From positions 1,888,501 through 1,952,500 of the forward strand of contig NC_013162.1 in NCBI RefSeq assembly GCF_000023285.1: 64,000 nt of DNA, read 5' to 3'. This document shows, in pieces, positions 1-64,000 of the stretch. The translations under genes and the position numbers were made by a program. The first letter of the stretch is position 1; the number at the start of each line of letters is the position of its first letter. The notes beneath the pieces were generated by a model. It was given only the letters and a program-made list of their open reading frames with translations, was not told the DNA's origin and made no database searches. This DNA is from Capnocytophaga ochracea DSM 7271. GTDB lineage: Bacteria; Bacteroidota; Bacteroidia; Flavobacteriales; Flavobacteriaceae.

Positions 1-941
1 GTAGGGAAAAGGTTGTCTTTGATAATATGCAAGTTATCTACAAAGTGCAAAATTTTAGTTTGTGCGCCTCCACTGCAATGCACCATACCACATATTTGGG
101 TATTGTTGTACTTTTCTAATATCTTCTTGATGATAGGAGCATAGGTACGAGTAGGAGAGAGAACGAGTTTGCCAGCGTTTAACGGACTGCCAATTACCTT
201 GTCGGTAAGTTGTTTCGTGCCAGCATATACGAGCTCACTGGGGACAGAGGCATCGAAACTTTCGGGGTATTTGTCTGCTAATACTTTTGCAAACACATCG
301 TGACGCGCTGAGGTGAGTCCGTTGCTACCCATACCGCCATTGTATTCGTTTTCGTAGGTAGCTTGACCGTAGGAGGCGAGTCCTACAATCACATTGCCCG
401 CTTTGATATTTGCGTTATCAATCACTTTACGGCGTTCTATGCGCGCTGTAACCGTAGAATCGACAATGATAGTGCGCACCAAATCACCCACATCGGCAGT
501 TTCTCCCCCTGTAGAATGGATATGCACTCCAAAGGCAGAGAGTTCTGCAATCAGCTCTTCTGTTCCGTTGATAATAGCTGAAATGACTTCCGCAGGAATG
601 AGGTTTTTATTGCGCCCAATGGTGGACGAAAGCATAATATTATCGACTGCTCCCACGCACAATAAATCGTCTATGTTCATTATGAGAGCATCTTGTGCAA
701 TGCCTTTCCACACGCTTAGGTCACCGGTTTCTTTCCAATACATATATGCCAAAGCCGACTTGGTACCGGCGCCATCGGCGTGCATTATAAGACAATAGTT
801 GTCGTCGCCCGTAAGGTAATCGGGGACTATTTTACAAAAGGCTTTGGGGAATAATCCTTTATTGATATTTTTGATAGCTTTATGCACTTCGTCTTTGGCT
901 GCCGAAACTCCGCGTTGTGCATAACGTTTGCTTACTTCCAT
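1..941 (-). CDS. purM: Phosphoribosylaminoimidazole (AIR) synthase family protein, 3' end cut by window edge
   Basis: Reading the minus strand from the ATG at 941 gives an open frame to the window edge, about 313 codons. It starts MEVSKRYAQRGVSAAKDEVH and has DGAGTKSALAYMYW near residue 55 and GGETADVGDLVRT near residue 145. These fit the PurM/AIR synthase fold, which closes the imidazole ring of FGAM with ATP in purine synthesis. The Bacteroidota form is usually near 390 residues, so the last fifth or so lies outside. A promoter of the TAnnTTTG type lies just upstream, pointing the same way. The gene diverges from aroB across a repeat-filled spacer. The family call is firm; enzyme versus AIR-synthase-related paralogue cannot be settled from this fragment. 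Confidence 0.85.
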   Translation of the reverse strand, partial: MEVSKRYAQRGVSAAKDEVHKAIKNINKGLFPKAFCKIVPDYLTGDDNYCLIMHADGAGTKSALAYMYWKETGDLSVWKGIAQDALIMNIDDLLCVGAVDNIMLSSTIGRNKNLIPAEVISAIINGTEELIAELSAFGVHIHSTGGETADVGDLVRTIIVDSTVTARIERRKVIDNANIKAGNVIVGLASYGQATYENEYNGGMGSNGLTSARHDVFAKVLADKYPESFDASVPSELVYAGTKQLTDKVIGSPLNAGKLVLSPTRTYAPIIKKILEKYNNTQICGMVHCSGGAQTKILHFVDNLHIIKDNLFP

Positions 942-961
942 TATAGTTTATTTTTGAGAGG

Positions 962-991
962 CAAAGGTAAGAATAATTTATCAATTAGCAA
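962..991 (-). promoter_or_regulatory. Promoter of purM
   Basis: On the minus strand a TTG (989-991) is followed after 19 bases by TACCTTTG (962-969), about 20 bases before the purM start codon. This matches the Bacteroidota sigma-ABfr consensus. Confidence 0.65.
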
Positions 992-1007
992 ATTTGGTAC
1001 AGTGTGG

Positions 1008-1026
1008 TGTGAGCCACAAGGGTAGG
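1008..1026 (-). repeat. REP-like palindromic unit (degenerate)
   Basis: GTGTGAGCCACAAGGGTAG is a degenerate copy of the 18-bp unit TGCCYGTGYRGCTCGCAC, read on the minus strand. It is one of about eight such loci in the window. This copy sits in a divergent spacer, unlike most of the others, which lie at gene 3' ends. Confidence 0.4.
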
Positions 1027-1498
1027 TAAGGAATGAACGAACAATAAGTGAAAGAAGGCTTGTAGTTAATGATTAATGGTTAATGGTGAAATTGGGAGAG
1101 GATTATACAAAGCTTATAGGATAATTAAACAATGAGTGGCTCTACAGTGGCTCTACAGTGGGTCTACAGTGGGTCTACAGTGGGTCTACAGTGGGTCTAC
1201 AGTGGGTCTACAGTGGGTCTACAGTGGGTCTACAGTGGGTCTACAGTGGGTCTACAGTGGGTCTACAGTGGGTCTACAGTGGGTCTACAGTGGGTCTACA
1301 GTGGGTCTACAGTGGGTCTACAGTGGGTCTACAGTGGGTCTACAATGGGTCAACAGTGGGTCTACAATGGGTCAACAGTGATGAATAAACGAAGGAATAA
1401 CGAAGGAATAACGAAGAATGAACGAAGAATGAACGAAGAAACAATAAATCTAAGATGAATGTAAGGTGAATAGAAGGAGTAAATGTGTTGTGTAAATG
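1026..1498. repeat. 11-bp-phased repeat tract between purM and aroB
   Basis: The spacer reads as consecutive 11-bp units in a single phase. Examples are ACGAACAATAA (1037), GTGAAAGAAGG (1048), the minisatellite at 1136-1377, ACGAAGGAATA (1389 and 1400), ACGAAGAATGA (1411 and 1422), ATGAATGTAAG (1455) and GTGAATAGAAG (1466). Units at 1037 and 1389 are separated by exactly 32 units. Similar tracts occur in six other spacers. Nothing else, coding or RNA, is recognisable in this stretch. Confidence 0.75.
1136..1377. repeat. 22-copy minisatellite, 11-bp unit
   Basis: There are twenty-two tandem 11-bp units without indels. Two are GTGGCTCTACA, the next seventeen are exactly GTGGGTCTACA, and the last three are ATGGGTCAACA, GTGGGTCTACA and ATGGGTCAACA. 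Because 11 is not a multiple of 3, all three forward frames stay open and encode the same 11-residue repeat (about SGSTVGLQWVY). The open frames here are a by-product of the repeat and are not annotated as genes. Confidence 0.95.
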
Positions 1499-1526
1499 AC
1501 GGTCTTTTGGTGCTGAAAGGGGGAAT

Positions 1527-1557
1527 TTGTACAATTGTTATTATTTTACTACTTTTG
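1527..1557 (+). promoter_or_regulatory. Promoter of aroB
   Basis: TTG at 1527-1529, a 20-base spacer and TACTTTTG at 1550-1557 match the Bacteroidota consensus. The start codon at 1575 lies 17 bases further on. This places transcription initiation inside the longest possible ORF and supports the shorter start. Confidence 0.65.
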
Positions 1558-1574
1558 CCAAAAATTCTGTACTG

Positions 1575-2675
1575 ATGGAAGCAAATGTTATCAGAGCTGG
1601 AAATTACAACGTTTATTTTAATGAGGAAGGAACTGATTTTATCAATCGAATGGTTGCGGAAAAACGTCCTTCGAAGCTGTTTTTGTTGGTGGACAGTCAT
1701 ACCAATGAAAAATGTTTGCCTGTGTTTTTACCTACTCTCATTACTGATATTCCGATAGAAATTATAGAAATAGAAGCGGGAGAACTGCATAAAAACCTCG
1801 ATACTTGTACGCAAGTGTGGCACGCACTTTCAGAATTAGGAGCCGACCGCAAGAGCTTGCTCATAAACGTAGGAGGAGGAGTGGTAACCGATTTAGGAGG
1901 CTTTGTGGCTTCTACCTATATGCGCGGAGTGCCCTTTATTAATGTGCCGACGAGTTTACTGGCAATGGTAGATGCCTCGGTAGGGGGGAAGACGGGGGTG
2001 GATTTAGGTCCTTTGAAAAATCTTGTAGGAGTGATAAACAATCCGTTGGGGGTGGTGATAGACTCGCAATATTTAGGAACGTTACCTGCTGAGGAATTGC
2101 GTAGCGGAATGGCAGAGATGTTTAAGCACGGACTTATTCGCTCGGAGGCTTATTGGAACAAAATGTGTGATTTGAGAAGCCTTTCGTTAGCTGATTTAGA
2201 CAGTCTTATTCACGAATCGGTGGTGATAAAGAACGAGGTGGTAATGCAAGACCCGAAAGAATGTGGATTGAGAAAAATACTGAATTACGGTCATACGCTG
2301 GGGCACGCTATCGAGTCGTATTGCTTGGAAAACCCCAATCGCCAATGTTTGTTGCACGGAGAGGCTATTGCGATAGGAATAGTGTTGGCTACTTACCTAT
2401 CGGTGAAAAAGTTAGGCTTTCCTAAGGGCAAATGCGATAAGGTGAAAAGCGTGTTGGGAGAGTATTTCAGCAAACAAACTTTTCATAAAGAGGATATTGA
2501 GGATATTTGTGAGTTGATGCGTTTTGACAAGAAGAATGTAGCGGGCAGAGTACACTTTGTGCTTTTAGAGGAGATAGGTAAGCCTAAAACGGATTGTGTA
2601 GTGCCTGAGGAAGAGATTTACGAGGCGTTTGAGTACTATAGCGAGTCGCACGGGGAGATAAAAGGTAAGAGATAA
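1575..2675 (+). CDS. aroB: 3-dehydroquinate synthase
   Basis: This gene makes a 366-residue cytosolic enzyme converting DAHP to 3-dehydroquinate, the second step of the shikimate pathway, using NAD and a divalent metal. The nucleotide-binding stretch NVGGGVVTDLGG is near residue 98. The metal-ligand motifs EMFKHGLI, NYGHTLGHAIE and LHGEAIAIG follow in the usual order. Length is normal for the family. I chose the ATG at 1575 rather than an in-frame ATG at 1527, because the promoter overlaps the earlier one and homologues begin near this point. It stands alone, diverging from purM and followed by a 260-bp repeat-bearing spacer. Confidence 0.95.
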   Translation: MEANVIRAGNYNVYFNEEGTDFINRMVAEKRPSKLFLLVDSHTNEKCLPVFLPTLITDIPIEIIEIEAGELHKNLDTCTQVWHALSELGADRKSLLINVGGGVVTDLGGFVASTYMRGVPFINVPTSLLAMVDASVGGKTGVDLGPLKNLVGVINNPLGVVIDSQYLGTLPAEELRSGMAEMFKHGLIRSEAYWNKMCDLRSLSLADLDSLIHESVVIKNEVVMQDPKECGLRKILNYGHTLGHAIESYCLENPNRQCLLHGEAIAIGIVLATYLSVKKLGFPKGKCDKVKSVLGEYFSKQTFHKEDIEDICELMRFDKKNVAGRVHFVLLEEIGKPKTDCVVPEEEIYEAFEYYSESHGEIKGKR

Positions 2676-2735
2676 GAGGTAAAAGGTAAAGCCAGTGAGG
2701 GCTCACTGCTGGGTGTGTGGAGGCGGATTAATTAG

Positions 2736-2815
2736 CAAATGAGGAAATGAGAAAATGAGGAAATGAGAAAATGAGGAAATGAGAAAATGAGGGAATGGGA
2801 AAATGGGGAGATGAG
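2736..2815. repeat. Array of ten 8-bp units (RAAATGAG)
   Basis: Ten contiguous 8-bp units alternate mainly between GAAATGAG and AAAATGAG, degenerating at the right end (GGAATGGG, AAAATGGG, GAGATGAG). The array lies 120-200 bp before the metallopeptidase start. The same unit in the opposite orientation forms the array at 15513-15656. Tandem octamers of this kind are prone to slippage. Confidence 0.9.
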
Positions 2816-2938
2816 AAAATTTGACTAATAAAACAATAATTAATTATGACAACCTTTTTTAGGACGTGACAGTGATTTTTTTTGGTGAAAATTAAGTGAG
2901 GAAGCAAAAGAAATAAAAAGTATATAAAGAATTAAACA

Positions 2939-5542
2939 TTGAGATATAGCAATTACAATAGTATTTTTTGGTTATTTATTTTGGTGGTGTTACAAGGGTC
3001 GGCACAGAATTATTGGCGCAAGGCTGATTTCTCGACTCAGCGCAGTGTAGCAGTCACTACTAATAACTCCAATTATCAGTATTTTACACTGAATAAAAAG
3101 GCGTTTGCACGTGCTTTGGAAACCGATAGTAGACGCAGTGAGGCTACCGTTCAGATACCTGATGCCAACGGAACACTCATTACTTATCGCATTGCACCTA
3201 CGCAGGTTCTTTCGGAAGCAGTTGCACGAAAATATCCTTCTATTAAAACTTTTGTGGGTAAATCAGTAACTGACCCCTCTAAACATATTCGTTTTACGTG
3301 GAGCGATTATGGGCTTGATGCTATTATGGAAGAAGAGTTGAGCTATTCGTTTATAGAAGCAGAAGATAAAGAAGGTGTTTATTACAGGGTTTATCGTCGT
3401 AAGGATGTTGAAAAAGCATTCATAGACTGTAAAACATTGGATGTGCCTACTCTTTTGCAGGAAAGTAAAGCGGCTCAACGCCCTTCATTTCAGACTAAAC
3501 CTATGCAACGTACTTTTCGCATTGCAATTGCTTGCACCCACGAATATACTGATTATTTCTGGGGAAAGGCTTCAGCTTTTGCCCAAATAGTCAGTACGCT
3601 AAACCGTGTAAATGAGGTCTATGGGCAACAGCTGTCGATTGTTTTTCAGTTAGTTTCGGACGATAGTATAGTATATGAGACTAAAGATACTGACCCTTTT
3701 ACGGGTATTAACTACGAAAAAGAATGGTACAAAAATAAAGCTCGTGTACTGCAAGAAGTTTTGGACAACAAGATAGGTAATGCTAATTATGATATAGGGC
3801 AGTTGTTTCACAATGCTGCAGAAGGAGGTAATGCAGGTTGTATAGGGTGCGTGTGTACCAACGACCTCAAAGGACAGGGATTTTCGTCTTATCCGTTTGC
3901 TTACGTACGCAATAGAAGTGCTTTTGATATAGATGTGGTAGCTCACGAGATAGGACATCAACTGGGGGCACGGCATACTTTTTCTTATCGCAGAGAAGAT
4001 GGGTCGGGGTCGCAGATGGAACCAGGGAGTGGTACTACTATTATGAGCTACGCAGGAGTTACGCGATATTATGATGTACAACAGAATGCTGACCCTTATT
4101 TTCATCACCGCACTATTTACGACATTACAGATAACCTACAAGGCAAGTCTTGTGCTACCGAAATTTCTACGGGCAATACCCCTCCTGAGATACCCGACTT
4201 GAAAAGCTATACTATTCCGTATGGAACTGCTTATTTATTAGAAGGTACTGCTACCGATGCTGATGGCGATGCGTTGCTTTATACGTGGGAAGAAAGCGAC
4301 AATTATACAGAAACGGGTAATTATTATTTTTCACCTACAATACGTTCAGGAGCTACGGCACGCTCTATGAAACCCTCAGCACAATCATATCGCTATATCC
4401 CGCGTTTGGAGCGTATAGTAGCGGGTACGCTCACCCAGCAGAATCCTAAAAAAGGAGATGCTTGGGAAACAGTGCTCAACATAGGGCGTACCTTGCATTG
4501 GACTTTTATGGTTATCGACCGTCCTTTAGCAAGCAATCAAACAGGAAATACAGCTTATAAAACCATTGATGTGGTAGTGAGTGCAGACGCGGGTCCGTTT
4601 AAAGTGAGTTCGCATACCGAGCAAAGCACTTGGTATGTAGGACAAAAAGTAAGTTTGCAGTGGAATGTAGCTAATACTGATAAAGCACCTGTGAATGCCG
4701 AAAAAGTGAAGATACTCTTTTCGACTGACGGGGGAGTTACTTTTTCGCATACCTTAGCTACGGGCTTACCTAATAACGGGAAAGCTGAAATAAGTGTGCC
4801 TGATGCTATTAAAACGCAGCAAGGAAGGTTTATGGTGAAAGCAGAAGAGAACCTATTTTTGGCAGTGAATGCAGGGACTATCACCGTAAAAGAAGATGAC
4901 GATGTGGATAATGACGGTATACCTTCGCGTATGGATAATTGTCCGACAGTAGCCAACCCTGACCAAGCTGATGCTGATAATGACGGTATAGGCGATGTTT
5001 GTGATGAAGATATGGATGGTGATGGAATTTTAAATGTTTTGGATAACTGCCCTACCGTGTCTAACACTACCCAACAAGACACTGACAACGATGGCATAGG
5101 AGATGCTTGCGATAACGATATAGATGGAGATGGTTTCTTAAATGACCAAGATAATTGTCCTAATGTATACAATCCAGACCAAGCTGATTTAGACGATGAT
5201 GGTATAGGCGACGCTTGTGATGACGATGTAGATGGCGACGGAATCCCGAATGCACAAGACCCACAGGTGGATTATGTGCTTATTTCCAACGCTTTTACCC
5301 CTAATGGCGATGGGGTGAATGATACTTATGTGATAGCGCGTGCTGAACGATACCCTAATAACACCCTGTATATATTTAATACCTTAGGGCAATTAGTCTA
5401 CTCGGCTCACGGGTATAAGAACCAATGGGATGGTAAAAAGTTTGACGGTACCTTAGTGCCACGAGGTTCGTATGTAGCCGTTTTCAGCATTGACGGCAGT
5501 GAAAAGAACAAGAAACAACTTTGGATTTACATTAATTATTAA
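2939..5542 (+). CDS. Secreted reprolysin-like zinc metallopeptidase with thrombospondin type 3 repeats and T9SS type B sorting domain
   Basis: This 867-residue protein has a signal peptide (about 1-22, ending GSAQ). The metzincin motif HEIGHQLGARH is near residue 339, with the Met-turn TIMSYAG about 30 residues later. Around residues 651-776 calcium-binding thrombospondin type 3 repeats (DxDxDGIxDxxDNCP) appear. The last 90 residues (NAFTPNGDGVNDTY to WIYINY) are a gliding-motility-associated C-terminal domain, the type B signal for the type IX secretion system. The product is therefore predicted to be exported and released or surface-bound. The likely start is TTG at 2939, because it puts the signal peptide exactly at the N-terminus. 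Two PorP/SprF genes follow, a common arrangement for type B cargo. Substrate unknown. Confidence 0.9.
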   Translation: MRYSNYNSIFWLFILVVLQGSAQNYWRKADFSTQRSVAVTTNNSNYQYFTLNKKAFARALETDSRRSEATVQIPDANGTLITYRIAPTQVLSEAVARKYPSIKTFVGKSVTDPSKHIRFTWSDYGLDAIMEEELSYSFIEAEDKEGVYYRVYRRKDVEKAFIDCKTLDVPTLLQESKAAQRPSFQTKPMQRTFRIAIACTHEYTDYFWGKASAFAQIVSTLNRVNEVYGQQLSIVFQLVSDDSIVYETKDTDPFTGINYEKEWYKNKARVLQEVLDNKIGNANYDIGQLFHNAAEGGNAGCIGCVCTNDLKGQGFSSYPFAYVRNRSAFDIDVVAHEIGHQLGARHTFSYRREDGSGSQMEPGSGTTIMSYAGVTRYYDVQQNADPYFHHRTIYDITDNLQGKSCATEISTGNTPPEIPDLKSYTIPYGTAYLLEGTATDADGDALLYTWEESDNYTETGNYYFSPTIRSGATARSMKPSAQSYRYIPRLERIVAGTLTQQNPKKGDAWETVLNIGRTLHWTFMVIDRPLASNQTGNTAYKTIDVVVSADAGPFKVSSHTEQSTWYVGQKVSLQWNVANTDKAPVNAEKVKILFSTDGGVTFSHTLATGLPNNGKAEISVPDAIKTQQGRFMVKAEENLFLAVNAGTITVKEDDDVDNDGIPSRMDNCPTVANPDQADADNDGIGDVCDEDMDGDGILNVLDNCPTVSNTTQQDTDNDGIGDACDNDIDGDGFLNDQDNCPNVYNPDQADLDDDGIGDACDDDVDGDGIPNAQDPQVDYVLISNAFTPNGDGVNDTYVIARAERYPNNTLYIFNTLGQLVYSAHGYKNQWDGKKFDGTLVPRGSYVAVFSIDGSEKNKKQLWIYINY

Positions 5543-5564
5543 GAAGAGAAAAACACAGAATCCT

Positions 5565-6497
5565 ATGAAAAAGATATTATTAAGTATATTGGTAATAGGC
5601 ACAAGTGCTTTGCACGCACAAGCCACAGACCCTACGTACATTTTTTATCAACAACACGAAAACCTAATAAACCCAGCAGCAGTGGGAATGGAGTTTGGGC
5701 ATACTATTTCGGTAGATATACGCAACCAGTGGCGAGGAATGACCGAAGCCCCACAAACGCAAACCTTTTTTACTACGCATCGTTTGAGTGACCGTGTGGG
5801 GTTAGGTTTTTCATTGGCAAGCAACAAAGTATTTATACAGAAACAAGCAGGCATTTATGCCGATTTCTCGTATGCAATACCCATTTCGTACAACTCGCGA
5901 TTGATAGGAGGAATTAAATTTGGCGGTGATTTCTATAATATAGACGGAAGTGATATGACGTATTATAACGGCTTGTATAACCAATATTACCCTAATGGCA
6001 CACGTATGCACCCTACTTATTATTACGACCCTTATTTGCAAACCATTTCAGGAAAGTTCCAGACTAACTTTGGGGCAGGGCTGTATTATGACCACCCTAA
6101 CTTTTACGTAGGTTTTTCTATCCCTAATATGCTTGCTACCGATAGGGTGCGAATGGATAATGACCAAATGACTTCTTTAGCCGAAACGATGTACTTCTAT
6201 ACCATAGCAGGCTATTACTGGCGTCTTACTCCCGATTTCACTATTAAACCGCGTTTGCAGATGCGCTTAGCCAAAGGCGAATATCCCTCGACCGATATTA
6301 CAGTAGCAGGAAACTTTTTGGAACGAGCAGAATTAGGGGTTACTTATCGCACAGATAAAGCTGTGAATGCTTATGTATTATTTAATATTCCTAATTATTA
6401 TGTATCTATAGGCTATGGTTTTGAGAGCTATTTTCAAACCCATATGAATTTACAGTCGCGCAACTCTCACGAGTTTTTGGTGCAATTTAAATGGTAA
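5565..6497 (+). CDS. PorP/SprF family type IX secretion membrane protein, copy 1
   Basis: This is a 310-residue outer-membrane protein with a signal peptide (MKKILLSILVIGTSALHAQA). It shows PorP/SprF features: YIFYQQHENLINPAAVG near the N-terminus, TFFTTHRLSDRVGLG, GGIKFGGDFYNIDG, and an aromatic C-terminus EFLVQFKW. The family forms small beta-barrels that work with the T9SS. SprF-like members are needed for surface display of type B cargo encoded next to them. It starts 22 bases after the metallopeptidase stop, so it is probably co-transcribed. The ATG at 5565 was chosen over an upstream in-frame start because it places the signal peptide first. Confidence 0.9.
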   Translation: MKKILLSILVIGTSALHAQATDPTYIFYQQHENLINPAAVGMEFGHTISVDIRNQWRGMTEAPQTQTFFTTHRLSDRVGLGFSLASNKVFIQKQAGIYADFSYAIPISYNSRLIGGIKFGGDFYNIDGSDMTYYNGLYNQYYPNGTRMHPTYYYDPYLQTISGKFQTNFGAGLYYDHPNFYVGFSIPNMLATDRVRMDNDQMTSLAETMYFYTIAGYYWRLTPDFTIKPRLQMRLAKGEYPSTDITVAGNFLERAELGVTYRTDKAVNAYVLFNIPNYYVSIGYGFESYFQTHMNLQSRNSHEFLVQFKW

Positions 6498-6662
6498 GGC
6501 TAAGAGATGAAGATAAAACAAGGAGTGTTATTGTAATTTAGAATTTAAGTGTTTGAGTTGTTTTTGTTTCTAATTGTTAGTTTATATTGTCTTTACTCAA
6601 ATATTGGAGCCTTTGTAGTTACAATTTGCTCTTATCCTTTATTAGAAGAAATTATTATCAGA

Positions 6663-7577
6663 ATGAAAAGAAGATTACTTATCAGTGTTTTTTTGTTTAT
6701 CGCAGGAGCACTACAAGCTCAATCTATACATCCTACGTACATATTTTATCAACAACACCAAAACTTGGCGAATCCAGCTGTAGTGGGTGTGGAAAAAGGG
6801 CATACTATTTCAGCAGATATTCGCAATCAATGGCGTGGAATGAATGAAGCTCCCCAAACGCAAACCTTTTTTACCACTCATAAGATAACTGACCGCGTGG
6901 GCTTAGGGCTTTCAGTAACCAATAATAAAGTATTTATCCAGAAGCAAACGGGTGTTTTTGGGGACTTTTCTTATAGAGTGCCTATAAACGAACATTCTAA
7001 TATCGTAGGAGGAATTAAGTTTGGAGGAGAGTTTTATAATATTGATATAAGCCAAATACGCACATATAATCACTTGTACAATACGGGACAGAATGCTACG
7101 CGCTACGACCCCTATTTGCAAGATATCTCGGGGAAGTTCCAATTCAACTTTGGAGCTGGAGTTTATTATGAATTGCGTGACTTTTATGTAGGGCTATCTA
7201 TCCCCAATATGCTTGCTTCTGATAAAGTGGGTATGGAGAATGATGTAATGACTTCCGTCGCCCAGAATATGTTGTATTATGCAATGGCGGGCTATCATTG
7301 GCATATCTCTTCTGAATTTACTCTAAAACCAAGCGTACAAATACGTCTTGCTAAAAAACAAGATGCCTCAACAAACTTCACTGTAGCTACTGACTATTTA
7401 AACCGTGCTGAGGTAGGGCTTACCTATCGCACTGATAAGGCTTTTAGCTCTTATGTGCTCTTCAATATCCCGAATTATTATTTATCAGTGGGATATGGTT
7501 TTGAAACCTACTTTCAAACACATCTCAATTTACAATCGCGTAACTCTCACGAGTTTTTGGTACAAGTGAAGTGGTAG
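6663..7577 (+). CDS. PorP/SprF family type IX secretion membrane protein, copy 2
   Basis: This is a 304-residue paralogue of the preceding gene, sharing motifs across its length: TYIFYQQHQNL, NQWRGMNEAPQTQ, KVFIQKQTG, GGIKFGGEFYNID and the C-terminus RNSHEFLVQVKW. The signal peptide is MKRRLLISVFLFIAGALQAQ. The tandem pair behind one secreted peptidase suggests a duplication, perhaps with the copies serving different cargo; that is inference. The ATG at 6663 is preferred over an upstream in-frame ATG, which would bury the signal peptide. It converges with the DUF4249 gene, the stops only 19 bases apart. Confidence 0.9.
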   Translation: MKRRLLISVFLFIAGALQAQSIHPTYIFYQQHQNLANPAVVGVEKGHTISADIRNQWRGMNEAPQTQTFFTTHKITDRVGLGLSVTNNKVFIQKQTGVFGDFSYRVPINEHSNIVGGIKFGGEFYNIDISQIRTYNHLYNTGQNATRYDPYLQDISGKFQFNFGAGVYYELRDFYVGLSIPNMLASDKVGMENDVMTSVAQNMLYYAMAGYHWHISSEFTLKPSVQIRLAKKQDASTNFTVATDYLNRAEVGLTYRTDKAFSSYVLFNIPNYYLSVGYGFETYFQTHLNLQSRNSHEFLVQVKW

Positions 7578-7596
7578 GTGCAAGTCCCACGGGCAA

Positions 7597-8484
7597 TTAT
7601 TTTACTGTATATTGGAGCGTAGTATACTGTGCCACCCGAAAACCTCCAAGAGGGTTCTCACGAGAATTTCCTTTGTTCACAATATTACCTATGGGGCGCG
7701 TAGGAATAGTAAACGGACCTTGTCCTTCTGATAATCTTATAAGCATTTGCACAAATTCTTTGTATTGAGGGTGAATCCGATAAAGTGTTACGTTTACAAT
7801 ATCTCCTTTGTTTAACTTATCATTATTGAGTCCTATCATTATAAAGAAAAACTTATAGTTAGCTATATAGTTGTCATCCAAAGTCCCGTAAGTAATTTTT
7901 TTGCTACTACTTTGTGTCAGCCTTACTAAATAAGCATTGGCTACACCATCACTAATACCGTCAAAGTAGAATTTTAACTCTATTTGGTCACCTAAAAAGC
8001 CTCCGTTTTCTTTTTGTACTATTTTGTCAGAAGGTATTATAGGAGCTTCAAGCATTTTGCTCTTAGCAGTATAAGTTTGTCCGTTGAGTTCTATGATAAG
8101 TTCATAGTCCTTGCCTAACTCAGGAGTGATACCTGCGGGGAATACATAACGGCTACCGCCTTTTAATGTGGCTACGTTATCTGTGGTAATGGTAGAAGTA
8201 CCGTCCCATAACGAGAGTTGGTACTCTTGCGTCTGGGTTTGAGTATGTGCTTTGATTTTCACAATGGCATTATCAATAGCAGGTGAAGGCGTATCGCCAA
8301 AATAGGCTTCCGTATAACTGATGTCCACTACAGGATAGGCTTTTGTTTCTCCTTTCTTCCAATCGAGAGATGCATCAATCACTAACTTTTGAGGAGCAGA
8401 GTCCAATTTTAAATCTATGACCTCTTCACAAGAAGTTAAAGCTAAAGCACAGAGAAGTATAATATAAATATTTCTTATTTTCAT
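7597..8484 (-). CDS. DUF4249 family lipoprotein
   Basis: This 295-residue protein has a lipoprotein signal peptide and lipobox LTSC (Cys19), followed by EEVIDLKLDSAPQKLVIDAS, typical of the DUF4249 N-terminus. Members are outer-membrane lipoproteins regularly encoded directly after a TonB-dependent receptor, as here (20 bases after the receptor stop). They are thought to act with the receptor in uptake. The substrate is unknown. No terminator is evident between this gene and the converging porP copy. Confidence 0.85.
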   Translation of the reverse strand: MKIRNIYIILLCALALTSCEEVIDLKLDSAPQKLVIDASLDWKKGETKAYPVVDISYTEAYFGDTPSPAIDNAIVKIKAHTQTQTQEYQLSLWDGTSTITTDNVATLKGGSRYVFPAGITPELGKDYELIIELNGQTYTAKSKMLEAPIIPSDKIVQKENGGFLGDQIELKFYFDGISDGVANAYLVRLTQSSSKKITYGTLDDNYIANYKFFFIMIGLNNDKLNKGDIVNVTLYRIHPQYKEFVQMLIRLSEGQGPFTIPTRPIGNIVNKGNSRENPLGGFRVAQYTTLQYTVK

Positions 8485-8504
8485 AGTAAATAGAGGTTTA
8501 AGTA

Positions 8505-10877
8505 TTAGAAACTAAAATTATAAGTTACACTGGGTATGATACCAAAAATAGAGAGTTTAACGGCTTCATTTTTATGGGTGTCTAAGTTCTCACGGAAGGA
8601 AACACTCACAGCATTCTTGCGGTTGTACACGTTGTAAATACCGAATACCCATTCGCTTTTCCAACGCTTGTTTGGGCGTTGTGGCGTATAGGTAGCCGAA
8701 AGATCCAAACGGTGATAAGTAGGCAAGCGGTATTCGTTTCGTTTGCTATAGTCAGGAACACTCATTCCTAAGTAGTTATAACGTCCTACGGGGTAATTAG
8801 TAGGTAAGCCTGATTGAAAGTTAAATACAGCTCCGAATGTCCATTTAGCAGAGAGCTCATAGGTAGCCGTAATCGAAACATCGTGAGGTTTGTCGTAGGG
8901 AGCACTATACCAGTCGCCGTAGTTGATACCTATTTCTTCAGAGGTACGTCCTTTAGTTTGCATTTCCGATTTTGAGAGTGTATAAGCTATCCACCCAGTG
9001 AGTTTACCGGTGTTTTTACGCAATAACAGTTCCAAACCATAAGCTCTGTTTTCCCCTGTTAGCAATACTTGTTCAATTGCTTCGTTAGCAATGAGGTTCG
9101 CACCGTCTATATAGTCTAACCGATTTTGCACTTTCTTGTAATAAGTTTCAACCTCTATGCTGTATTTATCGTCCGAGAAGTTAGAAGCATAACCCAACGC
9201 CACTTGGTCAGCTAACTGTGGTTTGATAAACTCATCACTGGGTGCCCATACGTTCAAAGGCGAAGGCGAAGCTGTGTTAGAAATCAAATGTACATATTGA
9301 GCCGTACGCGCATAACTCGCTTTTATTGATTTATTATCGTTGAAAGCATAACTCATAGTAAAGCGCGGTTCGAAGTTAGAGTACAAATTTATAATACGGT
9401 TACTACCGTAGTACTTCGTCCCAATAGGGGTTGCTTTCTGATAGATTTGTCGGCTAGCGTTAAATATCACAGGGTTGTCATCTTTATACACATTTACAGT
9501 ACGCTTTCCTAAGTGATAGAAAGAGCTCAATCTCACTCCGTACGATACCGTAAGAGCATCTCCTAATTTCTGTTCGGCATCTATATAAAAAGCTGTTTCG
9601 GCAGCGTATTTATGGTCAAGAACCTTTTCTTTGATAGTAGAGGCAGGAGATTTAGGGAGGACTTTACCAGGTTTGAAGGTATAATATAGTCCTTGAAATC
9701 CATAAGTGAATTTAAACTTCTCTGATACATAGTTCTTGAAATCATATTTTAGGTTGAAATTCTCTATCCCTGAAGTCCATATCATATCAATCCAGTTAAA
9801 GTCAAACTTATAGTTGTAATTGCTATAAATAGCAGATAAATTAGAGAAGAGCTTCTCAGTAAATAAGTGATTCCAACGCAAATTCACTAAAGCATTACCA
9901 TAAGCATTAGTAAGGTTATTGCTCAGTTTAAAAAGGTCTCTACCAAAGTAACCCGAAAGATACAGCGCATTGTTTTGGTTCAGTTGGTAAGAGAGTTTTG
10001 TATTGAGGTCGTAAAAGTACATCGAATTTTCATTGTCGCTCAGTTTGAGAAAGAGATGAGCGTAAGAGGCGCGACCTCCTACTAAAAACGACGCTTTGTC
10101 TTTCACTATAGGACCTTCCGCAAGTAATCGTGAAGAGAGCACCCCTATGCCCCCTGTAGCGCCAAACTTGTTCTTGTTACCCTCTTTCTGATAAATATCC
10201 AAAACGGAAGCGATACGTCCGCCATAACGTGCTGGAATTCCTCCTTTGTAGAGCTTCATATCACGTATAGCATCAGCGTTGAAGACACTCAAAAAACCAA
10301 AGAGGTGCGAAGCGTTGAAAATCGTTGCTTCATCAAGAAGCACTAAATTTTGGTCGGCAGCACCGCCACGCACGTTAAATCCTGATGATGCTTCGCCTGC
10401 GTTGCTCACCCCTGGCATCTGCATCAGCGTTTTGATAATATCTACTTCACCTACTAGTACAGGCAGTTTCTTCACCGTAGCGATAGGAATAGAAGCTACA
10501 CTCATTTCAGGCTTGCGTACTGCTGTTTTTTGGGTTGTGGCATTTGCACTTACGTCTACTCCTGTAAGCTGAATAGCCTCAGGCTTCAGTTTGTAATCTT
10601 TGCGGATATTCTTGTTTAATACTATAGTTTCTTGGTGAGTACCATAGCCTATATACTCAATGGTAATGGTATATTTGCCTTCGGGCAAGGTAATAGAATA
10701 GAACCCGTACTCGTTGGTAGAGGTACCTGTGTGCAGTTCTTTGATGATAAAGTTTACCCCTAAGAGCTTTTCGCCGTTAGAAGCATCAGCAATCGAACCA
10801 CTAAGGGTGTATTTGTGCTGTGCAAAAACAGCAGTTGTAGCTACTAAAAACAATAGTAGCAAACATTTTCTTTTCAT
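8505..10877 (-). CDS. TonB-dependent receptor with carboxypeptidase-regulatory-like N-terminal domain
   Basis: This 790-residue outer-membrane receptor has a signal peptide (1-20, ending AVFAQ). A beta-sandwich of the CarboxypepD_reg-like type spans about residues 24-105, with a plug domain near 115-225 (SSGFNVRGGAADQNLVLLDE). A 22-strand barrel runs to the aromatic C-terminus SVTYNFSF. Such receptors import a ligand using TonB/ExbBD energy; this subclass pairs with a DUF4249 lipoprotein, here immediately downstream. A well-spaced promoter lies about 100 bases upstream. The transported ligand cannot be read from sequence. SusD is absent, so a classical polysaccharide locus is unlikely. Confidence 0.9.
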   Translation of the reverse strand: MKRKCLLLLFLVATTAVFAQHKYTLSGSIADASNGEKLLGVNFIIKELHTGTSTNEYGFYSITLPEGKYTITIEYIGYGTHQETIVLNKNIRKDYKLKPEAIQLTGVDVSANATTQKTAVRKPEMSVASIPIATVKKLPVLVGEVDIIKTLMQMPGVSNAGEASSGFNVRGGAADQNLVLLDEATIFNASHLFGFLSVFNADAIRDMKLYKGGIPARYGGRIASVLDIYQKEGNKNKFGATGGIGVLSSRLLAEGPIVKDKASFLVGGRASYAHLFLKLSDNENSMYFYDLNTKLSYQLNQNNALYLSGYFGRDLFKLSNNLTNAYGNALVNLRWNHLFTEKLFSNLSAIYSNYNYKFDFNWIDMIWTSGIENFNLKYDFKNYVSEKFKFTYGFQGLYYTFKPGKVLPKSPASTIKEKVLDHKYAAETAFYIDAEQKLGDALTVSYGVRLSSFYHLGKRTVNVYKDDNPVIFNASRQIYQKATPIGTKYYGSNRIINLYSNFEPRFTMSYAFNDNKSIKASYARTAQYVHLISNTASPSPLNVWAPSDEFIKPQLADQVALGYASNFSDDKYSIEVETYYKKVQNRLDYIDGANLIANEAIEQVLLTGENRAYGLELLLRKNTGKLTGWIAYTLSKSEMQTKGRTSEEIGINYGDWYSAPYDKPHDVSITATYELSAKWTFGAVFNFQSGLPTNYPVGRYNYLGMSVPDYSKRNEYRLPTYHRLDLSATYTPQRPNKRWKSEWVFGIYNVYNRKNAVSVSFRENLDTHKNEAVKLSIFGIIPSVTYNFSF

Positions 10878-10979
10878 ATGTTACTGTTTTTATTTTTCGG
10901 TACAAAAGTATAAGACAAGATGTTTATAGCACTTATCTATTTCTTTTAATAAGTTATCAATTTTGTGTCTTTTTGAGTG

Positions 10980-11010
10980 CAAAGGTATAACAATATTGTG
11001 GTTTATACAA
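10980..11010 (-). promoter_or_regulatory. Promoter of the TonB receptor operon
   Basis: On the minus strand TTG (11008-11010), a 20-base spacer and TACCTTTG (10980-10987) match the consensus, leaving a leader of about 95 bases. A second TACTTTTG at 10903-10910 lacks a clear -33 partner. The rest of the 10878-11240 spacer is AT-rich and holds REP-like units and a terminator. Confidence 0.6.
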
Positions 11011-11108
11011 AAAACTAATCAATGATTAGTGAAATAATAACCAACGCTTGATTGTTTTTTTACTAAACTTACAACTTCAAAAATCTACTAATTTACCAAT
11101 TAAAAAAA

Positions 11109-11144
11109 TGCCTGTCGTGCTACGACTGCTTGTGCGGCTCGCAC
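11109..11144. repeat. REP-like tandem pair
   Basis: Two adjacent 18-bp imperfect palindromes, TGCCTGTCGTGCTACGAC and TGCTTGTGCGGCTCGCAC, lie downstream of the small membrane protein gene. Each unit can fold on a GTGCG/CGCAC-type stem. Confidence 0.75.
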
Positions 11145-11167
11145 TTTCTATCCACTCTTCCATACAA

Positions 11168-11206
11168 AAGAGTCAGCAATTAGCCTTACACTAACTGCTG
11201 ACTCTT
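11168..11206 (-). terminator. Terminator hairpin, near-identical to the one at 12383
   Basis: A 15-bp stem (AGAGTCAGCAATTAG against CTAACTGCTGACTCT, one mismatch) with a 7-base loop is followed on the minus strand by TTTT. It lies 35 bases after the stop of the gene at 11241-11717. A near-copy ends the OmpA gene. Confidence 0.75.
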
Positions 11207-11240
11207 ATCTCATTTGCTAATTTGCTAATTTTCAAATTTG

Positions 11241-11717
11241 CTAATTGCCTGTGTGGCTCACACTGCCTGTGTAGCACGCACAATATATCAACAATATAAG
11301 CAGATTGACTCCTCCCAAAACGTCTTCTTTATGTTTTATTCTAAGAAAATCAGAAGTTACTTGGTTCATTTTGTACTGCTGAAAAGCTAAAAGTGAAGTT
11401 TCGTAAGATAAGGGTATGATAAAAAACTCACCCAATATAAATACTGCGATTGAAAGTATAAGCAATAGTAAGTTTTTCCGAGTTCTTTGGCATAAGTAAA
11501 TTACAATATTGCCTATAAGGAACAACCACATTCCCTTAATCATTCCCAGTTGAACCATCGCATCTATAAATCGGCGTTGCCATAAGAAGAACGAAGTGTC
11601 TTGTGGTGTAGAAAGCATATTCATCGCTATAAAAGCCGAAATATTTCCTATTAATAAACTAAGCCCCAAAATAGCAATAAATTGAGCTGCTCGCTGAAAA
11701 AGATTTTTACTTTTCAT
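11241..11717 (-). CDS. Hypothetical integral membrane protein with a repeat-derived C-terminus
   Basis: This is a 158-residue protein I do not recognise. It begins MKSKNLFQRAAQFIAILGLS and has hydrophobic segments near residues 11-33, 62-77, 83-103 and 138-148, so it is probably a four-helix inner-membrane protein. The last twelve or so residues (ACYTGSVSHTGN) and the stop codon are encoded by a REP-like tandem pair (11246-11281). The original 3' end therefore seems to have been replaced by repeat sequence. It lies upstream of a terminator and downstream of a Crp/Fnr regulator on the same strand, 77 bases apart. Function unknown. Confidence 0.6.
   Translation of the reverse strand: MKSKNLFQRAAQFIAILGLSLLIGNISAFIAMNMLSTPQDTSFFLWQRRFIDAMVQLGMIKGMWLFLIGNIVIYLCQRTRKNLLLLILSIAVFILGEFFIIPLSYETSLLAFQQYKMNQVTSDFLRIKHKEDVLGGVNLLILLIYCACYTGSVSHTGN
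11246..11281. repeat. REP-like tandem pair overlapping a gene 3' end
   Basis: TGCCTGTGTGGCTCACAC followed directly by TGCCTGTGTAGCACGCAC. The pair overlaps the last codons of the membrane protein gene at 11241-11717. Confidence 0.8.
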
Positions 11718-11794
11718 CTGTTATTCTGTTTTTAATTTCTGAGATGCAAAATAATGCAGAAGTGGTGAGATAAAAATTAACTTGGGGTAATAAA

Positions 11795-12373
11795 TTACAT
11801 ATAGGCTATTCTTCTTCTAATTCTGCTCAATGATTGTGGAGTAACTCCTACAAACGAAGCTATGTATTTCTGTGCTACTCGTTGCTCAATATTTTTATAT
11901 TGCTTCATAAATTTCGAATAACGTTCTTGCGGACTATCAGTAAGTCCCGAAATGATGTATTGTACTGCTTTGATAAAAGTCTCTTCAAGTAGTAGCCTAC
12001 CAAACCGTTCACCCTCTTCTATTTCTTTGTAAAACCGTTGCAAATTACCGTAAGAAATCATTTGCAAAACACTATCTTCAAGTGCAATGATTGTTTTCTG
12101 TGAAGGTGTTTTAGTTATAAAACTCTCATAGTCGCAAACAAAAGTATTCTCTTCGTTAAAGTGTATAGTAAGTTCTTTCCCATCATAATTCATAAATTGC
12201 CTCAGTAATCCCTTGTTTACATAACAGAAATGCCTACAAACTTTACCTTCTTGTAGTAGTACCTCTCCTTTGGCAAGATACAAAGGCTCAAAAAGCTCTT
12301 CTATAAGAATACAGTCCTTTCCCGATAGAGCTATATATCCCCTTATCTTGTTTAAAAGTAATTCGTATTTCAT
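11795..12373 (-). CDS. Crp/Fnr family transcriptional regulator
   Basis: This 192-residue protein has an N-terminal cyclic-nucleotide-binding-like beta-roll (about residues 18-115; ALSGKDCILIEELFEPLYLAKGEVLLQEG). A C-terminal helix-turn-helix lies near residues 150-190 (RVAQKYIASFVGVTPQSLSR). The motif VTPQSLSRIRR is typical of the recognition helix in Bacteroidota Crp-like regulators. There is no cysteine cluster of the FNR iron-sulfur type, and phosphate-binding residues of true CRP are not obvious, so the ligand is unknown. The start codon follows ten bases after the OmpA terminator hairpin. Target genes unknown. Confidence 0.85.
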   Translation of the reverse strand: MKYELLLNKIRGYIALSGKDCILIEELFEPLYLAKGEVLLQEGKVCRHFCYVNKGLLRQFMNYDGKELTIHFNEENTFVCDYESFITKTPSQKTIIALEDSVLQMISYGNLQRFYKEIEEGERFGRLLLEETFIKAVQYIISGLTDSPQERYSKFMKQYKNIEQRVAQKYIASFVGVTPQSLSRIRRRIAYM

Positions 12374-12382
12374 CTTCCATAC

Positions 12383-12423
12383 AAAAAAGTCAGCAATTAG
12401 CTTTACACTAACTGCTGACTCTT
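12383..12423 (-). terminator. Terminator hairpin of the OmpA gene
   Basis: AAGTCAGCAATTAG pairs with CTAACTGCTGACTT/C around a 7-base loop and is followed on the minus strand by six T residues. It is nearly identical over about 60 bp to the hairpin at 11168-11206, including flanking bases (CTTCCATACAAAA). Confidence 0.75.
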
Positions 12424-12457
12424 ATCTCATTTGTTAATTCTTTAATTGTCTTTAATT

Positions 12458-12484
12458 GTCAGTGCGACTCGCACCGGCTCGCAC
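12458..12484. repeat. REP-like unit abutting the OmpA stop codon
   Basis: GTCAGTGCGACTCGCAC followed by a half unit CGGCTCGCAC. The second ends at the stop codon of the OmpA gene. Confidence 0.65.
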
Positions 12485-13356
12485 TATTTTCCTTTACCAC
12501 CGATAGCAGGGTCTTTCATTCCCTCTTCAATCATAGTGTAGAATTGGTCAAGCTTAGGCAATATCACAATACGAGTACGACGGTTTAAGGCACGTCCGTT
12601 AGCATCACCATTGCTTGCTAAAGGCACGTAATAGCTACGACCGGCTGCAGTCATACGTTCAGGAGCAACTCCAAAGTCTTTTTGTAATACACGTACAATC
12701 TCGGTAGCACGCATTACGCTCAAATCCCAGTTGTCACGAATACAACTTGTTTTGATGTTTACGTTATCGGTGTGTCCTTCCACCATAAACTCAAAGTCAG
12801 GTTTATTTTTAACCACTTTTGCAACTTTTTCAAGTACGCTCTTTGCGTTTTTAGAAATAGTGTAGCTACCACTGCTGAAAAGCATCTTATCAGAGATATT
12901 GATAAATACCACACCTTTTTCTACTTTGATGTCTACATCTTGGTCGTCTAAGTTACCCAACACTCCTTTGAGGCTTTGTACCAAGGCGAGGTTTATTGAG
13001 TCACGACGGGTAACAGCATCGCGCAAATTCTTGATAGTTAAATCTTTTTCACGCAAGCTTTCCAATGATTTTTCAAGGTTCTCAGCACCTTTTTGGGTAA
13101 GCGTAGTAAGGTTACCCATATTGTTGATGAGCTGCTGATTGTTTTCTTTGAGCAAGTCGTTCTGATTTTTCATACTCTCCAACTTGTGAGTCAAGTTGTT
13201 CTTTTCGTCTAAACACATATTGAGTTTTACGGTAGCAGTGTTTAGTAAATCCTCAGTCTGTTTGTTTCTTGCTTCTAATTCAGCATACTTCTTTTTGGAT
13301 ACGCACGATGTGGTAATCAATCCCAACACCGACATTGCGATAATAAATTTTTTCAT
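12484..13356 (-). CDS. OmpA family peptidoglycan-associated lipoprotein
   Basis: This 290-residue outer-membrane lipoprotein has a signal peptide with lipobox TTSC (Cys18). A long coiled coil follows (about 23-120, KYAELEARNKQTEDLL), then a C-terminal OmpA domain (about 145-275) with FMVEGHTDN and NRRTRIVILPK, which bind peptidoglycan. It tethers the outer membrane to the wall. The fold order (lipid anchor, coiled coil, OmpA) resembles flavobacterial OmpA/MotB-type proteins. It has its own promoter and terminator, so it is a single-gene unit. Confidence 0.9.
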   Translation of the reverse strand: MKKFIIAMSVLGLITTSCVSKKKYAELEARNKQTEDLLNTATVKLNMCLDEKNNLTHKLESMKNQNDLLKENNQQLINNMGNLTTLTQKGAENLEKSLESLREKDLTIKNLRDAVTRRDSINLALVQSLKGVLGNLDDQDVDIKVEKGVVFINISDKMLFSSGSYTISKNAKSVLEKVAKVVKNKPDFEFMVEGHTDNVNIKTSCIRDNWDLSVMRATEIVRVLQKDFGVAPERMTAAGRSYYVPLASNGDANGRALNRRTRIVILPKLDQFYTMIEEGMKDPAIGGKGK

Positions 13357-13386
13357 ATAGTTTATGTTTTAAAATTAATCAATAGG

Positions 13387-13417
13387 CAAATGTACGCCTT
13401 TTTTTATTATTGTGCAA
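13387..13417 (-). promoter_or_regulatory. Promoter of the OmpA lipoprotein gene
   Basis: Minus-strand TTG (13415-13417), a 20-base gap and TACATTTG (13387-13394), ending about 30 bases before the start codon. Confidence 0.65.
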
Positions 13418-13438
13418 TAAAAATGCCAACTTTTCGTC

Positions 13439-15121
13439 TTATTTGTTTTTTGGCTTCTCTTTAGCCTTCTCTTTTCCCGCCTTATTCTCTTTTTTAAGCG
13501 ACGGATTTGCAAGCAGATTTTCCTCCTCGTCTATCTCCTCAGGAGTCTTCATTCCCTTAATTTTCTTGGGTTTTATTTTCTTCTCCGCATCGCTAAAAAT
13601 CTCTTCTTTACTGCGGATACGTTCATCACCTCGCCATATAAATTCCTTAAACTTACGGTCGTTCACGTGTAATTTATCGTCTGGGTATAAATTCCCCGAT
13701 GGTTGTGTAATAAACACCGTTTGTTGTATTTGCTGGTCTTTGTTTAAATAGAGCTTAATATGACTACAAGTCAGTTTGTTGATACCTACCAGCTCCTTAG
13801 CGTCGTTATACACGTAATAAATAGACTCGGTATTCTGCAAAAAGTCTATTTGTCGCAAAACATTTTTCTTGAATTTGCCATACAAGAACTTACCTTTCAC
13901 TTGGTTATAGCCATCGCCCAAACTGTCTTTCTCTACCACCAGTGCGTTGTTAAACACTTTTAAAGAGTCCAGTTGCTCGGTCTTCGTATTGGCAATCAGG
14001 TGAATATTGTCACCCGTCATTTGGCTTTCGCCTGTCCACGCTACAGGTTTGCCCACCATTTGGGTCAGCCCATTAGCCTCGTCAGAGTGAATTGAATCGC
14101 ACTTGGCTTGCATATCACTTTTGAAAATACGAGCATCGGGGTAAGCGCGAATCACGCGGTGTTGCGGTTTGCCAGTAACCAAAATGCGCTTGCCGTGCAT
14201 ATACATCGAGTCTTTCTCCACTAATGTGATTACCACTGCCTTTTTGGTGATAAACATCGAATCTTTTGCCTTGTGAATTTCGCCGTAATGCCCTCGTACA
14301 AAGGTCTTGTTTACCGTGTCCGAAATGAAGATATTGTTAGAACCCGAAGAAAACTGACGGCGTTTATCAAAATACAAACTGTCGCCCACCAAGGTTTTCA
14401 GGTCGTATTCTATCTTGGCGTGCTTCATAAAATAACCCAATTGTCGACGCGTATCGTAAAAACCTCGCTCGCAATACACTTTGTAATCAGCGCCCACAAT
14501 GGTAGTTTTGCCGTAAAAATAGGCGTTGCCCGAATTGTGATAATAGTCCAACACCTGCGAATTAACCGTAAAATCTCTATTGACAATCTTTACCGAATTG
14601 GTAAATTGGTTTTTCTTGGTCGTTACGTAATACTTTCCTGTTTTACTGGTGAGCTCATTTTCAGGGTCAGTAATTTTTCCGAAATTGTTGTAATAAGCCT
14701 CCTGAGAGTTGCGGTCGAAGAAGAGTTCTTGGGTTTCCAGCGTCATATTCCCATTGCGCAATAGCACGTTCTCGCGGGCTACAGCTGTTTTAGTATTCCC
14801 TTTATACGATACGTACTGACTGTTCATTTGTAGCGTGTCGCCTTGTTGTAGCACTACATTGCCGTGTGCAATCACCTCGTTTTTCTCCTCGTAGAGCACA
14901 GCCAAATCGCACCACACGTCTAATCCTTGATGTCGAAACTGTACCCGTTGTCCGTCCGATTTAAAGATAGTAGCCCCAGGGTATTTCTCATTGTCAATTG
15001 TAAATTCCCCCCCGTAGATAATTTCGATACGGCGGGTCTTGCTATTGTCATTCTGAGCCCAAAGGTTAGTACAAAAGGTTAATAAACAAGTGAATAATAT
15101 ATAGTAATACGTTTTTTTCAT
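13439..15121 (-). CDS. OstA/LptA-like protein, probable LPS transport
   Basis: This 560-residue protein has a signal peptide (1-22, ending NLWAQ). Repeating beta-jellyroll stretches of the OstA type follow, such as IEIIYGGEFTIDNEKYPGAT, VIAHGNVVLQQGDTLQMNSQ and VARENVLLRNGN. The region near residues 500-560 is strongly charged and lysine-rich. In Bacteroidota, large OstA-like proteins are thought to form part of the periplasmic LPS bridge; LptB is encoded elsewhere in this window. It has its own promoter and diverges from rsmH over a 600-bp spacer. Confidence 0.8.
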   Translation of the reverse strand: MKKTYYYILFTCLLTFCTNLWAQNDNSKTRRIEIIYGGEFTIDNEKYPGATIFKSDGQRVQFRHQGLDVWCDLAVLYEEKNEVIAHGNVVLQQGDTLQMNSQYVSYKGNTKTAVARENVLLRNGNMTLETQELFFDRNSQEAYYNNFGKITDPENELTSKTGKYYVTTKKNQFTNSVKIVNRDFTVNSQVLDYYHNSGNAYFYGKTTIVGADYKVYCERGFYDTRRQLGYFMKHAKIEYDLKTLVGDSLYFDKRRQFSSGSNNIFISDTVNKTFVRGHYGEIHKAKDSMFITKKAVVITLVEKDSMYMHGKRILVTGKPQHRVIRAYPDARIFKSDMQAKCDSIHSDEANGLTQMVGKPVAWTGESQMTGDNIHLIANTKTEQLDSLKVFNNALVVEKDSLGDGYNQVKGKFLYGKFKKNVLRQIDFLQNTESIYYVYNDAKELVGINKLTCSHIKLYLNKDQQIQQTVFITQPSGNLYPDDKLHVNDRKFKEFIWRGDERIRSKEEIFSDAEKKIKPKKIKGMKTPEEIDEEENLLANPSLKKENKAGKEKAKEKPKNK

Positions 15122-15144
15122 TCAAATTCATTCCAATGATGGTG

Positions 15145-15174
15145 CAAAGATACGAAAATAATCATAAATGCCAA
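15145..15174 (-). promoter_or_regulatory. Promoter of the OstA-like gene
   Basis: Minus-strand TTG (15172-15174), a 19-base gap and TATCTTTG (15145-15152), about 24 bases before the start codon. Confidence 0.65.
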
Positions 15175-15356
15175 TACATCTATGCCCCACACATCAATTT
15201 TTATACCATTCTCTTCCAGTTTACAGCCTTTACGGTTTCTATATTCCTCCTTTTTCGTCTCTATATACTTTCGTTTTTCCAGTCTTCACCCTTCGCTTAA
15301 TTAACACTTTTTAACTTTTTAATCTTCGCTCTTAATCCCTCATTCTTAACTACTTA

Positions 15357-15444
15357 TATACCCTTTCTATACCAATCGTCCAAGATTCGTATAAGCTTCC
15401 TATAAGCTTTCTATAAGCTAACTATACCATAACCCTATCTTCGA
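15357..15444 (+). repeat. 11-bp-phased intergenic element, copy 1
   Basis: Eight consecutive 11-mers: TATACCCTTTC, TATACCAATCG, TCCAAGATTCG, TATAAGCTTCC, TATAAGCTTTC, TATAAGCTAAC, TATACCATAAC, CCTATCTTCGA. The third unit is identical in all four copies of this element. It lies in the divergent spacer between the OstA-like gene and rsmH. A looser 10-bp rhythm of CGAT-containing units continues to about 15475. Confidence 0.85.
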
Positions 15445-15512
15445 TACTTTCCGATTCCCTCCGAGATTCTCCGATAACACACCTTTGCAATCCCTACAAA
15501 ACCTTCTCCATT

Positions 15513-15656
15513 TTCTCATTCTCTCATTCTCTCATTCTCTCATTCTCTCATTTTCTCATTTTCTCATTCTCTCATTCTCTCATTTTCTCATTTTCTCATT
15601 CTCTCATTTTCTCATTTTCTCATTTTCTCATTCTCTCATTTTCTCATTCTCTCATT
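15513..15656. repeat. Array of eighteen 8-bp units (YTCTCATT)
   Basis: Eighteen units in perfect register, each TTCTCATT or CTCTCATT, which is the reverse complement of the unit at 2736-2815. The array ends about ten bases before the -33 element of the rsmH promoter, so changes in copy number would alter the promoter's upstream flank. Confidence 0.95.
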
Positions 15657-15666
15657 TAATTTAAAT

Positions 15667-15697
15667 TTGGTGGTTGAGTATTAAATTCGTACCTTTG
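15667..15697 (+). promoter_or_regulatory. Promoter of the rsmH-ftsL-ftsI group
   Basis: TTG at 15667-15669, a 20-base gap and TACCTTTG at 15690-15697, 27 bases before the rsmH start. No mraZ gene precedes rsmH, so this is the first promoter of the cluster. Confidence 0.7.
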
Positions 15698-15724
15698 CAC
15701 TCTATTATATCACGTAGCAAGTAA

Positions 15725-16639
15725 ATGAACAATAACACCCCCTATCATACTCCTGTACTCTTAACGCAAAGCATTGAGGGACTGAATATCAAAGATAATG
15801 GCACTTATGTCGACGTTACCTTTGGTGGTGGAGGGCATTCGCGCGAAATCTTAAAGCACCTCGGTAAAAACGGACGCCTCTATGCGTTCGACCAAGATGC
15901 CGACGCCCTTAATAATACCATCGATGATGAACGTTTTACTCTTATTCAGCAAAACTTTAAGTATCTGCGTCAGTATTTGCGCTTTTACGGAGTAACACAA
16001 GTAGATGGGGTTTTGGGTGATTTTGGGGTTTCCTCTCACCAGTTCGATGTAGCTGAGCGTGGTTTCTCTACTCGTTTTGAAGGTACACTCGATATGCGTA
16101 TGAACCAGCAAGCTCCTCTTTCAGCCCAAGAAGTCGTCAATGAGTATGGCGAGATAGAACTCACTCATATCTTTTTTCAATATGGCGAACTGAAAAATGC
16201 CAAAGCAATAGCCCGTGCCATAATCAGTTACCGAGAGCAGAAACCAATACGCTTAGGCAGTGAACTACAAGAGGCAGTAAAAGCTCTTTTGCCTAAATTT
16301 AAAGAGAACAAAGTGTTAGCACAAATCTATCAAGCCATTCGTATAGAGGTAAATGCCGAAATAGAAGCTTTGGAATCATTTTTGCTACAACTCCCTGCCG
16401 TAGTCAAGCCACAAGGGCGTATCAGCCTTATCAGCTATCATTCACTCGAAGACCGCTGTGTAAAACGCTTCATTCGAGACGGACAGTTAGAAGGAGCTCC
16501 TGAGAAAGATTGGTATGGCAATGTGTCAGTACCCTTTAAAAAAGTAGGCGGTCTCATCACTCCTGATGATACTGAAATAGCACAAAACAGCCGTGCCCGT
16601 AGTGCCAAACTCCGTATCGCCGAACGTTTAAATTCATAA
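15725..16639 (+). CDS. rsmH: 16S rRNA (cytosine(1402)-N4)-methyltransferase
   Basis: This 304-residue cytosolic enzyme (formerly MraW) methylates N4 of C1402 in 16S rRNA using S-adenosylmethionine. Motifs are HTPVLLTQSIEGL at the start, DVTFGGGGHSREIL near residue 29 for SAM binding, GDFGVSSHQFD, and near the end LISYHSLEDRCVKRF. Length is normal. It opens the division and cell-wall cluster as in other bacteria, but mraZ is missing upstream. The ftsL-like gene follows after 9 bases. Confidence 0.95.
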   Translation: MNNNTPYHTPVLLTQSIEGLNIKDNGTYVDVTFGGGGHSREILKHLGKNGRLYAFDQDADALNNTIDDERFTLIQQNFKYLRQYLRFYGVTQVDGVLGDFGVSSHQFDVAERGFSTRFEGTLDMRMNQQAPLSAQEVVNEYGEIELTHIFFQYGELKNAKAIARAIISYREQKPIRLGSELQEAVKALLPKFKENKVLAQIYQAIRIEVNAEIEALESFLLQLPAVVKPQGRISLISYHSLEDRCVKRFIRDGQLEGAPEKDWYGNVSVPFKKVGGLITPDDTEIAQNSRARSAKLRIAERLNS

Positions 16640-16648
16640 CTGAAAAAA

Positions 16649-16978
16649 ATGGGAAAAGCCACTGATGAAATAAAGAATATATTGCGAGGAAAATTTTTGG
16701 TAGAAGGTAAAGAAGCTACCCGAAATTGGTTCTTCATAAGCTTCCTTTTTGCTTTGGGAGTTATAATGATAGCTAGCTCGCATATGGTAGACCGCAAAGT
16801 ACACCAAATAGCTAAGCTCAACGACGAAGTAAATGAGCTCAAGAGTGAATTCGTCGATGTGCGTTCGCGTTTGCAGAAAGTGCGTTTGGAGTCTACGCTT
16901 TTAGAACAATTAGAAAGCAAAGGACTCAAACAACCCGAAAAACCACCACAAAAGATAAAGGCAATTGTAGAAGAGTAA
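16649..16978 (+). CDS. FtsL-like cell division protein
   Basis: This 109-residue protein has one transmembrane helix (about 27-45, WFFISFLFALGVIMIASSH), a basic cytoplasmic N-terminus and a periplasmic coiled coil (about 50-90). That is the topology of FtsL, which joins FtsB and FtsQ in the divisome. Sequence conservation in this family is low. The assignment rests on topology plus position between rsmH and ftsI, which is diagnostic. It ends in a proline/lysine-rich tail. Confidence 0.8.
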   Translation: MGKATDEIKNILRGKFLVEGKEATRNWFFISFLFALGVIMIASSHMVDRKVHQIAKLNDEVNELKSEFVDVRSRLQKVRLESTLLEQLESKGLKQPEKPPQKIKAIVEE

Positions 16979-17015
16979 TCTTTCAGATAATAGATAATAC
17001 AAGTAGAAAGAAGCA

Positions 17016-19034
17016 TTGGAAAAAAACGATAAAAAGATAACATCGCGCACTTATTTGGTAGCCATTATGATGCTACTGATGATAGGTGTCATTGCGGTAA
17101 AGCTCATAAAAATACAAATTGACGGTGATGAGTATCGCGCCAAAGTAGACGAAACTACCTTGCGAGAAGCTGATATTATCCCCAGTCAAGGTAATTTGTA
17201 TTCTGATGATGGTAGCTTGCTTGCCACTTCGGTAACTCGGTATGATATCCGTTGGGACGGTATTGCGCCTTCCAGAGCTAATTTCAATAGGTATGTAAAA
17301 CCCCTCAGCGATTCGCTTTCGCGTATGTTTGGAAAACCCAATAGCTATTACTTAAATCTCTTTAAAAAAGAACGTAGCTTAAAGAATCGTTATATGCTCG
17401 TAGCCACTAATCTGGGTTATAGCGAGTACTCCCGAATCAAGAAATTCCCCCTCTTCAATAAAGGTCCTTATAAAGGCGGTATTATTGTCGAGCGCAATAT
17501 AAAACGCGAATATCCATTAGGAGGGATTGCACACCGCAGTATCGGCTATGCCCGTACTGATGAAACAGGCTATACTACCCGTGTAGGTTTGGAAGGTGCT
17601 TATGCCAGCTATTTGTTAGGAACCAAAGGTCGACGCGTAGAACAAAAAATAGCACAAGGACAATGGAAACTTGCCAGTGGTTTTAATATCATCGAACCTA
17701 AGGACGGCTACGACGTAGTGTCTACCATCAATATTAATATCCAAGATATCGCTCACCACGCTTTGCTTACACAACTTAAAAAATACAAAGCTCAGCACGG
17801 TTGTGTGATAGTAATGGAGGTGAATACAGGTGAAATAAAAGCTATTTCTAACTTAGAGCTGAATACTAGAAACGATACGTATTCTGAGCGTTATAACTTT
17901 GCTATTGGTGAAGCACACGAACCTGGTTCAGTCTTCAAACTAATGACGGTAGTAGCCGCTATGGAAGCCCGCAATATCGATACGACTTATGTAGTAGATA
18001 TCAAGGAAGGAAAACAACAGTATTACGATAAGACTTTTCAAGACTCTCAGCATAGGTTTACAGGAAATATAAGTCTAAACAAAGCTTTTTCGGTCTCTTC
18101 TAATGTCGGAATGACTGAACTCGTGCATAGCCTTTTTTCAAAATCTCCTTCTGATTTTACTACCAAGCTCATTCAAATGAACCTAAATCAACCCTTAGAC
18201 TTACCTATTTTAGGCGAAGGTATTCCCTATATCCCTACACCTCGCGACAAAATATGGAGTGGGGTAACGCTTGAGTCAATGGCAATAGGTTATTCCGTAA
18301 AACTTACTCCTTTGCAAAGCTTAGCTTTTTATAATGCAATTGCCAACGGAGGAGTAATGGTCAAACCTCGAATGATAAAAGAAGTAAAGGAATGGAATAA
18401 AACAGTAGAGAAGTTTAATGTGGAGATTATCAATGGTAAAATATGTTCTAAACAAACAGCCGACCGTGCCAAGGGACTATTGGCTAATGTAGTAGAACGT
18501 TCCTACGGTTCAGGGCATCGTCTCCATTCTCCCGATTTCTCAATGGCAGGTAAAACAGGTACAGCTCGTAAGAACTATGCTAGTGCCGATAAGAGTAAGC
18601 TTAGCTATATATCTTCATTTGCAGGCTTCTTTCCTGTCGATAACCCGAAATACTCTTGTATAGTGGTAATTCACGAACCCGATAAGAGTGTAGGTTTTTA
18701 TGGTGCCGATGTATCAGGTCCTGTATTTAAGAGTATTGCTCATAAAATCTATACCAATTCGCTGTTGATGGATACGGTAGAAAATGTAGATAAAATATCA
18801 GCGAGTACCACAACAAACTACGAAGATTACTACGCCAAAGCTGCTAAGTACAAAACTATAATGCCCGACCTTAGCGGTATGAATGTAATGGACGCTGTTG
18901 CTCTCTTGGAGAATATGGGATTACGAGTGAAATTCTCAGGTGAAGGTAAAGTAAGTGCACAATCAATTGCCAAAGGCACTAAAGTACCCCGCAATATAGT
19001 AGTAGTGTTACAATGTGGTAAATTAGAGAATTAG
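17016..19034 (+). CDS. ftsI: Division-specific peptidoglycan transpeptidase (penicillin-binding protein 3)
   Basis: This 672-residue class B penicillin-binding protein cross-links septal peptidoglycan. A single N-terminal membrane helix (about 12-31) leads to a dimerisation domain and then the transpeptidase domain. The catalytic motifs are SVFK near residue 306, SSN near 361 and KTG near 513. The C-terminus carries a PASTA domain (about 615-672, MPDLSGMNVMDAVALLENMG). The likely start is TTG at 17016, because no ATG precedes the membrane helix and 37 bases separate it from ftsL. Next comes a toxin-antitoxin pair instead of the expected murE. Confidence 0.93.
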   Translation: MEKNDKKITSRTYLVAIMMLLMIGVIAVKLIKIQIDGDEYRAKVDETTLREADIIPSQGNLYSDDGSLLATSVTRYDIRWDGIAPSRANFNRYVKPLSDSLSRMFGKPNSYYLNLFKKERSLKNRYMLVATNLGYSEYSRIKKFPLFNKGPYKGGIIVERNIKREYPLGGIAHRSIGYARTDETGYTTRVGLEGAYASYLLGTKGRRVEQKIAQGQWKLASGFNIIEPKDGYDVVSTININIQDIAHHALLTQLKKYKAQHGCVIVMEVNTGEIKAISNLELNTRNDTYSERYNFAIGEAHEPGSVFKLMTVVAAMEARNIDTTYVVDIKEGKQQYYDKTFQDSQHRFTGNISLNKAFSVSSNVGMTELVHSLFSKSPSDFTTKLIQMNLNQPLDLPILGEGIPYIPTPRDKIWSGVTLESMAIGYSVKLTPLQSLAFYNAIANGGVMVKPRMIKEVKEWNKTVEKFNVEIINGKICSKQTADRAKGLLANVVERSYGSGHRLHSPDFSMAGKTGTARKNYASADKSKLSYISSFAGFFPVDNPKYSCIVVIHEPDKSVGFYGADVSGPVFKSIAHKIYTNSLLMDTVENVDKISASTTTNYEDYYAKAAKYKTIMPDLSGMNVMDAVALLENMGLRVKFSGEGKVSAQSIAKGTKVPRNIVVVLQCGKLEN

Positions 19035-19151
19035 CTGACGTGCTAATATACTAATTTTACACTCTGCATTCTATTGTACATTTGTACCCTACAAACTCCA
19101 ACCAGTCCTACTGGTCTGTATTATCCGATTTAAACTAACAACTAAAAAATA

Positions 19152-19472
19152 ATGCTTTTTGATGATTGGAAAGACAAAGACCCTTTAGAAGTTTCTCCTA
19201 CTTTACTTTGGGACTACGACCTCTCTACCTTTGATTGGGAGAAAGGTAAAGTAATAGTCGTACAACGCATTGTAGAAAGGGGGTGGGACAACGATTTTTA
19301 TGCCGCTATGCAATTGTATGGAGGCTTGGAAGCGTTTATAGAAATAGTAAAACAAGTGCCTTACCTAAACGAAAGAGATATGAATTTCGTTTCAAAGGCA
19401 TTTCAAATAGATTTAAACGATTTACAATGTTACAAGAACAAACAGTACCGGGAGCAACTTTTGAACTCCTGA
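19152..19472 (+). CDS. Probable antitoxin of an AbiEii-type pair (DUF6922-like)
   Basis: This 106-residue acidic protein begins MLFDDWKDKDPLEVSPTLLW, with WDYDLSTFDWEKGKVIVVQR and a helical C-terminus. Proteins of this kind, which I place with DUF6922, are regularly encoded just before AbiEii/AbiGii nucleotidyltransferase toxins in Bacteroidota. I infer it is the antitoxin, because it precedes and overlaps the toxin gene by 46 bases. It has no secure DNA-binding motif visible to me. It sits inside the dcw cluster, which normally lacks such genes. Confidence 0.7.
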   Translation: MLFDDWKDKDPLEVSPTLLWDYDLSTFDWEKGKVIVVQRIVERGWDNDFYAAMQLYGGLEAFIEIVKQVPYLNERDMNFVSKAFQIDLNDLQCYKNKQYREQLLNS

Positions 19473-20068
19473 AAATCTTGATGAAAGATGAAAAGCTGAA
19501 TAAATTCTATTTAGCTGGAGGTACTGCTATAGCCCTGTATTTAGGACATCGCACTAGTATTGATTTAGATTTGTTTTCGTTAGAAGATTTTGATAATACT
19601 GAATTAGAGTTCTATCTATCTCAGCAATATAACTTTCTTACTGACAATAAGGCTCGCAGTACTCTAAAAGGAAGTATAGAAGGAGTTAAAATAGACTTTA
19701 TTACTTTTAATACTCCTTTGTGCGAACAGATACAAAACATAGGAGGTATAAGGCTATTCAGTTTGCAGGATATTATTGCAATGAAACTCTTAGCTATTGC
19801 CGATAATGGTACGCGGTTGAAAGATTTTATTGATATAGCCTATTTGTCGATGCAATTTTCTTTTGATGAGATGCTCTCATTTGTAGCTTATAAATTTCCT
19901 AATAAAAATCTACAAATATACCGAAAAGCTCTTTTGTTTCATAATGATATTTATTTTGATGTCCCTATTCAACTCACTGAAAAGAAATACCAATGGGGAA
20001 AGATAGCAAAACGCCTCGATGAAATGGTTACTTCTCCTAAGAAAGTTTTTGAACATTCGCCTTTGTAA
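19427..20068 (+). CDS. AbiEii/AbiGii family nucleotidyltransferase toxin
   Basis: This 213-residue protein has the nucleotidyltransferase signature LAGGTAIALYLGHRTSIDLDLFS near residues 23-45, the fold of AbiEii and MenT-like toxins. These transfer nucleotides to targets, in known cases tRNA 3' ends. A second conserved stretch, LQDIIAMKLLAIADNGTRLKD, follows. I chose the ATG at 19427, which overlaps the antitoxin's last 46 bases; a longer in-frame start at 19283 lies entirely inside the antitoxin gene. The pair would form a type IV-like system for phage defence or stress. A 46-base spacer separates it from murE. Confidence 0.85.
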   Translation: MLQEQTVPGATFELLKILMKDEKLNKFYLAGGTAIALYLGHRTSIDLDLFSLEDFDNTELEFYLSQQYNFLTDNKARSTLKGSIEGVKIDFITFNTPLCEQIQNIGGIRLFSLQDIIAMKLLAIADNGTRLKDFIDIAYLSMQFSFDEMLSFVAYKFPNKNLQIYRKALLFHNDIYFDVPIQLTEKKYQWGKIAKRLDEMVTSPKKVFEHSPL

Positions 20069-20114
20069 AATGACACTGACAAATAGAAAAATTGGTTAAT
20101 TACTAATTAACATT

Positions 20115-21575
20115 ATGAACTTAAAAACATTACTTAAAAACATCACTATAAAAACTTCCCTTTATGTGGAAGATAAAGATATTACCTCCGTTTGCTTCGA
20201 CTCTCGAAAGGCGGAAAAAGGAAGTATGTTTGTTGCCATCACGGGTACGCAATCTAACGGACACGAATACATAGACCAAGCTATACGCAGTGGCGCAACC
20301 GCTATTGTATGTGAGCAATTACCTCAACAACCTTTGCCTGGTGTAAGTTATATAGTAGTCCCCAATAGTCATAGTGCTTTAGCCTTGATTGCAGCTAACT
20401 TCTATGGCAATCCTTCTGAAAAACTTATCTTAGTAGGCGTAACAGGCACTAACGGAAAGACTACCATTGCAACGCTTCTCTACCAATTGTTTAGAAAAGC
20501 AGGACAAAAAGCGGGGTTGCTCTCCACAGTGGCGGTATACGTAGACGACCAGTGCTTTGAAGCAACTCACACTACCCCCGACCCTCTTCAACTGAATCAT
20601 TATCTGCACTTAATGGTAGAACAAGGGGTGAAATATTGCTTTATGGAAGTGAGCTCTCACGGCATCGACCAGCATCGTACTGAAGGACTACAGTTCGCAG
20701 GAGGTATCTTCACTAACCTCACCCGCGACCACCTCGATTATCACAAGACCTTCGCTGCCTATCGCGATGTGAAAAAGCGCTTCTTTGATGCGTTACCCGC
20801 TACCGCTTTTGCCTTAGTAAACAACGATGATAAGAATGGGGCTTTTATGCTACAAAATACCAAAGCCCAAAAGAAAACATACGCACTCAAAACTCACGCA
20901 GATTATAAGGCATATATCATTGAGAGCAGATTTGACGGCTTGCTGTTGCGTATCAATCAGCACGAGGTATGGACAAAACTCATAGGTGAGTTTAATGCTT
21001 ATAACCTTTTGGCGGTATATGCTACAGCTACTCTATTGAGTATTGACGAAATTGAGGCTCTTACTCTTATCAGCGCCATAGAACCTGTGGCAGGACGTTT
21101 TCAGTATGCAGTATCGGCTACGGGAGTGATTACCATAGTGGATTATGCTCATACCCCCGATGCCCTTGAAAACGTTCTGAAAACCATTAACGATATACGC
21201 ACTCACAACGAGACCCTCACTACTGTAGTGGGCTGTGGAGGCAATCGCGACAAAGGTAAACGTCCTATAATGGCTGATATAGCTACAACCCTCAGCGATA
21301 ATGTAATCCTCACTTCCGACAATCCTCGCAACGAAGAACCTGAGACAATTCTTTCCGAAATGCAACAAGGGGTACAGCCACAATACTTTCACAAAGTACA
21401 AACCATCACCGACCGTCGTCAGGCAATACAATCCGTTTGCAAGAATGCCAAAAAGGGAGACATCATTCTCATCGCCGGTAAGGGACACGAAACTTACCAA
21501 GAAATTAAAGGCGTTAGACACCATTTCGACGACTTTGAAATTGTACGGGAATACTTGGAGCTCTATAAGAAATAA
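20115..21575 (+). CDS. murE: UDP-N-acetylmuramoyl-tripeptide synthetase (meso-diaminopimelate ligase)
   Basis: This 486-residue cytosolic Mur ligase adds the third amino acid to UDP-MurNAc-L-Ala-D-Glu. The ATP-binding motif GVTGTNGKTTIATLL is near residue 112. FMEVSSHGID and DYAHTPDALENVL follow. DNPRNEEP near residue 400 carries the DNPR signature of enzymes that use meso-diaminopimelate, consistent with dapF elsewhere in the window. It would normally follow ftsI; here the toxin-antitoxin pair intervenes. The dcw cluster ends here: mraY, murD, ftsW and the rest are not in the window. Confidence 0.95.
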   Translation: MNLKTLLKNITIKTSLYVEDKDITSVCFDSRKAEKGSMFVAITGTQSNGHEYIDQAIRSGATAIVCEQLPQQPLPGVSYIVVPNSHSALALIAANFYGNPSEKLILVGVTGTNGKTTIATLLYQLFRKAGQKAGLLSTVAVYVDDQCFEATHTTPDPLQLNHYLHLMVEQGVKYCFMEVSSHGIDQHRTEGLQFAGGIFTNLTRDHLDYHKTFAAYRDVKKRFFDALPATAFALVNNDDKNGAFMLQNTKAQKKTYALKTHADYKAYIIESRFDGLLLRINQHEVWTKLIGEFNAYNLLAVYATATLLSIDEIEALTLISAIEPVAGRFQYAVSATGVITIVDYAHTPDALENVLKTINDIRTHNETLTTVVGCGGNRDKGKRPIMADIATTLSDNVILTSDNPRNEEPETILSEMQQGVQPQYFHKVQTITDRRQAIQSVCKNAKKGDIILIAGKGHETYQEIKGVRHHFDDFEIVREYLELYKK

Positions 21576-21625
21576 GATTAGGTTTTAAGAGGGGAGTTTT
21601 TAAGTATTTACATCATTATAAAATT

Positions 21626-21662
21626 AAACTTTTCCAAGAACTTAAAGCTCTTGGAAAAGTTT
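21626..21662 (+). terminator. Terminator hairpin after murE
   Basis: A 13-bp stem (AACTTTTCCAAGA against TCTTGGAAAAGTT) with a 9-base loop, followed by TTATTATG, lies 50 bases after the murE stop. The trailing T run is short. Confidence 0.6.
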
Positions 21663-21734
21663 ATTATGCCACTACTTTGTTTTAAGATTTAAATTGTGTA
21701 TATTTATTTTCCTTATACGACGTTCATTAAGATA

Positions 21735-21765
21735 AAAAAAGCTCCAACTTTGTTGGAGCTTTTTT
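21735..21765 (-). terminator. Bidirectional terminator of tRNA-Arg
   Basis: A 9-bp stem (AGCTCCAAC/GTTGGAGCT) with loop TTT is flanked by A and T runs on both sides. On the minus strand it starts three bases beyond the tRNA 3' end. Confidence 0.8.
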
Positions 21766-21767
21766 CG

Positions 21768-21841
21768 TGACCTCGACAGGATTCAAACCTGTAACCTTCT
21801 GAGCCGTAATCAGATGCGCTATTCAGTTGCGCCACGAGGCC
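21768..21841 (-). tRNA. tRNA-Arg (anticodon ACG)
   Basis: The minus strand folds as a 74-base cloverleaf. The acceptor stem is GGCCTCG/CGAGGTC (one G-U pair) with discriminator A. The anticodon arm is TCTGA-TTACGGC-TCAGA, giving anticodon ACG. The T arm is ACAGG-TTTGAAT-CCTGT. CCA is not encoded. The A34 is presumably edited to inosine to read CGN codons. Confidence 0.93.
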
Positions 21842-21865
21842 ATTGTTGTTCTTGTTTTACGGGTG

Positions 21866-21895
21866 CAAAGGTACGACCTTTTTTGAAACCTGCAA
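21866..21895 (-). promoter_or_regulatory. Promoter of tRNA-Arg
   Basis: Minus-strand TTG near 21893-21895, a 19-base gap and TACCTTTG (21866-21873), 24 bases before the mature 5' end. Confidence 0.6.
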
Positions 21896-21930
21896 ACTTT
21901 TTCACAACTTTTTCACAAATTATTTTCTTC

Positions 21931-22983
21931 TTACTTTACTTGCACTCTCCAGCCGAAGGGATCTTCAGCCTTGTTATACTGAATGTTAAGTATCGCTTGT
22001 TTGATTTTATCGGTATATAATTCAGCAGGACGATTTACGCTGTAATCTTTGCCTTTATAGCCAAATCCAGATATAGGGCTAATCACAGCTGCCGTTCCAC
22101 AACCAAATGCTTCTTTCAATTCACCTTTTTCAGATGCTTCGATAAGTTCGGTTACTTTCACGGGGCGTACTTCGGTTTTGATACCTAATTTTTCGGCTAC
22201 TGCAATGATACTTTTACGAGTTACCCCATCGAGAATACGCTCACTGGTAGGGCAAGTAACAAGGGTATCACCAAAACGGAACCATAGGTTCATTGTACCT
22301 GCTTCTTCTAAGAATTGGTGTGTAGCATCGTCTGTCCACATCACTTGTTGGTAACCTTCATTGGCAGCTTCTTGGGTAGGGAAAAACTGACCTGCGTAGT
22401 TACCTGCTGCTTTAGCAAAACCAAAACCTCCATTAGCAGCACGGCTATAATAGTCTGCTATTTTTACTTTTACATCGCCTTTGTAATAAGCTTGTACAGG
22501 GGCAGTAATAATCATAAAGAGGTAGTTTTTAGCAGGAGCCGCTTGTACGCCAGCAGTAGTAGCAATCATAAATGGGCGCAAATAGAGGGCATTGCCAAAT
22601 CCGGGTTTTATCCACTCACTATCAATATCTACAAGAGTACGGAGAGCTTGGTCAAACCATTCTTCAGGAAACTCAGGCATTGCCAAGCGTGAGCAGGATT
22701 TATTGATACGTTTGTAGTTTTCTTGCGGACGGAATAGAAAAACGTGTCCGTTGTCGTCCTTATAAGCTTTCATTCCCTCAAAAACAGCTTGTCCGTAGTG
22801 AAATACGCTTGCTGAAGGCTCAAGGGTTATAGGAGCATAAGGTTTGATGGTTGGGTTTTGCCACTGTCCATCTTTGTATTCACAGATGAACATATGGTCA
22901 GCAAAAGTTTTACCAAAACTCAGTTTTGAAAAGTCTATCTGGTTAATACGACTTTCTTTTACTTTTTCAATCTTTAAATTCAT
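21931..22983 (-). CDS. ilvE: Branched-chain amino acid aminotransferase
   Basis: This 350-residue cytosolic PLP enzyme of fold type IV interconverts leucine, isoleucine and valine with their 2-oxo acids. Motifs include HYGQAVFEGMKAYKD, NALYLRPFMIA, NLWFRFGD, ERILDGVTRKSI and FGCGTAAVISPI, all in BCAT order. Length and motifs fit the long BCAT (group II) form. It is a single gene with its own promoter, between tRNA-Arg and the divergent mnmD. Confidence 0.95.
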   Translation of the reverse strand: MNLKIEKVKESRINQIDFSKLSFGKTFADHMFICEYKDGQWQNPTIKPYAPITLEPSASVFHYGQAVFEGMKAYKDDNGHVFLFRPQENYKRINKSCSRLAMPEFPEEWFDQALRTLVDIDSEWIKPGFGNALYLRPFMIATTAGVQAAPAKNYLFMIITAPVQAYYKGDVKVKIADYYSRAANGGFGFAKAAGNYAGQFFPTQEAANEGYQQVMWTDDATHQFLEEAGTMNLWFRFGDTLVTCPTSERILDGVTRKSIIAVAEKLGIKTEVRPVKVTELIEASEKGELKEAFGCGTAAVISPISGFGYKGKDYSVNRPAELYTDKIKQAILNIQYNKAEDPFGWRVQVK

Positions 22984-23018
22984 ATTGTTTTAGTTTTTGA
23001 TTTTGTCTAAATTTTTGT

Positions 23019-23026
23019 CAAAGGTA
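23019..23026 (-). promoter_or_regulatory. Promoter -7 element of ilvE
   Basis: TACCTTTG on the minus strand, about 36 bases before the ilvE start. No good TTG lies at the expected -33 distance. Confidence 0.45.
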
Positions 23027-23135
23027 CAAAATATTTTTTAACTTTGTCGCGTAAAACACAAAAATCTTTACCTATATTTTTCAACACACTAACTATTAAA
23101 CGATTACTTGTTATCTTTTATCTTTTACCTGAATA

Positions 23136-23798
23136 ATGACTCACGAACTTATAAAAACCTCTGATGGCTCTACTAGTCTTTATATTCCACAGTTAGACGA
23201 GACCTATCACTCAGTACACGGTGCGCTTCAAGAAACCCAACACGTGTTTATCAAAAACGGATTGCAACTGTTTGACCATCAAAGCATCTCTATCTTAGAA
23301 ATTGGCTTTGGTACGGGGCTTAACGCTTTGGCTACTTACAAGGAACACGAATCCTTGCAACTGAATATTCGTTACGAAACGGTAGAAGCCTACCCACTTT
23401 CGTGTGACGAAGCCTCGCAAATGAACTTTCCACAGATGCTCAACGCTCCAGCACTCGTGCCCGTTTTTGAGCAGATGCACCGTTGTGAGTGGAACAAACT
23501 CATTACCATATTACCCTCTTTTAGTTTCAAAAAGCGATTACAACGTTTTGAAACTATCAACGATACCGATACTTTCAACCTTATTTATTTCGATGCTTTT
23601 GGGGCGCAAGTACAACCTGAATTATGGCAAGAAGCTATTTTCCAACGAATGTACACTGCTCTCAAACAAGGAGGCTATTTGGTAACCTACGCTGCCAAAG
23701 GCTCTGTACGCCGTGCGATGCAAGCTTGTGGCTTTACGGTGGAGCGATTGCCTGGTCCGCCTATGAAAAGGGAAATGTTACGCGCTCACAAGGATTAA
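23136..23798 (+). CDS. mnmD: tRNA 5-(aminomethyl)-2-thiouridine methyltransferase MnmD
   Basis: This 220-residue cytosolic SAM methyltransferase completes mnm5s2U34 in tRNA wobble positions. MnmD is the stand-alone form of the N-terminal half of enterobacterial MnmC. YHSVHGALQETQHVFI, the SAM motif ILEIGFGTGLNAL near residue 54 and FNLIYFDAFGAQVQPELW are characteristic. The C-terminal 12 codons overlap the end of menC on the opposite strand by 38 bases. Divergent from ilvE over 152 bases. Confidence 0.9.
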   Translation: MTHELIKTSDGSTSLYIPQLDETYHSVHGALQETQHVFIKNGLQLFDHQSISILEIGFGTGLNALATYKEHESLQLNIRYETVEAYPLSCDEASQMNFPQMLNAPALVPVFEQMHRCEWNKLITILPSFSFKKRLQRFETINDTDTFNLIYFDAFGAQVQPELWQEAIFQRMYTALKQGGYLVTYAAKGSVRRAMQACGFTVERLPGPPMKREMLRAHKD

Positions 23799-24786
23799 AA
23801 CCTAAATGTCCGTTTTCCACATACAAAGGAAAAGGTATATTGTTTGTATACAGCATTCCCGTGCCTAAGCCTTGGGGCATTGAGCTGTGAAGTGTGTACG
23901 TCCACTGTGCGATGGCATTGAGCCCTATATTGCTTTCCAAAGCCGAGGTTACCCACCAACCTATGCCTAATGTTTCGGCGAGGGTTATCCATTCTTCAGA
24001 ACCTCTATAACCTCCTATAAGCGAAGGTTTTAAAATGATATACTGCGGTTGTATCTCTCTCAGAAGTCGTTGTTTTTCTTCCCTTGTAAATACCCCTATC
24101 AGCTCCTCGTCTAGGGCGATAGGCAGAGGTGTTTGCTCACATAGTTCAGCCATCGCTTCCCACTGTCCTGCCCGTATAGGTTGCTCAATAGAGTGTAATT
24201 GCAAAGTAGCCAAGCGTTCTAAATACCTCAGTGCCTCAGTTGCTTGAAACGCACCATTAGCATCTACCCGTATTTCTATATCGCTTGCCGAAAACTCATT
24301 GCGCAAGGCTTTCAAGATACGGTATTCTTCTTCAAAGTCAATCGCTCCTATCTTCATTTTGATACAGCGAAAACCCTGAGCGAGTTTCTCTTTTATCTGC
24401 GCTTTCATAAAGTCGGGAGAGCCCATCCAAATGAGTCCATTGATAGGTATAGCGTCTTTTCCCTTCGTAAAGTTCGAAGGAAAGAGCTCGTACCAGTGTG
24501 GAGCTGCTACCGACCTAAAGGCTTGTTCCACACCAAATTGTATAGACGGAAAAGTCTTGAGCTCTTCTAATAAAGCCTTTTCTCCCAAGTGTAAGTGTTG
24601 TTCTACCCATTGCAATTTAGCCTCATAATCAGGTACGTCATCGGCACTAAGCCCACGAAAGAGGTTGCATTCTCCTATGCCTTTTTTGCCCTCTTGTTCT
24701 ATTACCAAAAAAAAGGTCTCTTTGGAGGTAAGAACCCCTCTTGATGTCCCTGAAGGACGTTTAAAATTGAGAATGTGTTTAATCAT
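23761..24786 (-). CDS. menC: o-Succinylbenzoate synthase (enolase superfamily)
   Basis: This 341-residue cytosolic enzyme dehydrates SHCHC to o-succinylbenzoate in menaquinone synthesis. Enolase-superfamily catalytic residues appear in order: the KMK motif (FRCIKMKIGAIDFEEE), Asp in RVDANGAF, Glu in HSIEQPI, Asp in ALDEEL and Lys in IILKPSLIGG. The related dipeptide epimerases share this layout, but the family call fits the presence of menE elsewhere here. I chose ATG 24786; an upstream in-frame start would translate a REP-like repeat. It converges on mnmD with a 38-base tail overlap. Confidence 0.85.
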   Translation of the reverse strand: MIKHILNFKRPSGTSRGVLTSKETFFLVIEQEGKKGIGECNLFRGLSADDVPDYEAKLQWVEQHLHLGEKALLEELKTFPSIQFGVEQAFRSVAAPHWYELFPSNFTKGKDAIPINGLIWMGSPDFMKAQIKEKLAQGFRCIKMKIGAIDFEEEYRILKALRNEFSASDIEIRVDANGAFQATEALRYLERLATLQLHSIEQPIRAGQWEAMAELCEQTPLPIALDEELIGVFTREEKQRLLREIQPQYIILKPSLIGGYRGSEEWITLAETLGIGWWVTSALESNIGLNAIAQWTYTLHSSMPQGLGTGMLYTNNIPFPLYVENGHLGFNPCERVTFPFS

Positions 24787-24791
24787 AATTT

Positions 24792-24810
24792 GGTGCGAGC
24801 CGCGCGAGCA
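24792..24810. repeat. REP-like unit between tsaE and menC
   Basis: GGTGCGAGCCGCGCGAGCA lies in the short spacer upstream of the menC start and just after the tsaE stop on the same strand. It is one 18-bp palindromic unit with a GC-rich core. Confidence 0.65.
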
Positions 24811-24831
24811 TTTTATCAATTTTCTAATTTT

Positions 24832-25239
24832 TTAATTGCTAACTACTAATTTTCTATAGTTTTTATCTATTTGTATCAATTCGACTGTGGTATAAGTATT
24901 AGGCAAGTATTTTTCAACCTTTTCCGCCCATTCAATAAAACACCAATCGCCCGAATAGAGGTATTCTTCGAAGCCAATATCAAAAGCCTCTTCCTCGTTT
25001 TTAATACGGTAGAAATCGAAGTGGTAAATACGACTATCAGCACCTTCATAAGGGTTCACAAGGCTAAAAGTAGGGCTACTCACATTGTCTGTACTACCTA
25101 AGGTACGCACCAAGGCTTTGATGAGTGTTGTTTTGCCAAATCCCATTCCTCCTCTGAAAATCACCACTTTGCAGTGTAAGTGAGGAAGAAGTTTTTTTGC
25201 AATTGTATCGATATCCGCTAAAGTGTAGGTAAATTCCAT
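24832..25239 (-). CDS. tsaE: tRNA threonylcarbamoyladenosine biosynthesis ATPase
   Basis: This is a 135-residue P-loop ATPase partner of TsaB/TsaD in forming t6A37 on ANN-decoding tRNAs. The Walker A motif is FRGGMGFGKTTLIKAL. SSPTFSLVNPYEG and YHFDFYRI follow, with the conserved Trp-rich FIEWAEKVEKYLP. I use the ATG at 25239: a longer frame to 25296 exists, but the promoter TAACTTTG lies inside it. A REP-like unit separates it from menC downstream. Confidence 0.93.
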   Translation of the reverse strand: MEFTYTLADIDTIAKKLLPHLHCKVVIFRGGMGFGKTTLIKALVRTLGSTDNVSSPTFSLVNPYEGADSRIYHFDFYRIKNEEEAFDIGFEEYLYSGDWCFIEWAEKVEKYLPNTYTTVELIQIDKNYRKLVVSN

Positions 25240-25256
25240 AACGTTATTTTTGAGGG

Positions 25257-25264
25257 CAAAGTTA
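25257..25264 (-). promoter_or_regulatory. Promoter -7 element of tsaE
   Basis: TAACTTTG on the minus strand, about 18 bases before the chosen start codon. The -33 partner is unclear. Confidence 0.45.
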
Positions 25265-25405
25265 GCAAATAATTGCGAATGACCTTCGTTCGACATTGAA
25301 AAGAATTTTTAATGTTATATACAAAAATCTTAAAAAATCAAAAAATGGAAATTAACTGAATTATAGAAATTATATTATTTTTAACTATTGTATATCAAGT
25401 GTTTA

Positions 25406-25482
25406 TATACCTTTTGTATAACAATCTTCCAAGATTCGTTCAAGGTTCCTATAAGCTTCCTATAAGCTAAGTATAAGTTATC
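25406..25482 (+). repeat. 11-bp-phased intergenic element, copy 2
   Basis: Seven 11-mers in register: TATACCTTTTG, TATAACAATCT, TCCAAGATTCG, TTCAAGGTTCC, TATAAGCTTCC, TATAAGCTAAG, TATAAGTTATC. It lies in the divergent spacer between tsaE and dcuB, about 50 bases upstream of the dcuB promoter. The rest of this 370-bp spacer is AT-rich and shows no other feature. Confidence 0.85.
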
Positions 25483-25533
25483 TCCTAAATTTAAAAGTTC
25501 TTTTTATTTTAAAAAATATTCTTTTTCTCTTTT

Positions 25534-25560
25534 TTGTTTTCAAAAACTTTCGTATCTTTG
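25534..25560 (+). promoter_or_regulatory. Promoter of the dcuB-ansB group
   Basis: TTG at 25534-25536, a 16-base gap and TATCTTTG at 25553-25560. The spacing is shorter than usual; the start codon is at 25609. Confidence 0.5.
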
Positions 25561-25608
25561 ACCCAAAATTAGTAGTTGCTAATTGTTATTCTCAATTATT
25601 CATTGAAT

Positions 25609-26934
25609 ATGATATATATAGAATTATTAATCGTGCTCCTCGCTATCTTTGTAGGAGCCAGAGTAGGAGGTATTGGGCTCGGTATCTTCGGTATGATAGG
25701 TTTAGGAATTCTAGTTTTTTGTTTCGGACTCAAACCTGGCGATCCGCCTATCGATGTAATGCTTATCATTGTAGCAGTTATTACAGCGGCTGCTACCTTG
25801 CAAGCAGCGGGAGGTTTAGATTATTTGGTGAAGGTAGCCGAGAAAATTCTGCGCAAAAATCCCGCTATGATTACCTTCTTGGCGCCTGTAGTCTGTTACT
25901 TTTTTACTTTGTTTTCAGGTACAGGTCACATTGCCTATTCGCTTTTGCCCATCATCTCCGAAATTGCTACCGATAGCAAGGTACGCCCTGAGCGTCCCCT
26001 TTCTATATCGGTAATAGCTTCGCAACAGGCTATTACAGCCAGCCCTATTTCGGCAGCTACAGCCGCTTTACTTTCAGCTGAGCTCTTAGGTAGTAAAGGT
26101 ATTACGCTGGGCAATATCCTGATGGTGTGTATTCCCGCTACGATTATCGGGGTGATTGTAGGTGCTATAGCCGTGAGTTTTATGGGCGTTCCTCTCGAAA
26201 AAGACCCTGAATACCAACGCCGTTTACGTGAAGGTCTTTTAGAAAAAGAAAGTCATACCGCTTTGCAAATGACCGGTAAAGACCTGCAAAGAGCCAAAAC
26301 GTCAGTGATTATATTCCTTATAGGAGTCCTCTCTATCGTACTTTTTGGTTCTATTGATAGCCTCCGTCCATCTTTTGAAGTAGGAGGTGAGAAAGTGCAA
26401 ATGGGAATGACCCAACTCATCGAAATTATAATGATGTCTATCGCTGGCTTGATGATTATCTTTGCTCGAGTGGACATCAACAAAGCAGTAAAAGGCTCGG
26501 TATTTATTGCAGGTATGCAAGCCGTGATAGCTATTTTTGGGATTGCTTGGATGGGCGATACCTTTTTCAATGGCAATATTGAGTTCTTCAAAATGCACAT
26601 CGAACAAATAGTTACACAATATCCTTTCCTTTTTGCAGTAGCTCTTTTTGTAATGTCTGTTCTTTTATTTAGTCAAGCCGCTACGGTACGAACTCTTTAT
26701 CCGTTAGGGATTGCCTTAGGCATTCACCCAATGGCAATGATAGCAATGTTCCCTGCTGTGAATGGCTATTTTTTTATCCCTAATTATCCTACCGTAGTTG
26801 CTGCTATCAATTTCGATAGAACTGGCACCACTCGCATAGGCAAGTACGTGCTGAACCACTCGTTCCAAATTCCTGGTTTTGTAGCTACTATTGTAGCCAT
26901 TGCGGTAGGTTACCTAATAATTATGTTTATGTGA
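25609..26934 (+). CDS. dcuB: Anaerobic C4-dicarboxylate transporter
   Basis: This 441-residue inner-membrane protein has about ten to twelve hydrophobic segments and belongs to the DcuA/DcuB family. It exchanges fumarate, aspartate or malate for succinate during anaerobic fumarate respiration. Conserved stretches include GARVGGIGLGIFGMIGLGIL, SGTGHIAYSLLPIISEIA and QQAITASPISAATAALLS. The ATG at 25609 starts the first membrane helix; an earlier in-frame start is not supported. It heads a run with a secreted asparaginase, a porin and an AraC regulator, which suggests handling of asparagine as a source of aspartate and fumarate. Confidence 0.93.
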   Translation: MIYIELLIVLLAIFVGARVGGIGLGIFGMIGLGILVFCFGLKPGDPPIDVMLIIVAVITAAATLQAAGGLDYLVKVAEKILRKNPAMITFLAPVVCYFFTLFSGTGHIAYSLLPIISEIATDSKVRPERPLSISVIASQQAITASPISAATAALLSAELLGSKGITLGNILMVCIPATIIGVIVGAIAVSFMGVPLEKDPEYQRRLREGLLEKESHTALQMTGKDLQRAKTSVIIFLIGVLSIVLFGSIDSLRPSFEVGGEKVQMGMTQLIEIIMMSIAGLMIIFARVDINKAVKGSVFIAGMQAVIAIFGIAWMGDTFFNGNIEFFKMHIEQIVTQYPFLFAVALFVMSVLLFSQAATVRTLYPLGIALGIHPMAMIAMFPAVNGYFFIPNYPTVVAAINFDRTGTTRIGKYVLNHSFQIPGFVATIVAIAVGYLIIMFM

Positions 26935-26990
26935 AATATCTAATTTCTAATTCTTAACTTTCCATTCAAAACTAATAACTAAAATTATAT

Positions 26991-28049
26991 ATGATGACAT
27001 TGATGAAAAAAATTGCCCTCTCATTGCTCTTAATGATGACTGTAGCAGTCTTTGCGCAACAAAAGCCAAAGATTCGTATTTTAGCTACTGGCGGTACTAT
27101 CGCTGGAGTAAGTAAATCGAATACTGAAACCAACTATAAAGCTGGTGAGATCGGTATTTACCAACTCTTAGACGCAGTACCTGAAGTGAAGAACGTAGCC
27201 AATGTAAGTGGTGAACAGATTGTGAAAATCGGTTCACAAGATATGAACGATGAGGTATGGCTCACCCTTGCCAAACGCATCAATCAATTGCTCAACAAAG
27301 AAGGATACGACGGAGTGGTAATCACTCACGGTACCGATACAATGGAAGAAACCGCCTACTTCCTCAACCTTACCGTACACAGCAAAAAACCTGTGGTAAT
27401 GGTAGGAGCAATGCGTCCTGCTACCGGTATGAGTGCCGATGGTCCTCTAAACCTCTATAACGCAGTAGTAACTGCTGCCGATAAAAATGCTATGGGACGT
27501 GGAGTAATGGTTTGTATGAACGATATTGTACTTGATGCTAAAGATGTGATTAAAACCAATACTACAGCTGTCGAAACTTTCCAAGGTGCTAACTATGGCA
27601 AATTGGCATACATTCACAACGGTAAGGTATTCTTTAATCGTACTCCTGAAAACAAACACACTTATCAATCAGTGTTTAATGTTGATAATTTGAAACAATT
27701 GCCTAAAGTAGGTATCGTATACAGTTATTCTAATGTATCTGAATTACCAATGAAAGCTTTTATGGACGCTAAATTCGATGGTATTGTACACGCAGGAGTA
27801 GGTAATGGTAACCTCTATCACACTATTTTCGATTTGGCAGTAAAAGCTAGAGAGCAAGGCATTCAGTTTGTGCGTTCTTCACGCGTACCTACAGGAGCAA
27901 CAACTCTCGATGCCGAAGTAGACGATGCTAAATATCAATTTGTAGCTTCACAAACACTCAACCCACAAAAAGCTCGTGTTCTATTGATGTTGGCACTCAC
28001 TAAAACTAAGGATTGGAAACAAATCCAAAAATACTTTAATGAATATTAA
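26991..28049 (+). CDS. ansB: Periplasmic L-asparaginase, type II
   Basis: This 352-residue hydrolase releases ammonia and aspartate from asparagine. A signal peptide (ending VAVFAQQ) marks it as exported. The catalytic threonine motifs are LATGGTIAGV near residue 31 and VVITHGTDTMEET near 105, in the usual order and spacing. The second start at 27003 (MKKIALSL) would give a better-placed signal peptide than 26991; either is possible. Its product aspartate is a substrate of the transporter encoded just upstream, so the pair makes metabolic sense. Confidence 0.93.
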   Translation: MMTLMKKIALSLLLMMTVAVFAQQKPKIRILATGGTIAGVSKSNTETNYKAGEIGIYQLLDAVPEVKNVANVSGEQIVKIGSQDMNDEVWLTLAKRINQLLNKEGYDGVVITHGTDTMEETAYFLNLTVHSKKPVVMVGAMRPATGMSADGPLNLYNAVVTAADKNAMGRGVMVCMNDIVLDAKDVIKTNTTAVETFQGANYGKLAYIHNGKVFFNRTPENKHTYQSVFNVDNLKQLPKVGIVYSYSNVSELPMKAFMDAKFDGIVHAGVGNGNLYHTIFDLAVKAREQGIQFVRSSRVPTGATTLDAEVDDAKYQFVASQTLNPQKARVLLMLALTKTKDWKQIQKYFNEY

Positions 28050-28117
28050 GATTTAGTCTTTAATCGTTAGTACTTAGCTAACGATTAAAGACTAACAATT
28101 AACGACTAATTTATACT

Positions 28118-29320
28118 ATGAAAAAAATATTATTGGCAATGAGCCTTCTGGTAGGAGGTGTTGCCACTGCACAACAAGATTTGCAAGACCAAATCAACCA
28201 ATTGAGGGCAGAAATTGACCAGTTAAAAGCTACTGCTCCTGCGCCTCTACCTATGTCACAAGATGGAGAAGAAAACCCTATTCATAAGAAGTTTAATATG
28301 TACTTCAACTTTCAATCGAGCTTTGATCTTGAAAAAGTAAAAGACCAAGATATGACTGCTCAATTCAAAGCGCGCCAATTGCGATTGGAGGTTCGAGGTG
28401 ATATTACCGACCGTATTTTCTACCGCTTCCGTCATCGTTTGAACAAATCAAATGCAGGAACTTCTTTGGATAATCTCGCCAAAGCTACCGATATGCTCTA
28501 TGCAGGTTTCCGTTTAGACGATAAATGGGCACTCACTGCAGGTAAAATGTGCCAAGCGTGGGGAGGTTTTGAGTTTGACCTAAACCCAATGAACATCTAT
28601 GAATATTCTGATTTCGTAGACCATATGGATAATTTTATGTTAGGTGCGATGATTACTTATGCCCCTAATAAAAATCACGAGTTTAATTTCCAAATTACCG
28701 ATGTGCGTAATGATAGTTTTGAAAAACTATACGCAGGAAGTAGCTTTGAAGCAAGCAAATCACCACTTACTTATATTTTTAACTGGAATGGTAGTTTCTT
28801 TGATAATAAATTGCAAACACGTTGGGGAGCAGGGATTCAGCAAGAGGCTAAAAATATAGCCAATTCGATGGTTATGTTGGGTACTAAGCTAAACTTACCT
28901 AAGTTTCAAGTCTTCTTCGATTATATGATGGCTTATGAAAACTTAGACCGTTTGCAATACGCTTCTGTTTATACCACAACAGCCGTAGCTGTTCCTGCTT
29001 ATTTAGAAGATACATCTTATAATTCTTTTGTAGTAAAAGCCGAATACCAGCCTATTCCACAACTGAATATTTTTGCACAAGGAATGTATGAAATGGCTGA
29101 TGTGAAAAATAGTAGTCTCCCTTCTGGGGCTTATAATAACAACTATCGTTCTTATGGCTATTATGCAGGGGTTGAATATTTGCCTTTTGAAAAGCAAGAT
29201 TTGCGTTTCTTCTTGGCTTATATAGGGCGAGCATATGATTATGAACACCAACCGCTTTCTCCTATGTTAGATAAAAATAGAGTAAGTATTGGTTTGATGT
29301 ACCGTATTAAGGCATTTTAG
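28118..29320 (+). CDS. Outer-membrane porin, OprO/OprP-like
   Basis: This 400-residue protein has a signal peptide (MKKILLAMSLLVGGVATAQQ), a short coiled coil (DLQDQINQLRAEIDQLK) of the kind that trimerises some porins, and then a beta-barrel. The barrel has FKARQLRLEVRGDITDRIFY and a C-terminal run SIGLMYRIKAF ending in phenylalanine, which fits outer-membrane insertion. I place it with the phosphate-selective porin O/P family; its substrate is inferred from context to be asparagine or C4-dicarboxylates, not shown. It follows ansB after a 68-base spacer. Confidence 0.8.
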   Translation: MKKILLAMSLLVGGVATAQQDLQDQINQLRAEIDQLKATAPAPLPMSQDGEENPIHKKFNMYFNFQSSFDLEKVKDQDMTAQFKARQLRLEVRGDITDRIFYRFRHRLNKSNAGTSLDNLAKATDMLYAGFRLDDKWALTAGKMCQAWGGFEFDLNPMNIYEYSDFVDHMDNFMLGAMITYAPNKNHEFNFQITDVRNDSFEKLYAGSSFEASKSPLTYIFNWNGSFFDNKLQTRWGAGIQQEAKNIANSMVMLGTKLNLPKFQVFFDYMMAYENLDRLQYASVYTTTAVAVPAYLEDTSYNSFVVKAEYQPIPQLNIFAQGMYEMADVKNSSLPSGAYNNNYRSYGYYAGVEYLPFEKQDLRFFLAYIGRAYDYEHQPLSPMLDKNRVSIGLMYRIKAF

Positions 29321-29326
29321 TGAATA

Positions 29327-30166
29327 GTGGATATAGCTGTTAAACATATTACATTACAACAATTCTCCACACCTGTACGTGTGGAGAATTATTGTGTATT
29401 TATATTTCGAGGAGAAGGAACTATTGCCGTAGATACGGTGCCCTATTCCTATGAAGGTAATACACTACTTTTTCTATCACCTTATCAATATTTTCAATGG
29501 GTAGAAGGTACTGCGAATGATAACCTACTGTTGGAATTCCACGGTGATTTCTACTGTATTGAGTACCACAAAAAAGAAGTAGCCTGTAACGGACTCCTAT
29601 TTAACGCTATCTTCTTGCATCCTCATATCAAGGTTACTGATAAACGTTTTGCTGAAATAATAACTCTTTTTGAACGTATAGAAGACGAAAGCAAAACGCC
29701 TTCCCTTTATTCAGAACCAGTACTCAAATCATACTTGCAACTTATTTTGGCTTTAGCAAGTAAAGAAAAAAGCCTATTGTTAGAGCATACCTCTCTTAAA
29801 ACTGAACATCATTTAGCTAACGACTTTCAAAAACTCTTAGAAGACCATTTTATTACAGAACGCAACGTGTCCTTTTATGCATCAGCATTATGCCTTACTC
29901 CCGATAGTTTTAGCAAGAAAATAAAAACACTTTTAGGGAAAACACCCAATAAACTCATACAAGAACGTGTAGTACTCGAAGCTAAAAAACTGCTTCATCT
30001 CACCTATAAATCCATTAAAGAAGTAGCCTTTGAACTCAACTTTGAAGATGAGTTTTATTTCAGTAGGTTCTTTAAGAAAAATGTAGGTCTCTCACCCAAA
30101 CACTTCCGAAAAAAGGTGGGAATCTCTATCGTTGCCCAGCCTAAAACGAAAAAGTCTATGAAATAA
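29327..30166 (+). CDS. AraC family transcriptional regulator
   Basis: This 279-residue protein has an N-terminal cupin-like sensing domain (about 1-150) and a C-terminal double helix-turn-helix (about 180-270) with EVAFELNFEDEFYFSRFFKK and GLSPKHFRKK, the AraC signature. It most likely starts with GTG at 29327, six bases after the porin stop, so it is translationally linked and probably controls the dcuB-ansB-porin group. The inducer is unknown. Confidence 0.85.
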   Translation: MDIAVKHITLQQFSTPVRVENYCVFIFRGEGTIAVDTVPYSYEGNTLLFLSPYQYFQWVEGTANDNLLLEFHGDFYCIEYHKKEVACNGLLFNAIFLHPHIKVTDKRFAEIITLFERIEDESKTPSLYSEPVLKSYLQLILALASKEKSLLLEHTSLKTEHHLANDFQKLLEDHFITERNVSFYASALCLTPDSFSKKIKTLLGKTPNKLIQERVVLEAKKLLHLTYKSIKEVAFELNFEDEFYFSRFFKKNVGLSPKHFRKKVGISIVAQPKTKKSMK

Positions 30167-30201
30167 CCTTTTTTATCCATTCGAGATACAAAATAATGCC
30201 G

Positions 30202-30209
30202 TATCTTTG
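30202..30209 (+). promoter_or_regulatory. Promoter -7 element of the DUF417 gene
   Basis: TATCTTTG followed by a C-rich stretch, 40 bases before the start codon. No TTG at the expected upstream distance. Confidence 0.45.
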
Positions 30210-30249
30210 CCCCCGCAAATAAAAAGTTAATTTTAAATATTAAATCACT

Positions 30250-30879
30250 ATGCAAAAATTATTATCATTTTTAGCCGATAGCGAACGTTGCTTTGTAAAC
30301 TTTATCAGAGTCGCTATCTTTATTGTAATGGCTTGGATTGGTGGACTTAAAGTGTGCCAGTACGAAGCCGATGGTATTGTTCCCTTTGTAACGAATAGCC
30401 CGTTTATGAGTTTCTTCTACAACAATTCAGGCAAAACTGCCATTGATGAGAACGGCGTGACAGGTGAAGCCAACAAAGGTAAAGAAGTAGCCCAATACAA
30501 GCTACACAAGAATCCTGAAGGGAAGATGGTAAAAGCTAATATTGAATGGCATAAAGAGAACGGTACTTATGTGTTCTCATATGGCTTAGGGGCTTTTATT
30601 TGTTTGATAGGGTTGCTTACCTTATTGGGTATTTGGTCGCCTAAAATAGGGGTAATAGGAGGATTACTCACTTTTGGTATGAGTATAGTTACCCTTTCTT
30701 TCCTCATCACGACTCCTGAGGTGTATGTGCCTAACTTAGGTGGAGATATGCCTACGCCTGCTTACGGATTCCCTTATCTATCGGGAGCGGGACGTTTAGT
30801 ATTGAAAGATATTATTATGTCGGCAGGTGGATTGATAGCAGCCTCAGAAGCTGCTCGCCGATTGCTAAAAAAGAATTAG
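30250..30879 (+). CDS. DUF417 (YkgB/RclC-like) membrane protein
   Basis: This 209-residue inner-membrane protein has hydrophobic segments near residues 18-35, 112-130, 134-155 and 176-196, and FIRVAIFIVMAWIGGLKVCQYEADGI typical of the family. The Escherichia coli homologue RclC belongs to the reactive-chlorine response. That role here is inference. The family is also found beside oxidative-stress genes. A soluble charged insert near 60-105 is notable. It has its own promoter and converges on kdsC over a strong terminator. Confidence 0.8.
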   Translation: MQKLLSFLADSERCFVNFIRVAIFIVMAWIGGLKVCQYEADGIVPFVTNSPFMSFFYNNSGKTAIDENGVTGEANKGKEVAQYKLHKNPEGKMVKANIEWHKENGTYVFSYGLGAFICLIGLLTLLGIWSPKIGVIGGLLTFGMSIVTLSFLITTPEVYVPNLGGDMPTPAYGFPYLSGAGRLVLKDIIMSAGGLIAASEAARRLLKKN

Positions 30880-30913
30880 AATTAGGAGAATATTAATTCT
30901 ATCATCTAATTAT

Positions 30914-30945
30914 AAGGGCTGTCTACCGGAAGGTAGACAGCCCTT
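30914..30945. terminator. Bidirectional terminator between the DUF417 gene and kdsC
   Basis: A perfect 14-bp stem (AAGGGCTGTCTACC/GGTAGACAGCCCTT) with a GGAA tetraloop lies between two converging genes. The T run is short on both sides. Confidence 0.75.
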
Positions 30946-30966
30946 TATATAATAAGTAAAGTGGGA

Positions 30967-31485
30967 TTATTTATCTTCAAAAGTCCAATCGCCACGCACT
31001 TTAAGTACTTGTTCTATAATATCGCGCACAGCTCCCTGTCCGCCTTCAAGATGCGAAATATAATCGGATACGGCTCTTACTTCGGGTACGGCATCTACGG
31101 GGCAAATAGCCAATCCTGCTCGCTTCATTGGGGGGATATCGGGCATATCATCACCCATATAAAGTATTTGTTCTCTTTTAAGATGTTTCTCCTTTTGGTA
31201 TTTCAGAAAGGTTTCGAGCTTTTGGTGACGGAGCATAAAGATATCTTTTACACCGAGGTTTTCGAAGCGTTTTTGTACGCCTACGTTACCTCCTCCTGTA
31301 ATGATACATATGGTGTACCCTTTGGCGATAGCTGTTTTTACTGCAAATCCGTCCTTCATATTCATACTGCGCAATAGGTCGCCGTCGTTATTTACAAACA
31401 CTTGAGTATTGGTAAATACGCCATCAACATCAAAAATAAAAGTTGTGATGTTCTTTAAACGTTCTTTATAGTTCTTTCTTTCCAT
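30967..31485 (-). CDS. KdsC-like HAD phosphatase
   Basis: This 172-residue cytosolic HAD hydrolase has motif I FIFDVDGVFTNTQ, motif II ICIITGGGN and the acidic motif YMGDDMPDI. It is 3-deoxy-D-manno-octulosonate 8-phosphate phosphatase-like, the step that yields free Kdo for lipid A core assembly. The distinction from other C0-type HAD sugar phosphatases cannot be made from sequence alone. Its start overlaps the end of the DUF2520 gene by 20 bases, so the two are co-transcribed. Confidence 0.85.
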   Translation of the reverse strand: MERKNYKERLKNITTFIFDVDGVFTNTQVFVNNDGDLLRSMNMKDGFAVKTAIAKGYTICIITGGGNVGVQKRFENLGVKDIFMLRHQKLETFLKYQKEKHLKREQILYMGDDMPDIPPMKRAGLAICPVDAVPEVRAVSDYISHLEGGQGAVRDIIEQVLKVRGDWTFEDK

Positions 31486-32236
31486 AGGTGTTTATTATTG
31501 ATTTTGTAATTATATTGTATATTTCTCGTTCATAACCTGCAAGCAAAGTCAAATGGTTAGCAATAGTTTGAGTGTCGCCGCGTCGTGCAGGTCCTGTTTG
31601 TGCTTCGAGGGCGGGCATTGTTTGGAGTTTTTCGAAAGTATTTTTTAGCAAAGGTTCTAATATTTCAAAAGGAATGGCGTGTGCCTCGCATATTCTTTGA
31701 CTGATAGCCACCAAATGATTGGTGAAATTATTAACGAAAACAGCCGATAGGTGCATTATACTGCGTTGGTAACTACTGAGCAGATACACTTTTGTGGAAA
31801 GCTTTTGAGCTAATGGGTATAGAAATCTTTCCATATCCTCAGTATGTTCAGCCTCTAAACAAAAAGGAATGTTTGAAAAATCGACCTGAGTGCTTTTTGA
31901 AAAGGATTGTAAAGGGTAAAACACGCCACGTCGGTTTTTGGGTGAGAGTACCTCCATAGGGGTATTGCCAGAGGTGTGCACTACCAATTGTCCCTCGAAA
32001 GGAAGGAAGGCTGAAACTTCACTAATAGCTTCGTCTTTCACGGCTATAATACATATATCGGTGGGGCGCAAATCGGTAAGGCTGTGAATTTTATCTACCT
32101 GAAAATCATTAAACTCAGGGCTAAATTCACTACGGTTATACAACTGCCGAAGGTGCACCTTAGGGAGCTGATAGAGGGCTTTGGTGAGGTGATAAGCCAC
32201 ATTGCCTCCTCCTATGATACTAATATTAATAGCCAT
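31466..32236 (-). CDS. Rossmann-fold protein with DUF2520 C-terminal domain
   Basis: This 256-residue protein has an N-terminal dinucleotide-binding motif ISIIGGGNVAYHLTKAL and a C-terminal DUF2520-type helical domain (about 125-250; SSYQRSIMHLSAVFVNNFTN). It resembles ProC or 6-phosphogluconate dehydrogenase-like reductases. The substrate is unknown. I chose the ATG at 32236 because homologues begin at the Rossmann strand; an upstream in-frame start at 32287 adds an unconserved leader. It probably starts a two-gene operon with kdsC. Confidence 0.8.
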   Translation of the reverse strand: MAINISIIGGGNVAYHLTKALYQLPKVHLRQLYNRSEFSPEFNDFQVDKIHSLTDLRPTDICIIAVKDEAISEVSAFLPFEGQLVVHTSGNTPMEVLSPKNRRGVFYPLQSFSKSTQVDFSNIPFCLEAEHTEDMERFLYPLAQKLSTKVYLLSSYQRSIMHLSAVFVNNFTNHLVAISQRICEAHAIPFEILEPLLKNTFEKLQTMPALEAQTGPARRGDTQTIANHLTLLAGYEREIYNIITKSIINTYGKKEL

Positions 32237-32362
32237 ATTGACTGCAAAAAAAATGTTAAAAATTGCTTTTTCGCGAATATTCTTCAAAAAAAGACAAGGT
32301 TCTGTTTTTTCACCTCAAAAATACAAAAGGTTGATAATCAATGAATATTTTTAGTTCTTATC

Positions 32363-32472
32363 TTTTACTTTACCTCTACTTTACTCGAACCTAAGACGAA
32401 GGTAAGACGAACCTAAGACGAAGCTAAGGCGAAGGAAAGAGGGTATTAAGCTGAATATCAAACGGAAAAAAG
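32363..32472. repeat. 11-bp-phased tract between the DUF2520 and LUD genes
   Basis: Ten units in register: TTTTACTTTAC, CTCTACTTTAC, TCGAACCTAAG, ACGAAGGTAAG, ACGAACCTAAG, ACGAAGCTAAG, GCGAAGGAAAG, AGGGTATTAAG, CTGAATATCAA, ACGGAAAAAAG. Units share ends of the TAAG/AAAG type. It sits in the leader or upstream region of the minus-strand promoter at 32564. Confidence 0.85.
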
Positions 32473-32506
32473 CTGTTTTTATTTTATTGAGAAAAAAATG
32501 TTAAAA

Positions 32507-32532
32507 TTGCGTTTTTGGCGAAAAAAACGCAA
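32507..32532 (-). terminator. Possible attenuator or early terminator hairpin
   Basis: A 10-bp stem TTGCGTTTTT/AAAAACGCAA with a 6-base loop, followed on the minus strand by TTTT. It falls about 25 bases into the predicted transcript from the 32564 promoter. Confidence 0.35.
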
Positions 32533-32563
32533 AAAAATAAATATCATATATTCAGTAAGGGCA

Positions 32564-32593
32564 CAAAGGTAGGAAAATAAAAGCAAATGACAA
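32564..32593 (-). promoter_or_regulatory. Minus-strand promoter far upstream of the DUF2520 gene
   Basis: TTG (32591-32593), a 19-base gap and TACCTTTG (32564-32571) match the consensus exactly. The nearest start codon on this strand is at 32236, so the leader would be about 320 bases. No other gene is visible between them. Confidence 0.6.
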
Positions 32594-32631
32594 ATTTTAT
32601 AGAAAAAGTATATAGATTCATTTATTTTGTA

Positions 32632-32639
32632 TATATTTG
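32632..32639 (+). promoter_or_regulatory. Promoter -7 element of the LUD gene
   Basis: TATATTTG followed by C, about 130 bases before the start codon. The -33 element is not clear. Confidence 0.4.
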
Positions 32640-32769
32640 CAAAAAAATAGGGCTCATTGTATTATCTGCTGGGCAGATATGAATGGAATAAAATACTTCT
32701 TTTGTTGATTTTCAACGAATAAGAAGATTAAGTATTAGTTAGATTGCCAATTGTAAAAACGGATTGTCA

Positions 32770-33372
32770 ATGAATTTATTTAGAAGATTATTTAAAGGGA
32801 ATGATATAAAAAGTGAAGATGAAGTACGCAAGTTAAATGAACAGCTTCCTGCTGATGAGCAATTTGCGATGAACTTTACTAAAAATGGCGGAAAGTTTAT
32901 TTATTGCACTACCGAAATACAGGTGCAAGAGGTTTTTCGGCACATACTGAAAGAGTTGGGCGTATATGTGAAGATGAGTAGTAATGCTTCTCACACTATT
33001 AAAACAATGTTTGAAGAACACACGCCACTGTTTACTGCCGATATCGAAACTTCGAACGTGTATTTGACGGATTGCGAGTATCTTATCACTACTTTGGGTG
33101 GGATTATGCTCTCTTCGCATCAGTTGAGGCATAAGAATATCAATGAATTACCTGAAATATTTATTGTTTTTGCCAAAACGAGTCAGATGGTGAGAGATAT
33201 CCCTGAAGGAATGAGGGGCATAAAGAACAAATACCCACAACAATTTCCTACGGGTCTCATTACGCTACAAAGTTTTACCGATGACCCTGAGAAGAATAGT
33301 ATCAACCATTACGGCACAAGTTCTAAGAGGACGTACCTGATACTCTTAGAAGATTTACCTATTGATAAATAA
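32770..33372 (+). CDS. LUD domain (LutC-like) protein
   Basis: This 200-residue cytosolic protein begins MNLFRRLFKGND and has the LUD-type core FTADIETSNVYLTDCEYLIT, then TGLITLQSFTDDPEKNSINH, without obvious membrane segments. LUD proteins (LutB/LutC) act in lactate use, but single-domain flavobacterial members are found next to cdsA as here, so lactate metabolism is not certain. ATG 32770 was chosen; an in-frame TTG six bases earlier is possible. Six bases separate it from cdsA. Confidence 0.7.
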   Translation: MNLFRRLFKGNDIKSEDEVRKLNEQLPADEQFAMNFTKNGGKFIYCTTEIQVQEVFRHILKELGVYVKMSSNASHTIKTMFEEHTPLFTADIETSNVYLTDCEYLITTLGGIMLSSHQLRHKNINELPEIFIVFAKTSQMVRDIPEGMRGIKNKYPQQFPTGLITLQSFTDDPEKNSINHYGTSSKRTYLILLEDLPIDK

Positions 33373-33378
33373 TAATTT

Positions 33379-34221
33379 ATGAACGAACTCTTCAAAAGAA
33401 CTATTACAGGCTTTATTTATGTTTTTCTATTGCTATCGGCGATTATGCTCAACGCTGATGCTTTTGACTTCTTGTTTTTATCCTTTGGTATTATTTGTTT
33501 ATTTGAGTTTAAAAGGCTTATCAGATTAAAGGAATTGCATATATTTTTGCTTTTTTTGTTGGTTTGGTGGCTGTTTATTCACTTAAAAACTTATCCTTTC
33601 TCGGTTTATATCCTGCTTTTGGCTACTTTGCTTGCCAATATATACCTCACGATGATGCTTTTCAACGAAAAAACGCCTATCCGCAAGCAAAGTAACAATA
33701 CTAAACTGCTTATTAGCCTACTGTATATAGGAGGAGGTTGTATATTTATGCCTCTGATTTACAAATATGAGAATAATCCGAACCCTAATTATTTTTATCA
33801 GAATATATTCAACAACGAGTCGCAAATTACGATGATAGGACTGTTGTGTATTATATGGGCGAGTGATAGTTTTGCATACCTTACAGGCAAAGCCTTTGGC
33901 AAACACAAGCTCTTTGAGCGCATTTCGCCTAAGAAAACTATTGAGGGTTTTGTGGGCGGACTCATAGGGGCGATGCTTATCGCTACGGCTATTTCGTATT
34001 ACAGTGGCAGACCACTATGGCAATGGCTTATATTGGCAGTGATTTTGGTGGTTACCGGTGCGGTAGGCGACCTGGTAGAGTCTAGCTTTAAACGAATTGC
34101 TAAGGTAAAGGACAGCGGGACGATACTGCCAGGACACGGAGGTTTACTCGACCGCCTGGATAGCCTTATTTTTGCCTCGCCTTTTGCGTACTTAACGCTA
34201 CTAATTTTTGACCTTTTTTGA
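33379..34221 (+). CDS. cdsA: Phosphatidate cytidylyltransferase
   Basis: This 280-residue inner-membrane enzyme makes CDP-diacylglycerol from phosphatidate and CTP, the branch point of phospholipid synthesis. It has about eight hydrophobic segments and the CdsA signature near the C-terminus: GDLVESSFKRIAKVKDSG followed by HGGLLDRLDSL. Length is normal. Its TGA stop overlaps the dapF start (TGATG), so the genes are translationally coupled. Confidence 0.93.
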   Translation: MNELFKRTITGFIYVFLLLSAIMLNADAFDFLFLSFGIICLFEFKRLIRLKELHIFLLFLLVWWLFIHLKTYPFSVYILLLATLLANIYLTMMLFNEKTPIRKQSNNTKLLISLLYIGGGCIFMPLIYKYENNPNPNYFYQNIFNNESQITMIGLLCIIWASDSFAYLTGKAFGKHKLFERISPKKTIEGFVGGLIGAMLIATAISYYSGRPLWQWLILAVILVVTGAVGDLVESSFKRIAKVKDSGTILPGHGGLLDRLDSLIFASPFAYLTLLIFDLF

Positions 34222-35015
34222 TGATGAAATTCTACAAATATCAAGGAACAGGGAACGATTTTGTGATGATAGACAATCGCAAAGGGGTATTTCCTAAAAA
34301 TAACGAAACGCTTGTGGCACAATTGTGTCATAGGCGTTTTGGTATTGGAGCCGATGGATTGATATTGCTTGAGGACGACCCGCAGTATGATTTCCGTATG
34401 GTGTATTACAATTCTGACGGGCGTGAAAGTACGATGTGTGGCAATGGGGGGCGCTGTGTGGTGGCTTTTGCGAAACAATTGGGTATTATAGAACACGAAA
34501 CGCTATTTATAGCTGTAGATGGGGAGCATCGTGCTACGATTGAAGGGGATAGCTACGTGCGCTTGCAAATGAAAAATGTAACTGAGGTAGAAGAACACAA
34601 AGGCTACGTATTCTTAAATACAGGGTCGCCTCACCACGTGCAATGGGTGGAAGAGGTAGATGCCGTAGACGTGAAAAGCGAAGGAGCTACTATACGCTAT
34701 GGAGAACTTTATGCTACTCAGGGCGGTAGTAACGTGAATTTTGTGAGCAAAGGAGAGAAAGGCTTTAAAGTGCGCACCTATGAGCGCGGAGTGGAAGATG
34801 AAACTTACTCTTGCGGTACAGGGGTTACAGCCGTAGCGATTGCTCTTTATCACATAGGAGAAACCGATGCACAACAGATTACCCTGCACACTCGAGGAGG
34901 TGACTTGCAAGTGGCTTTCGATAGAGTAGGAGAGGGGTATGAGAATATCTATTTGAGTGGTAGTGCTCAATTCGTGTTTGACGGAACAATAGAGGAGTTA
35001 AAAGGTAAAGAATGA
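34221..35015 (+). CDS. dapF: Diaminopimelate epimerase
   Basis: This 264-residue cytosolic enzyme converts LL- to meso-diaminopimelate for lysine and peptidoglycan. Both catalytic cysteines are present: STMCGNGGRCVV near residue 75 and ETYSCGTGVTA near 200. FYKYQGTGNDFVMID opens the protein. The start overlaps cdsA by one base; a second ATG three bases later could also serve. meso-DAP fits the DNPR-type MurE here. Its stop overlaps the acetyltransferase start by 4 bases (ATGA). Confidence 0.95.
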   Translation: MMKFYKYQGTGNDFVMIDNRKGVFPKNNETLVAQLCHRRFGIGADGLILLEDDPQYDFRMVYYNSDGRESTMCGNGGRCVVAFAKQLGIIEHETLFIAVDGEHRATIEGDSYVRLQMKNVTEVEEHKGYVFLNTGSPHHVQWVEEVDAVDVKSEGATIRYGELYATQGGSNVNFVSKGEKGFKVRTYERGVEDETYSCGTGVTAVAIALYHIGETDAQQITLHTRGGDLQVAFDRVGEGYENIYLSGSAQFVFDGTIEELKGKE

Positions 35016-35512
35016 TAAAGTTAAGAGCGTTAGAACCTGAGGATATAGATTTTTTGTATCAGTTAGAAAATGAAGAGAGTTTGTGGGAGGTAAGTGACAA
35101 CCAATTGCCTTTTGCTAAGCATTTGCTACAAGATTATATACGGAATGCCCAACAGGATATTTACGAAGCTAAGCAGTATCGCTATGTTATAGCGTTTGAA
35201 GAGGGAACGCCTATGGGCTGTGTAGATTTATACGATTTTAGTCCGAAGCACCGTAGAGCAGCTGTGGGGATAGCTCTTTTGCCCGTCTATCGAGGGAAAG
35301 GTTATGCAAAAGAAGCCTTGCAACAGTTGATAGCTCATACACAACAATACTTAGACTTACACCAACTGATTGCTTATATTCCTGAGGATAATGAGGTGAG
35401 TATACGCCTTTTTGAGGGAGTAGGATTTTGTTGCAGTGGTGTACAAAAAGACTGGCTTTACAGTCAAGGAGTTTATAAAGATATGTTATTATACCAAAAT
35501 ATTTTCAGATAA
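35012..35512 (+). CDS. GNAT family N-acetyltransferase
   Basis: This 166-residue protein has the acetyl-CoA-binding motif VGIALLPVYRGKGYAKEAL near residue 88 and a RimJ/SpeG-like body (ALEPEDIDFLYQLENEESLW). The last segment (PEDNEVSIRLFEGVGF) is the usual C-terminal GNAT strand-helix. The substrate is unknown; protein N-terminal or polyamine acetylation are possible. It is coupled to dapF by a 4-base overlap and followed by the ZIP transporter gene after 8 bases. Confidence 0.85.
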   Translation: MIKLRALEPEDIDFLYQLENEESLWEVSDNQLPFAKHLLQDYIRNAQQDIYEAKQYRYVIAFEEGTPMGCVDLYDFSPKHRRAAVGIALLPVYRGKGYAKEALQQLIAHTQQYLDLHQLIAYIPEDNEVSIRLFEGVGFCCSGVQKDWLYSQGVYKDMLLYQNIFR

Positions 35513-35520
35513 GTCATAAA

Positions 35521-36339
35521 ATGATACGAGATATTATTACTTATTTAGAGACCATAAACCCTATACTTGCTGCCTTATACGCTACCATTTTCACGTGGAG
35601 TGTAACAGCTTTGGGGGCTGCAGTGGTATTCTTTTTTAAGAAAGAAAACAAGACCGTGTTAGATGGTATGTTAGGCTTTACAGGAGGGGTGATGCTGGCA
35701 GCCAGTGTGTGGAGTTTGATAATACCCTCTATTAATATGACAGAAGGTGAAGGCTTTATAAAGGTTCTACCTGCTACGGTAGGGATATTTATGGGAGCAC
35801 TTTTTCTTTATGTATTAGATAAGTTATTACCGCACTTTCACGCCAACTTCAAACAAACAGAAGGTATTAAAACCGATTGGCAAAAAACTACTTTGCTTAT
35901 TTTAGCTATTACCTTGCACAACATTCCCGAAGGATTGGCGGTAGGGGTACTATTTGGAGGAGTAGCCGCTGGTATTCCCGAAGCCTCTATTGCGGGAGCG
36001 GTAACTCTTGCCATCGGTATTGGGCTACAGAACTTTCCTGAAGGAATAGCCGTAGCGATGCCACTCAGACGTATGGGGGTGAGCAGATGTAAGAGCTTTT
36101 TTTATGGGCAGCTTTCGGCTATTGTAGAGCCCATAGCAGGGGTATTGGGTGCTTTTGCAGTACTCTTTTTTACTCCGATACTCCCTTATGCTCTTGCTTT
36201 TGCGGCAGGAGCTATGATTTATGTGGTCATAGAAGAGGTAATACCTGAAGCCCAGCAAAATGAGAACACCGATGTTTCTACCATAGGCTTTTTAATAGGT
36301 TTTGTAGTGATGATGGCAATGGACGTGGTATTGGGCTAA
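35521..36339 (+). CDS. ZIP family divalent metal transporter
   Basis: This 272-residue inner-membrane protein has about eight helices. Metal-site motifs TLHNIPEGLAVGVLF (TM4) and LQNFPEGIAVAMPLR (TM5) bracket the transport site of ZIP/ZupT proteins, which import zinc or other divalent ions. The second site is degenerate (LQNFPEG instead of H-containing), as in the GufA subgroup. It closes a tight operon running LUD-cdsA-dapF-GNAT-ZIP. Confidence 0.88.
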   Translation: MIRDIITYLETINPILAALYATIFTWSVTALGAAVVFFFKKENKTVLDGMLGFTGGVMLAASVWSLIIPSINMTEGEGFIKVLPATVGIFMGALFLYVLDKLLPHFHANFKQTEGIKTDWQKTTLLILAITLHNIPEGLAVGVLFGGVAAGIPEASIAGAVTLAIGIGLQNFPEGIAVAMPLRRMGVSRCKSFFYGQLSAIVEPIAGVLGAFAVLFFTPILPYALAFAAGAMIYVVIEEVIPEAQQNENTDVSTIGFLIGFVVMMAMDVVLG

Positions 36340-36360
36340 CAAATATTTCTTTACAGATGT

Positions 36361-36391
36361 TTGTGTGATACTGAAAAAAAACATATATTTG
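36361..36391 (+). promoter_or_regulatory. Promoter of glyA
   Basis: TTG at 36361-36363, a 20-base gap and TATATTTG at 36384-36391, about 50 bases before the start codon. Confidence 0.65.
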
Positions 36392-36441
36392 CCCAGAAAT
36401 AGAAGCAATGAGAAGAGTATTAAACATTAAATAATTTTAAT

Positions 36442-37716
36442 ATGCAAAGAGACATTGATATTTTTGAACTAATTGAAGACGAAAGAGAGCGCCAAGAGTT
36501 GGGAATTGAGCTCATCGCTTCAGAGAATTTTGTGAGTGACCAAGTAATGGAAGCAGCAGGTTCGGTACTGACTAACAAATATGCTGAAGGTTATCCAGGC
36601 AAGCGTTACTACGGCGGTTGTGAAGTAATTGATGAAATCGAGCAAATAGCTATTAACCGCGCTAAAGTGCTTTTTGGTGCTAAATATGCCAATGTACAAC
36701 CTCATAGCGGTTCGCAAGCTAATGCGGCAGTTTATGCTACTTGTCTTAAACCAGGTGATAAAATTCTCGGTTTCGACCTCTCACACGGTGGACACCTTAC
36801 ACACGGCTCACCTGTTAATTTTTCAGGTAGATTGTACGAACCTGTATTTTATGGGGTAGAAAAGGAAACAGGAAGACTCAATTACAACAATATATTAGAA
36901 ATAGCGGAACGAGAGCGCCCTAAAATGATAGTAGCAGGAGCTTCGGCGTATTCTCGTGATATCGATTTTAAATGCTTTAGGGAAATAGCCGATAAGGTAG
37001 GTGCTATCCTCTTTGCTGATATTGCACACCCTGCGGGGCTCATTGCCAAAGGACTTTTGAACGACCCTATCCCATATTGCCATATTGTAACTACTACTAC
37101 TCATAAAACACTGCGAGGGCCTCGAGGAGGACTTATCTTGATGGGTAAAGATTTTGAGAACCCTTTTGATATAAAGACTCCTAAGGGAGAAGTGCGAATG
37201 ATGTCGTCACTTATAGACAGTGCGGTATTCCCAGGTAACCAAGGAGGTCCTTTGGAACATATCATCGCAGCAAAAGCGGTAGCCTTTGGCGAAGCTCTTT
37301 CTGATGATTTTCTCTATTACGCTATACAAGTGCAAAAGAATGCGCGTAAATTAGCATCTGTTCTTTTAGCAAAAGGCTATGATATCATCTCAAAAGGAAC
37401 TGACAATCACCTAATGCTTATTGATTTGCGCAATAAAGATGTAAGTGGTAAAGAAGCAGAAGAAGCCCTTGGTAAAGCAGATATTACTGTGAACAAGAAT
37501 ATGGTGCCTTTTGATACCCGCTCGCCTTTTGTAACTAGTGGTATTAGGGTAGGAGTATCAGCAATCACTACTCGTGGACTGAAAGAAGCGGATATGGAAC
37601 GCATTGCCGACTTTATAGACCGTGCGATTACTAATCGAGATAATGATGAAGTGCTTGAAGAAATAGCAGAAGAAGTAAATATGTTTATGGAAGACAGACC
37701 TTTGTTTGCATATTAG
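36442..37716 (+). CDS. glyA: Serine hydroxymethyltransferase
   Basis: This 424-residue cytosolic PLP enzyme interconverts serine and glycine, supplying one-carbon units on tetrahydrofolate. The PLP lysine is in [14 protein letters not shown] near residue 220. The N-terminal [20 protein letters not shown] and [13 protein letters not shown] are highly conserved. Length is normal. It has its own promoter and terminator. Confidence 0.97.
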
Positions 37717-37756
37717 TAAATTATAGGCTACTTATATAAATAAAGTATAAACATAG

Positions 37757-37796
37757 GCTCTTACTAAGTTTTTAGGATTTAGTAAGAGCTTTTTTG
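37757..37796 (+). terminator. Terminator of glyA
   Basis: GCTCTTACTAA pairs with TTAGTAAGAGC (11 bp, 11-base loop) and is followed by TTTTTTG, 40 bases after the glyA stop. Confidence 0.8.
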
Positions 37797-37861
37797 TTGC
37801 ACAGTTTCGTAGAAAAAGTAACAATAGTTGAGAAGAAAAAGAAAATATTACTCAAAATATT

Positions 37862-37890
37862 TTGCATGTGAAAAATTTTCCCTACTTTTG
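37862..37890 (+). promoter_or_regulatory. Promoter of the giant surface-protein gene
   Basis: TTG at 37862-37864, an 18-base gap and TACTTTTG at 37883-37890, 40 bases before the ATG at 37931. Its position excludes the longer ORF start. Confidence 0.65.
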
Positions 37891-37930
37891 CACCCCAAAA
37901 ATCACTAACGAAACAATTATAAAACTCAAA

Positions 37931-40900
37931 ATGTACAAACATTTAACTATTAGGTTATCGCTATTTATTTTACTATTTCTATTTGTAAAAGGGCAAGCAC
38001 AGTCGTGTGATGAAAACGTATTAAAAGGGTTAGAAAGAACCCGTATTTATTACCATAAAGAAGTAACCAAAGACAGTAATGCTTCATTCTTCATTAAAAA
38101 CCCTTTGAAAGGTACTACCTATTCATTTATAGATAAGGCAACTGGTGTTGCTTATAGCAAACTTTATACAGGTATGCCTGAGGAACTCACCATTGAGATT
38201 CCAGTAGGGAAGGTAGCTACTGAGCAGAGCTTTATATTTAGGGCTACCAACGGCGATTGTGCTTATCAATCGTTGGACAATCGCGATGTTAATAAGCGAT
38301 ATTATGTAATTACCCCCAATACTCAACTCAAACTTTCTCTCAGTGTCGAACATGAATGGTGTGCACACTCAGGAGCAGTGCATATGAATATGGTGGGTGA
38401 TGATAATGCCAATTACAATTTCTTCTTCAAAAAGCCTAATGGCAATTTTGAGCAATTGGCAGGACATTCTTATACTAGTTTAGATGCGGGTACCTACGAA
38501 GTAAAAGCGGTAAACAAGAACGACAATAGTAAAACCTATACACAAAAAGTAAAAATAGAGAAGCTTACTAAACACGTCGATTTTCAATTGAGTAGTGTAG
38601 TCGATGTGTGTACTGGCAAAATAGCTATTTATGTAGATACTAAAAAAGGAAAGACAGGAGGTTCAGTTGATAACAGTTATCCCCTATTTTTTACTTTGCT
38701 CAAAAATAATGTAGAGATAAAAAATCAAACTTCTCCGATATTTAAAGATGTAGAAGAAGGTGCTACTTATGAAGTGCGTGTATACGATGTTTGTGGTACT
38801 AGTGGTGGTAACTTTTCTACTCAAACTTATAAAGTTGAAAAAAGATTAGGCGTTTTCAAGGTTATTAATCATACCGGCTTTTCTCCTAAAGCGAATTGCC
38901 CTTATATGGTTTCATTTACCTCAGAACTCTATGTGAAAGATGCGAGAGAAATGGTTGAAAAAAACCTAATTCCTTATCCGCTCGCTTTTACTTTTGAGAT
39001 GACTTCACCTTCTAATAAGGTGTATCATTTCTCTTTTGTAGTGAATAACAAGCAAGAATTAGAAGAAAATTTTACTCCAACAGAAAATAGTTTTTATCTA
39101 AGACCTCTCAAACTTTCAAATAATAATATTTCTTATGAGGTAGGTAAATGGAAACTTAAAGGTACTTATACTATTTGTGGTAAACAGAATATTATTCCTG
39201 AAGCTGAAAAAGAGGTTTTTTTACCTATTACAGGGGTAGGTATAGGTATTGTTCAAGATGATTTTGCTACTAATTGTAGAAACCAAAAGCTCGTTCTTAC
39301 TAATAGTAAGAGTAATCAGGTACAAAATTTAAAGAACTTCTATACAGTATTAGAAAATGCTCCTGCTGGATTTGATTATCAAGCAGCAGGTTTTTATAAA
39401 ATAACAACTACTAATCCACTTTTGCAAAACAAATGGGTGAAATTCTTTGAAAATACTGATGGTAAAAAAACATTATTGCCTGCAAAGTTTATAGAAGAAG
39501 GAGGTGATTACAAATTTAAAGTGGTAGATGAATGTACGAATACTACTAAAGACCTTAGCTATACCGGCTATGCTACTTCTCAAGGGCGTTTTGAATTAAA
39601 AGCTAAAGTCTATGGCACTTGTAGTGATCCTTCAGGAGCTCCTGACAATAATTCTCTTTGGAAAGAAGTAGTGCTTGAAAGAGGAAATACTACTGATGGA
39701 ACCATTACTAAAGTTGAAATCATTTCTTATGAGAAAGATAGCCGTTTTGCCGACTATAGTGCCTTAATGCCTATTACATTGCCTATTGATATTACCGAAA
39801 CCTATAGATCAGGAGAACAACAGTGGAGAATAAAACTCCCTGCAGGAATTTACAATGTGCGATGGTCAGGCTCGTGTAATAAAACAGAAACTCTGAAAGT
39901 GCAAACTGGAGGTCCTGAAAATACTATCTTTGAGTGGCAGGATGGTTGTAATCCTAAATTGATAGTGAAAAGAAATACTTCTTATTCACTTGCTGAAGGT
40001 ATAGAGTATACTTTAGAACGCTATGATACTAAAGAAAATAGATGGGCATCTGTTACTTATGGTTATTATGGAGGAGATACTTTTCTTGATGGGAAAAGAG
40101 ATAGATTTGAGTTCAATATTCCGAGTCCTCAACAAGGAAAATATCGTGTCTTGCGCTCTATACAACCCAATAGTACAAACAGATTAAAAGAGTGTACCCG
40201 TGTGGTAGCTGAACATGAATTTACCGAGGGTGAAATGCAACAGCCTAGAGGAGTGCGTATGGATTGCTCAGCAATAGGAGGAACTCAAAAATATCATATA
40301 GTCATTATTCCACAAGGGGGAGTGCCTCCTTACACTTATGAATTATCTGAAGCTGAGATAGATGGTAGCACTACAAATTCTGTGTATCAGAATAATGCTG
40401 ATAACAATTTCTTTATCAATGTAGATGCTTCTAAACCTCAAGCTCGTTATAAGTTTCTGGTGAAAGATTCTTGTGGTAAAGGGAAAGTTTATGAAGAAAC
40501 ACTTTCACAAATAGCTCCTTTTGCTGTACAAAAAAATCAAGAGTTTTATTGTGTTGGTTCTAAAGGTGTGCTATCAGTGCCACAAATAAGTGGAGTTAGT
40601 TATCAGTGGTATCGCAATGATCAACCTACGACTGTATTGAGTACAAGTAATCAGCTTATTATAAACAATCTCACTCAAGCCGATCTCGACAATACTTTTA
40701 GCTTGAAGCTAACGCTCACTAATATTACTGACCCTACAGTAAAAAGCTGTATTGAGCAAAATCTTAATGGTTTTGATACTATCCGTTTCAATACTCACAC
40801 TCCTTATAGCCAAACTTATAAAGCTCCTATAGCTGTTAATAGAGTGGAGTGTTTAGAAGAGAAAAACAATAGTGTTAATAATATTTATGATGTAAATAAA

Positions 40901-43900
40901 CTCTTTAAAGACGTCCCTACTTCTTTTGAGGCTGGTGTTTCTTATGATATAATTGATAAAGATGGATTGATTTCTACTACTAGGATGGATTATTTAGGAC
41001 TAAAAGATATGATAAAAATGAGTCCGGCACTTGTAGGAAAACATACTTTTATATACCGCATAAAATCGGCTTGTGGTTCCGTGATTACACAAACAGAAGC
41101 TACTTTAGAAGTAAAAACTTATAAACAAATCTATGCTACAAGTATAAATGTTTGTGAAGCAACTAAAACATTGGCAGAACTTGAAACGATTATTAAAAAC
41201 ACAAACACAGGTATAACAGCATCTATGTTTGGTAATAACTTTGAGTTTCAGTGGTATCCTACTTCTGTAGATGCAATTAATGAAACGAATAGAATTACCA
41301 CTCCATCGCTGTCCCTATCCGAAGGGAATAATCAGTATTACATAAAAGGGAAACATATAGGTGATAGTTTCTGTTTTTCTTCACCTGCACAAGTGAATAT
41401 TATGCGTCTTTCCTCATCTTCTAAAGGTGATAAAACCATAACACTTTGTGAAGGAACTACCATAACCGACTTGAAGAAAGAAATTGCTAAGCCATCTACT
41501 TCCGATGTAAATAAAGTAGCTGTTTATAAGGGTACAACCCTACTTTCTAACGATGATCTGTTGCAAACAGGTATTCAGTATACTTATACCTATAAAGTGG
41601 GTACTTGTGAAACGCCTTCGGCTAATATAAACCTTACTCTCACCCCTATAACTTCTATACTCCCAGTAGAAAGTTTAGTAGTATGTGATTATGAGGTGGA
41701 AAACCTATCTTATTACACTACTTATGCTGTGGTAATGAATTACCTTCAAACAAAGTATGCAGGTAAGACAGTTAAATTGTATCAAAGTTTTGGACCTTAT
41801 AATATTCCTCAGGTACAACCTACTGATAAAATATTTTTAAATACTGATAGATTTTCGTATACTTTGCAAGAAGCAGGAAAATGTGAGTCAGTTAGACAGA
41901 AAATTATAGTTGTAGCCGATATTAATCGTGCTATAGCTACTACAGTAGCTATAAGCGTATGTGAAGAAGATAAAGTGTCTGCTATAAGAGCCAAGTTAAT
42001 AGGAGATAATATCAAAATCTATAAAAAATTAAGAACATCTTCTCAGAATGCTGTTCTATCTACTGAAGTTAATGATAATGAAGATATAGATTGGACAGAA
42101 GGAATAGAATATTTCTATACTATAAAAAACACAGGAGATACTTGTGAAAGTAGAAAAGAAAGGATATACCTTTCGAAATCATTAGGAGGTAAAACTTTAG
42201 CACAGCCAGTCTCTTTATCATTGTGCAATAGCAATGCTACTATAGGGGATTTGAAAGTAGCCTTGCAGGGAAATGAAGTGAAAATCTATACACTTAATGC
42301 TCAAAATAAATATGTAGAGGAAGCAGAAGCCACAGTTCTTAATGCTGCTACCACTTATTACTACACCCTTCGCGATATTGGAAAATGTGTGAGTGAAAAG
42401 GCTCCTATAACCTTTACACTTTTGCAGCGTCCTGTCACTCCTACAGTTACCCAAACTACCCAATCTTTCTGTAGTAATGCCACCATAGCTTCCTTGCAAC
42501 CCCAAGGCGCTAATATAATATGGTATGCTACAGCTACCAGCACAACACCTTTGGCAAATACAACGCCTTTGGTAGCGGGTAATACTTACTATGTAGCTCA
42601 GAGAAATGGCAGTTGTGAAAGTGCCCGTGCAGTAGTGAATGTAATCTATAGCAATACATTAAGCCTTACTGTACCAGCACCTTTAACCATTGCTTGCGAT
42701 GATGCTAACATAGCAACAACTGTAGGCAATTGGCTCAACCAAGCTACAGTTACCGATACTTGTGGTACGGCTACCCTTACCCACAACTACACTGCGGTGA
42801 AACCGACGGATTGGTGTAACACTTCGATAGTAACTATTACCTTTGTAGGTAAAGACCCATTAGGCAACACCGTTACCAAAACAAGCACTATCAAAGTATT
42901 GCAAATTGATGCTGTAGACGATACACATACGGGTATCATCAATGGAGCCAATGGTGCTAATGATGTGATTGATGTATTGCAAAATGATAGGGTAGGAGAG
43001 ACACAAGCTACTACAAGCAATGTACAGCTTACGGTAGTAACCCCTGCTACTGGAGGAACCAATGTACCTACACTTAATACCGCTACAGGTAAAATATCAG
43101 TCCCTGCAGGCACTAAATCGGGTACTTATACTATTCAGTACAAAATCTGTCATACCGAAAATAGTATAACCGTTTGCGACACAGCCACCATCACTGTAAA
43201 AGTAGGCAGTACGCCAATTGTTGCCAAAGCCGATACTTATACGATAACCAATGGTACTAGCACAACAACTACCACAGGTACGGTATTAGATAACGATAAA
43301 CTCGGCACTAAAACGCCAACAACTACCGATGTGATTCTTACCGTAGTAACTACCACCACCGATGTAGTAGGAGCGACTAAAACGCCTACGCTCAACAACA
43401 ATGGTACTGTTACGGTACCTTCGGGTACTAGATCGGGTACTTACCAAATAGTGTATAGCATCTGTGAGCGTTTGAATCCTGATAACTGTGCAACAGCCAC
43501 AGCTACTGTAAAAGTAGGCAGTACGCCAATTGTTGCCAAAGCTGATACTTATACAATAACCAATGGTACTAGTACAACAACTACCACCGGTACGGTATTA
43601 GATAACGATAAACTCGGCACTAAAACGCCAACCACCACCGATGTGATTCTTACCGTAGTAACTACCACCACCGATGTAGTAGGAGCGACTAAAACGCCTA
43701 CGCTCAAGAACAATGGTACTGTTACGGTACCTTCGGGCACTAAATCGGGTACTTATGAGATAGTATACAGCATCTGTGAGCGTTTGAACCCTGATAACTG
43801 TGCAACAGCCACAGCTACTGTAAAAGTGTTTGTTCCTACTGTAGTAACGCCAACGACTATTGAAGCAGTGAACGATGGGGTAACTACGATTACAAGCATT

Positions 43901-44734
43901 GTAGGCGGCACTACGCCAAGCGTTCTTACTAATGATAAACTCAATGGTGTACCAAATCCAAGTATCAGTTCTGTAACACTTACTTGGAATACAGCAACTC
44001 CTACGGGCTTCACCTTGAACCCTAATGGAACGATTACGGTAGCACCAAACACCCCTGTGGGTATCCATACGATAAGCTACACTATATGCGCCGTAGCAAG
44101 TCCTACGGTATGTAGCACCGCAAGTATTGTGGTAACAGTGAGTGGTACAACCACAAGCACCACCCCAGTATTGCCAATAGCAGTAGATGATCGTTCTACA
44201 ACCACTATCAATACTCCAGTAGTGGTGAATGTATTGGGTAACGATACCCCTAACGGAGCAACAACTCCTAATGTGGTAGCCACCCCTGCTAACGGTACAG
44301 TAGTTGTGAATGTAGATGGTTCTATAGAATATCGTCCAAATACTAATTTTGAGGGCACTGATACCTTTGTGTATAAACTTTGCAACACCGATGGTTGTGC
44401 TTCAGCTACTGTTACTGTCGATGTAGTGAACAAGATAGTGCCTTACAATGGTATGTCGGTAAATGGCGATGGCAAAAACGATTATTTTCATATCGGTGGC
44501 ATTGAGCGTTACCCTAACAATGTGGTACGTATCTATAACCGTTGGGGGGTGAAAGTATTCGAGTCCGAAGGTTATGACAATGTTACCCGCGTATTTAGAG
44601 GTATCTCTAACGGACGTGTAACTATCGAACAAGCCGATAAGCTCCCACAAGGAACGTATTACTACGTGATAGAGTATTATGATAGTAATAACAACAAAGA
44701 ATCTTTAGTTGGTTGGTTATACATTAAGAAATAG
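37931..44734 (+). CDS. Giant T9SS-exported surface protein with tandem immunoglobulin-like repeats
   Basis: This 2267-residue protein has a signal peptide (1-24). The first 1570 residues have no family I recognise but carry many spaced cysteines (SCDEN, TCSDPSG, SCNKTE). Residues about 1576-1660 look like a HYR domain. Five Ig/cadherin-like repeats with VLDNDKLG/VLQNDRVG motifs span about 1660-2165. Two of these, about 1757-1860 and 1861-1964, are nearly identical. The C-terminus (SVNGDGKNDYFHIGGIERYP to WLYIKK) is a type B sorting domain of the type IX system. It is probably an adhesin. I use the ATG at 37931 because the promoter covers the earlier in-frame start. Confidence 0.88.
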   Translation: MYKHLTIRLSLFILLFLFVKGQAQSCDENVLKGLERTRIYYHKEVTKDSNASFFIKNPLKGTTYSFIDKATGVAYSKLYTGMPEELTIEIPVGKVATEQSFIFRATNGDCAYQSLDNRDVNKRYYVITPNTQLKLSLSVEHEWCAHSGAVHMNMVGDDNANYNFFFKKPNGNFEQLAGHSYTSLDAGTYEVKAVNKNDNSKTYTQKVKIEKLTKHVDFQLSSVVDVCTGKIAIYVDTKKGKTGGSVDNSYPLFFTLLKNNVEIKNQTSPIFKDVEEGATYEVRVYDVCGTSGGNFSTQTYKVEKRLGVFKVINHTGFSPKANCPYMVSFTSELYVKDAREMVEKNLIPYPLAFTFEMTSPSNKVYHFSFVVNNKQELEENFTPTENSFYLRPLKLSNNNISYEVGKWKLKGTYTICGKQNIIPEAEKEVFLPITGVGIGIVQDDFATNCRNQKLVLTNSKSNQVQNLKNFYTVLENAPAGFDYQAAGFYKITTTNPLLQNKWVKFFENTDGKKTLLPAKFIEEGGDYKFKVVDECTNTTKDLSYTGYATSQGRFELKAKVYGTCSDPSGAPDNNSLWKEVVLERGNTTDGTITKVEIISYEKDSRFADYSALMPITLPIDITETYRSGEQQWRIKLPAGIYNVRWSGSCNKTETLKVQTGGPENTIFEWQDGCNPKLIVKRNTSYSLAEGIEYTLERYDTKENRWASVTYGYYGGDTFLDGKRDRFEFNIPSPQQGKYRVLRSIQPNSTNRLKECTRVVAEHEFTEGEMQQPRGVRMDCSAIGGTQKYHIVIIPQGGVPPYTYELSEAEIDGSTTNSVYQNNADNNFFINVDASKPQARYKFLVKDSCGKGKVYEETLSQIAPFAVQKNQEFYCVGSKGVLSVPQISGVSYQWYRNDQPTTVLSTSNQLIINNLTQADLDNTFSLKLTLTNITDPTVKSCIEQNLNGFDTIRFNTHTPYSQTYKAPIAVNRVECLEEKNNSVNNIYDVNKLFKDVPTSFEAGVSYDIIDKDGLISTTRMDYLGLKDMIKMSPALVGKHTFIYRIKSACGSVITQTEATLEVKTYKQIYATSINVCEATKTLAELETIIKNTNTGITASMFGNNFEFQWYPTSVDAINETNRITTPSLSLSEGNNQYYIKGKHIGDSFCFSSPAQVNIMRLSSSSKGDKTITLCEGTTITDLKKEIAKPSTSDVNKVAVYKGTTLLSNDDLLQTGIQYTYTYKVGTCETPSANINLTLTPITSILPVESLVVCDYEVENLSYYTTYAVVMNYLQTKYAGKTVKLYQSFGPYNIPQVQPTDKIFLNTDRFSYTLQEAGKCESVRQKIIVVADINRAIATTVAISVCEEDKVSAIRAKLIGDNIKIYKKLRTSSQNAVLSTEVNDNEDIDWTEGIEYFYTIKNTGDTCESRKERIYLSKSLGGKTLAQPVSLSLCNSNATIGDLKVALQGNEVKIYTLNAQNKYVEEAEATVLNAATTYYYTLRDIGKCVSEKAPITFTLLQRPVTPTVTQTTQSFCSNATIASLQPQGANIIWYATATSTTPLANTTPLVAGNTYYVAQRNGSCESARAVVNVIYSNTLSLTVPAPLTIACDDANIATTVGNWLNQATVTDTCGTATLTHNYTAVKPTDWCNTSIVTITFVGKDPLGNTVTKTSTIKVLQIDAVDDTHTGIINGANGANDVIDVLQNDRVGETQATTSNVQLTVVTPATGGTNVPTLNTATGKISVPAGTKSGTYTIQYKICHTENSITVCDTATITVKVGSTPIVAKADTYTITNGTSTTTTTGTVLDNDKLGTKTPTTTDVILTVVTTTTDVVGATKTPTLNNNGTVTVPSGTRSGTYQIVYSICERLNPDNCATATATVKVGSTPIVAKADTYTITNGTSTTTTTGTVLDNDKLGTKTPTTTDVILTVVTTTTDVVGATKTPTLKNNGTVTVPSGTKSGTYEIVYSICERLNPDNCATATATVKVFVPTVVTPTTIEAVNDGVTTITSIVGGTTPSVLTNDKLNGVPNPSISSVTLTWNTATPTGFTLNPNGTITVAPNTPVGIHTISYTICAVASPTVCSTASIVVTVSGTTTSTTPVLPIAVDDRSTTTINTPVVVNVLGNDTPNGATTPNVVATPANGTVVVNVDGSIEYRPNTNFEGTDTFVYKLCNTDGCASATVTVDVVNKIVPYNGMSVNGDGKNDYFHIGGIERYPNNVVRIYNRWGVKVFESEGYDNVTRVFRGISNGRVTIEQADKLPQGTYYYVIEYYDSNNNKESLVGWLYIKK
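43202..43825 (+). repeat. Tandem 312-bp duplication inside the giant surface gene
   Basis: Copies at 43202-43513 and 43514-43825 differ, by eye, at about fifteen bases with no indels. Each encodes one 104-residue repeat starting VGSTPIVAKADTYTITNGTS. The flanking repeats are clearly diverged, so this duplication is recent or kept alike by gene conversion. Confidence 0.93.
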
Positions 44735-44756
44735 CATTATATAAATAAAAGAACCT

Positions 44757-44796
44757 CAAAAAAGGCTGTTCAGCATTTCGCTGAACAGCCTTTTTT
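44757..44796 (+). terminator. Terminator of the giant surface-protein gene
   Basis: AGGCTGTTCAGC pairs with GCTGAACAGCCT (12 bp, loop ATTTC), flanked by A6 and T7. It lies just after the stop. Confidence 0.88.
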
Positions 44797-44807
44797 GCAT
44801 AGTATAT

Positions 44808-44837
44808 TGTGTGGCTCACATTGTTTGTGTAGCTCAT
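44808..44837. repeat. REP-like degenerate pair
   Basis: GTGTGGCTCACAT followed by a second degenerate unit GTGTAGCTCATAT, just beyond the terminator of the giant gene. Confidence 0.5.
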
Positions 44838-44926
44838 ATCTAATTTCTCTTCTCTTTTCTTTCGTTTTATTGCCCTCAAAACTACGTTTTTTCCTTCACT
44901 CTTAATTATTCAGTATCAATTTTTTA

Positions 44927-45003
44927 TATACCCTTTGTATATCTATCTTCCAAGATTCGTTCAAGCTTCCTATAAGCTTCCTATAAGCTAAGCATACCCA
45001 ATT
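44927..45003 (+). repeat. 11-bp-phased intergenic element, copy 3
   Basis: Seven 11-mers in register: TATACCCTTTG, TATATCTATCT, TCCAAGATTCG, TTCAAGCTTCC, TATAAGCTTCC, TATAAGCTAAG, CATACCCAATT. A further box at 45042-45066 recurs near copy 4. Confidence 0.85.
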
Positions 45004-45041
45004 TACCTCTCATCTTTTATCTTTTGTCTGAATTCTCACTT

Positions 45042-45066
45042 CTGATATTCTTCGTTTTTCTTCGAT
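45042..45066 (+). repeat. Shared box downstream of 11-bp element copy 3
   Basis: A 25-bp stretch containing GATATTCTTCGTTT then CTTCGAT. It recurs, reverse-complemented, at 54658-54682 beside copy 4, at a similar distance. Confidence 0.7.
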
Positions 45067-45126
45067 AGCACTGAGTCTTTTCGAACTTTCCCGGAAAGTC
45101 TAAAAAGTACAACTACTTTATTCACC

Positions 45127-45144
45127 TGCCCATCGTGCTACGAC
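45127..45144. repeat. REP-like single unit
   Basis: TGCCCATCGTGCTACGAC, close to the unit at 11109, upstream of tatC. It is followed by CTCTGGCAAAGATG, which resembles the stem bases at the tyrS terminator. Confidence 0.55.
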
Positions 45145-45211
45145 CTCTGGCAAAGATGATTATTGGTATTTCTGGTATTACTGGTGGTAAGTTAAAAAAG
45201 TTAGTTGCTAA

Positions 45212-45241
45212 TTGTGAATTATGAATTATTTATTATCTTTG
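45212..45241 (+). promoter_or_regulatory. Promoter of tatC
   Basis: TTG at 45212-45214, a 19-base gap and TATCTTTG at 45234-45241, 43 bases before the start. Confidence 0.65.
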
Positions 45242-45284
45242 CACCATCAAATTTGTTATAAAAGATAAAAACAACAAAGCAACG

Positions 45285-46094
45285 ATGGAATCATCACAAG
45301 ATGAAATGTCCTTTTTAGACCATTTGGAAGCCTTGCGCTGGCACTTGATACGTGCTATTATAGCTGTTTTAGCAGTGGGTGTGGTAGCGTTTGTGTGTAA
45401 GGATTTTATTTTCCAAATCATCTTTGCTCCTAAGAATGGCGATTTCTTTACTTACAGAATGTTCTGTAAGATAGGTCATCTTTTTGGATTTAAAAGTACT
45501 TTTTGTGCTGAACAATTGCCTTTTACAATTCAAAGCCGTACAATGGCAGGGCAGTTTTCAGCTCATATCTGGACGTCTATTTGGGCAGGAGTGATTCTCG
45601 CATTTCCTTATGTGCTTTATGAAGTGTGGAAATTCATCAGTCCAGCACTTTATGAAAACGAGCGCAAGCTGGCTCGTGGCTTTATTCTCATTGCTTCTTT
45701 GCTGTTTTTTATAGGAGTTTTGTTTGGCTATTATCTCATCACCCCACTATCAGTGAATTTCTTAGGGTCTTATTCAGTAAGTCCCGAAGTGAGAAACCAA
45801 ATAGATTTAAACTCTTATATTTCGGTAGTACGCTCGTCAGTCATTTCGTGTGGCATTATTTTTGAGCTACCTATTGTTGTTTATTTTCTTACCAAATTAG
45901 GAGTGATAACACCTGCTTTTATGCGAAAATATCGCCGGCACGCAGTCATTGTAGTGCTTATCATTGCAGCAATTATAACCCCTCCTGATGTAGTAAGCCA
46001 AATTATCGTGTCGATACCGATAATGCTCTTATACGAAATAAGTATTTTTATTTCAGCTTACGTTTTAAAAAAAGAACAAAACAAGGTAATTTAA
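45285..46094 (+). CDS. tatC: Twin-arginine translocase subunit TatC
   Basis: This 269-residue inner-membrane protein with six helices recognises twin-arginine signal peptides and, with TatA, exports folded proteins. The N-terminal MSFLDHLEALRWHLIRA and FPYVLYEVWKFISPALYENE are highly conserved; the acidic N-terminal stretch and the FISPAL motif hold the recognition site. The C-terminal LTKLGVITPAFMRKYRRHAV and TPPDVVSQ are typical. TatA and TatB are not in the window. The hypothetical gene follows after 8 bases, then lptB, so they may be one transcript. Confidence 0.95.
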   Translation: MESSQDEMSFLDHLEALRWHLIRAIIAVLAVGVVAFVCKDFIFQIIFAPKNGDFFTYRMFCKIGHLFGFKSTFCAEQLPFTIQSRTMAGQFSAHIWTSIWAGVILAFPYVLYEVWKFISPALYENERKLARGFILIASLLFFIGVLFGYYLITPLSVNFLGSYSVSPEVRNQIDLNSYISVVRSSVISCGIIFELPIVVYFLTKLGVITPAFMRKYRRHAVIVVLIIAAIITPPDVVSQIIVSIPIMLLYEISIFISAYVLKKEQNKVI

Positions 46095-46102
46095 TATTTT
46101 TA

Positions 46103-46756
46103 ATGGATTGTAATACCTACTTACAGCACCTACCCAACGTAAAAACGTTGAAACAGCTTTGCAAAGGCGAAGCCGTATTAGATTGGATTATTTGTGGTCA
46201 CGAGTTTGAAGTTTATCACACCTACTACAAAGTAAATGAAGAAGAATATGAAGGCTATGAAGCCCAATGGGGGCACGGCTTTGAAGATGAAGACGGTTCG
46301 TCGCTGTCGTTTTATTTTATTGATAAAGCCTGCTTAATCGTTCCCTCTTCGAGCGCCGAAGATAGCAAAGGAGGCGATAATCACGACTTCGAGAAGCGTA
46401 TCCCGAAGGTGTTCTTGCCGTACTATCGTAAAAACTTTTCAGAAAGTGATATTCCTTTCGTGATATACTCTTTAGATGGCGAAACGTGGCAATGTGTAGA
46501 GAACTTCCCTGTGGAAGAACATATCGATAAGTTTGAGTATATTTCTACTGACCCTATGAAATACAAAGAATGGGCAGTGGAATACTTGGGCGACGAAGGA
46601 TTCTTGCAAGAAGTAATGAGCGAACAAACCATTACCGACCTTTACGAAGGGAAAGTGCTTACCGAAGAGATGGTATACAGTATCGTAACCGAAGTGCACG
46701 ATTGGGTAGATTTAGAAACAGAACTCAACGAAATGCCTTATCGCTTTTCGTTTTAA
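46103..46756 (+). CDS. Hypothetical protein
   Basis: I do not recognise this 217-residue acidic protein. It begins MDCNTYLQHLPNVKTLKQLC and has no signal peptide and no membrane segment. Notable are YYKVNEEEYEGYEAQWGHGF, an aromatic run SLSFYFIDKACLIVPS, an extended acidic tail and WVDLETELNEMPYRFSF. It lies between tatC (8 bases before) and lptB (6 bases after) with almost no spacing, so it is a real, translated member of this group. A soluble cytosolic role is all the sequence suggests. Confidence 0.75.
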   Translation: MDCNTYLQHLPNVKTLKQLCKGEAVLDWIICGHEFEVYHTYYKVNEEEYEGYEAQWGHGFEDEDGSSLSFYFIDKACLIVPSSSAEDSKGGDNHDFEKRIPKVFLPYYRKNFSESDIPFVIYSLDGETWQCVENFPVEEHIDKFEYISTDPMKYKEWAVEYLGDEGFLQEVMSEQTITDLYEGKVLTEEMVYSIVTEVHDWVDLETELNEMPYRFSF

Positions 46757-46762
46757 GATTAT

Positions 46763-47506
46763 ATGAAATTAGTAGTAAATAACATCATCAAAATATACAA
46801 AGGAAGAAAAGTAGTAAAAGGCGTTTCGCTGGAAGTAAACCAAGGTGAAATCGTAGGACTCTTGGGACCTAACGGAGCAGGAAAAACGACTTCCTTTTAT
46901 ATGATAGTGGGACTCATCAAGCCCAACGGTGGTACTATTTTTTTGGATAATACCGAAATCACCAGTTATCCGATGTACAAACGTGCTCAAAGCGGTATTG
47001 GGTATTTGGCACAAGAGGCTTCGGTATTTAGAAAGCTGAGTATTGAGGACAATATCAAAAGTGTCCTACAACTCACCAAACTTTCTAAGGCAGAACAACA
47101 ACGCAAAACCGATGAGCTGATAGAAGAGTTTGGCTTAGGACATATTCGTAAAAATCGTGGAGACTTGCTTTCAGGGGGAGAACGTCGTCGTACAGAAATT
47201 GCACGAGCTTTGGCTACTAGTCCGAAGTTTATTTTGCTCGACGAGCCCTTTGCAGGGGTAGACCCTATAGCGGTGGAAGATATCCAACGCATTGTAGCAC
47301 AGCTCAAAGACAAGAATATAGGTATTCTCATCACCGACCACAATGTACAGGAAACACTAGCCATTACCGACCGCACTTATTTGATGTTCGAGGGAGGAAT
47401 CCTCAAATCAGGAGTGCCTGAAGAATTGGCAGCTGATGAGATGGTAAGAAAAGTATACCTTGGAAGAAACTTTGAATTGAGACGCAAGAAAATATTAGAA
47501 GATTAG
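46763..47506 (+). CDS. lptB: LPS export ABC transporter ATP-binding protein
   Basis: This 247-residue cytosolic ATPase powers LPS extraction by LptFG. Walker A is [13 protein letters not shown], the signature [15 protein letters not shown] and Walker [33 protein letters not shown] and the C-terminal [15 protein letters not shown] are characteristic of LptB. Length is normal. The OstA-like protein and KdsC, also in the window, belong to the same process but are not adjacent. Confidence 0.93.
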
Positions 47507-47547
47507 CCAATTAACAATAAGAAGAAATAACTAAAAACTATAATATA

Positions 47548-48771
47548 ATGAAAAATTTAGTAGACCGTTTTATTAAGTATATAAAAATAGACTCTCAGTC
47601 CAACCCTGAGAGCGAAACAACTCCTAGCACCAAAAAACAATGGAATATGGCAAACCTATTGGTAGAAGAATTGAAAGCTATTGGTTTGCAAGACGTAACT
47701 GTAGATGAAAACGCCTACGTGATGGCTACGTTGCCATCGAATGTAGATTACCCAGTGCCTACCATTGGTTTTATTTCTCACTTCGATACATCACCTGACT
47801 TCTCTGGTGAAAACGTAAATCCACAGTTTATAGAAAATTATGATGGGGGAGATATCGTCCTCAATAAAGAACAAAACATAGTGTTATCACCTTCTTATTT
47901 TGAGGATTTGTTGCTCTACAAAGGCAATACCATTATCACAACCGATGGTACTACCCTTTTAGGAGCTGACGATAAGGCTGGTATTGCTGAAATTGTAACC
48001 GCTATGGAATACCTCGTGCAACACCCTGAAATCAAACACGGCAAAATACGCGTAGGCTTTACCCCTGATGAGGAAATAGGACGTGGAGCGCATAAATTCG
48101 ATGTGAAAAAATTCGCTGCCGACTGGGCTTATACAATGGACGGCGGACAAATAGGCGAACTTGAATATGAGAGTTTCAATGCAGCTGGGGCTAAAATTCA
48201 CTTCAAAGGAAAGAACGTGCATCCTGGTACTGCCAAAAACAAAATGATAAACTCAATGCTCGTAGCTACTCAGTTTATCAATGCATTACCAGCCGATGAG
48301 ATTCCAGCACGTACCGAAGGTCGCGAAGGATTCTATCATATTACTGATATTTCTGGAGATGTAGAAAATACGGTAGTACAGCTTATCATCCGCGACCACG
48401 ACCGCGACCTTTTCAACAAACGCAAAGCCGTAGTACAGCAAATTGTAGACGACCTTAACAAGCAAATTCCTAATGTGGCAGTGGCCGAAATAAAAGACCA
48501 ATACTACAATATGGGTGAAAAAATCAAACCTGTGATGCATATTGTGGAAGTAGCCGAACGTGCAATGAAAGAATTAGGTATAACCCCTATCACTAAACCT
48601 ATCCGCGGAGGTACCGATGGTTCTCAACTTAGCTTTATGGGATTGCCTTGTCCTAATATCTTTGCAGGCGGACATAATTTCCACGGTAAATACGAATTTG
48701 TACCCGTAGAAAACCTCGAAAAAGCTACCGAAGTGATTATTCGCATTGCTGAATTAGTAGCAAAAAAATAA
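47548..48771 (+). CDS. pepT: Peptidase T (tripeptide aminopeptidase)
   Basis: This 407-residue cytosolic M20 metallopeptidase removes N-terminal residues from tripeptides. Zinc ligands and catalytic residues: [12 protein letters not shown] near 76, [15 protein letters not shown] near 141, [10 protein letters not shown] near 174 (catalytic Glu) and [13 protein letters not shown] near the end. [16 protein letters not shown] is typical of the N-terminus. Length is normal. Confidence 0.95.
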
Positions 48772-48790
48772 TATAATTAGCCGATTTATC

Positions 48791-48826
48791 AATTAGCCAA
48801 TGTGTTAATTGACAAATTGGCTAATT
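48791..48826 (+). terminator. Possible terminator after pepT
   Basis: AATTAGCCAAT pairs with ATTGGCTAATT (11 bp) around a 14-base loop, followed by TGCTAATTTTT. It is AT-rich, so stability is uncertain. Confidence 0.4.
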
Positions 48827-48875
48827 TGCTAATTTTTCATTAACCATTAATAATTAACCATTAATCATTAAAAAA

Positions 48876-50069
48876 ATGCCTACAATATCACATAGAGCGC
48901 AAATATTGCCTCAGTCACCTATTAGAAAACTGACCCCTTACGCTGAAAAAGCAGCTAAGGAAGGGAAGACTATTTATCACCTCAATATTGGTCAGCCTGA
49001 CATTAAAACCCCTGAAATAGCCGTACAAGCCGTAAAAGATTTTACCCCTAAGGTATTGGAATATACCAAAAGTGAGGGAATCGATTCTCTTAGAGAAAAG
49101 GTGGTGGAATACTACAAAAAACACGATATTAAGGTAGAAAGTAGTGATATTATCATCACTTGTGGAGGTTCTGAAGCTCTTACCTATGTAATTGCTACTG
49201 TTGCCAATGCCGATGATGAAATTATCATTCCAGAACCTTACTACGCGAACTATATTAGCTTTTCAGAGGCTTTTGATGCAGTGTGTGTGCCTATTACGTC
49301 TTCTTTTGATGATAACTTTGCCTTACCTCCTATAGAAGAGTTTGAGAAAAAGATAACTCCTAGAACCAAAGCTTTTCTCATTTGTAACCCCGGAAATCCT
49401 ACAGGCTATCTGTATTCTAAAGAAGAAATCTTGCAATTGGCAACAATAGCTAAAAAACACGATATTTTCCTTATTTTCGATGAGGTATACCGAGAGTTCG
49501 TGTATGATGGTGCTACCCATTATTCCATTATGCAAGTAGAAGGCATTGAACAAAATGCTATAATGATAGATTCGGTATCTAAACGTTTCAGTATGTGTGG
49601 AGCGCGCATCGGGTGGGTAGTCTCTAAGAATAAAGACGTGATGATGTCTGTTTTGAAGTTCGCTCAAGCACGCTTGTCTCCCCCTACTTATTCACAAATA
49701 GGAGCTGAGCGCGCTTTTGATGTACCCGAAACTTATTTTGAAGAGGTATTAAAGGAATATACTCAGCGTAGGAACGTGCTCATTGAAGAACTCCGAAAAG
49801 TAGAAGGTGTACGTGTATCGATGCCTAAGGGGGCTTTCTATTGTATAGCCGAATTGCCTGTAGAAAATGCAGAAGACTTCTGTATATGGCTTTTAGGCCA
49901 TTTTTCAGTAAATAACGAAACGGTAATGTTAGCTCCTGCCGAAGGTTTTTATGCTACCGAAGGTTTAGGGCGCAACCAAGTGCGTATAGCTTATGTGCTC
50001 GAGAAGGAGAAGATAGTAAAAGCTATTCACATATTAGGTGAAGCTCTAAAGGAATACAACAAACATTAA
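48876..50069 (+). CDS. Pyridoxal-phosphate aminotransferase, aspartate aminotransferase-like (fold type I)
   Basis: This 397-residue cytosolic enzyme has the PLP lysine in SVSKRFSMCGARIGW near residue 235 and conserved YHLNIGQPDIKTPE, NPGNPTGYLYS and FDEVYREFVYDG. It belongs to the class I aminotransferases close to aspartate or aromatic transaminases. The amino donor cannot be fixed from sequence. The region before it holds AT-rich direct repeats (TTAACCATTAAT types). Confidence 0.88.
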   Translation: MPTISHRAQILPQSPIRKLTPYAEKAAKEGKTIYHLNIGQPDIKTPEIAVQAVKDFTPKVLEYTKSEGIDSLREKVVEYYKKHDIKVESSDIIITCGGSEALTYVIATVANADDEIIIPEPYYANYISFSEAFDAVCVPITSSFDDNFALPPIEEFEKKITPRTKAFLICNPGNPTGYLYSKEEILQLATIAKKHDIFLIFDEVYREFVYDGATHYSIMQVEGIEQNAIMIDSVSKRFSMCGARIGWVVSKNKDVMMSVLKFAQARLSPPTYSQIGAERAFDVPETYFEEVLKEYTQRRNVLIEELRKVEGVRVSMPKGAFYCIAELPVENAEDFCIWLLGHFSVNNETVMLAPAEGFYATEGLGRNQVRIAYVLEKEKIVKAIHILGEALKEYNKH

Positions 50070-50172
50070 GATTTAATGAAGATTTTATAAAACTAACTTT
50101 TAACACCTATTTTCTAATTCCTAATAAACTAAACAGTTATATTTTTTAGTGTTAAAAAAACATATAAAATTA

Positions 50173-50202
50173 TTGCTATATCAAAAATATTTTGTACTTT
50201 TG
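50173..50202 (+). promoter_or_regulatory. Promoter of pfkA
   Basis: TTG at 50173-50175, a 19-base gap and TACTTTTG at 50195-50202, 24 bases before the start. Confidence 0.65.
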
Positions 50203-50225
50203 AGGCGGAAAATTAAAAACAGACA

Positions 50226-51206
50226 ATGTCAGTAAAAAAAATAGCAGTATTAACATCAGGAGGAGACGCTCCTGGTATGAACGCCGCCATTCGTTCAGTG
50301 GTACGTACTTGTGCATACCACAACATCGAAGTGGTAGGTGTATATCGTGGCTATCAGGGAATGATAGAAGGCGATTTTGAAGAAATGAACGCACGTAGCG
50401 TTCGAGATATTATCAATAGAGGAGGTACTATCTTGAAATCAGCCCGCTCTAAAGATTTTAAAACTCCTGAAGGGCGCAAGGCAGCTTATGAAAAATTAAA
50501 AGCTGCAGGGGTAGATTCTTTGGTAGTAATAGGAGGTGATGGCTCTTTCACTGGGGCACTCTTGTTCAACAAAGAATTTGGTTTCCCCGTAATGGGAATC
50601 CCTGGTACTATCGATAACGATATCTATGGTACTGATTTTACTTTGGGATATGATACCGCTCTCAACACTGTAATTGAGGCTATCGACAAGATTAGAGATA
50701 CTGCAAGCTCTCACAACCGCTTGTTTTTCATAGAAGTAATGGGGCGTGACGCAGGACACATCGCCTTGAACTCTGGAGTAGGGGCAGGTGCTGAAGAAAT
50801 CTTGATTCCAGAAGAGAATATAGGACTTAAAAAGCTACTTGAATCTTTGGAAAAAAGTCGTAGGACTGGTAAAACTTCCAGCTTGGTAGTGGTTGCTGAA
50901 GGCGATAAAATAGGTAAAAACGTATTCGAACTTAAAGAATATGTAGAGCAACACCACCCCGATTACGATGTGCGTGTATCAGTATTAGGGCATATGCAAC
51001 GTGGAGGTGCTCCTTCTTGCTTCGACCGCGTATTGGCAAGCCGTATGGGGGTAAAAGCAGTAGAATCACTCCTTGAAGGGAAATCTAACTATATGGTAGG
51101 AATCCGCAATAATAAAATGGAACTCACTCCGCTTGAAAAAGCTATCAAAGGTAGTTCTAAAATAGATACGGAACTCCTCCGTGTAGCCGAAATAATGGCA
51201 ACTTAG
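50226..51206 (+). CDS. pfkA: ATP-dependent 6-phosphofructokinase
   Basis: This 326-residue cytosolic enzyme phosphorylates fructose 6-phosphate in glycolysis. LTSGGDAPGMNAAIRSVV opens the protein. VVIGGDGSFTGALLF carries GGDGS, the ATP-type variant (pyrophosphate enzymes have GGDDS). GIPGTIDNDIYGTDFTLGYD and VMGRDAGHIAL follow. Length is normal for the bacterial ATP form. gapA follows 53 bases later, with no promoter I can see, so both glycolytic genes may share this promoter. Confidence 0.96.
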   Translation: MSVKKIAVLTSGGDAPGMNAAIRSVVRTCAYHNIEVVGVYRGYQGMIEGDFEEMNARSVRDIINRGGTILKSARSKDFKTPEGRKAAYEKLKAAGVDSLVVIGGDGSFTGALLFNKEFGFPVMGIPGTIDNDIYGTDFTLGYDTALNTVIEAIDKIRDTASSHNRLFFIEVMGRDAGHIALNSGVGAGAEEILIPEENIGLKKLLESLEKSRRTGKTSSLVVVAEGDKIGKNVFELKEYVEQHHPDYDVRVSVLGHMQRGGAPSCFDRVLASRMGVKAVESLLEGKSNYMVGIRNNKMELTPLEKAIKGSSKIDTELLRVAEIMAT

Positions 51207-51250
51207 TAACGTAACAAACTTAAAATTAAATAACGAATAAATTAAATTAA

Positions 51251-52258
<1,008 letters not shown>

Positions 52259-52265
52259 TTCATAA

Positions 52266-52308
52266 AGAAAAAAGGTGAGTTGCCTATGGAGGCATACTCA
52301 CCTTTTTT
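52266..52308 (+). terminator. Terminator of gapA
   Basis: GGTGAGT pairs with ACTCACC, with an inner TGCC/GGCA pairing, flanked by A-run and T6. Confidence 0.85.
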
Positions 52309-52340
52309 AATAGTAAACAACTTAATAAAACCGAAACGAT

Positions 52341-53195
52341 ATGATTTTAATTGTAGACAGTGGAGCTACTAAGGCGGATTGGACAGCCTTAAATAGCAAA
52401 GGTGAAAAAATATTTTTTACTCAAACTTTAGGGTTAAATCCTGAAGTTCTTACAGAAGAAATTCTCGTAGAGCGTATTACCACCAATTATCAATTGTTTG
52501 AGAACAGAAATTCAGTATCAGAAATTTATTTCTATGGTGCTGGTTGTGGTACTGAACGCATTCGTTACTTTGTAGAACGCAGTTTGGCAACTATCTTCAA
52601 AAACGCTAAAATAGATGTGAAAGAAGATACTTATGCAGCTGTGTTTGCCACTACAGCTCCCACCGATAAAGCTATCGTATGTATCTTAGGTACAGGTGCT
52701 AACTGCTCTTATTGGAATGGTAAAGAATTATACCAAGCAGTAGATTCATTAGGCTATATTTTGATGGACGAATCGAGTGGGAACTTTTATGGTAAACGAT
52801 TGATTATCGACTATTACTTTAAGAAAATGCCATCAGACCTTGTACAAAAATTTGAAAACCAATATGAATTGGGCTCAGATGTGATTAAAAATCATTTGTA
52901 CAAGATGCCAAACCCTAACAGTTACTTGGCTACTTTTGCGAAATTCGTAGTAGAAAATAAGAATCACGAATATTGCCGTGAGATGGTGAGAAAAGGTATG
53001 CAACTATTTGTAGACCACTGGATTTCTCAGTATGAAGACCGTTACGAAGTGCCTATCAACTTTGTAGGTAGTATTGCTTTCTTTCTCCAAGATATTTTGG
53101 AAGAAATATTGACAGAAAACAACCTTAAATTGGGTACAGTGCTAAGAAAACCAATTGATGGTTTGGTTGCTTTCCACGTAAACAAATTCTTTTAA
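52341..53195 (+). CDS. BadF/BadG-type ATPase, N-acetylglucosamine kinase-like
   Basis: This 284-residue cytosolic kinase of the ASKHA fold has VDSGATKADWTALNS (phosphate 1) near residue 5, CILGTGANCSYWNG (phosphate 2) near 114 and LMDESSGNFYGKRLI. It groups with BadF/BadG/BcrA/BcrD ATPases; in Bacteroidota these are generally annotated as N-acetylglucosamine kinases, which fits its size. The sugar cannot be confirmed here. It is 80 bases after gapA, across a terminator, so it has separate expression. Confidence 0.75.
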   Translation: MILIVDSGATKADWTALNSKGEKIFFTQTLGLNPEVLTEEILVERITTNYQLFENRNSVSEIYFYGAGCGTERIRYFVERSLATIFKNAKIDVKEDTYAAVFATTAPTDKAIVCILGTGANCSYWNGKELYQAVDSLGYILMDESSGNFYGKRLIIDYYFKKMPSDLVQKFENQYELGSDVIKNHLYKMPNPNSYLATFAKFVVENKNHEYCREMVRKGMQLFVDHWISQYEDRYEVPINFVGSIAFFLQDILEEILTENNLKLGTVLRKPIDGLVAFHVNKFF

Positions 53196-53215
53196 TAACG
53201 AATAAAAGATAAAAT

Positions 53216-53250
53216 AAAAAAGACACTCACTATTGTGGGTGTCTTTTTTA
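53216..53250. terminator. Bidirectional terminator between the sugar kinase and deoxynucleoside kinase genes
   Basis: AAAAGACACTCAC pairs with GTGGGTGTCTTTT around a short loop (one G-T), with A and T runs on both sides, between converging genes. Confidence 0.82.
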
Positions 53251-53252
53251 TT

Positions 53253-53867
53253 TTAGAATAATCCGTAGAGGAGAGCATCTATTTTATTGATGATTTCACC
53301 TAAATCTTCAGGGTTGTTTACGAAATCAATATTGTCTACTTCTATAATGAGTAGTTTCCCCTTGTCGTAACTTTTTATCCACTGTTCGTATCGCTGGTTG
53401 AGGCGGTTAAGATAGTCTATCGAGATTGTATTTTCGTAATCTCGACCGCGCTTTTGTATTTGGTTTACTAAGTTGGGTACTGAGCTTCTGAGGTAAATCA
53501 GTAGGTCTGGTGGGAGAACAAGGCGCTCCATCAGAGCGAATAGAGACTTGTAATTATCGAAATCACGAGAGCTCATCAGTCCCATTTCGTGTAAGTTAGG
53601 GGCAAAGATGTGAGCATCTTCGTAAATAGTGCGGTCTTGAATGATGTTATTTCCTTTCTCTCTAAAATCCAAAATCTGTCGGAAGCGACTGTTTAGAAAG
53701 TATATTTGTAAATTAAAACTCCAGCGCTCCATTTGGTGATAAAAATCATCTAAATAAGGGTTATCTACCACATCTTCGAAATGGGCTTCCCATTGGTAGT
53801 GTTTGGCTAATAGAGAGGTAAGGGTAGTTTTTCCAGCTCCTATATTTCCTGCAATTGCTATGTGCAT
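53253..53867 (-). CDS. Deoxynucleoside kinase
   Basis: This 204-residue cytosolic kinase has Walker A IAIAGNIGAGKTTLTSLLA at the N-terminus. The DRTIYEDAHIF motif and DLLIYLRSSVPNLVNQIQKR (LID arginines) place it in the dCK/dGK family, which salvages deoxynucleosides. The exact base preference is unknown. The start codon follows the AsnC stop by 2 bases, so the pair is an operon on the minus strand. Confidence 0.9.
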   Translation of the reverse strand: MHIAIAGNIGAGKTTLTSLLAKHYQWEAHFEDVVDNPYLDDFYHQMERWSFNLQIYFLNSRFRQILDFREKGNNIIQDRTIYEDAHIFAPNLHEMGLMSSRDFDNYKSLFALMERLVLPPDLLIYLRSSVPNLVNQIQKRGRDYENTISIDYLNRLNQRYEQWIKSYDKGKLLIIEVDNIDFVNNPEDLGEIINKIDALLYGLF

Positions 53868-53869
53868 TT

Positions 53870-54358
53870 TTAATTAGTTTTTTCAGCTTCCTCACGTAGA
53901 CATTTAATCATAGAGGTGTTCTTGATTTCTTGTATTACGAAAGAGCTTTGAATGTTAGAGATAATTTCTAATTTAGATATTTTGTGTACTACAAATCTCT
54001 GATAATCTTCCATATCGTTGAGCATAACTTTTAGCAGAAAGTCATAGCCTCCTGCCATATACGAGGCTTCTAACACTTCATCTAAAGTGCTTATATATTT
54101 TTCGAACTCATTAAATAATTCGGCACTATGCTTAAGAAGTTTTACTTGACAATAAGCTACCAATTTTTTTCCGAGAGCTTTAGGATTGGCTACCGCTACA
54201 TATCTTTGAATTATCCCTAGTGATTCTAATCGTTTGATACGTTCGTGAACTGGAGTGATTGACAGGCTTACTTTCTCGGATAATTTTTTAATAGATTGTT
54301 TGCTATCTTGTTGTAATTCATCTAAAAGTGCTAAATCAATACGGTCTAATGCATACAT
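53870..54358 (-). CDS. Lrp/AsnC family transcriptional regulator
   Basis: This 162-residue regulator has an N-terminal helix-turn-helix (about 6-60; LALLDELQQDSKQSIKKLSE) and a C-terminal RAM ligand-binding domain (about 70-150; VAYCQVKL, EASYMAGGYDFLLKVML). Ligands of the family are amino acids. It diverges from menE over a 670-bp spacer and precedes the deoxynucleoside kinase gene. The target genes are unknown. Confidence 0.9.
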   Translation of the reverse strand: MYALDRIDLALLDELQQDSKQSIKKLSEKVSLSITPVHERIKRLESLGIIQRYVAVANPKALGKKLVAYCQVKLLKHSAELFNEFEKYISTLDEVLEASYMAGGYDFLLKVMLNDMEDYQRFVVHKISKLEIISNIQSSFVIQEIKNTSMIKCLREEAEKTN

Positions 54359-54657
54359 ACTTTTATAAATTTATTGGGGGTAAAATTAGAAAATATTTTT
54401 GATATAGAAGGGGAAAAGACAAAATATTTTTTCTGTTTTTTTATAAAAGGCTCATAATCATTATTATTTTTAGATGAATAATTGGGTTGCAAAAGGCTAA
54501 AACTATAGAAATATTTTCTGAGTAAAGTATGTTTTACAGAATAGGTTATTTTCAATGATAGTTTGTATTGTCTTTAAATTGATTATCAATTGAATCAGCT
54601 TTGCCAAAGTGTGTGTCGCAAAAAGGACACATTAGCGTTTTGGGAGAGACACAGAAT

Positions 54658-54682
54658 CATCGAAGGGAAACGAAGAATATCA
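54658..54682 (-). repeat. Shared box beside 11-bp element copy 4
   Basis: Reverse complement of the box at 45042-45066, with three or four differences, placed at a similar distance from the element. Confidence 0.7.
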
Positions 54683-54732
54683 AAAGATGATTGGAGGGGT
54701 TTTTGGTGAAAAAAGGGTGTAAGGAGGGTGGG

Positions 54733-54798
54733 GTTAGCTTATAGAGAGCTTATAGGAAGCTTGAACGAATCTTGGACGATTGGTATAGAAAGGGTGTG
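54733..54798 (-). repeat. 11-bp-phased intergenic element, copy 4 (reverse orientation)
   Basis: On the plus strand: GTTAGCTTATA, GAGAGCTTATA, GGAAGCTTGAA, CGAATCTTGGA, CGATTGGTATA, GAAAGGGTGTG. The fourth is the reverse complement of the conserved core 11-mer. It sits in the divergent asnC-menE spacer. Phase continues leftwards to about 54711. Confidence 0.85.
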
Positions 54799-54969
54799 TA
54801 AAAAGTTGATTCATAATATAATACAGCAAGGCTAAAAGTGCTAAAAACGATGTTTCGAGCCGAAAGTAATAGAAAGATAAAATGAGAATAGAGCGATGGT
54901 TTGGTAATTGCCGACAATCCCAATGAGGGCGAATTGTAGTGATGAAAATATAAGATTTTACATTTAATT

Positions 54970-55000
54970 TTGCTCATTTCGTTTAATTATTGTAGCTTTG
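54970..55000 (+). promoter_or_regulatory. Promoter of menE
   Basis: TTG at 54970-54972, a 20-base gap and TAGCTTTG at 54993-55000, 32 bases before the start. The rest of the 54359-54657 spacer is AT-rich without recognisable features. Confidence 0.6.
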
Positions 55001-55031
55001 CCACTGCTATTAAAACAATATTACATTTAAG

Positions 55032-56114
55032 ATGAACGAAATAGACTACAAATTTGTACATAAAGATTTTAGAATCAATGGATTTCCTATAGATAGAGAA
55101 CGACTTATTATCTTGGCGGTAGCCTACGTGAAAGATGGTTTGCCTTACCGCAAATCGGTGGGGAGGTTTCTTTTGGATTGGCTTGACGACAGGGATTATA
55201 TAGAAGCGACGACCTCTGGTTCTACTGGCATTCCTAAGCAAATTCACCTTAAGAAACAAGGTATGGTTAATTCGGCTTTGGCTACGGGTGAATATCTTAA
55301 TCTTTCACCTAAGAATCGTGCTTTGTTGTGTTTGCCAGCTGACTTTATTGCAGGTAAGATGATGCTTATTCGCGCCATTATTTTAGGTTTACACCTTGAT
55401 ATTATTCGCCCTTCGTCTATGCCTTTATCGCTTACCAGTAAGGATTATGATTTCTGTGCAATGATACCTTTGCAAGCGGCGAAATCTCTTACTGATTTGC
55501 CTCGTGTGAAGAAGGTAATATTAGGAGGTGCTTCTATTGATGGAGAATTAGAAGCTAAATTACAGAATATTCCCACAGAAGTGTATTCGTCTTACGGAAT
55601 GACTGAAACTATTTCGCATATTGCGATGCGCAGGGTAAATCACACGATGGAGCACGAAACTACCTATAAAGCAATGCCTAATGTTACGTTTACCCAAGAC
55701 GACCGCAATTGTTTGGTAATTAATGCACCTTTGATTGCCGACCACCCTGTGATTACTAATGATATTGTAAATCTCATATCGCATAGTGAATTTGAGTGGT
55801 TAGGGCGTTTTGACAATATTATCAATTCGGGAGGCTTTAAAGTCTTTCCAGAAAGTGTAGAGCACAAGATTAAGAAGTACATCAAAGGTGATTACTTTAT
55901 TACTAAAGAACCTGATGATGAATTAGGACAACGAGCAGTGCTTTACGTACAGGGTGAGGAGAAGGATTACCCTACTTTGGCACACGATATTTATATGGAT
56001 AAAGATATACTGAAATACGAAGTGCCTCGCCAAATCTATTTCGTTCCTAAGTTTGTGTATACCGATAATCAAAAGCTAAGAAGGGACGAAACGGTTAAGA
56101 AATACAAGAAATAA
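55032..56114 (+). CDS. menE: o-Succinylbenzoate-CoA ligase (AMP-binding)
   Basis: This 360-residue acyl-CoA synthetase activates o-succinylbenzoate for menaquinone synthesis. The AMP-binding motif TSGSTGIPKQIHL near residue 60, SSYGMTET near 193 and LGRFDNIINSGGFKVFPE near 260 follow the family order. The short length is normal for Bacteroidota MenE. It starts an operon with an exporter 1 base later. menC lies 30 kb away. Confidence 0.85.
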   Translation: MNEIDYKFVHKDFRINGFPIDRERLIILAVAYVKDGLPYRKSVGRFLLDWLDDRDYIEATTSGSTGIPKQIHLKKQGMVNSALATGEYLNLSPKNRALLCLPADFIAGKMMLIRAIILGLHLDIIRPSSMPLSLTSKDYDFCAMIPLQAAKSLTDLPRVKKVILGGASIDGELEAKLQNIPTEVYSSYGMTETISHIAMRRVNHTMEHETTYKAMPNVTFTQDDRNCLVINAPLIADHPVITNDIVNLISHSEFEWLGRFDNIINSGGFKVFPESVEHKIKKYIKGDYFITKEPDDELGQRAVLYVQGEEKDYPTLAHDIYMDKDILKYEVPRQIYFVPKFVYTDNQKLRRDETVKKYKK

Positions 56115-56115
56115 G

Positions 56116-57942
56116 ATGAAACTCAAGAGATTTATCCCTTATATATTGCCTTATAAGAAACAGGCAATACTGAACATATTTTTCAATATTCTTTATTCAC
56201 TCTTTAGTGCACTTTCGTTTGTGGCACTTATCCCGATGCTTGATGTACTTTTTGGCAAAGCGCAAACAGTAGCTGAAGCTCCTGTATATTCGGGTAATTT
56301 GTTGGATTTAGGGAGTTATGGTAAAGCCTACTTAAACTACAAAGTAGGAATTCTTGCGGGAGAAAATACTATTTGGGCTCTTGGAATAGTGATTGCTTTG
56401 GTAATTTCACTCTTCTTGCTGAAGAATATGTTTAGCTATTTAGCTTCTTTTTTCATCACTTACCTTCGCAATGGTGTATTACGCGATTTGCGTGATGCAC
56501 TTTACAAAAAGGTTGTAAGCCAACCGATAGCATTTTTCTCAGAACAGCGCAAAGGCGATATTATGTCGCGTATGGTAGGTGATGTAAACGAAGTACAATA
56601 CTCATTGCTCTCGGGATTGGAGGCTTTTGTGAGAGAACCTCTTACTATTCTCTTTTCTATTTTGGTGATGCTAGGTATTAGCGTGAAACTTACAGTATTT
56701 ACCTTTGTATTTATTCCTATTGCAGCGGCAGTAATTTCGAGGATAGGTAAATCACTAAAAAAGAATTCAATAGCTTTACAACAAGAGCAAGGGCGATTTC
56801 TTTCGCTCATAGAAGAGACTATAGGGGGATTGCGCATTATAAAGGCATTTAATGCTGAGGGTATTTTTTCTAAGAAATTTAAGGAATCTAGTAATACTTT
56901 TAACCGATTGAGCAATAAGGTAATGAACCGTCAGAACTTAGGGTCGCCAATGAGTGAGTTTCTCGGTATCCTGATGATTGCTATTTTGCTGTGGTTTGGA
57001 GGCTCGTTAGTGTTGGTAGATAAAACATTAGAGGGCACTCAATTCATTGCCTTTATGGGATTGGCGTACAATATTCTCACCCCCGCTAAGGCTATCAGTA
57101 AGGCATCATACGATATGCGAAAAGGGAATGCAGCAGCCGAACGTATTTTGGAAATCCTTGATTACGAGAATCCTATTAAAGAGTGTGAAAATCCTGTTGT
57201 AATTTCTGATTTTACCACTGCTGTAGCTCTGAAAGATATTACTTTTGCGTATGCTGAACTGCCCGTACTCACTCATTTTTCTTTGGAAATACCTAAAGGA
57301 AAGACAATTGCCTTAGTAGGGCAATCAGGGAGTGGCAAGAGCACTATTGCGAACCTTATCACTCGTTTTTACGATGTAAATCAGGGAGAGGTACTTATCG
57401 ATGGGGTGAACGTAAAAGATATGCAAACTGCCTCCTTGCGAAAGCTCATAGGGGTGGTATCGCAGGATTCTATTCTTTTTAATGATACGGTAAAGAACAA
57501 TCTGCTGATAGGAAAGCCCGATGCTACTGATGAAGAACTAGTGACAGCGGCTAAAATAGCTAATGCTTATGAATTTATAAAAGACCTTCCCAAGGGGTTC
57601 GATACCAACATAGGCGATGCAGGTAGTAAACTGAGTGGCGGACAAAAACAACGTCTTAGTATTGCTCGTGCAGTGCTGAAAAACCCACCTATAATGGTAC
57701 TCGATGAGGCAACTTCGGCACTTGATACAGAAAGCGAGCGTTTGGTACAGAATGCCTTAGAAAATATGATGAAGAACCGCACTTCGGTAGTGATTGCACA
57801 CCGGCTTTCAACAATCCAAAATGCTGACCAAATAGTAGTAATGCAAAAAGGGCAAATAGTAGAGCAGGGTACCCATACTGAGCTGATACAAAGGAATGGT
57901 ATGTATAAAAAGTTAGTGGAAATGCAATCGTTTGAGCAATAA
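56116..57942 (+). CDS. ABC transporter, MsbA-like (fused permease and ATPase)
   Basis: This 608-residue inner-membrane exporter has six membrane helices (about 15-320) and a C-terminal nucleotide-binding domain with Walker A ALVGQSGSGKSTIANLITR, signature LSGGQKQRLSIARA and Walker B IMVLDEATSALD. It resembles MsbA, the lipid A flippase, and other lipid or drug exporters. Lipid A transport is the favoured guess given LPS genes elsewhere. It begins one base after the menE stop. Confidence 0.88.
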   Translation: MKLKRFIPYILPYKKQAILNIFFNILYSLFSALSFVALIPMLDVLFGKAQTVAEAPVYSGNLLDLGSYGKAYLNYKVGILAGENTIWALGIVIALVISLFLLKNMFSYLASFFITYLRNGVLRDLRDALYKKVVSQPIAFFSEQRKGDIMSRMVGDVNEVQYSLLSGLEAFVREPLTILFSILVMLGISVKLTVFTFVFIPIAAAVISRIGKSLKKNSIALQQEQGRFLSLIEETIGGLRIIKAFNAEGIFSKKFKESSNTFNRLSNKVMNRQNLGSPMSEFLGILMIAILLWFGGSLVLVDKTLEGTQFIAFMGLAYNILTPAKAISKASYDMRKGNAAAERILEILDYENPIKECENPVVISDFTTAVALKDITFAYAELPVLTHFSLEIPKGKTIALVGQSGSGKSTIANLITRFYDVNQGEVLIDGVNVKDMQTASLRKLIGVVSQDSILFNDTVKNNLLIGKPDATDEELVTAAKIANAYEFIKDLPKGFDTNIGDAGSKLSGGQKQRLSIARAVLKNPPIMVLDEATSALDTESERLVQNALENMMKNRTSVVIAHRLSTIQNADQIVVMQKGQIVEQGTHTELIQRNGMYKKLVEMQSFEQ

Positions 57943-57957
57943 GCTTAGGGTATAGGA

Positions 57958-57992
57958 GTGAGCCACACAGGCAGGTGCGAGCCGCACGGGCA
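57958..57992. repeat. REP-like tandem pair after the MsbA-like gene
   Basis: GTGAGCCACACAGGCAG and GTGCGAGCCGCACGGGCA, a head-to-tail pair 15 bases after the stop, reading as the unit in reverse. Confidence 0.8.
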
Positions 57993-57994
57993 GA

Positions 57995-58071
57995 TAAACA
58001 AAAGACGAACAAAGAACGAACAAAGAACGAACAAATGATGAATCTAAACCGAAGAAAAAGCGAATAATAAA
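57995..58071. repeat. 11-bp-phased tract between the MsbA-like gene and tyrS
   Basis: Seven units in register: TAAACAAAAGA, CGAACAAAGAA (twice), CGAACAAATGA, TGAATCTAAAC, CGAAGAAAAAG, CGAATAATAAA. Each of the last six begins with CGAA or TGAA. It ends about 76 bases before the -7 element of tyrS. Confidence 0.82.
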
Positions 58072-58146
58072 ACAACTACAAACAGATATTTATACTTACT
58101 TATTTAGAACTTTAGCAAGAAGGAATGAGTGTTTTTACTTTTTTTG

Positions 58147-58154
58147 TACCTTTG
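58147..58154 (+). promoter_or_regulatory. Promoter -7 element of tyrS
   Basis: TACCTTTG, 31 bases before the ATG at 58186. A T-rich stretch occupies the -33 position. Confidence 0.55.
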
Positions 58155-58185
58155 CACCCAAATAGATTATAAACGAACAAAACTA

Positions 58186-59481
58186 ATGAAGAATTTTATA
58201 GAAGAATTGCGTTGGCGCGGTATGATTCAGGATATAATGCCTGAAACTGAACAACATCTTATGGAAGGATTACGCGCCGCTTATGTGGGGTTTGACCCTA
58301 CAGCCGATTCGTTACATATCGGGAACTTAGTGAGCGTGATGATGTTGCGCCATTTCCAAAATTGCGGTCATAAACCCTATGCACTTGTAGGAGGTGCAAC
58401 AGGTATGATAGGCGACCCTTCAGGTAAATCGGTAGAACGCAATTTGCTCACTGAAGAAGTATTAGCACACAATATAGCGGGTATTAAAAAGCAGTTAGCT
58501 AAGTTTCTCGACTTTGAAAGCCAAGCTTCTAATCGTGCTGAACTTGTGAATAACTACGATTGGATGAAAGAGTTCTCGTTCCTTTCATTCATTCGCGACA
58601 TTGGTAAGCACATCACCGTAAACTATATGATGGCTAAGGATTCGGTAAAAAAACGCTTTGACCCTAATGAAAATACCGATGGAATGTCGTTTACTGAGTT
58701 CTCATACCAACTCTTGCAAGGTTATGACTTTTTGCATCTCTATCGTGAGAAAAACCTCACTTTGCAAATGGGAGGGTCTGACCAATGGGGAAACATTACC
58801 ACTGGTACCGAGCTCATTCGCCGTATAGCAGGAGGGAAGGCGTATGCCCTTACTTGTCCGCTGATTACTAAAGCTGATGGTACTAAATTCGGTAAGAGTG
58901 AAGGCGGTAACGTATGGCTTGACCCCGAGAAAACCTCGCCTTACAAGTTCTACCAATATTGGATTAATACTTCCGATACTGATGCAGAACGTTATATTAA
59001 AATCTTTACAATGCTCAGCAAAGAGGAAATCAACAGTCTCATCGCACAGCACACCGAGGCGCCTCACTTGCGTGTATTGCAAAACAAATTGGCTGAAGAA
59101 CTCACCCTATTAGTACATGGGCGTGAAGAGCTTGAGAAAGCCCAAAAAGCATCACAAATCCTCTTTGGTAACTCTACTTCTGCCGATTTACGCACTTTGG
59201 ATGAGAAAACTTTCTTAGAAGTGTTTGATGGTGTACCTCAATCCGAAATAAGTGCCACTGATATTGCTGGTGGACTTGATATGATTGCCATTCTTTCAGC
59301 AAAAACAGGCTTCATTAGTTCTAATTCCGAAGCACGTCGTGCCTTGAAAGAGAACTCTATTTCCGTAAATAAAGAGAAAGTAGGTGAAGATTACCAAATA
59401 GGGGAAAAAGACCTTGTAGATGGGAAATTTATCTTATTACAACGCGGAAAGAAAAACTACTTTATAGTAAAGAAAGTATAA
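58186..59481 (+). CDS. tyrS: Tyrosyl-tRNA synthetase
   Basis: This 431-residue cytosolic class I synthetase charges tRNA-Tyr. The HIGH-type motif [11 protein letters not shown] and [13 protein letters not shown] (KMSKS equivalent) are in place. [14 protein letters not shown] is the tyrosine-binding region. The last 60 residues are an S4 RNA-binding domain ([16 protein letters not shown]). The ATG at 58186 was chosen because the promoter overlaps an earlier in-frame start at 58129. Confidence 0.96.
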
Positions 59482-59496
59482 TTCTTTATAATATCC

Positions 59497-59550
59497 AACT
59501 TTGCCAAAGTTTTCCTGCCCGTGCGGCTCGCACCTTTGGCAAAGTTTTTA
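59497..59550 (+). terminator. Terminator after tyrS with a REP unit in its loop
   Basis: AACTTTGCCAAAG pairs with CTTTGGCAAAGTT (13 bp), followed by TTTTT. The loop holds a full REP-like unit (59516-59533). Confidence 0.75.
59516..59533. repeat. REP-like unit inside the tyrS terminator loop
   Basis: TGCCCGTGCGGCTCGCAC, matching the consensus closely and itself able to form an inner stem. Confidence 0.75.
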
Positions 59551-59567
59551 ACTTCTAGCTCTTAACA

Positions 59568-59681
59568 ATGAAACTTCTCTTATCCTTCGTTTTATGCTTC
59601 TTACTTATCGCTTGTAAAACAGTAGATATGACTGTGCTAAATGATGTGCCCTTTTGCTATACCAACAACAAAAGGCAGTAG
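59568..59681 (+). CDS. Small lipoprotein or remnant
   Basis: An ATG at 59568 opens 37 codons ending at TAG 59681. The product begins MKLLLSFVLCFLLIACKTVD, a clear lipoprotein signal peptide with lipobox LIAC (Cys16), then a 21-residue tail ending NNKRQ. Following frames break quickly in stops, so it may be either an authentic short lipoprotein or the start of a decayed longer gene. It has no visible promoter and lies directly after the tyrS terminator. Confidence 0.45.
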   Translation: MKLLLSFVLCFLLIACKTVDMTVLNDVPFCYTNNKRQ

Positions 59682-59780
59682 TGAATAGCTTCCGGTTCCA
59701 TTTTAAAAAAGATAGATACAAATAGACAATCAATATTACCATCCTCATATAGAAAGTAAGCACCCAAGAAAAGAAACACC

Positions 59781-60386
59781 CTAATCTTCTTCTATTATAT
59801 GTACCCCAAAGAGATTACTAAAAATCTCTTTTACTTTTATAAAATCACTTTGTCGTATGGCTAAATGTAGCACACAGTTTTCAGTGAGCAGTTGATGACT
59901 GATAGAGAGGTTCTGCTCTTTTACTACCCGCATTACTTTGTTCATCAGTGGATATTCAAAACTGATGATGAGTTCCTCGGTAATGAGCTTTTCTACAATT
60001 TCTACTTCTTGCAAGGTGAGCTGAGCAGTAGTTTTGTAAGCCTGCACCAATCCGCCTACCCCTAATTTAATCCCTCCGAAATAGCGCACTACTACCACCA
60101 GTACATTAGTAAGCTCAAATGACTGTATTTGTCCATAAATGGGAATCCCTGCTGTATTGTTAGGTTCACCGTCGTCGTTAGTGCGATAACGCTGGGTAGT
60201 GCCATAACCCAATTGCCACGCATAACACCAATGCCGTGCCGAGAAATGTGCTTTCTTCACAGCTTCGAGATGCGCCTTTATCTCTTCTTCAGAAGTAATC
60301 GGGAAAGCATAGCCTAAAAACTTACTGCTTTTCTCCTTAAATATCACCTCTTCTACCGAGGTTACTATGGTTTTGTAGGTATCCAA
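59781..60386 (-). CDS. YigZ/IMPACT family protein
   Basis: This 201-residue cytosolic protein has an N-terminal IMPACT domain with HFSARHWCYAWQLG and NDDGEPNNTAGIPIYGQI, then VVVVRYFGGIKLGVGGLVQA, the UPF0029 signature. The C-terminal DUF1949 domain (about 135-200) is present. Its role is unclear; homologues bind ribosomes or nucleotides. The start is TTG at 60386, ten bases after the sprA stop; no ATG precedes the conserved region. Confidence 0.88.
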   Translation of the reverse strand: MDTYKTIVTSVEEVIFKEKSSKFLGYAFPITSEEEIKAHLEAVKKAHFSARHWCYAWQLGYGTTQRYRTNDDGEPNNTAGIPIYGQIQSFELTNVLVVVVRYFGGIKLGVGGLVQAYKTTAQLTLQEVEIVEKLITEELIISFEYPLMNKVMRVVKEQNLSISHQLLTENCVLHLAIRQSDFIKVKEIFSNLFGVHIIEED

Positions 60387-60395
60387 ATCAGCTAA

Positions 60396-63300
60396 TTATT
60401 GAAAGGTATATTTCACTGAAAGTCCTGTGCGAATAGTCGTCATTGGAAAGGCAGTTGAGATAGCCGATTTAGAGAAATTGTATTGGAAATAATACGATGC
60501 CAAAAGGTTACGAGTAAGAGCATATTCGGCAGTGAGGTTACCCAACCACGAGGTTTGTCCTGCCGTTACTTGGTTGTTGAATATTTCCATATTGCGTATT
60601 ACCGTAAACTCATTGAGGTAGGAAAGAGTGCCTTTCAGTACTAAATCGCTCTTCAAGGTAGTGAGATTACCATTTACTCGGGTAACGAAACGCAAATCTT
60701 TAAATCGGTATCCTACCCCGAATTTGTATTCGCGTTTGAGTATCTCAGTTAGGTAATCATTGTCCAAACTGATAGAAATAGTACGGTCTCGGTTGAATTC
60801 TGCCAAGAAGCTCATAGAGTTTTTGAATTCCATATCGGCTCTAATAAGCGGATTGAACTGCTCAGCCAGGGTAACGGTAGAATAGAGTTTCTCATTGAGA
60901 AAATCGCCTGCTACGTTCGTTTTATTAGGGTTAGCCGGTTCATATTCTAAATTAGTGCGAAACTCACTAAGCGAGTAGCTAGCACGATAACCGTGTGCCA
61001 ATGAGAAACGACGGAAAGTATTCTTGATAAACTCTACGCGCATTAGTCCGGTATAGCGTATATTCCATTCAGGGATAGGAATATTCTTGAAAGCATCAAG
61101 CGATACGCCACTAGCACTACTTCCTGAATAGGCTGCAAAGAAAGCAGGTATCATCACTGCTTGGCTCTTTTTGCTATAACCTATAGGGTAACCTTCTGCA
61201 TCTACGCTGGCTGGATTCAAACCGCGTGCCTCAGCCAAACGACGCGCTACGGTAAGTCGGTTTTCTTTGAAACGTTCAAAGGCTTCCGACTTGTATTCAT
61301 CAATCTTATTAAAGGTAGTAGCTATCAAGTTGGTAGAAATATTGAAGCTACCTACTTGGTTACCTACTAATGGATTATAAACAAAGTTGCGCACTTCAAA
61401 GGTTTCAGTATAGTTCTCGGTATACTGACGATTAGCCTTTAAGTTGATTTGCAAATCAGGGATAGGTTGCAAATTAGCCGTAAGCAATAGTTGTCTTTCT
61501 TGTGATTTGATGTATTGGTCGTTGAAATCAGGAAACTCAGTAAGGTAACCGCGTTTTGCCATCTCGTAACGCAAGTCAGTTTGGTCGCCAAACATAAAGC
61601 CTGCCGATGGTTTAAAGGTACCTAAGAAGCCCACTTGTTGCGTATATCCTGGTATGGTGCGGGCATTGGTAACTGAATAGTTCACTCCTACTGTTTTGAG
61701 CATTGTCAAGAAAGTTTTAGCTACACTGGCTTTTTCTCCTCTTGGAGTCGCTTTTACGCCTAAGTAACGATACAGCTGGTCGAAAGTAAGGTTTGCTGTA
61801 AAGTTATGCGTATTGCCGTTTTGCAAGGTGTTTACTTCTTGGCGTGCCAACTGTAAGAGGGTTTGTGAACCGCGCTGATAGTCGAAATCACCAGAATAAG
61901 TATAGTTAGCTTTCATAAATTCAAAGAAAGGAAACTTACTAAAAGGTAAATCGTAGTTCACTTGGAACTTCGAGAAGAAGTGGTCTGGAGTTCCTAAATC
62001 CCAGAAATCTGACCAAAGTGAGACTTCTTTATTAACGCCTGATATATCGCCATTGCCATCGTACACATAGTAATTGCGAATGATACTGTTATTAGTAGCA
62101 TTAAAGTTCAATCGCAATGATTTAGTCAAATTGTAGTTAATAGCGTATTGGTGATTCATCTGGTAATTGCGCTGTTGTAGCTCAGGGAGTGCTTTTTGCT
62201 GATTCGCATTCACACCATCAAAATGTACATCGCGGAACAATTGCTTGGTGAAAGAACGATTGATATCACTAGTAAACATAATGCTGGTAGGCAGAATGTT
62301 TAAGTTTACATCTGCTAACCATTGCCAATAGCGCTTATTAGCAAACTTACTACTTTTCTTGAAAGGCTCTACGGCAGTAGGTTTGAAAGTATAGTTGTAC
62401 ATAAAGCCTGCGCGCACTTGTTGTTCATCTTCGTAACGCAACTCGTAATCGCGGTGGTTCTTTTCGTTGTAAGCGTAATTAAAAGTAAAGTTCTCTATAT
62501 TGTAGATACGGTTTTTCTGTCCTTCGCCTAAGTTTTTCTTTACCCCGATGAGGTTAATACCGCGTCTTAGTGTATAATCTTCCGCTTGTTCTTTAATAAT
62601 TTCTCGCTCGCGTGCGTTTTGTGCTACGTCCAATCGGTCTTCTAATTTGATGTCTTGATATACCGGGTCGTACTCTGGGGTCGAGAGTTTCTGAGAGTGA
62701 TTCAAACCTACCGGTATTTGCATATTCCACTTAGGAGGGAGCAGTTTCCCCGCATTGATGTTCATCATTACATCGTATTCGCGGGTACTTTCTAAGGCAC
62801 GCTGATTAGGAGCTTGGTCTACTGCTCCAAAGCCTACGGTATGCATACGCCCTGTAGCCGAGATGTTCATTAGTTCAGAGGCATTCGCATCAAGAGAGCC
62901 TACGGCTGCCCAACCGCCGTGGTTTTCCAATTCGGCTACACGCAATTCGTTGAACCAATATTCCCCACTCAGTCCATTACTGCCCGATACGTTTTTCACC
63001 CCTATCATTACGGCTCTTACACTACCGAGCGATGGATTCCCTTTGATTACATAACGGTTTTGTCCCGCTACGTGTGGCGCACTCTCAGGTACTACATTGA
63101 AGTTTGCATCGTAGTATACCGCATCACTCATTGTTTGGTTGCGTATGCTGATAGCTTTTAACTTGGTGAGCACGTCCATTGGGATAACCAATTGGTTGTT
63201 TTGTGGCCATATCAGTTGCTCTGTCGAAGCACCCGCAGGCGTTACCTGTAAGGGTACTTCCACTTGGTAATAGTTGTCGTTAAAGTCAGTACCTACCCGC

Positions 63301-64000
63301 AAGAAAGCCACTGCCTGATTATCGCTCAGCGGTTTGTTCTTATAGGCTTCAGCGTGAACAAACATCTTGATATACTTGTATTGTCGCAGGTCAAAGCGCA
63401 TTGCCTTGTATACCGCTCTACTGTCGTTGTTTTCAAGGTTATCCACTATGTAAGATAAAGCCTGCTCGTTTTGTTCTACCAAGGTGTTGTTGGTATTAAT
63501 ACGCTCACGGCGTACCCCTGGTGGCATACGGTAAGGAATAGGCTGACGGGTTTCGTTCTCAATTAAGTTTACTGAATTGATTTCTACTTTGGTGCCGTCA
63601 TCACTTGGGTCGTCCTTATCGGTGCTGAGGGTATAGTTGTAATAACGCCAATCACCCCGAATAAGGTCAAGTGTACCAAAGCGTAATAGCATTTCTTGAG
63701 GGAAGCCTGTAAGGTACATACGCATATGGGTCATCGAGTTGATGATATCCATCTTGTCGTTGTTGTTCAATGGGTATTGGAACCCTTCTCGCCACATCTC
63801 ACCGCTGGCAATCGGTATTTTAAACTGTATCCAGCGGGCACTTACTTGTTGCCCGTTAGGTGCTTCTACTGATACCACGCGAATATCATTCACATAAGGG
63901 TCAGCAGTGGTAATATTAGGTTTAATACGCACTCTGTATTCAAGGTAGTTGTTGGCGGTGTTCATCGTATAATCACCGTTGATATCTTCATAATCAGGAA
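60396..64000 (-). CDS. sprA: Cell surface protein SprA, C-terminal part (5' end outside window)
   Basis: The minus strand is open from the stop at 60396 to the window edge, about 1200 codons. SprA (about 2400 residues) is the outer-membrane translocon of the type IX secretion system, a very large beta-barrel, needed for gliding and surface display in Flavobacterium. Features include NEYWFNELRVAELENHGG-type motifs (GEYWFNELRVAEL), AVGSLDANASELMNISATGR and a barrel with many aromatic girdle residues ending SVKYTFQ. Only the C-terminal half is visible, so the gating and plug regions are not. Its presence explains how the two type B cargo proteins in the window could leave the cell. Confidence 0.92.
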   Translation of the reverse strand, partial: PDYEDINGDYTMNTANNYLEYRVRIKPNITTADPYVNDIRVVSVEAPNGQQVSARWIQFKIPIASGEMWREGFQYPLNNNDKMDIINSMTHMRMYLTGFPQEMLLRFGTLDLIRGDWRYYNYTLSTDKDDPSDDGTKVEINSVNLIENETRQPIPYRMPPGVRRERINTNNTLVEQNEQALSYIVDNLENNDSRAVYKAMRFDLRQYKYIKMFVHAEAYKNKPLSDNQAVAFLRVGTDFNDNYYQVEVPLQVTPAGASTEQLIWPQNNQLVIPMDVLTKLKAISIRNQTMSDAVYYDANFNVVPESAPHVAGQNRYVIKGNPSLGSVRAVMIGVKNVSGSNGLSGEYWFNELRVAELENHGGWAAVGSLDANASELMNISATGRMHTVGFGAVDQAPNQRALESTREYDVMMNINAGKLLPPKWNMQIPVGLNHSQKLSTPEYDPVYQDIKLEDRLDVAQNAREREIIKEQAEDYTLRRGINLIGVKKNLGEGQKNRIYNIENFTFNYAYNEKNHRDYELRYEDEQQVRAGFMYNYTFKPTAVEPFKKSSKFANKRYWQWLADVNLNILPTSIMFTSDINRSFTKQLFRDVHFDGVNANQQKALPELQQRNYQMNHQYAINYNLTKSLRLNFNATNNSIIRNYYVYDGNGDISGVNKEVSLWSDFWDLGTPDHFFSKFQVNYDLPFSKFPFFEFMKANYTYSGDFDYQRGSQTLLQLARQEVNTLQNGNTHNFTANLTFDQLYRYLGVKATPRGEKASVAKTFLTMLKTVGVNYSVTNARTIPGYTQQVGFLGTFKPSAGFMFGDQTDLRYEMAKRGYLTEFPDFNDQYIKSQERQLLLTANLQPIPDLQINLKANRQYTENYTETFEVRNFVYNPLVGNQVGSFNISTNLIATTFNKIDEYKSEAFERFKENRLTVARRLAEARGLNPASVDAEGYPIGYSKKSQAVMIPAFFAAYSGSSASGVSLDAFKNIPIPEWNIRYTGLMRVEFIKNTFRRFSLAHGYRASYSLSEFRTNLEYEPANPNKTNVAGDFLNEKLYSTVTLAEQFNPLIRADMEFKNSMSFLAEFNRDRTISISLDNDYLTEILKREYKFGVGYRFKDLRFVTRVNGNLTTLKSDLVLKGTLSYLNEFTVIRNMEIFNNQVTAGQTSWLGNLTAEYALTRNLLASYYFQYNFSKSAISTAFPMTTIRTGLSVKYTFQ

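Follow-up and report, generated by a model that had tools for sequence, protein, structure and literature searches.

Why does the intergenic DNA of Capnocytophaga ochracea DSM 7271 hold short words in a strict 11-bp register, and what is their function? The question was raised by three tracts (1026–1498, 32363–32472 and 57995–58071) in the 64-kb stretch of DNA analysed here (the window). The original prediction claimed for them a common 11-bp phasing, shared with four copies of a core sequence and biased toward divergent promoters.

Phased tracts in the window

The register of the three tracts is strict: when each spacer was dinucleotide-shuffled 500 times, no shuffle reached the observed lag-11 score (250.6, 28.0 and 24.6 for tracts 1, 2 and 3, respectively). 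The four spacers with core copies are phased likewise (0/500 shuffles each), resulting in seven tracts in the window. According to our own gene calls, by which some genes were missed, the window has six divergent spacers and five of them contain a tract, as was proposed. In the sixth (22984–23135, earlier named ilvE-mnmD) lag-11 self-similarity is at the chance level (238 of 500 shuffles). The tracts at 44945 and 57995 belong to tandem spacers, thus two of the seven are located outside divergent ones. The proposed absence of phasing from convergent spacers does not hold, as the convergent spacer 21576–21930 contains a short lag-11 repeat (score 14.6, 0/500 shuffles).

Nor are the tracts unrelated, as was supposed: tracts 2 and 3, as well as tract 1 at one of its ends, consist of minus-strand units of the TTCG type. 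The units fall into families A (the core copies), B (TTCGTCTTTTG) and C (GTAGAGCCACT), which are able to share register, strand and order. The proposed consensus YGAAnnTAAR fits tract 2 best, but the common anchor is CGAA/TTCG and it is absent from family C.

Tract 1 is found on the minus strand of the divergent spacer between an AIRS-domain gene and the gene of DHQ synthase. Its 22 units form the second family (C array, ~22 units of GTAGACCCACT, 1135–1380). On the 5' side of this array there are family B units (TTCGTTCATTC, TTCGTTATTCC; 1383–1475, minus strand) grading into looser lag-11 sequence, and a relic of the A core (ATCCTATAAGC TTTGTATAATC; 1101–1122), in the same strand and register, closes the mixed array at its 3' end. 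This order (array, then A-core relic) recurs at other loci. Tract 2 is built of B-type units (TTCGTCTTAGG, TTCGTCTTACC; 32386–32440, minus strand) in a divergent spacer, and tract 3 is a family B array (TTCGTTCTTTG; 57995–58071, minus strand) in the tandem spacer before the gene of tyrosyl-tRNA synthetase. Tract 3 is adjoined by a REP-like hairpin (GTGCGGCTCGCAC; 57975–57987, minus strand), and hairpins of this kind occur beside B arrays.

A full-length A element occupies 54660–54868 on the minus strand of the divergent spacer between genes of an Lrp/AsnC protein and an AMP-binding enzyme; it contains the dyad TTTCGGCTCGAAA and a core (54735–54780) with two mismatches. Partial copies of the A core, all on the plus strand, are positioned at 15375–15420 (46-bp core with one mismatch; divergent spacer, upstream of rsmH), 25424–25469 (six mismatches; divergent spacer between tsaE and a dcuA-like gene) and 44945–44990 (five mismatches; tandem spacer). 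The spacer of the rsmH-side core also harbors an 8-bp array (TTCTCTCA; 15504–15656, plus strand), and such 8-bp arrays frequently accompany A copies.

Phasing across the genome

Lag-11 autocorrelation was scored in a 33% sample of the genome, where 69 of 449 spacers are self-similar at this lag compared with 0.0 expected from shuffles. These are 33/56 divergent, 31/339 tandem and 5/54 convergent spacers, along with 1 of 688 genes; lags 10, 12 and 13 give 0–1 per class in the same sample, so the effect is specific for lag 11. The expected preference for divergent spacers is thus borne out, whereas the avoidance of convergent ones is not, since they carry the repeat as often as tandem spacers do. 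The bias is toward divergent spacers and not against convergent ones. The earlier observation is confirmed as real, and it is larger in extent than first noted.

Structure and conservation of the A element

The A element is ~209 bp long, has five 11-bp words in register at its centre and occurs in 127 copies in the genome. Its core is near-invariant within the genome. In the 59 full copies the column entropy per word is 0.02–0.06 in the first four core words, compared with 0.1–0.6 in the left flank and 0.5–1.0 in the right one, the choice of copies having depended in part on the core and on columns −88 to −70. In total 78 copies were collected, 38 of them from stretches selected for a matching core, which biases the core statistics. 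The copies were excised without gaps, and "full" means ungapped agreement of the core and of columns −88 to −70; among the 19 copies left out are some that consist of the core alone, others that lack a single unit (697590, 550820) and one whose downstream part is shifted by 1 bp (1257303). Linkage between the columns fades within ~40 bp. Exchange of whole 11-bp blocks among the copies was considered as well; the linkage shows only a weak, offset-dependent block effect, and such exchange is not claimed.

The consensus of the 59 copies gives more stable folds than 20 controls with shuffled columns (sense −7.1 vs −1.0 kcal/mol, antisense −11.4 vs −2.5 kcal/mol), as would be expected if a structured RNA were transcribed from the spacer. 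Such an RNA is nevertheless scarcely credible: no covarying pairs were found in this consensus (covariation term −0.07 and +0.65), a tRNA is the only Rfam match in the window, and the 11-bp register would be left unexplained.

The strict helical period could also indicate an intrinsic bend or a purely mechanical element. By a wedge model one B array is predicted to be strongly curved, z −6. However, B is alone in this: for the A core, the C units and the unit of one relative (G001) the predicted curvature does not exceed that of shuffles (z +0.8 to +1.2), and the mean z of 40 A cores is +0.93, so the bend suggested earlier is not a common property of the tracts. Moreover, a bend needs no sequence-exact core, and this explanation appears very improbable.

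Position of A and B on the chromosome

Over half of the A copies are located in spacers between divergent genes. The sample (33% of the genome) has A in 22/56 divergent, 14/339 tandem and 2/54 convergent spacers. The divergent excess is also seen among spacers of at least 200 bp (22/48, 14/126 and 2/15, respectively; p 1.8e-6 vs tandem and p 0.03 vs convergent). In 22 copies the median distance between the core and the closest gene start is 291 bp. This enrichment and distance, as well as the constraint on the core, would suit one large regulon, with an activator or repressor binding A upstream of divergent promoters. We regard such a regulon as quite improbable, because A is too distant from promoters for a classical operator, tandem spacers contain 14 and convergent spacers 2 of the 40 sampled copies, and the 127 sites are scattered, with window neighbours unlike in function (rsmH, tsaE, dcuA-like). 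Ten neighbouring genes scanned in the window comprise one Lrp/AsnC regulator, the others being enzymes, a transporter, an OstA-like protein and a DUF protein.

Successive quarters of distance from parS contain 48, 39, 27 and 13 of the 127 A copies (KS p 4e-6). The set of sites is thus numerous and depleted opposite parS (0.998 Mb), from which alone the origin was inferred, dnaA being at 2.32 Mb. For the sampled full copies taken alone the distance from parS differs modestly from that of the sample (p 0.03). The B loci are counted as 0, 1, 8 and 11 in the same quarters, with 19 of 20 sampled loci in the far half, and the distributions of full A copies and B differ (p 1.7e-5). Pairs of A copies less than 5 kb apart are rare (1 found, 5.9 expected under a class-matched null, p 0.006). 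With the limit set to 8 or 10 kb, the deficit in the whole sample is not significant (p 0.17 and 0.31).

Relatives and the repeat-family explanation

TTCG-phased arrays with differing words were found in 6 of 20 genus genomes (G000, G001, G008, G009, G010 and G013), and five-anchor TTCG arrays are absent from 14 of the 20. A is absent from 18 of 19 other genus genomes when searched by a 22-base pattern with two mismatches, which diverged forms such as the plasmid copy described below would escape. The system is thus dispensable in the genus. The divergent bias recurs in three pooled relatives (lag 11 in 10/14 divergent, 9/46 tandem and 0/7 convergent spacers). Outside this pooled figure, the values are 5/10, 3/39 and 1/11 for genome G008 and 2/14, 0/63 and 0/7 for the array-free group, which includes G010 despite its six TTCG-array matches. 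In G013 no depletion opposite parS is visible by eye among the forward copies listed (at least 100, ordered by position), and a seeming shortage of copies past parS was discounted as an effect of that limit.

Comparison of the A profile with 134 loci of other genomes (1.01 Mb) revealed three copies and one short relative in G008 and one plasmid copy. The three G008 copies lie within or at the edge of segments 92–95% identical to C. ochracea, which points to homologous transfer. At two G008/G000 loci with flanks of such identity, 34 of 326 flank columns differ but none of 92 core columns. The A-like copy on a mobilizable plasmid of another species has the same frame and register but a different set of words; of the columns that never vary in C. 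ochracea, 26/39 are kept in its core and 44/47 in its flank (p 0.002, single copy). Phage origin of A was rejected, as the exact core did not occur in viral contigs and blastn against phages gave no match.

The carriage of an A relative by a plasmid is what might be expected of dispersed non-coding repeats that are mobile or spread by recombinational copying. Their 11-bp units would grow as minisatellites, and such repeats would simply be tolerated in long divergent spacers. The core would then be conserved through recognition by the copying machinery, or the copies would be recent or converted. Such a family also agrees with the corresponding spacer of C. periodontitidis and C. sputigena lacking A on visual inspection, with the fading linkage, as with frequent short exchanges, with B and C arrays extending to ~20–30 units, and with the left end of A being fairly sharp near −90, a sharpness biased by copy selection. 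On the other hand, the A consensus is devoid of terminal inverted repeats (the best inverted end match is 8 bp with two mismatches), and shared end 7-mers, the only length compared and with exact boundaries uncertain, are not in excess (1/59 copies, permuted 1–7). The transfer to G008 seems homologous, and the repeat family predicts neither too few close pairs nor the split of A and B by chromosome half. We consider it the main rival, possible if rather unlikely.

A putative protein-loading site

The explanation preferred here, at somewhat less than an even chance, is that sites on the chromosome, often near divergent promoters, are marked by a putative protein loading along a single face of the helix. 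It is supported for A by the five in-register units, the near-invariant core, the placement in long, preferentially divergent spacers, the few pairs within 5 kb and the parS-side density. Species-specific words together with spacing and divergent placement suggest sites for a putative DNA-organising protein, and among the roles proposed earlier an assembly site for a nucleoid protein appears to fit best.

We infer that A elements are chromosomal sites of a DNA-binding protein, with several protomers on one face of the helix. One protomer would occupy each 11-bp unit after recognition of the units TTCGTATAAGC / TTCCTATAAGC, and the outer dyad TTTCGNNNCGAAA possibly assists loading on A. The 11-bp spacing would also suit underwound DNA. 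The complexes may mark chromosome positions, e.g. the limits of domains or of supercoiling behind divergent promoters, or alternatively be origin-side marks resembling nucleoid-occlusion sites. B and C arrays may represent additional sites, or expanded relatives, within one common unit system, in which B would serve the opposite chromosome half. Co-evolution of the sites with their reader could explain why the words differ between sister species and on the plasmid. A more far-reaching and unlikely version is that oral Capnocytophaga species each possess a separate vocabulary of 11-bp words. A putative fast-evolving, filament-forming protein would read it, with marks every 10–20 kb, preferably at divergent promoters, and with words that differ between the parS half and the opposite one, making up a code of chromosome addresses.

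To our knowledge, little is known about chromosome organisation and segregation in Bacteroidota in comparison with E. coli or Bacillus. The 127 near-identical multi-turn sites, spaced apart and richer on the parS side, provide a direct handle, and the core is usable as bait. If the sites are amplified repeats, they are still unusual strict helical-turn repeats with species dialects.

Comparison with known systems

In ParR/parC of plasmid R1 and in StbA systems, direct repeats of 11 bp or at such spacing are bound along one DNA face. The tracts described here share this spacing of direct repeats, but there it forms one centromere per plasmid beside the par genes, and here there are 127 chromosomal sites. 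REP hairpins and cyanobacterial STRR heptamers are dispersed intergenic repeats as well, though without a helical-turn register; the REP unit is an imperfect palindrome, whereas the A core words are direct repeats. SlmA and Noc sites are short operators, unlike the multi-turn 11-bp arrays of A, B and C. SlmA and Noc sites are reported to be dispersed over the chromosome, those of SlmA being commoner near the origin (PMC4117426, PMC4331003); A is similarly dispersed and, with the origin inferred from parS, is like SlmA sites richer on the origin side. The MatP/matS system has 23 sites in 800 kb of the ter macrodomain (PMC3330122). Repeated sites are confined to one chromosome part in both cases, but matS is a single 13-bp site and here two unit families divide the chromosome. 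BrickBuilt, a MITE of Porphyromonas gingivalis, is characterized by a 23-bp repeat, IS5-type inverted ends and 19 copies (PMC4596501). Like A, it is a species-restricted intergenic element of an oral Bacteroidota host with an internal tandem repeat; A differs by its 11-bp words, 127 copies and lack of terminal inverted repeats.

Orientation of the A copies

Replication polarity of A was rejected: its orientation is unrelated to the replichore arm (p 0.59) and shows no clear agreement with GC3 skew (26/40) or gene strand (22/40). Agreement with local coding GC skew, noted post hoc, is seen in 33 of 40 copies. In tandem spacers A is antisense to the genes ten times and sense four times.

11-bp register in intergenic spacers

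The genome is a single contig of 2,612,925 bases, of which the window covers 1888501–1952500, and statistics were collected on the window together with 40 stretches of 20 kb across the genome (864 kb, 33%). This sample holds 449 spacers of at least 30 bp, whose orientation classes rest on gene calls by our own script; segments self-similar at an 11-bp shift (lag-11) were accepted at a score of at least 12. The strict 11-bp register noticed in seven tracts of the window was reproduced: in each of the seven tract spacers 0 of 500 shuffles reached the observed score. The predicted excess over shuffled spacers and the preference for divergent spacers are likewise borne out in the 33% sample. Lag-11 segments occur in 69 of the 449 spacers as against 0.0 in five shuffles of each, namely in 33 of 56 divergent spacers, 31 of 339 tandem ones and 5 of 54 convergent ones. 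Lags 10, 12 and 13 gave 0–1 spacers per class, and inside genes lag-11 was found in 1 of 688 called genes.

Lags 7 (57 spacers), 8 (44) and 9 (16) as well as some multiples are also in excess in the sample; the spacers therefore contain arrays of 7, 8 and 11 bp, of which only the 11-bp period is about one helical turn. The 7-bp arrays (CATTAAC, CAATTGT and CTTTTAC types; in the window, for example, at 48838–48871) occupy 57/449 sample spacers and are nearly as frequent as the 11-bp ones. The 8-bp arrays, at 15504–15656 and 2737–2820 of the window, in many sample spacers and in many of those bearing element A (see below), are composed of few words, [AC]ATT with TGCT, TTCT, TCCA, TCCT or CTCT, and their variation is seemingly limited to certain positions. 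A tandem repeat of 312 bp x 2.1 copies lies at 43181–43827 within a 2290-aa ORF.

Unit families

The 11-bp units fall into families A, B and C. Family A is a dispersed element with 40 copies in the sample and 127 genome-wide (29-base core, at most one mismatch). In 59 of 78 collected copies the ungapped distance from left block to core is constant; the alignment of these 59 (209 columns) displays a dyad TTTCGCCTCGAAA near -85 and the core words ATCGTCCAAGA TTCGTATAAGC TTCCTATAAGC TCTCTATAAGC TAACCCCACCC in columns 0–54. The 46-bp core is mismatch-free in 47/78 collected copies. Family B, (TTCGTCTTTTG)n, has 20 loci in the sample and family C, (GTAGAGCCACT)n, has 12.

At several loci units of B, C and A succeed each other on one strand and in one register (B-C-A in the tract at 1026–1498 and at 177.7 kb, 203.6 kb and 2,295 kb; B-A at 36.5 kb and 2,362 kb), and other C arrays stand alone, with no adjoining B or A. 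The tracts at 1026–1498, 32363–32472 and 57995–58071, called unrelated in the original prediction, therefore belong to families B and C. The three unit families are taken as one system. Many B loci harbor a REP-like hairpin module in register with the units on either side; in longer hairpin clusters the register is not always kept. Such hairpins, GTGCGGCTCGCAC and GTCGTGCTACGAC, lie at 11132–11144, 57975–57987 and 59521–59533 of the window and are situated next to or within B arrays genome-wide, often with the 11-bp register unbroken.

Placement between genes

Element A is present in 22 of the 56 divergent spacers of the sample, in 14 of the 339 tandem ones and in 2 of the 54 convergent ones; the remaining 2 of its 40 sampled copies are at stretch edges. 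The preference persists among spacers of at least 200 bp (22/48, 14/126 and 2/15, respectively; p 1.8e-6 vs tandem, 0.03 vs convergent). The divergent class is still favoured for lag-11 in A-free spacers (11/34 divergent, 17/325 tandem, 3/52 convergent; at 200 bp and above 11/26, 17/112 and 3/13, p 0.005 vs tandem). The orientation of the 40 sampled copies does not agree with replichore or gene strand; in 33 of them it follows the local coding GC skew in sign.

Element A in related genomes

The 22-base A core (at most 2 mismatches, a pattern that would miss diverged forms) is present in 2 of 20 genus genomes, including C. ochracea itself. Capnocytophaga genome G008 has three full copies, each inside or bordering one of two segments, 2.4 kb and ~12 kb long (loci L227 and L228, compared with L225 and L226 of C. 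ochracea), that are 92–95% identical to C. ochracea. This identity points to homologous transfer as the probable origin of the G008 copies. The rsmH proteins of the two species are 75% identical; set against this divergence, the high segment identity suggests recent recombination between the species. In two of the three G008 loci, which were aligned, the flanks differ in 15/163 and 19/163 columns and the core in 0/46 in each.

Distribution along the chromosome

Three sites at 0.997–0.999 Mb match the parS consensus; dnaA is at 2.32 Mb. By quarter of distance from parS, A copies number 48, 39, 27 and 13 (KS p 4e-6; mean position 1.14 Mb) and sampled B loci 0, 1, 8 and 11. The 110 A copies within 0.2–1.9 Mb have a mean distance of 15.1 kb (CV 0.59), with no pair closer than 2 kb vs 13.5 expected at random. 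As divergent spacers are spread out themselves, a class-matched null was used: it gives 5.9 pairs below 5 kb vs 1 observed in the whole sample (p 0.006) and 6.7 vs 1 in the A-rich half (p 0.0008). The deficit is not significant at 8 kb (p 0.17) or 10 kb (p 0.31) in the whole sample; in the A-rich half p is 0.02 and 0.07.

It is possible that A is a selfish or amplified repeat family, which would account more simply for the species restriction and the mosaic flanks but less well for the copy spacing and the A/B split; inverted ends, moreover, were not found in A. The uniform core, the one register despite different words, the inter-copy distance and the placement fit a putative cooperative DNA-binding protein that would read the sites, which would evolve in concert with it. 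A search of open-access literature found no description of such a system in the papers it listed.

Other words in the genus

TTCG arrays with five anchors in 11-bp phase are present in 6 of 20 genus genomes. Matches (overlapping, both strands), with reversed-pattern controls in brackets, number 309 (1) in C. ochracea, 47 (3) in G001, 28 (5) in G009, 18 (0) in G013, 15 (4) in G008 and 6 (0) in G010. The words vary: TTCGCTTATCC/TTCGCTCAACC in G001, TTCGCTCATTG in G009 and TTCGAGATGTG in G008; G013 has 228 matches to its own TTCGTTTATAG/TTCGTTTATCC form (overlaps counted, at most 3 mismatches; control 0). In G001, G009 and G013 pooled, where 12 of 15 stretches were chosen as array-bearing, lag-11 arrays occupy 10 of 14 divergent spacers, 9 of 46 tandem ones and none of 7 convergent ones; the corresponding figures in G008 are 5/10, 3/39 and 1/11. 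The Lrp/AMP-binding spacer bears a full A element in the window; inspected by eye, it has a TTCGCTTATCC array in C. leadbetteri and no array in either C. periodontitidis or C. sputigena.

Plasmid NZ_CP027233.1, from Capnocytophaga oral taxon 864, carries a copy with the A frame and different words. This copy sits in a spacer within a type VI secretion cluster and aligns gap-free once a single 1-bp indel in its left block is allowed for. Identity to A is 32/55 in the core vs 116/154 in the flanks (p 0.02), and columns invariant in C. ochracea are kept in 26/39 vs 44/47 cases (p 0.002). Judged from this one copy, the core, the most uniform part within the genome, diverges more between species than the flanks.
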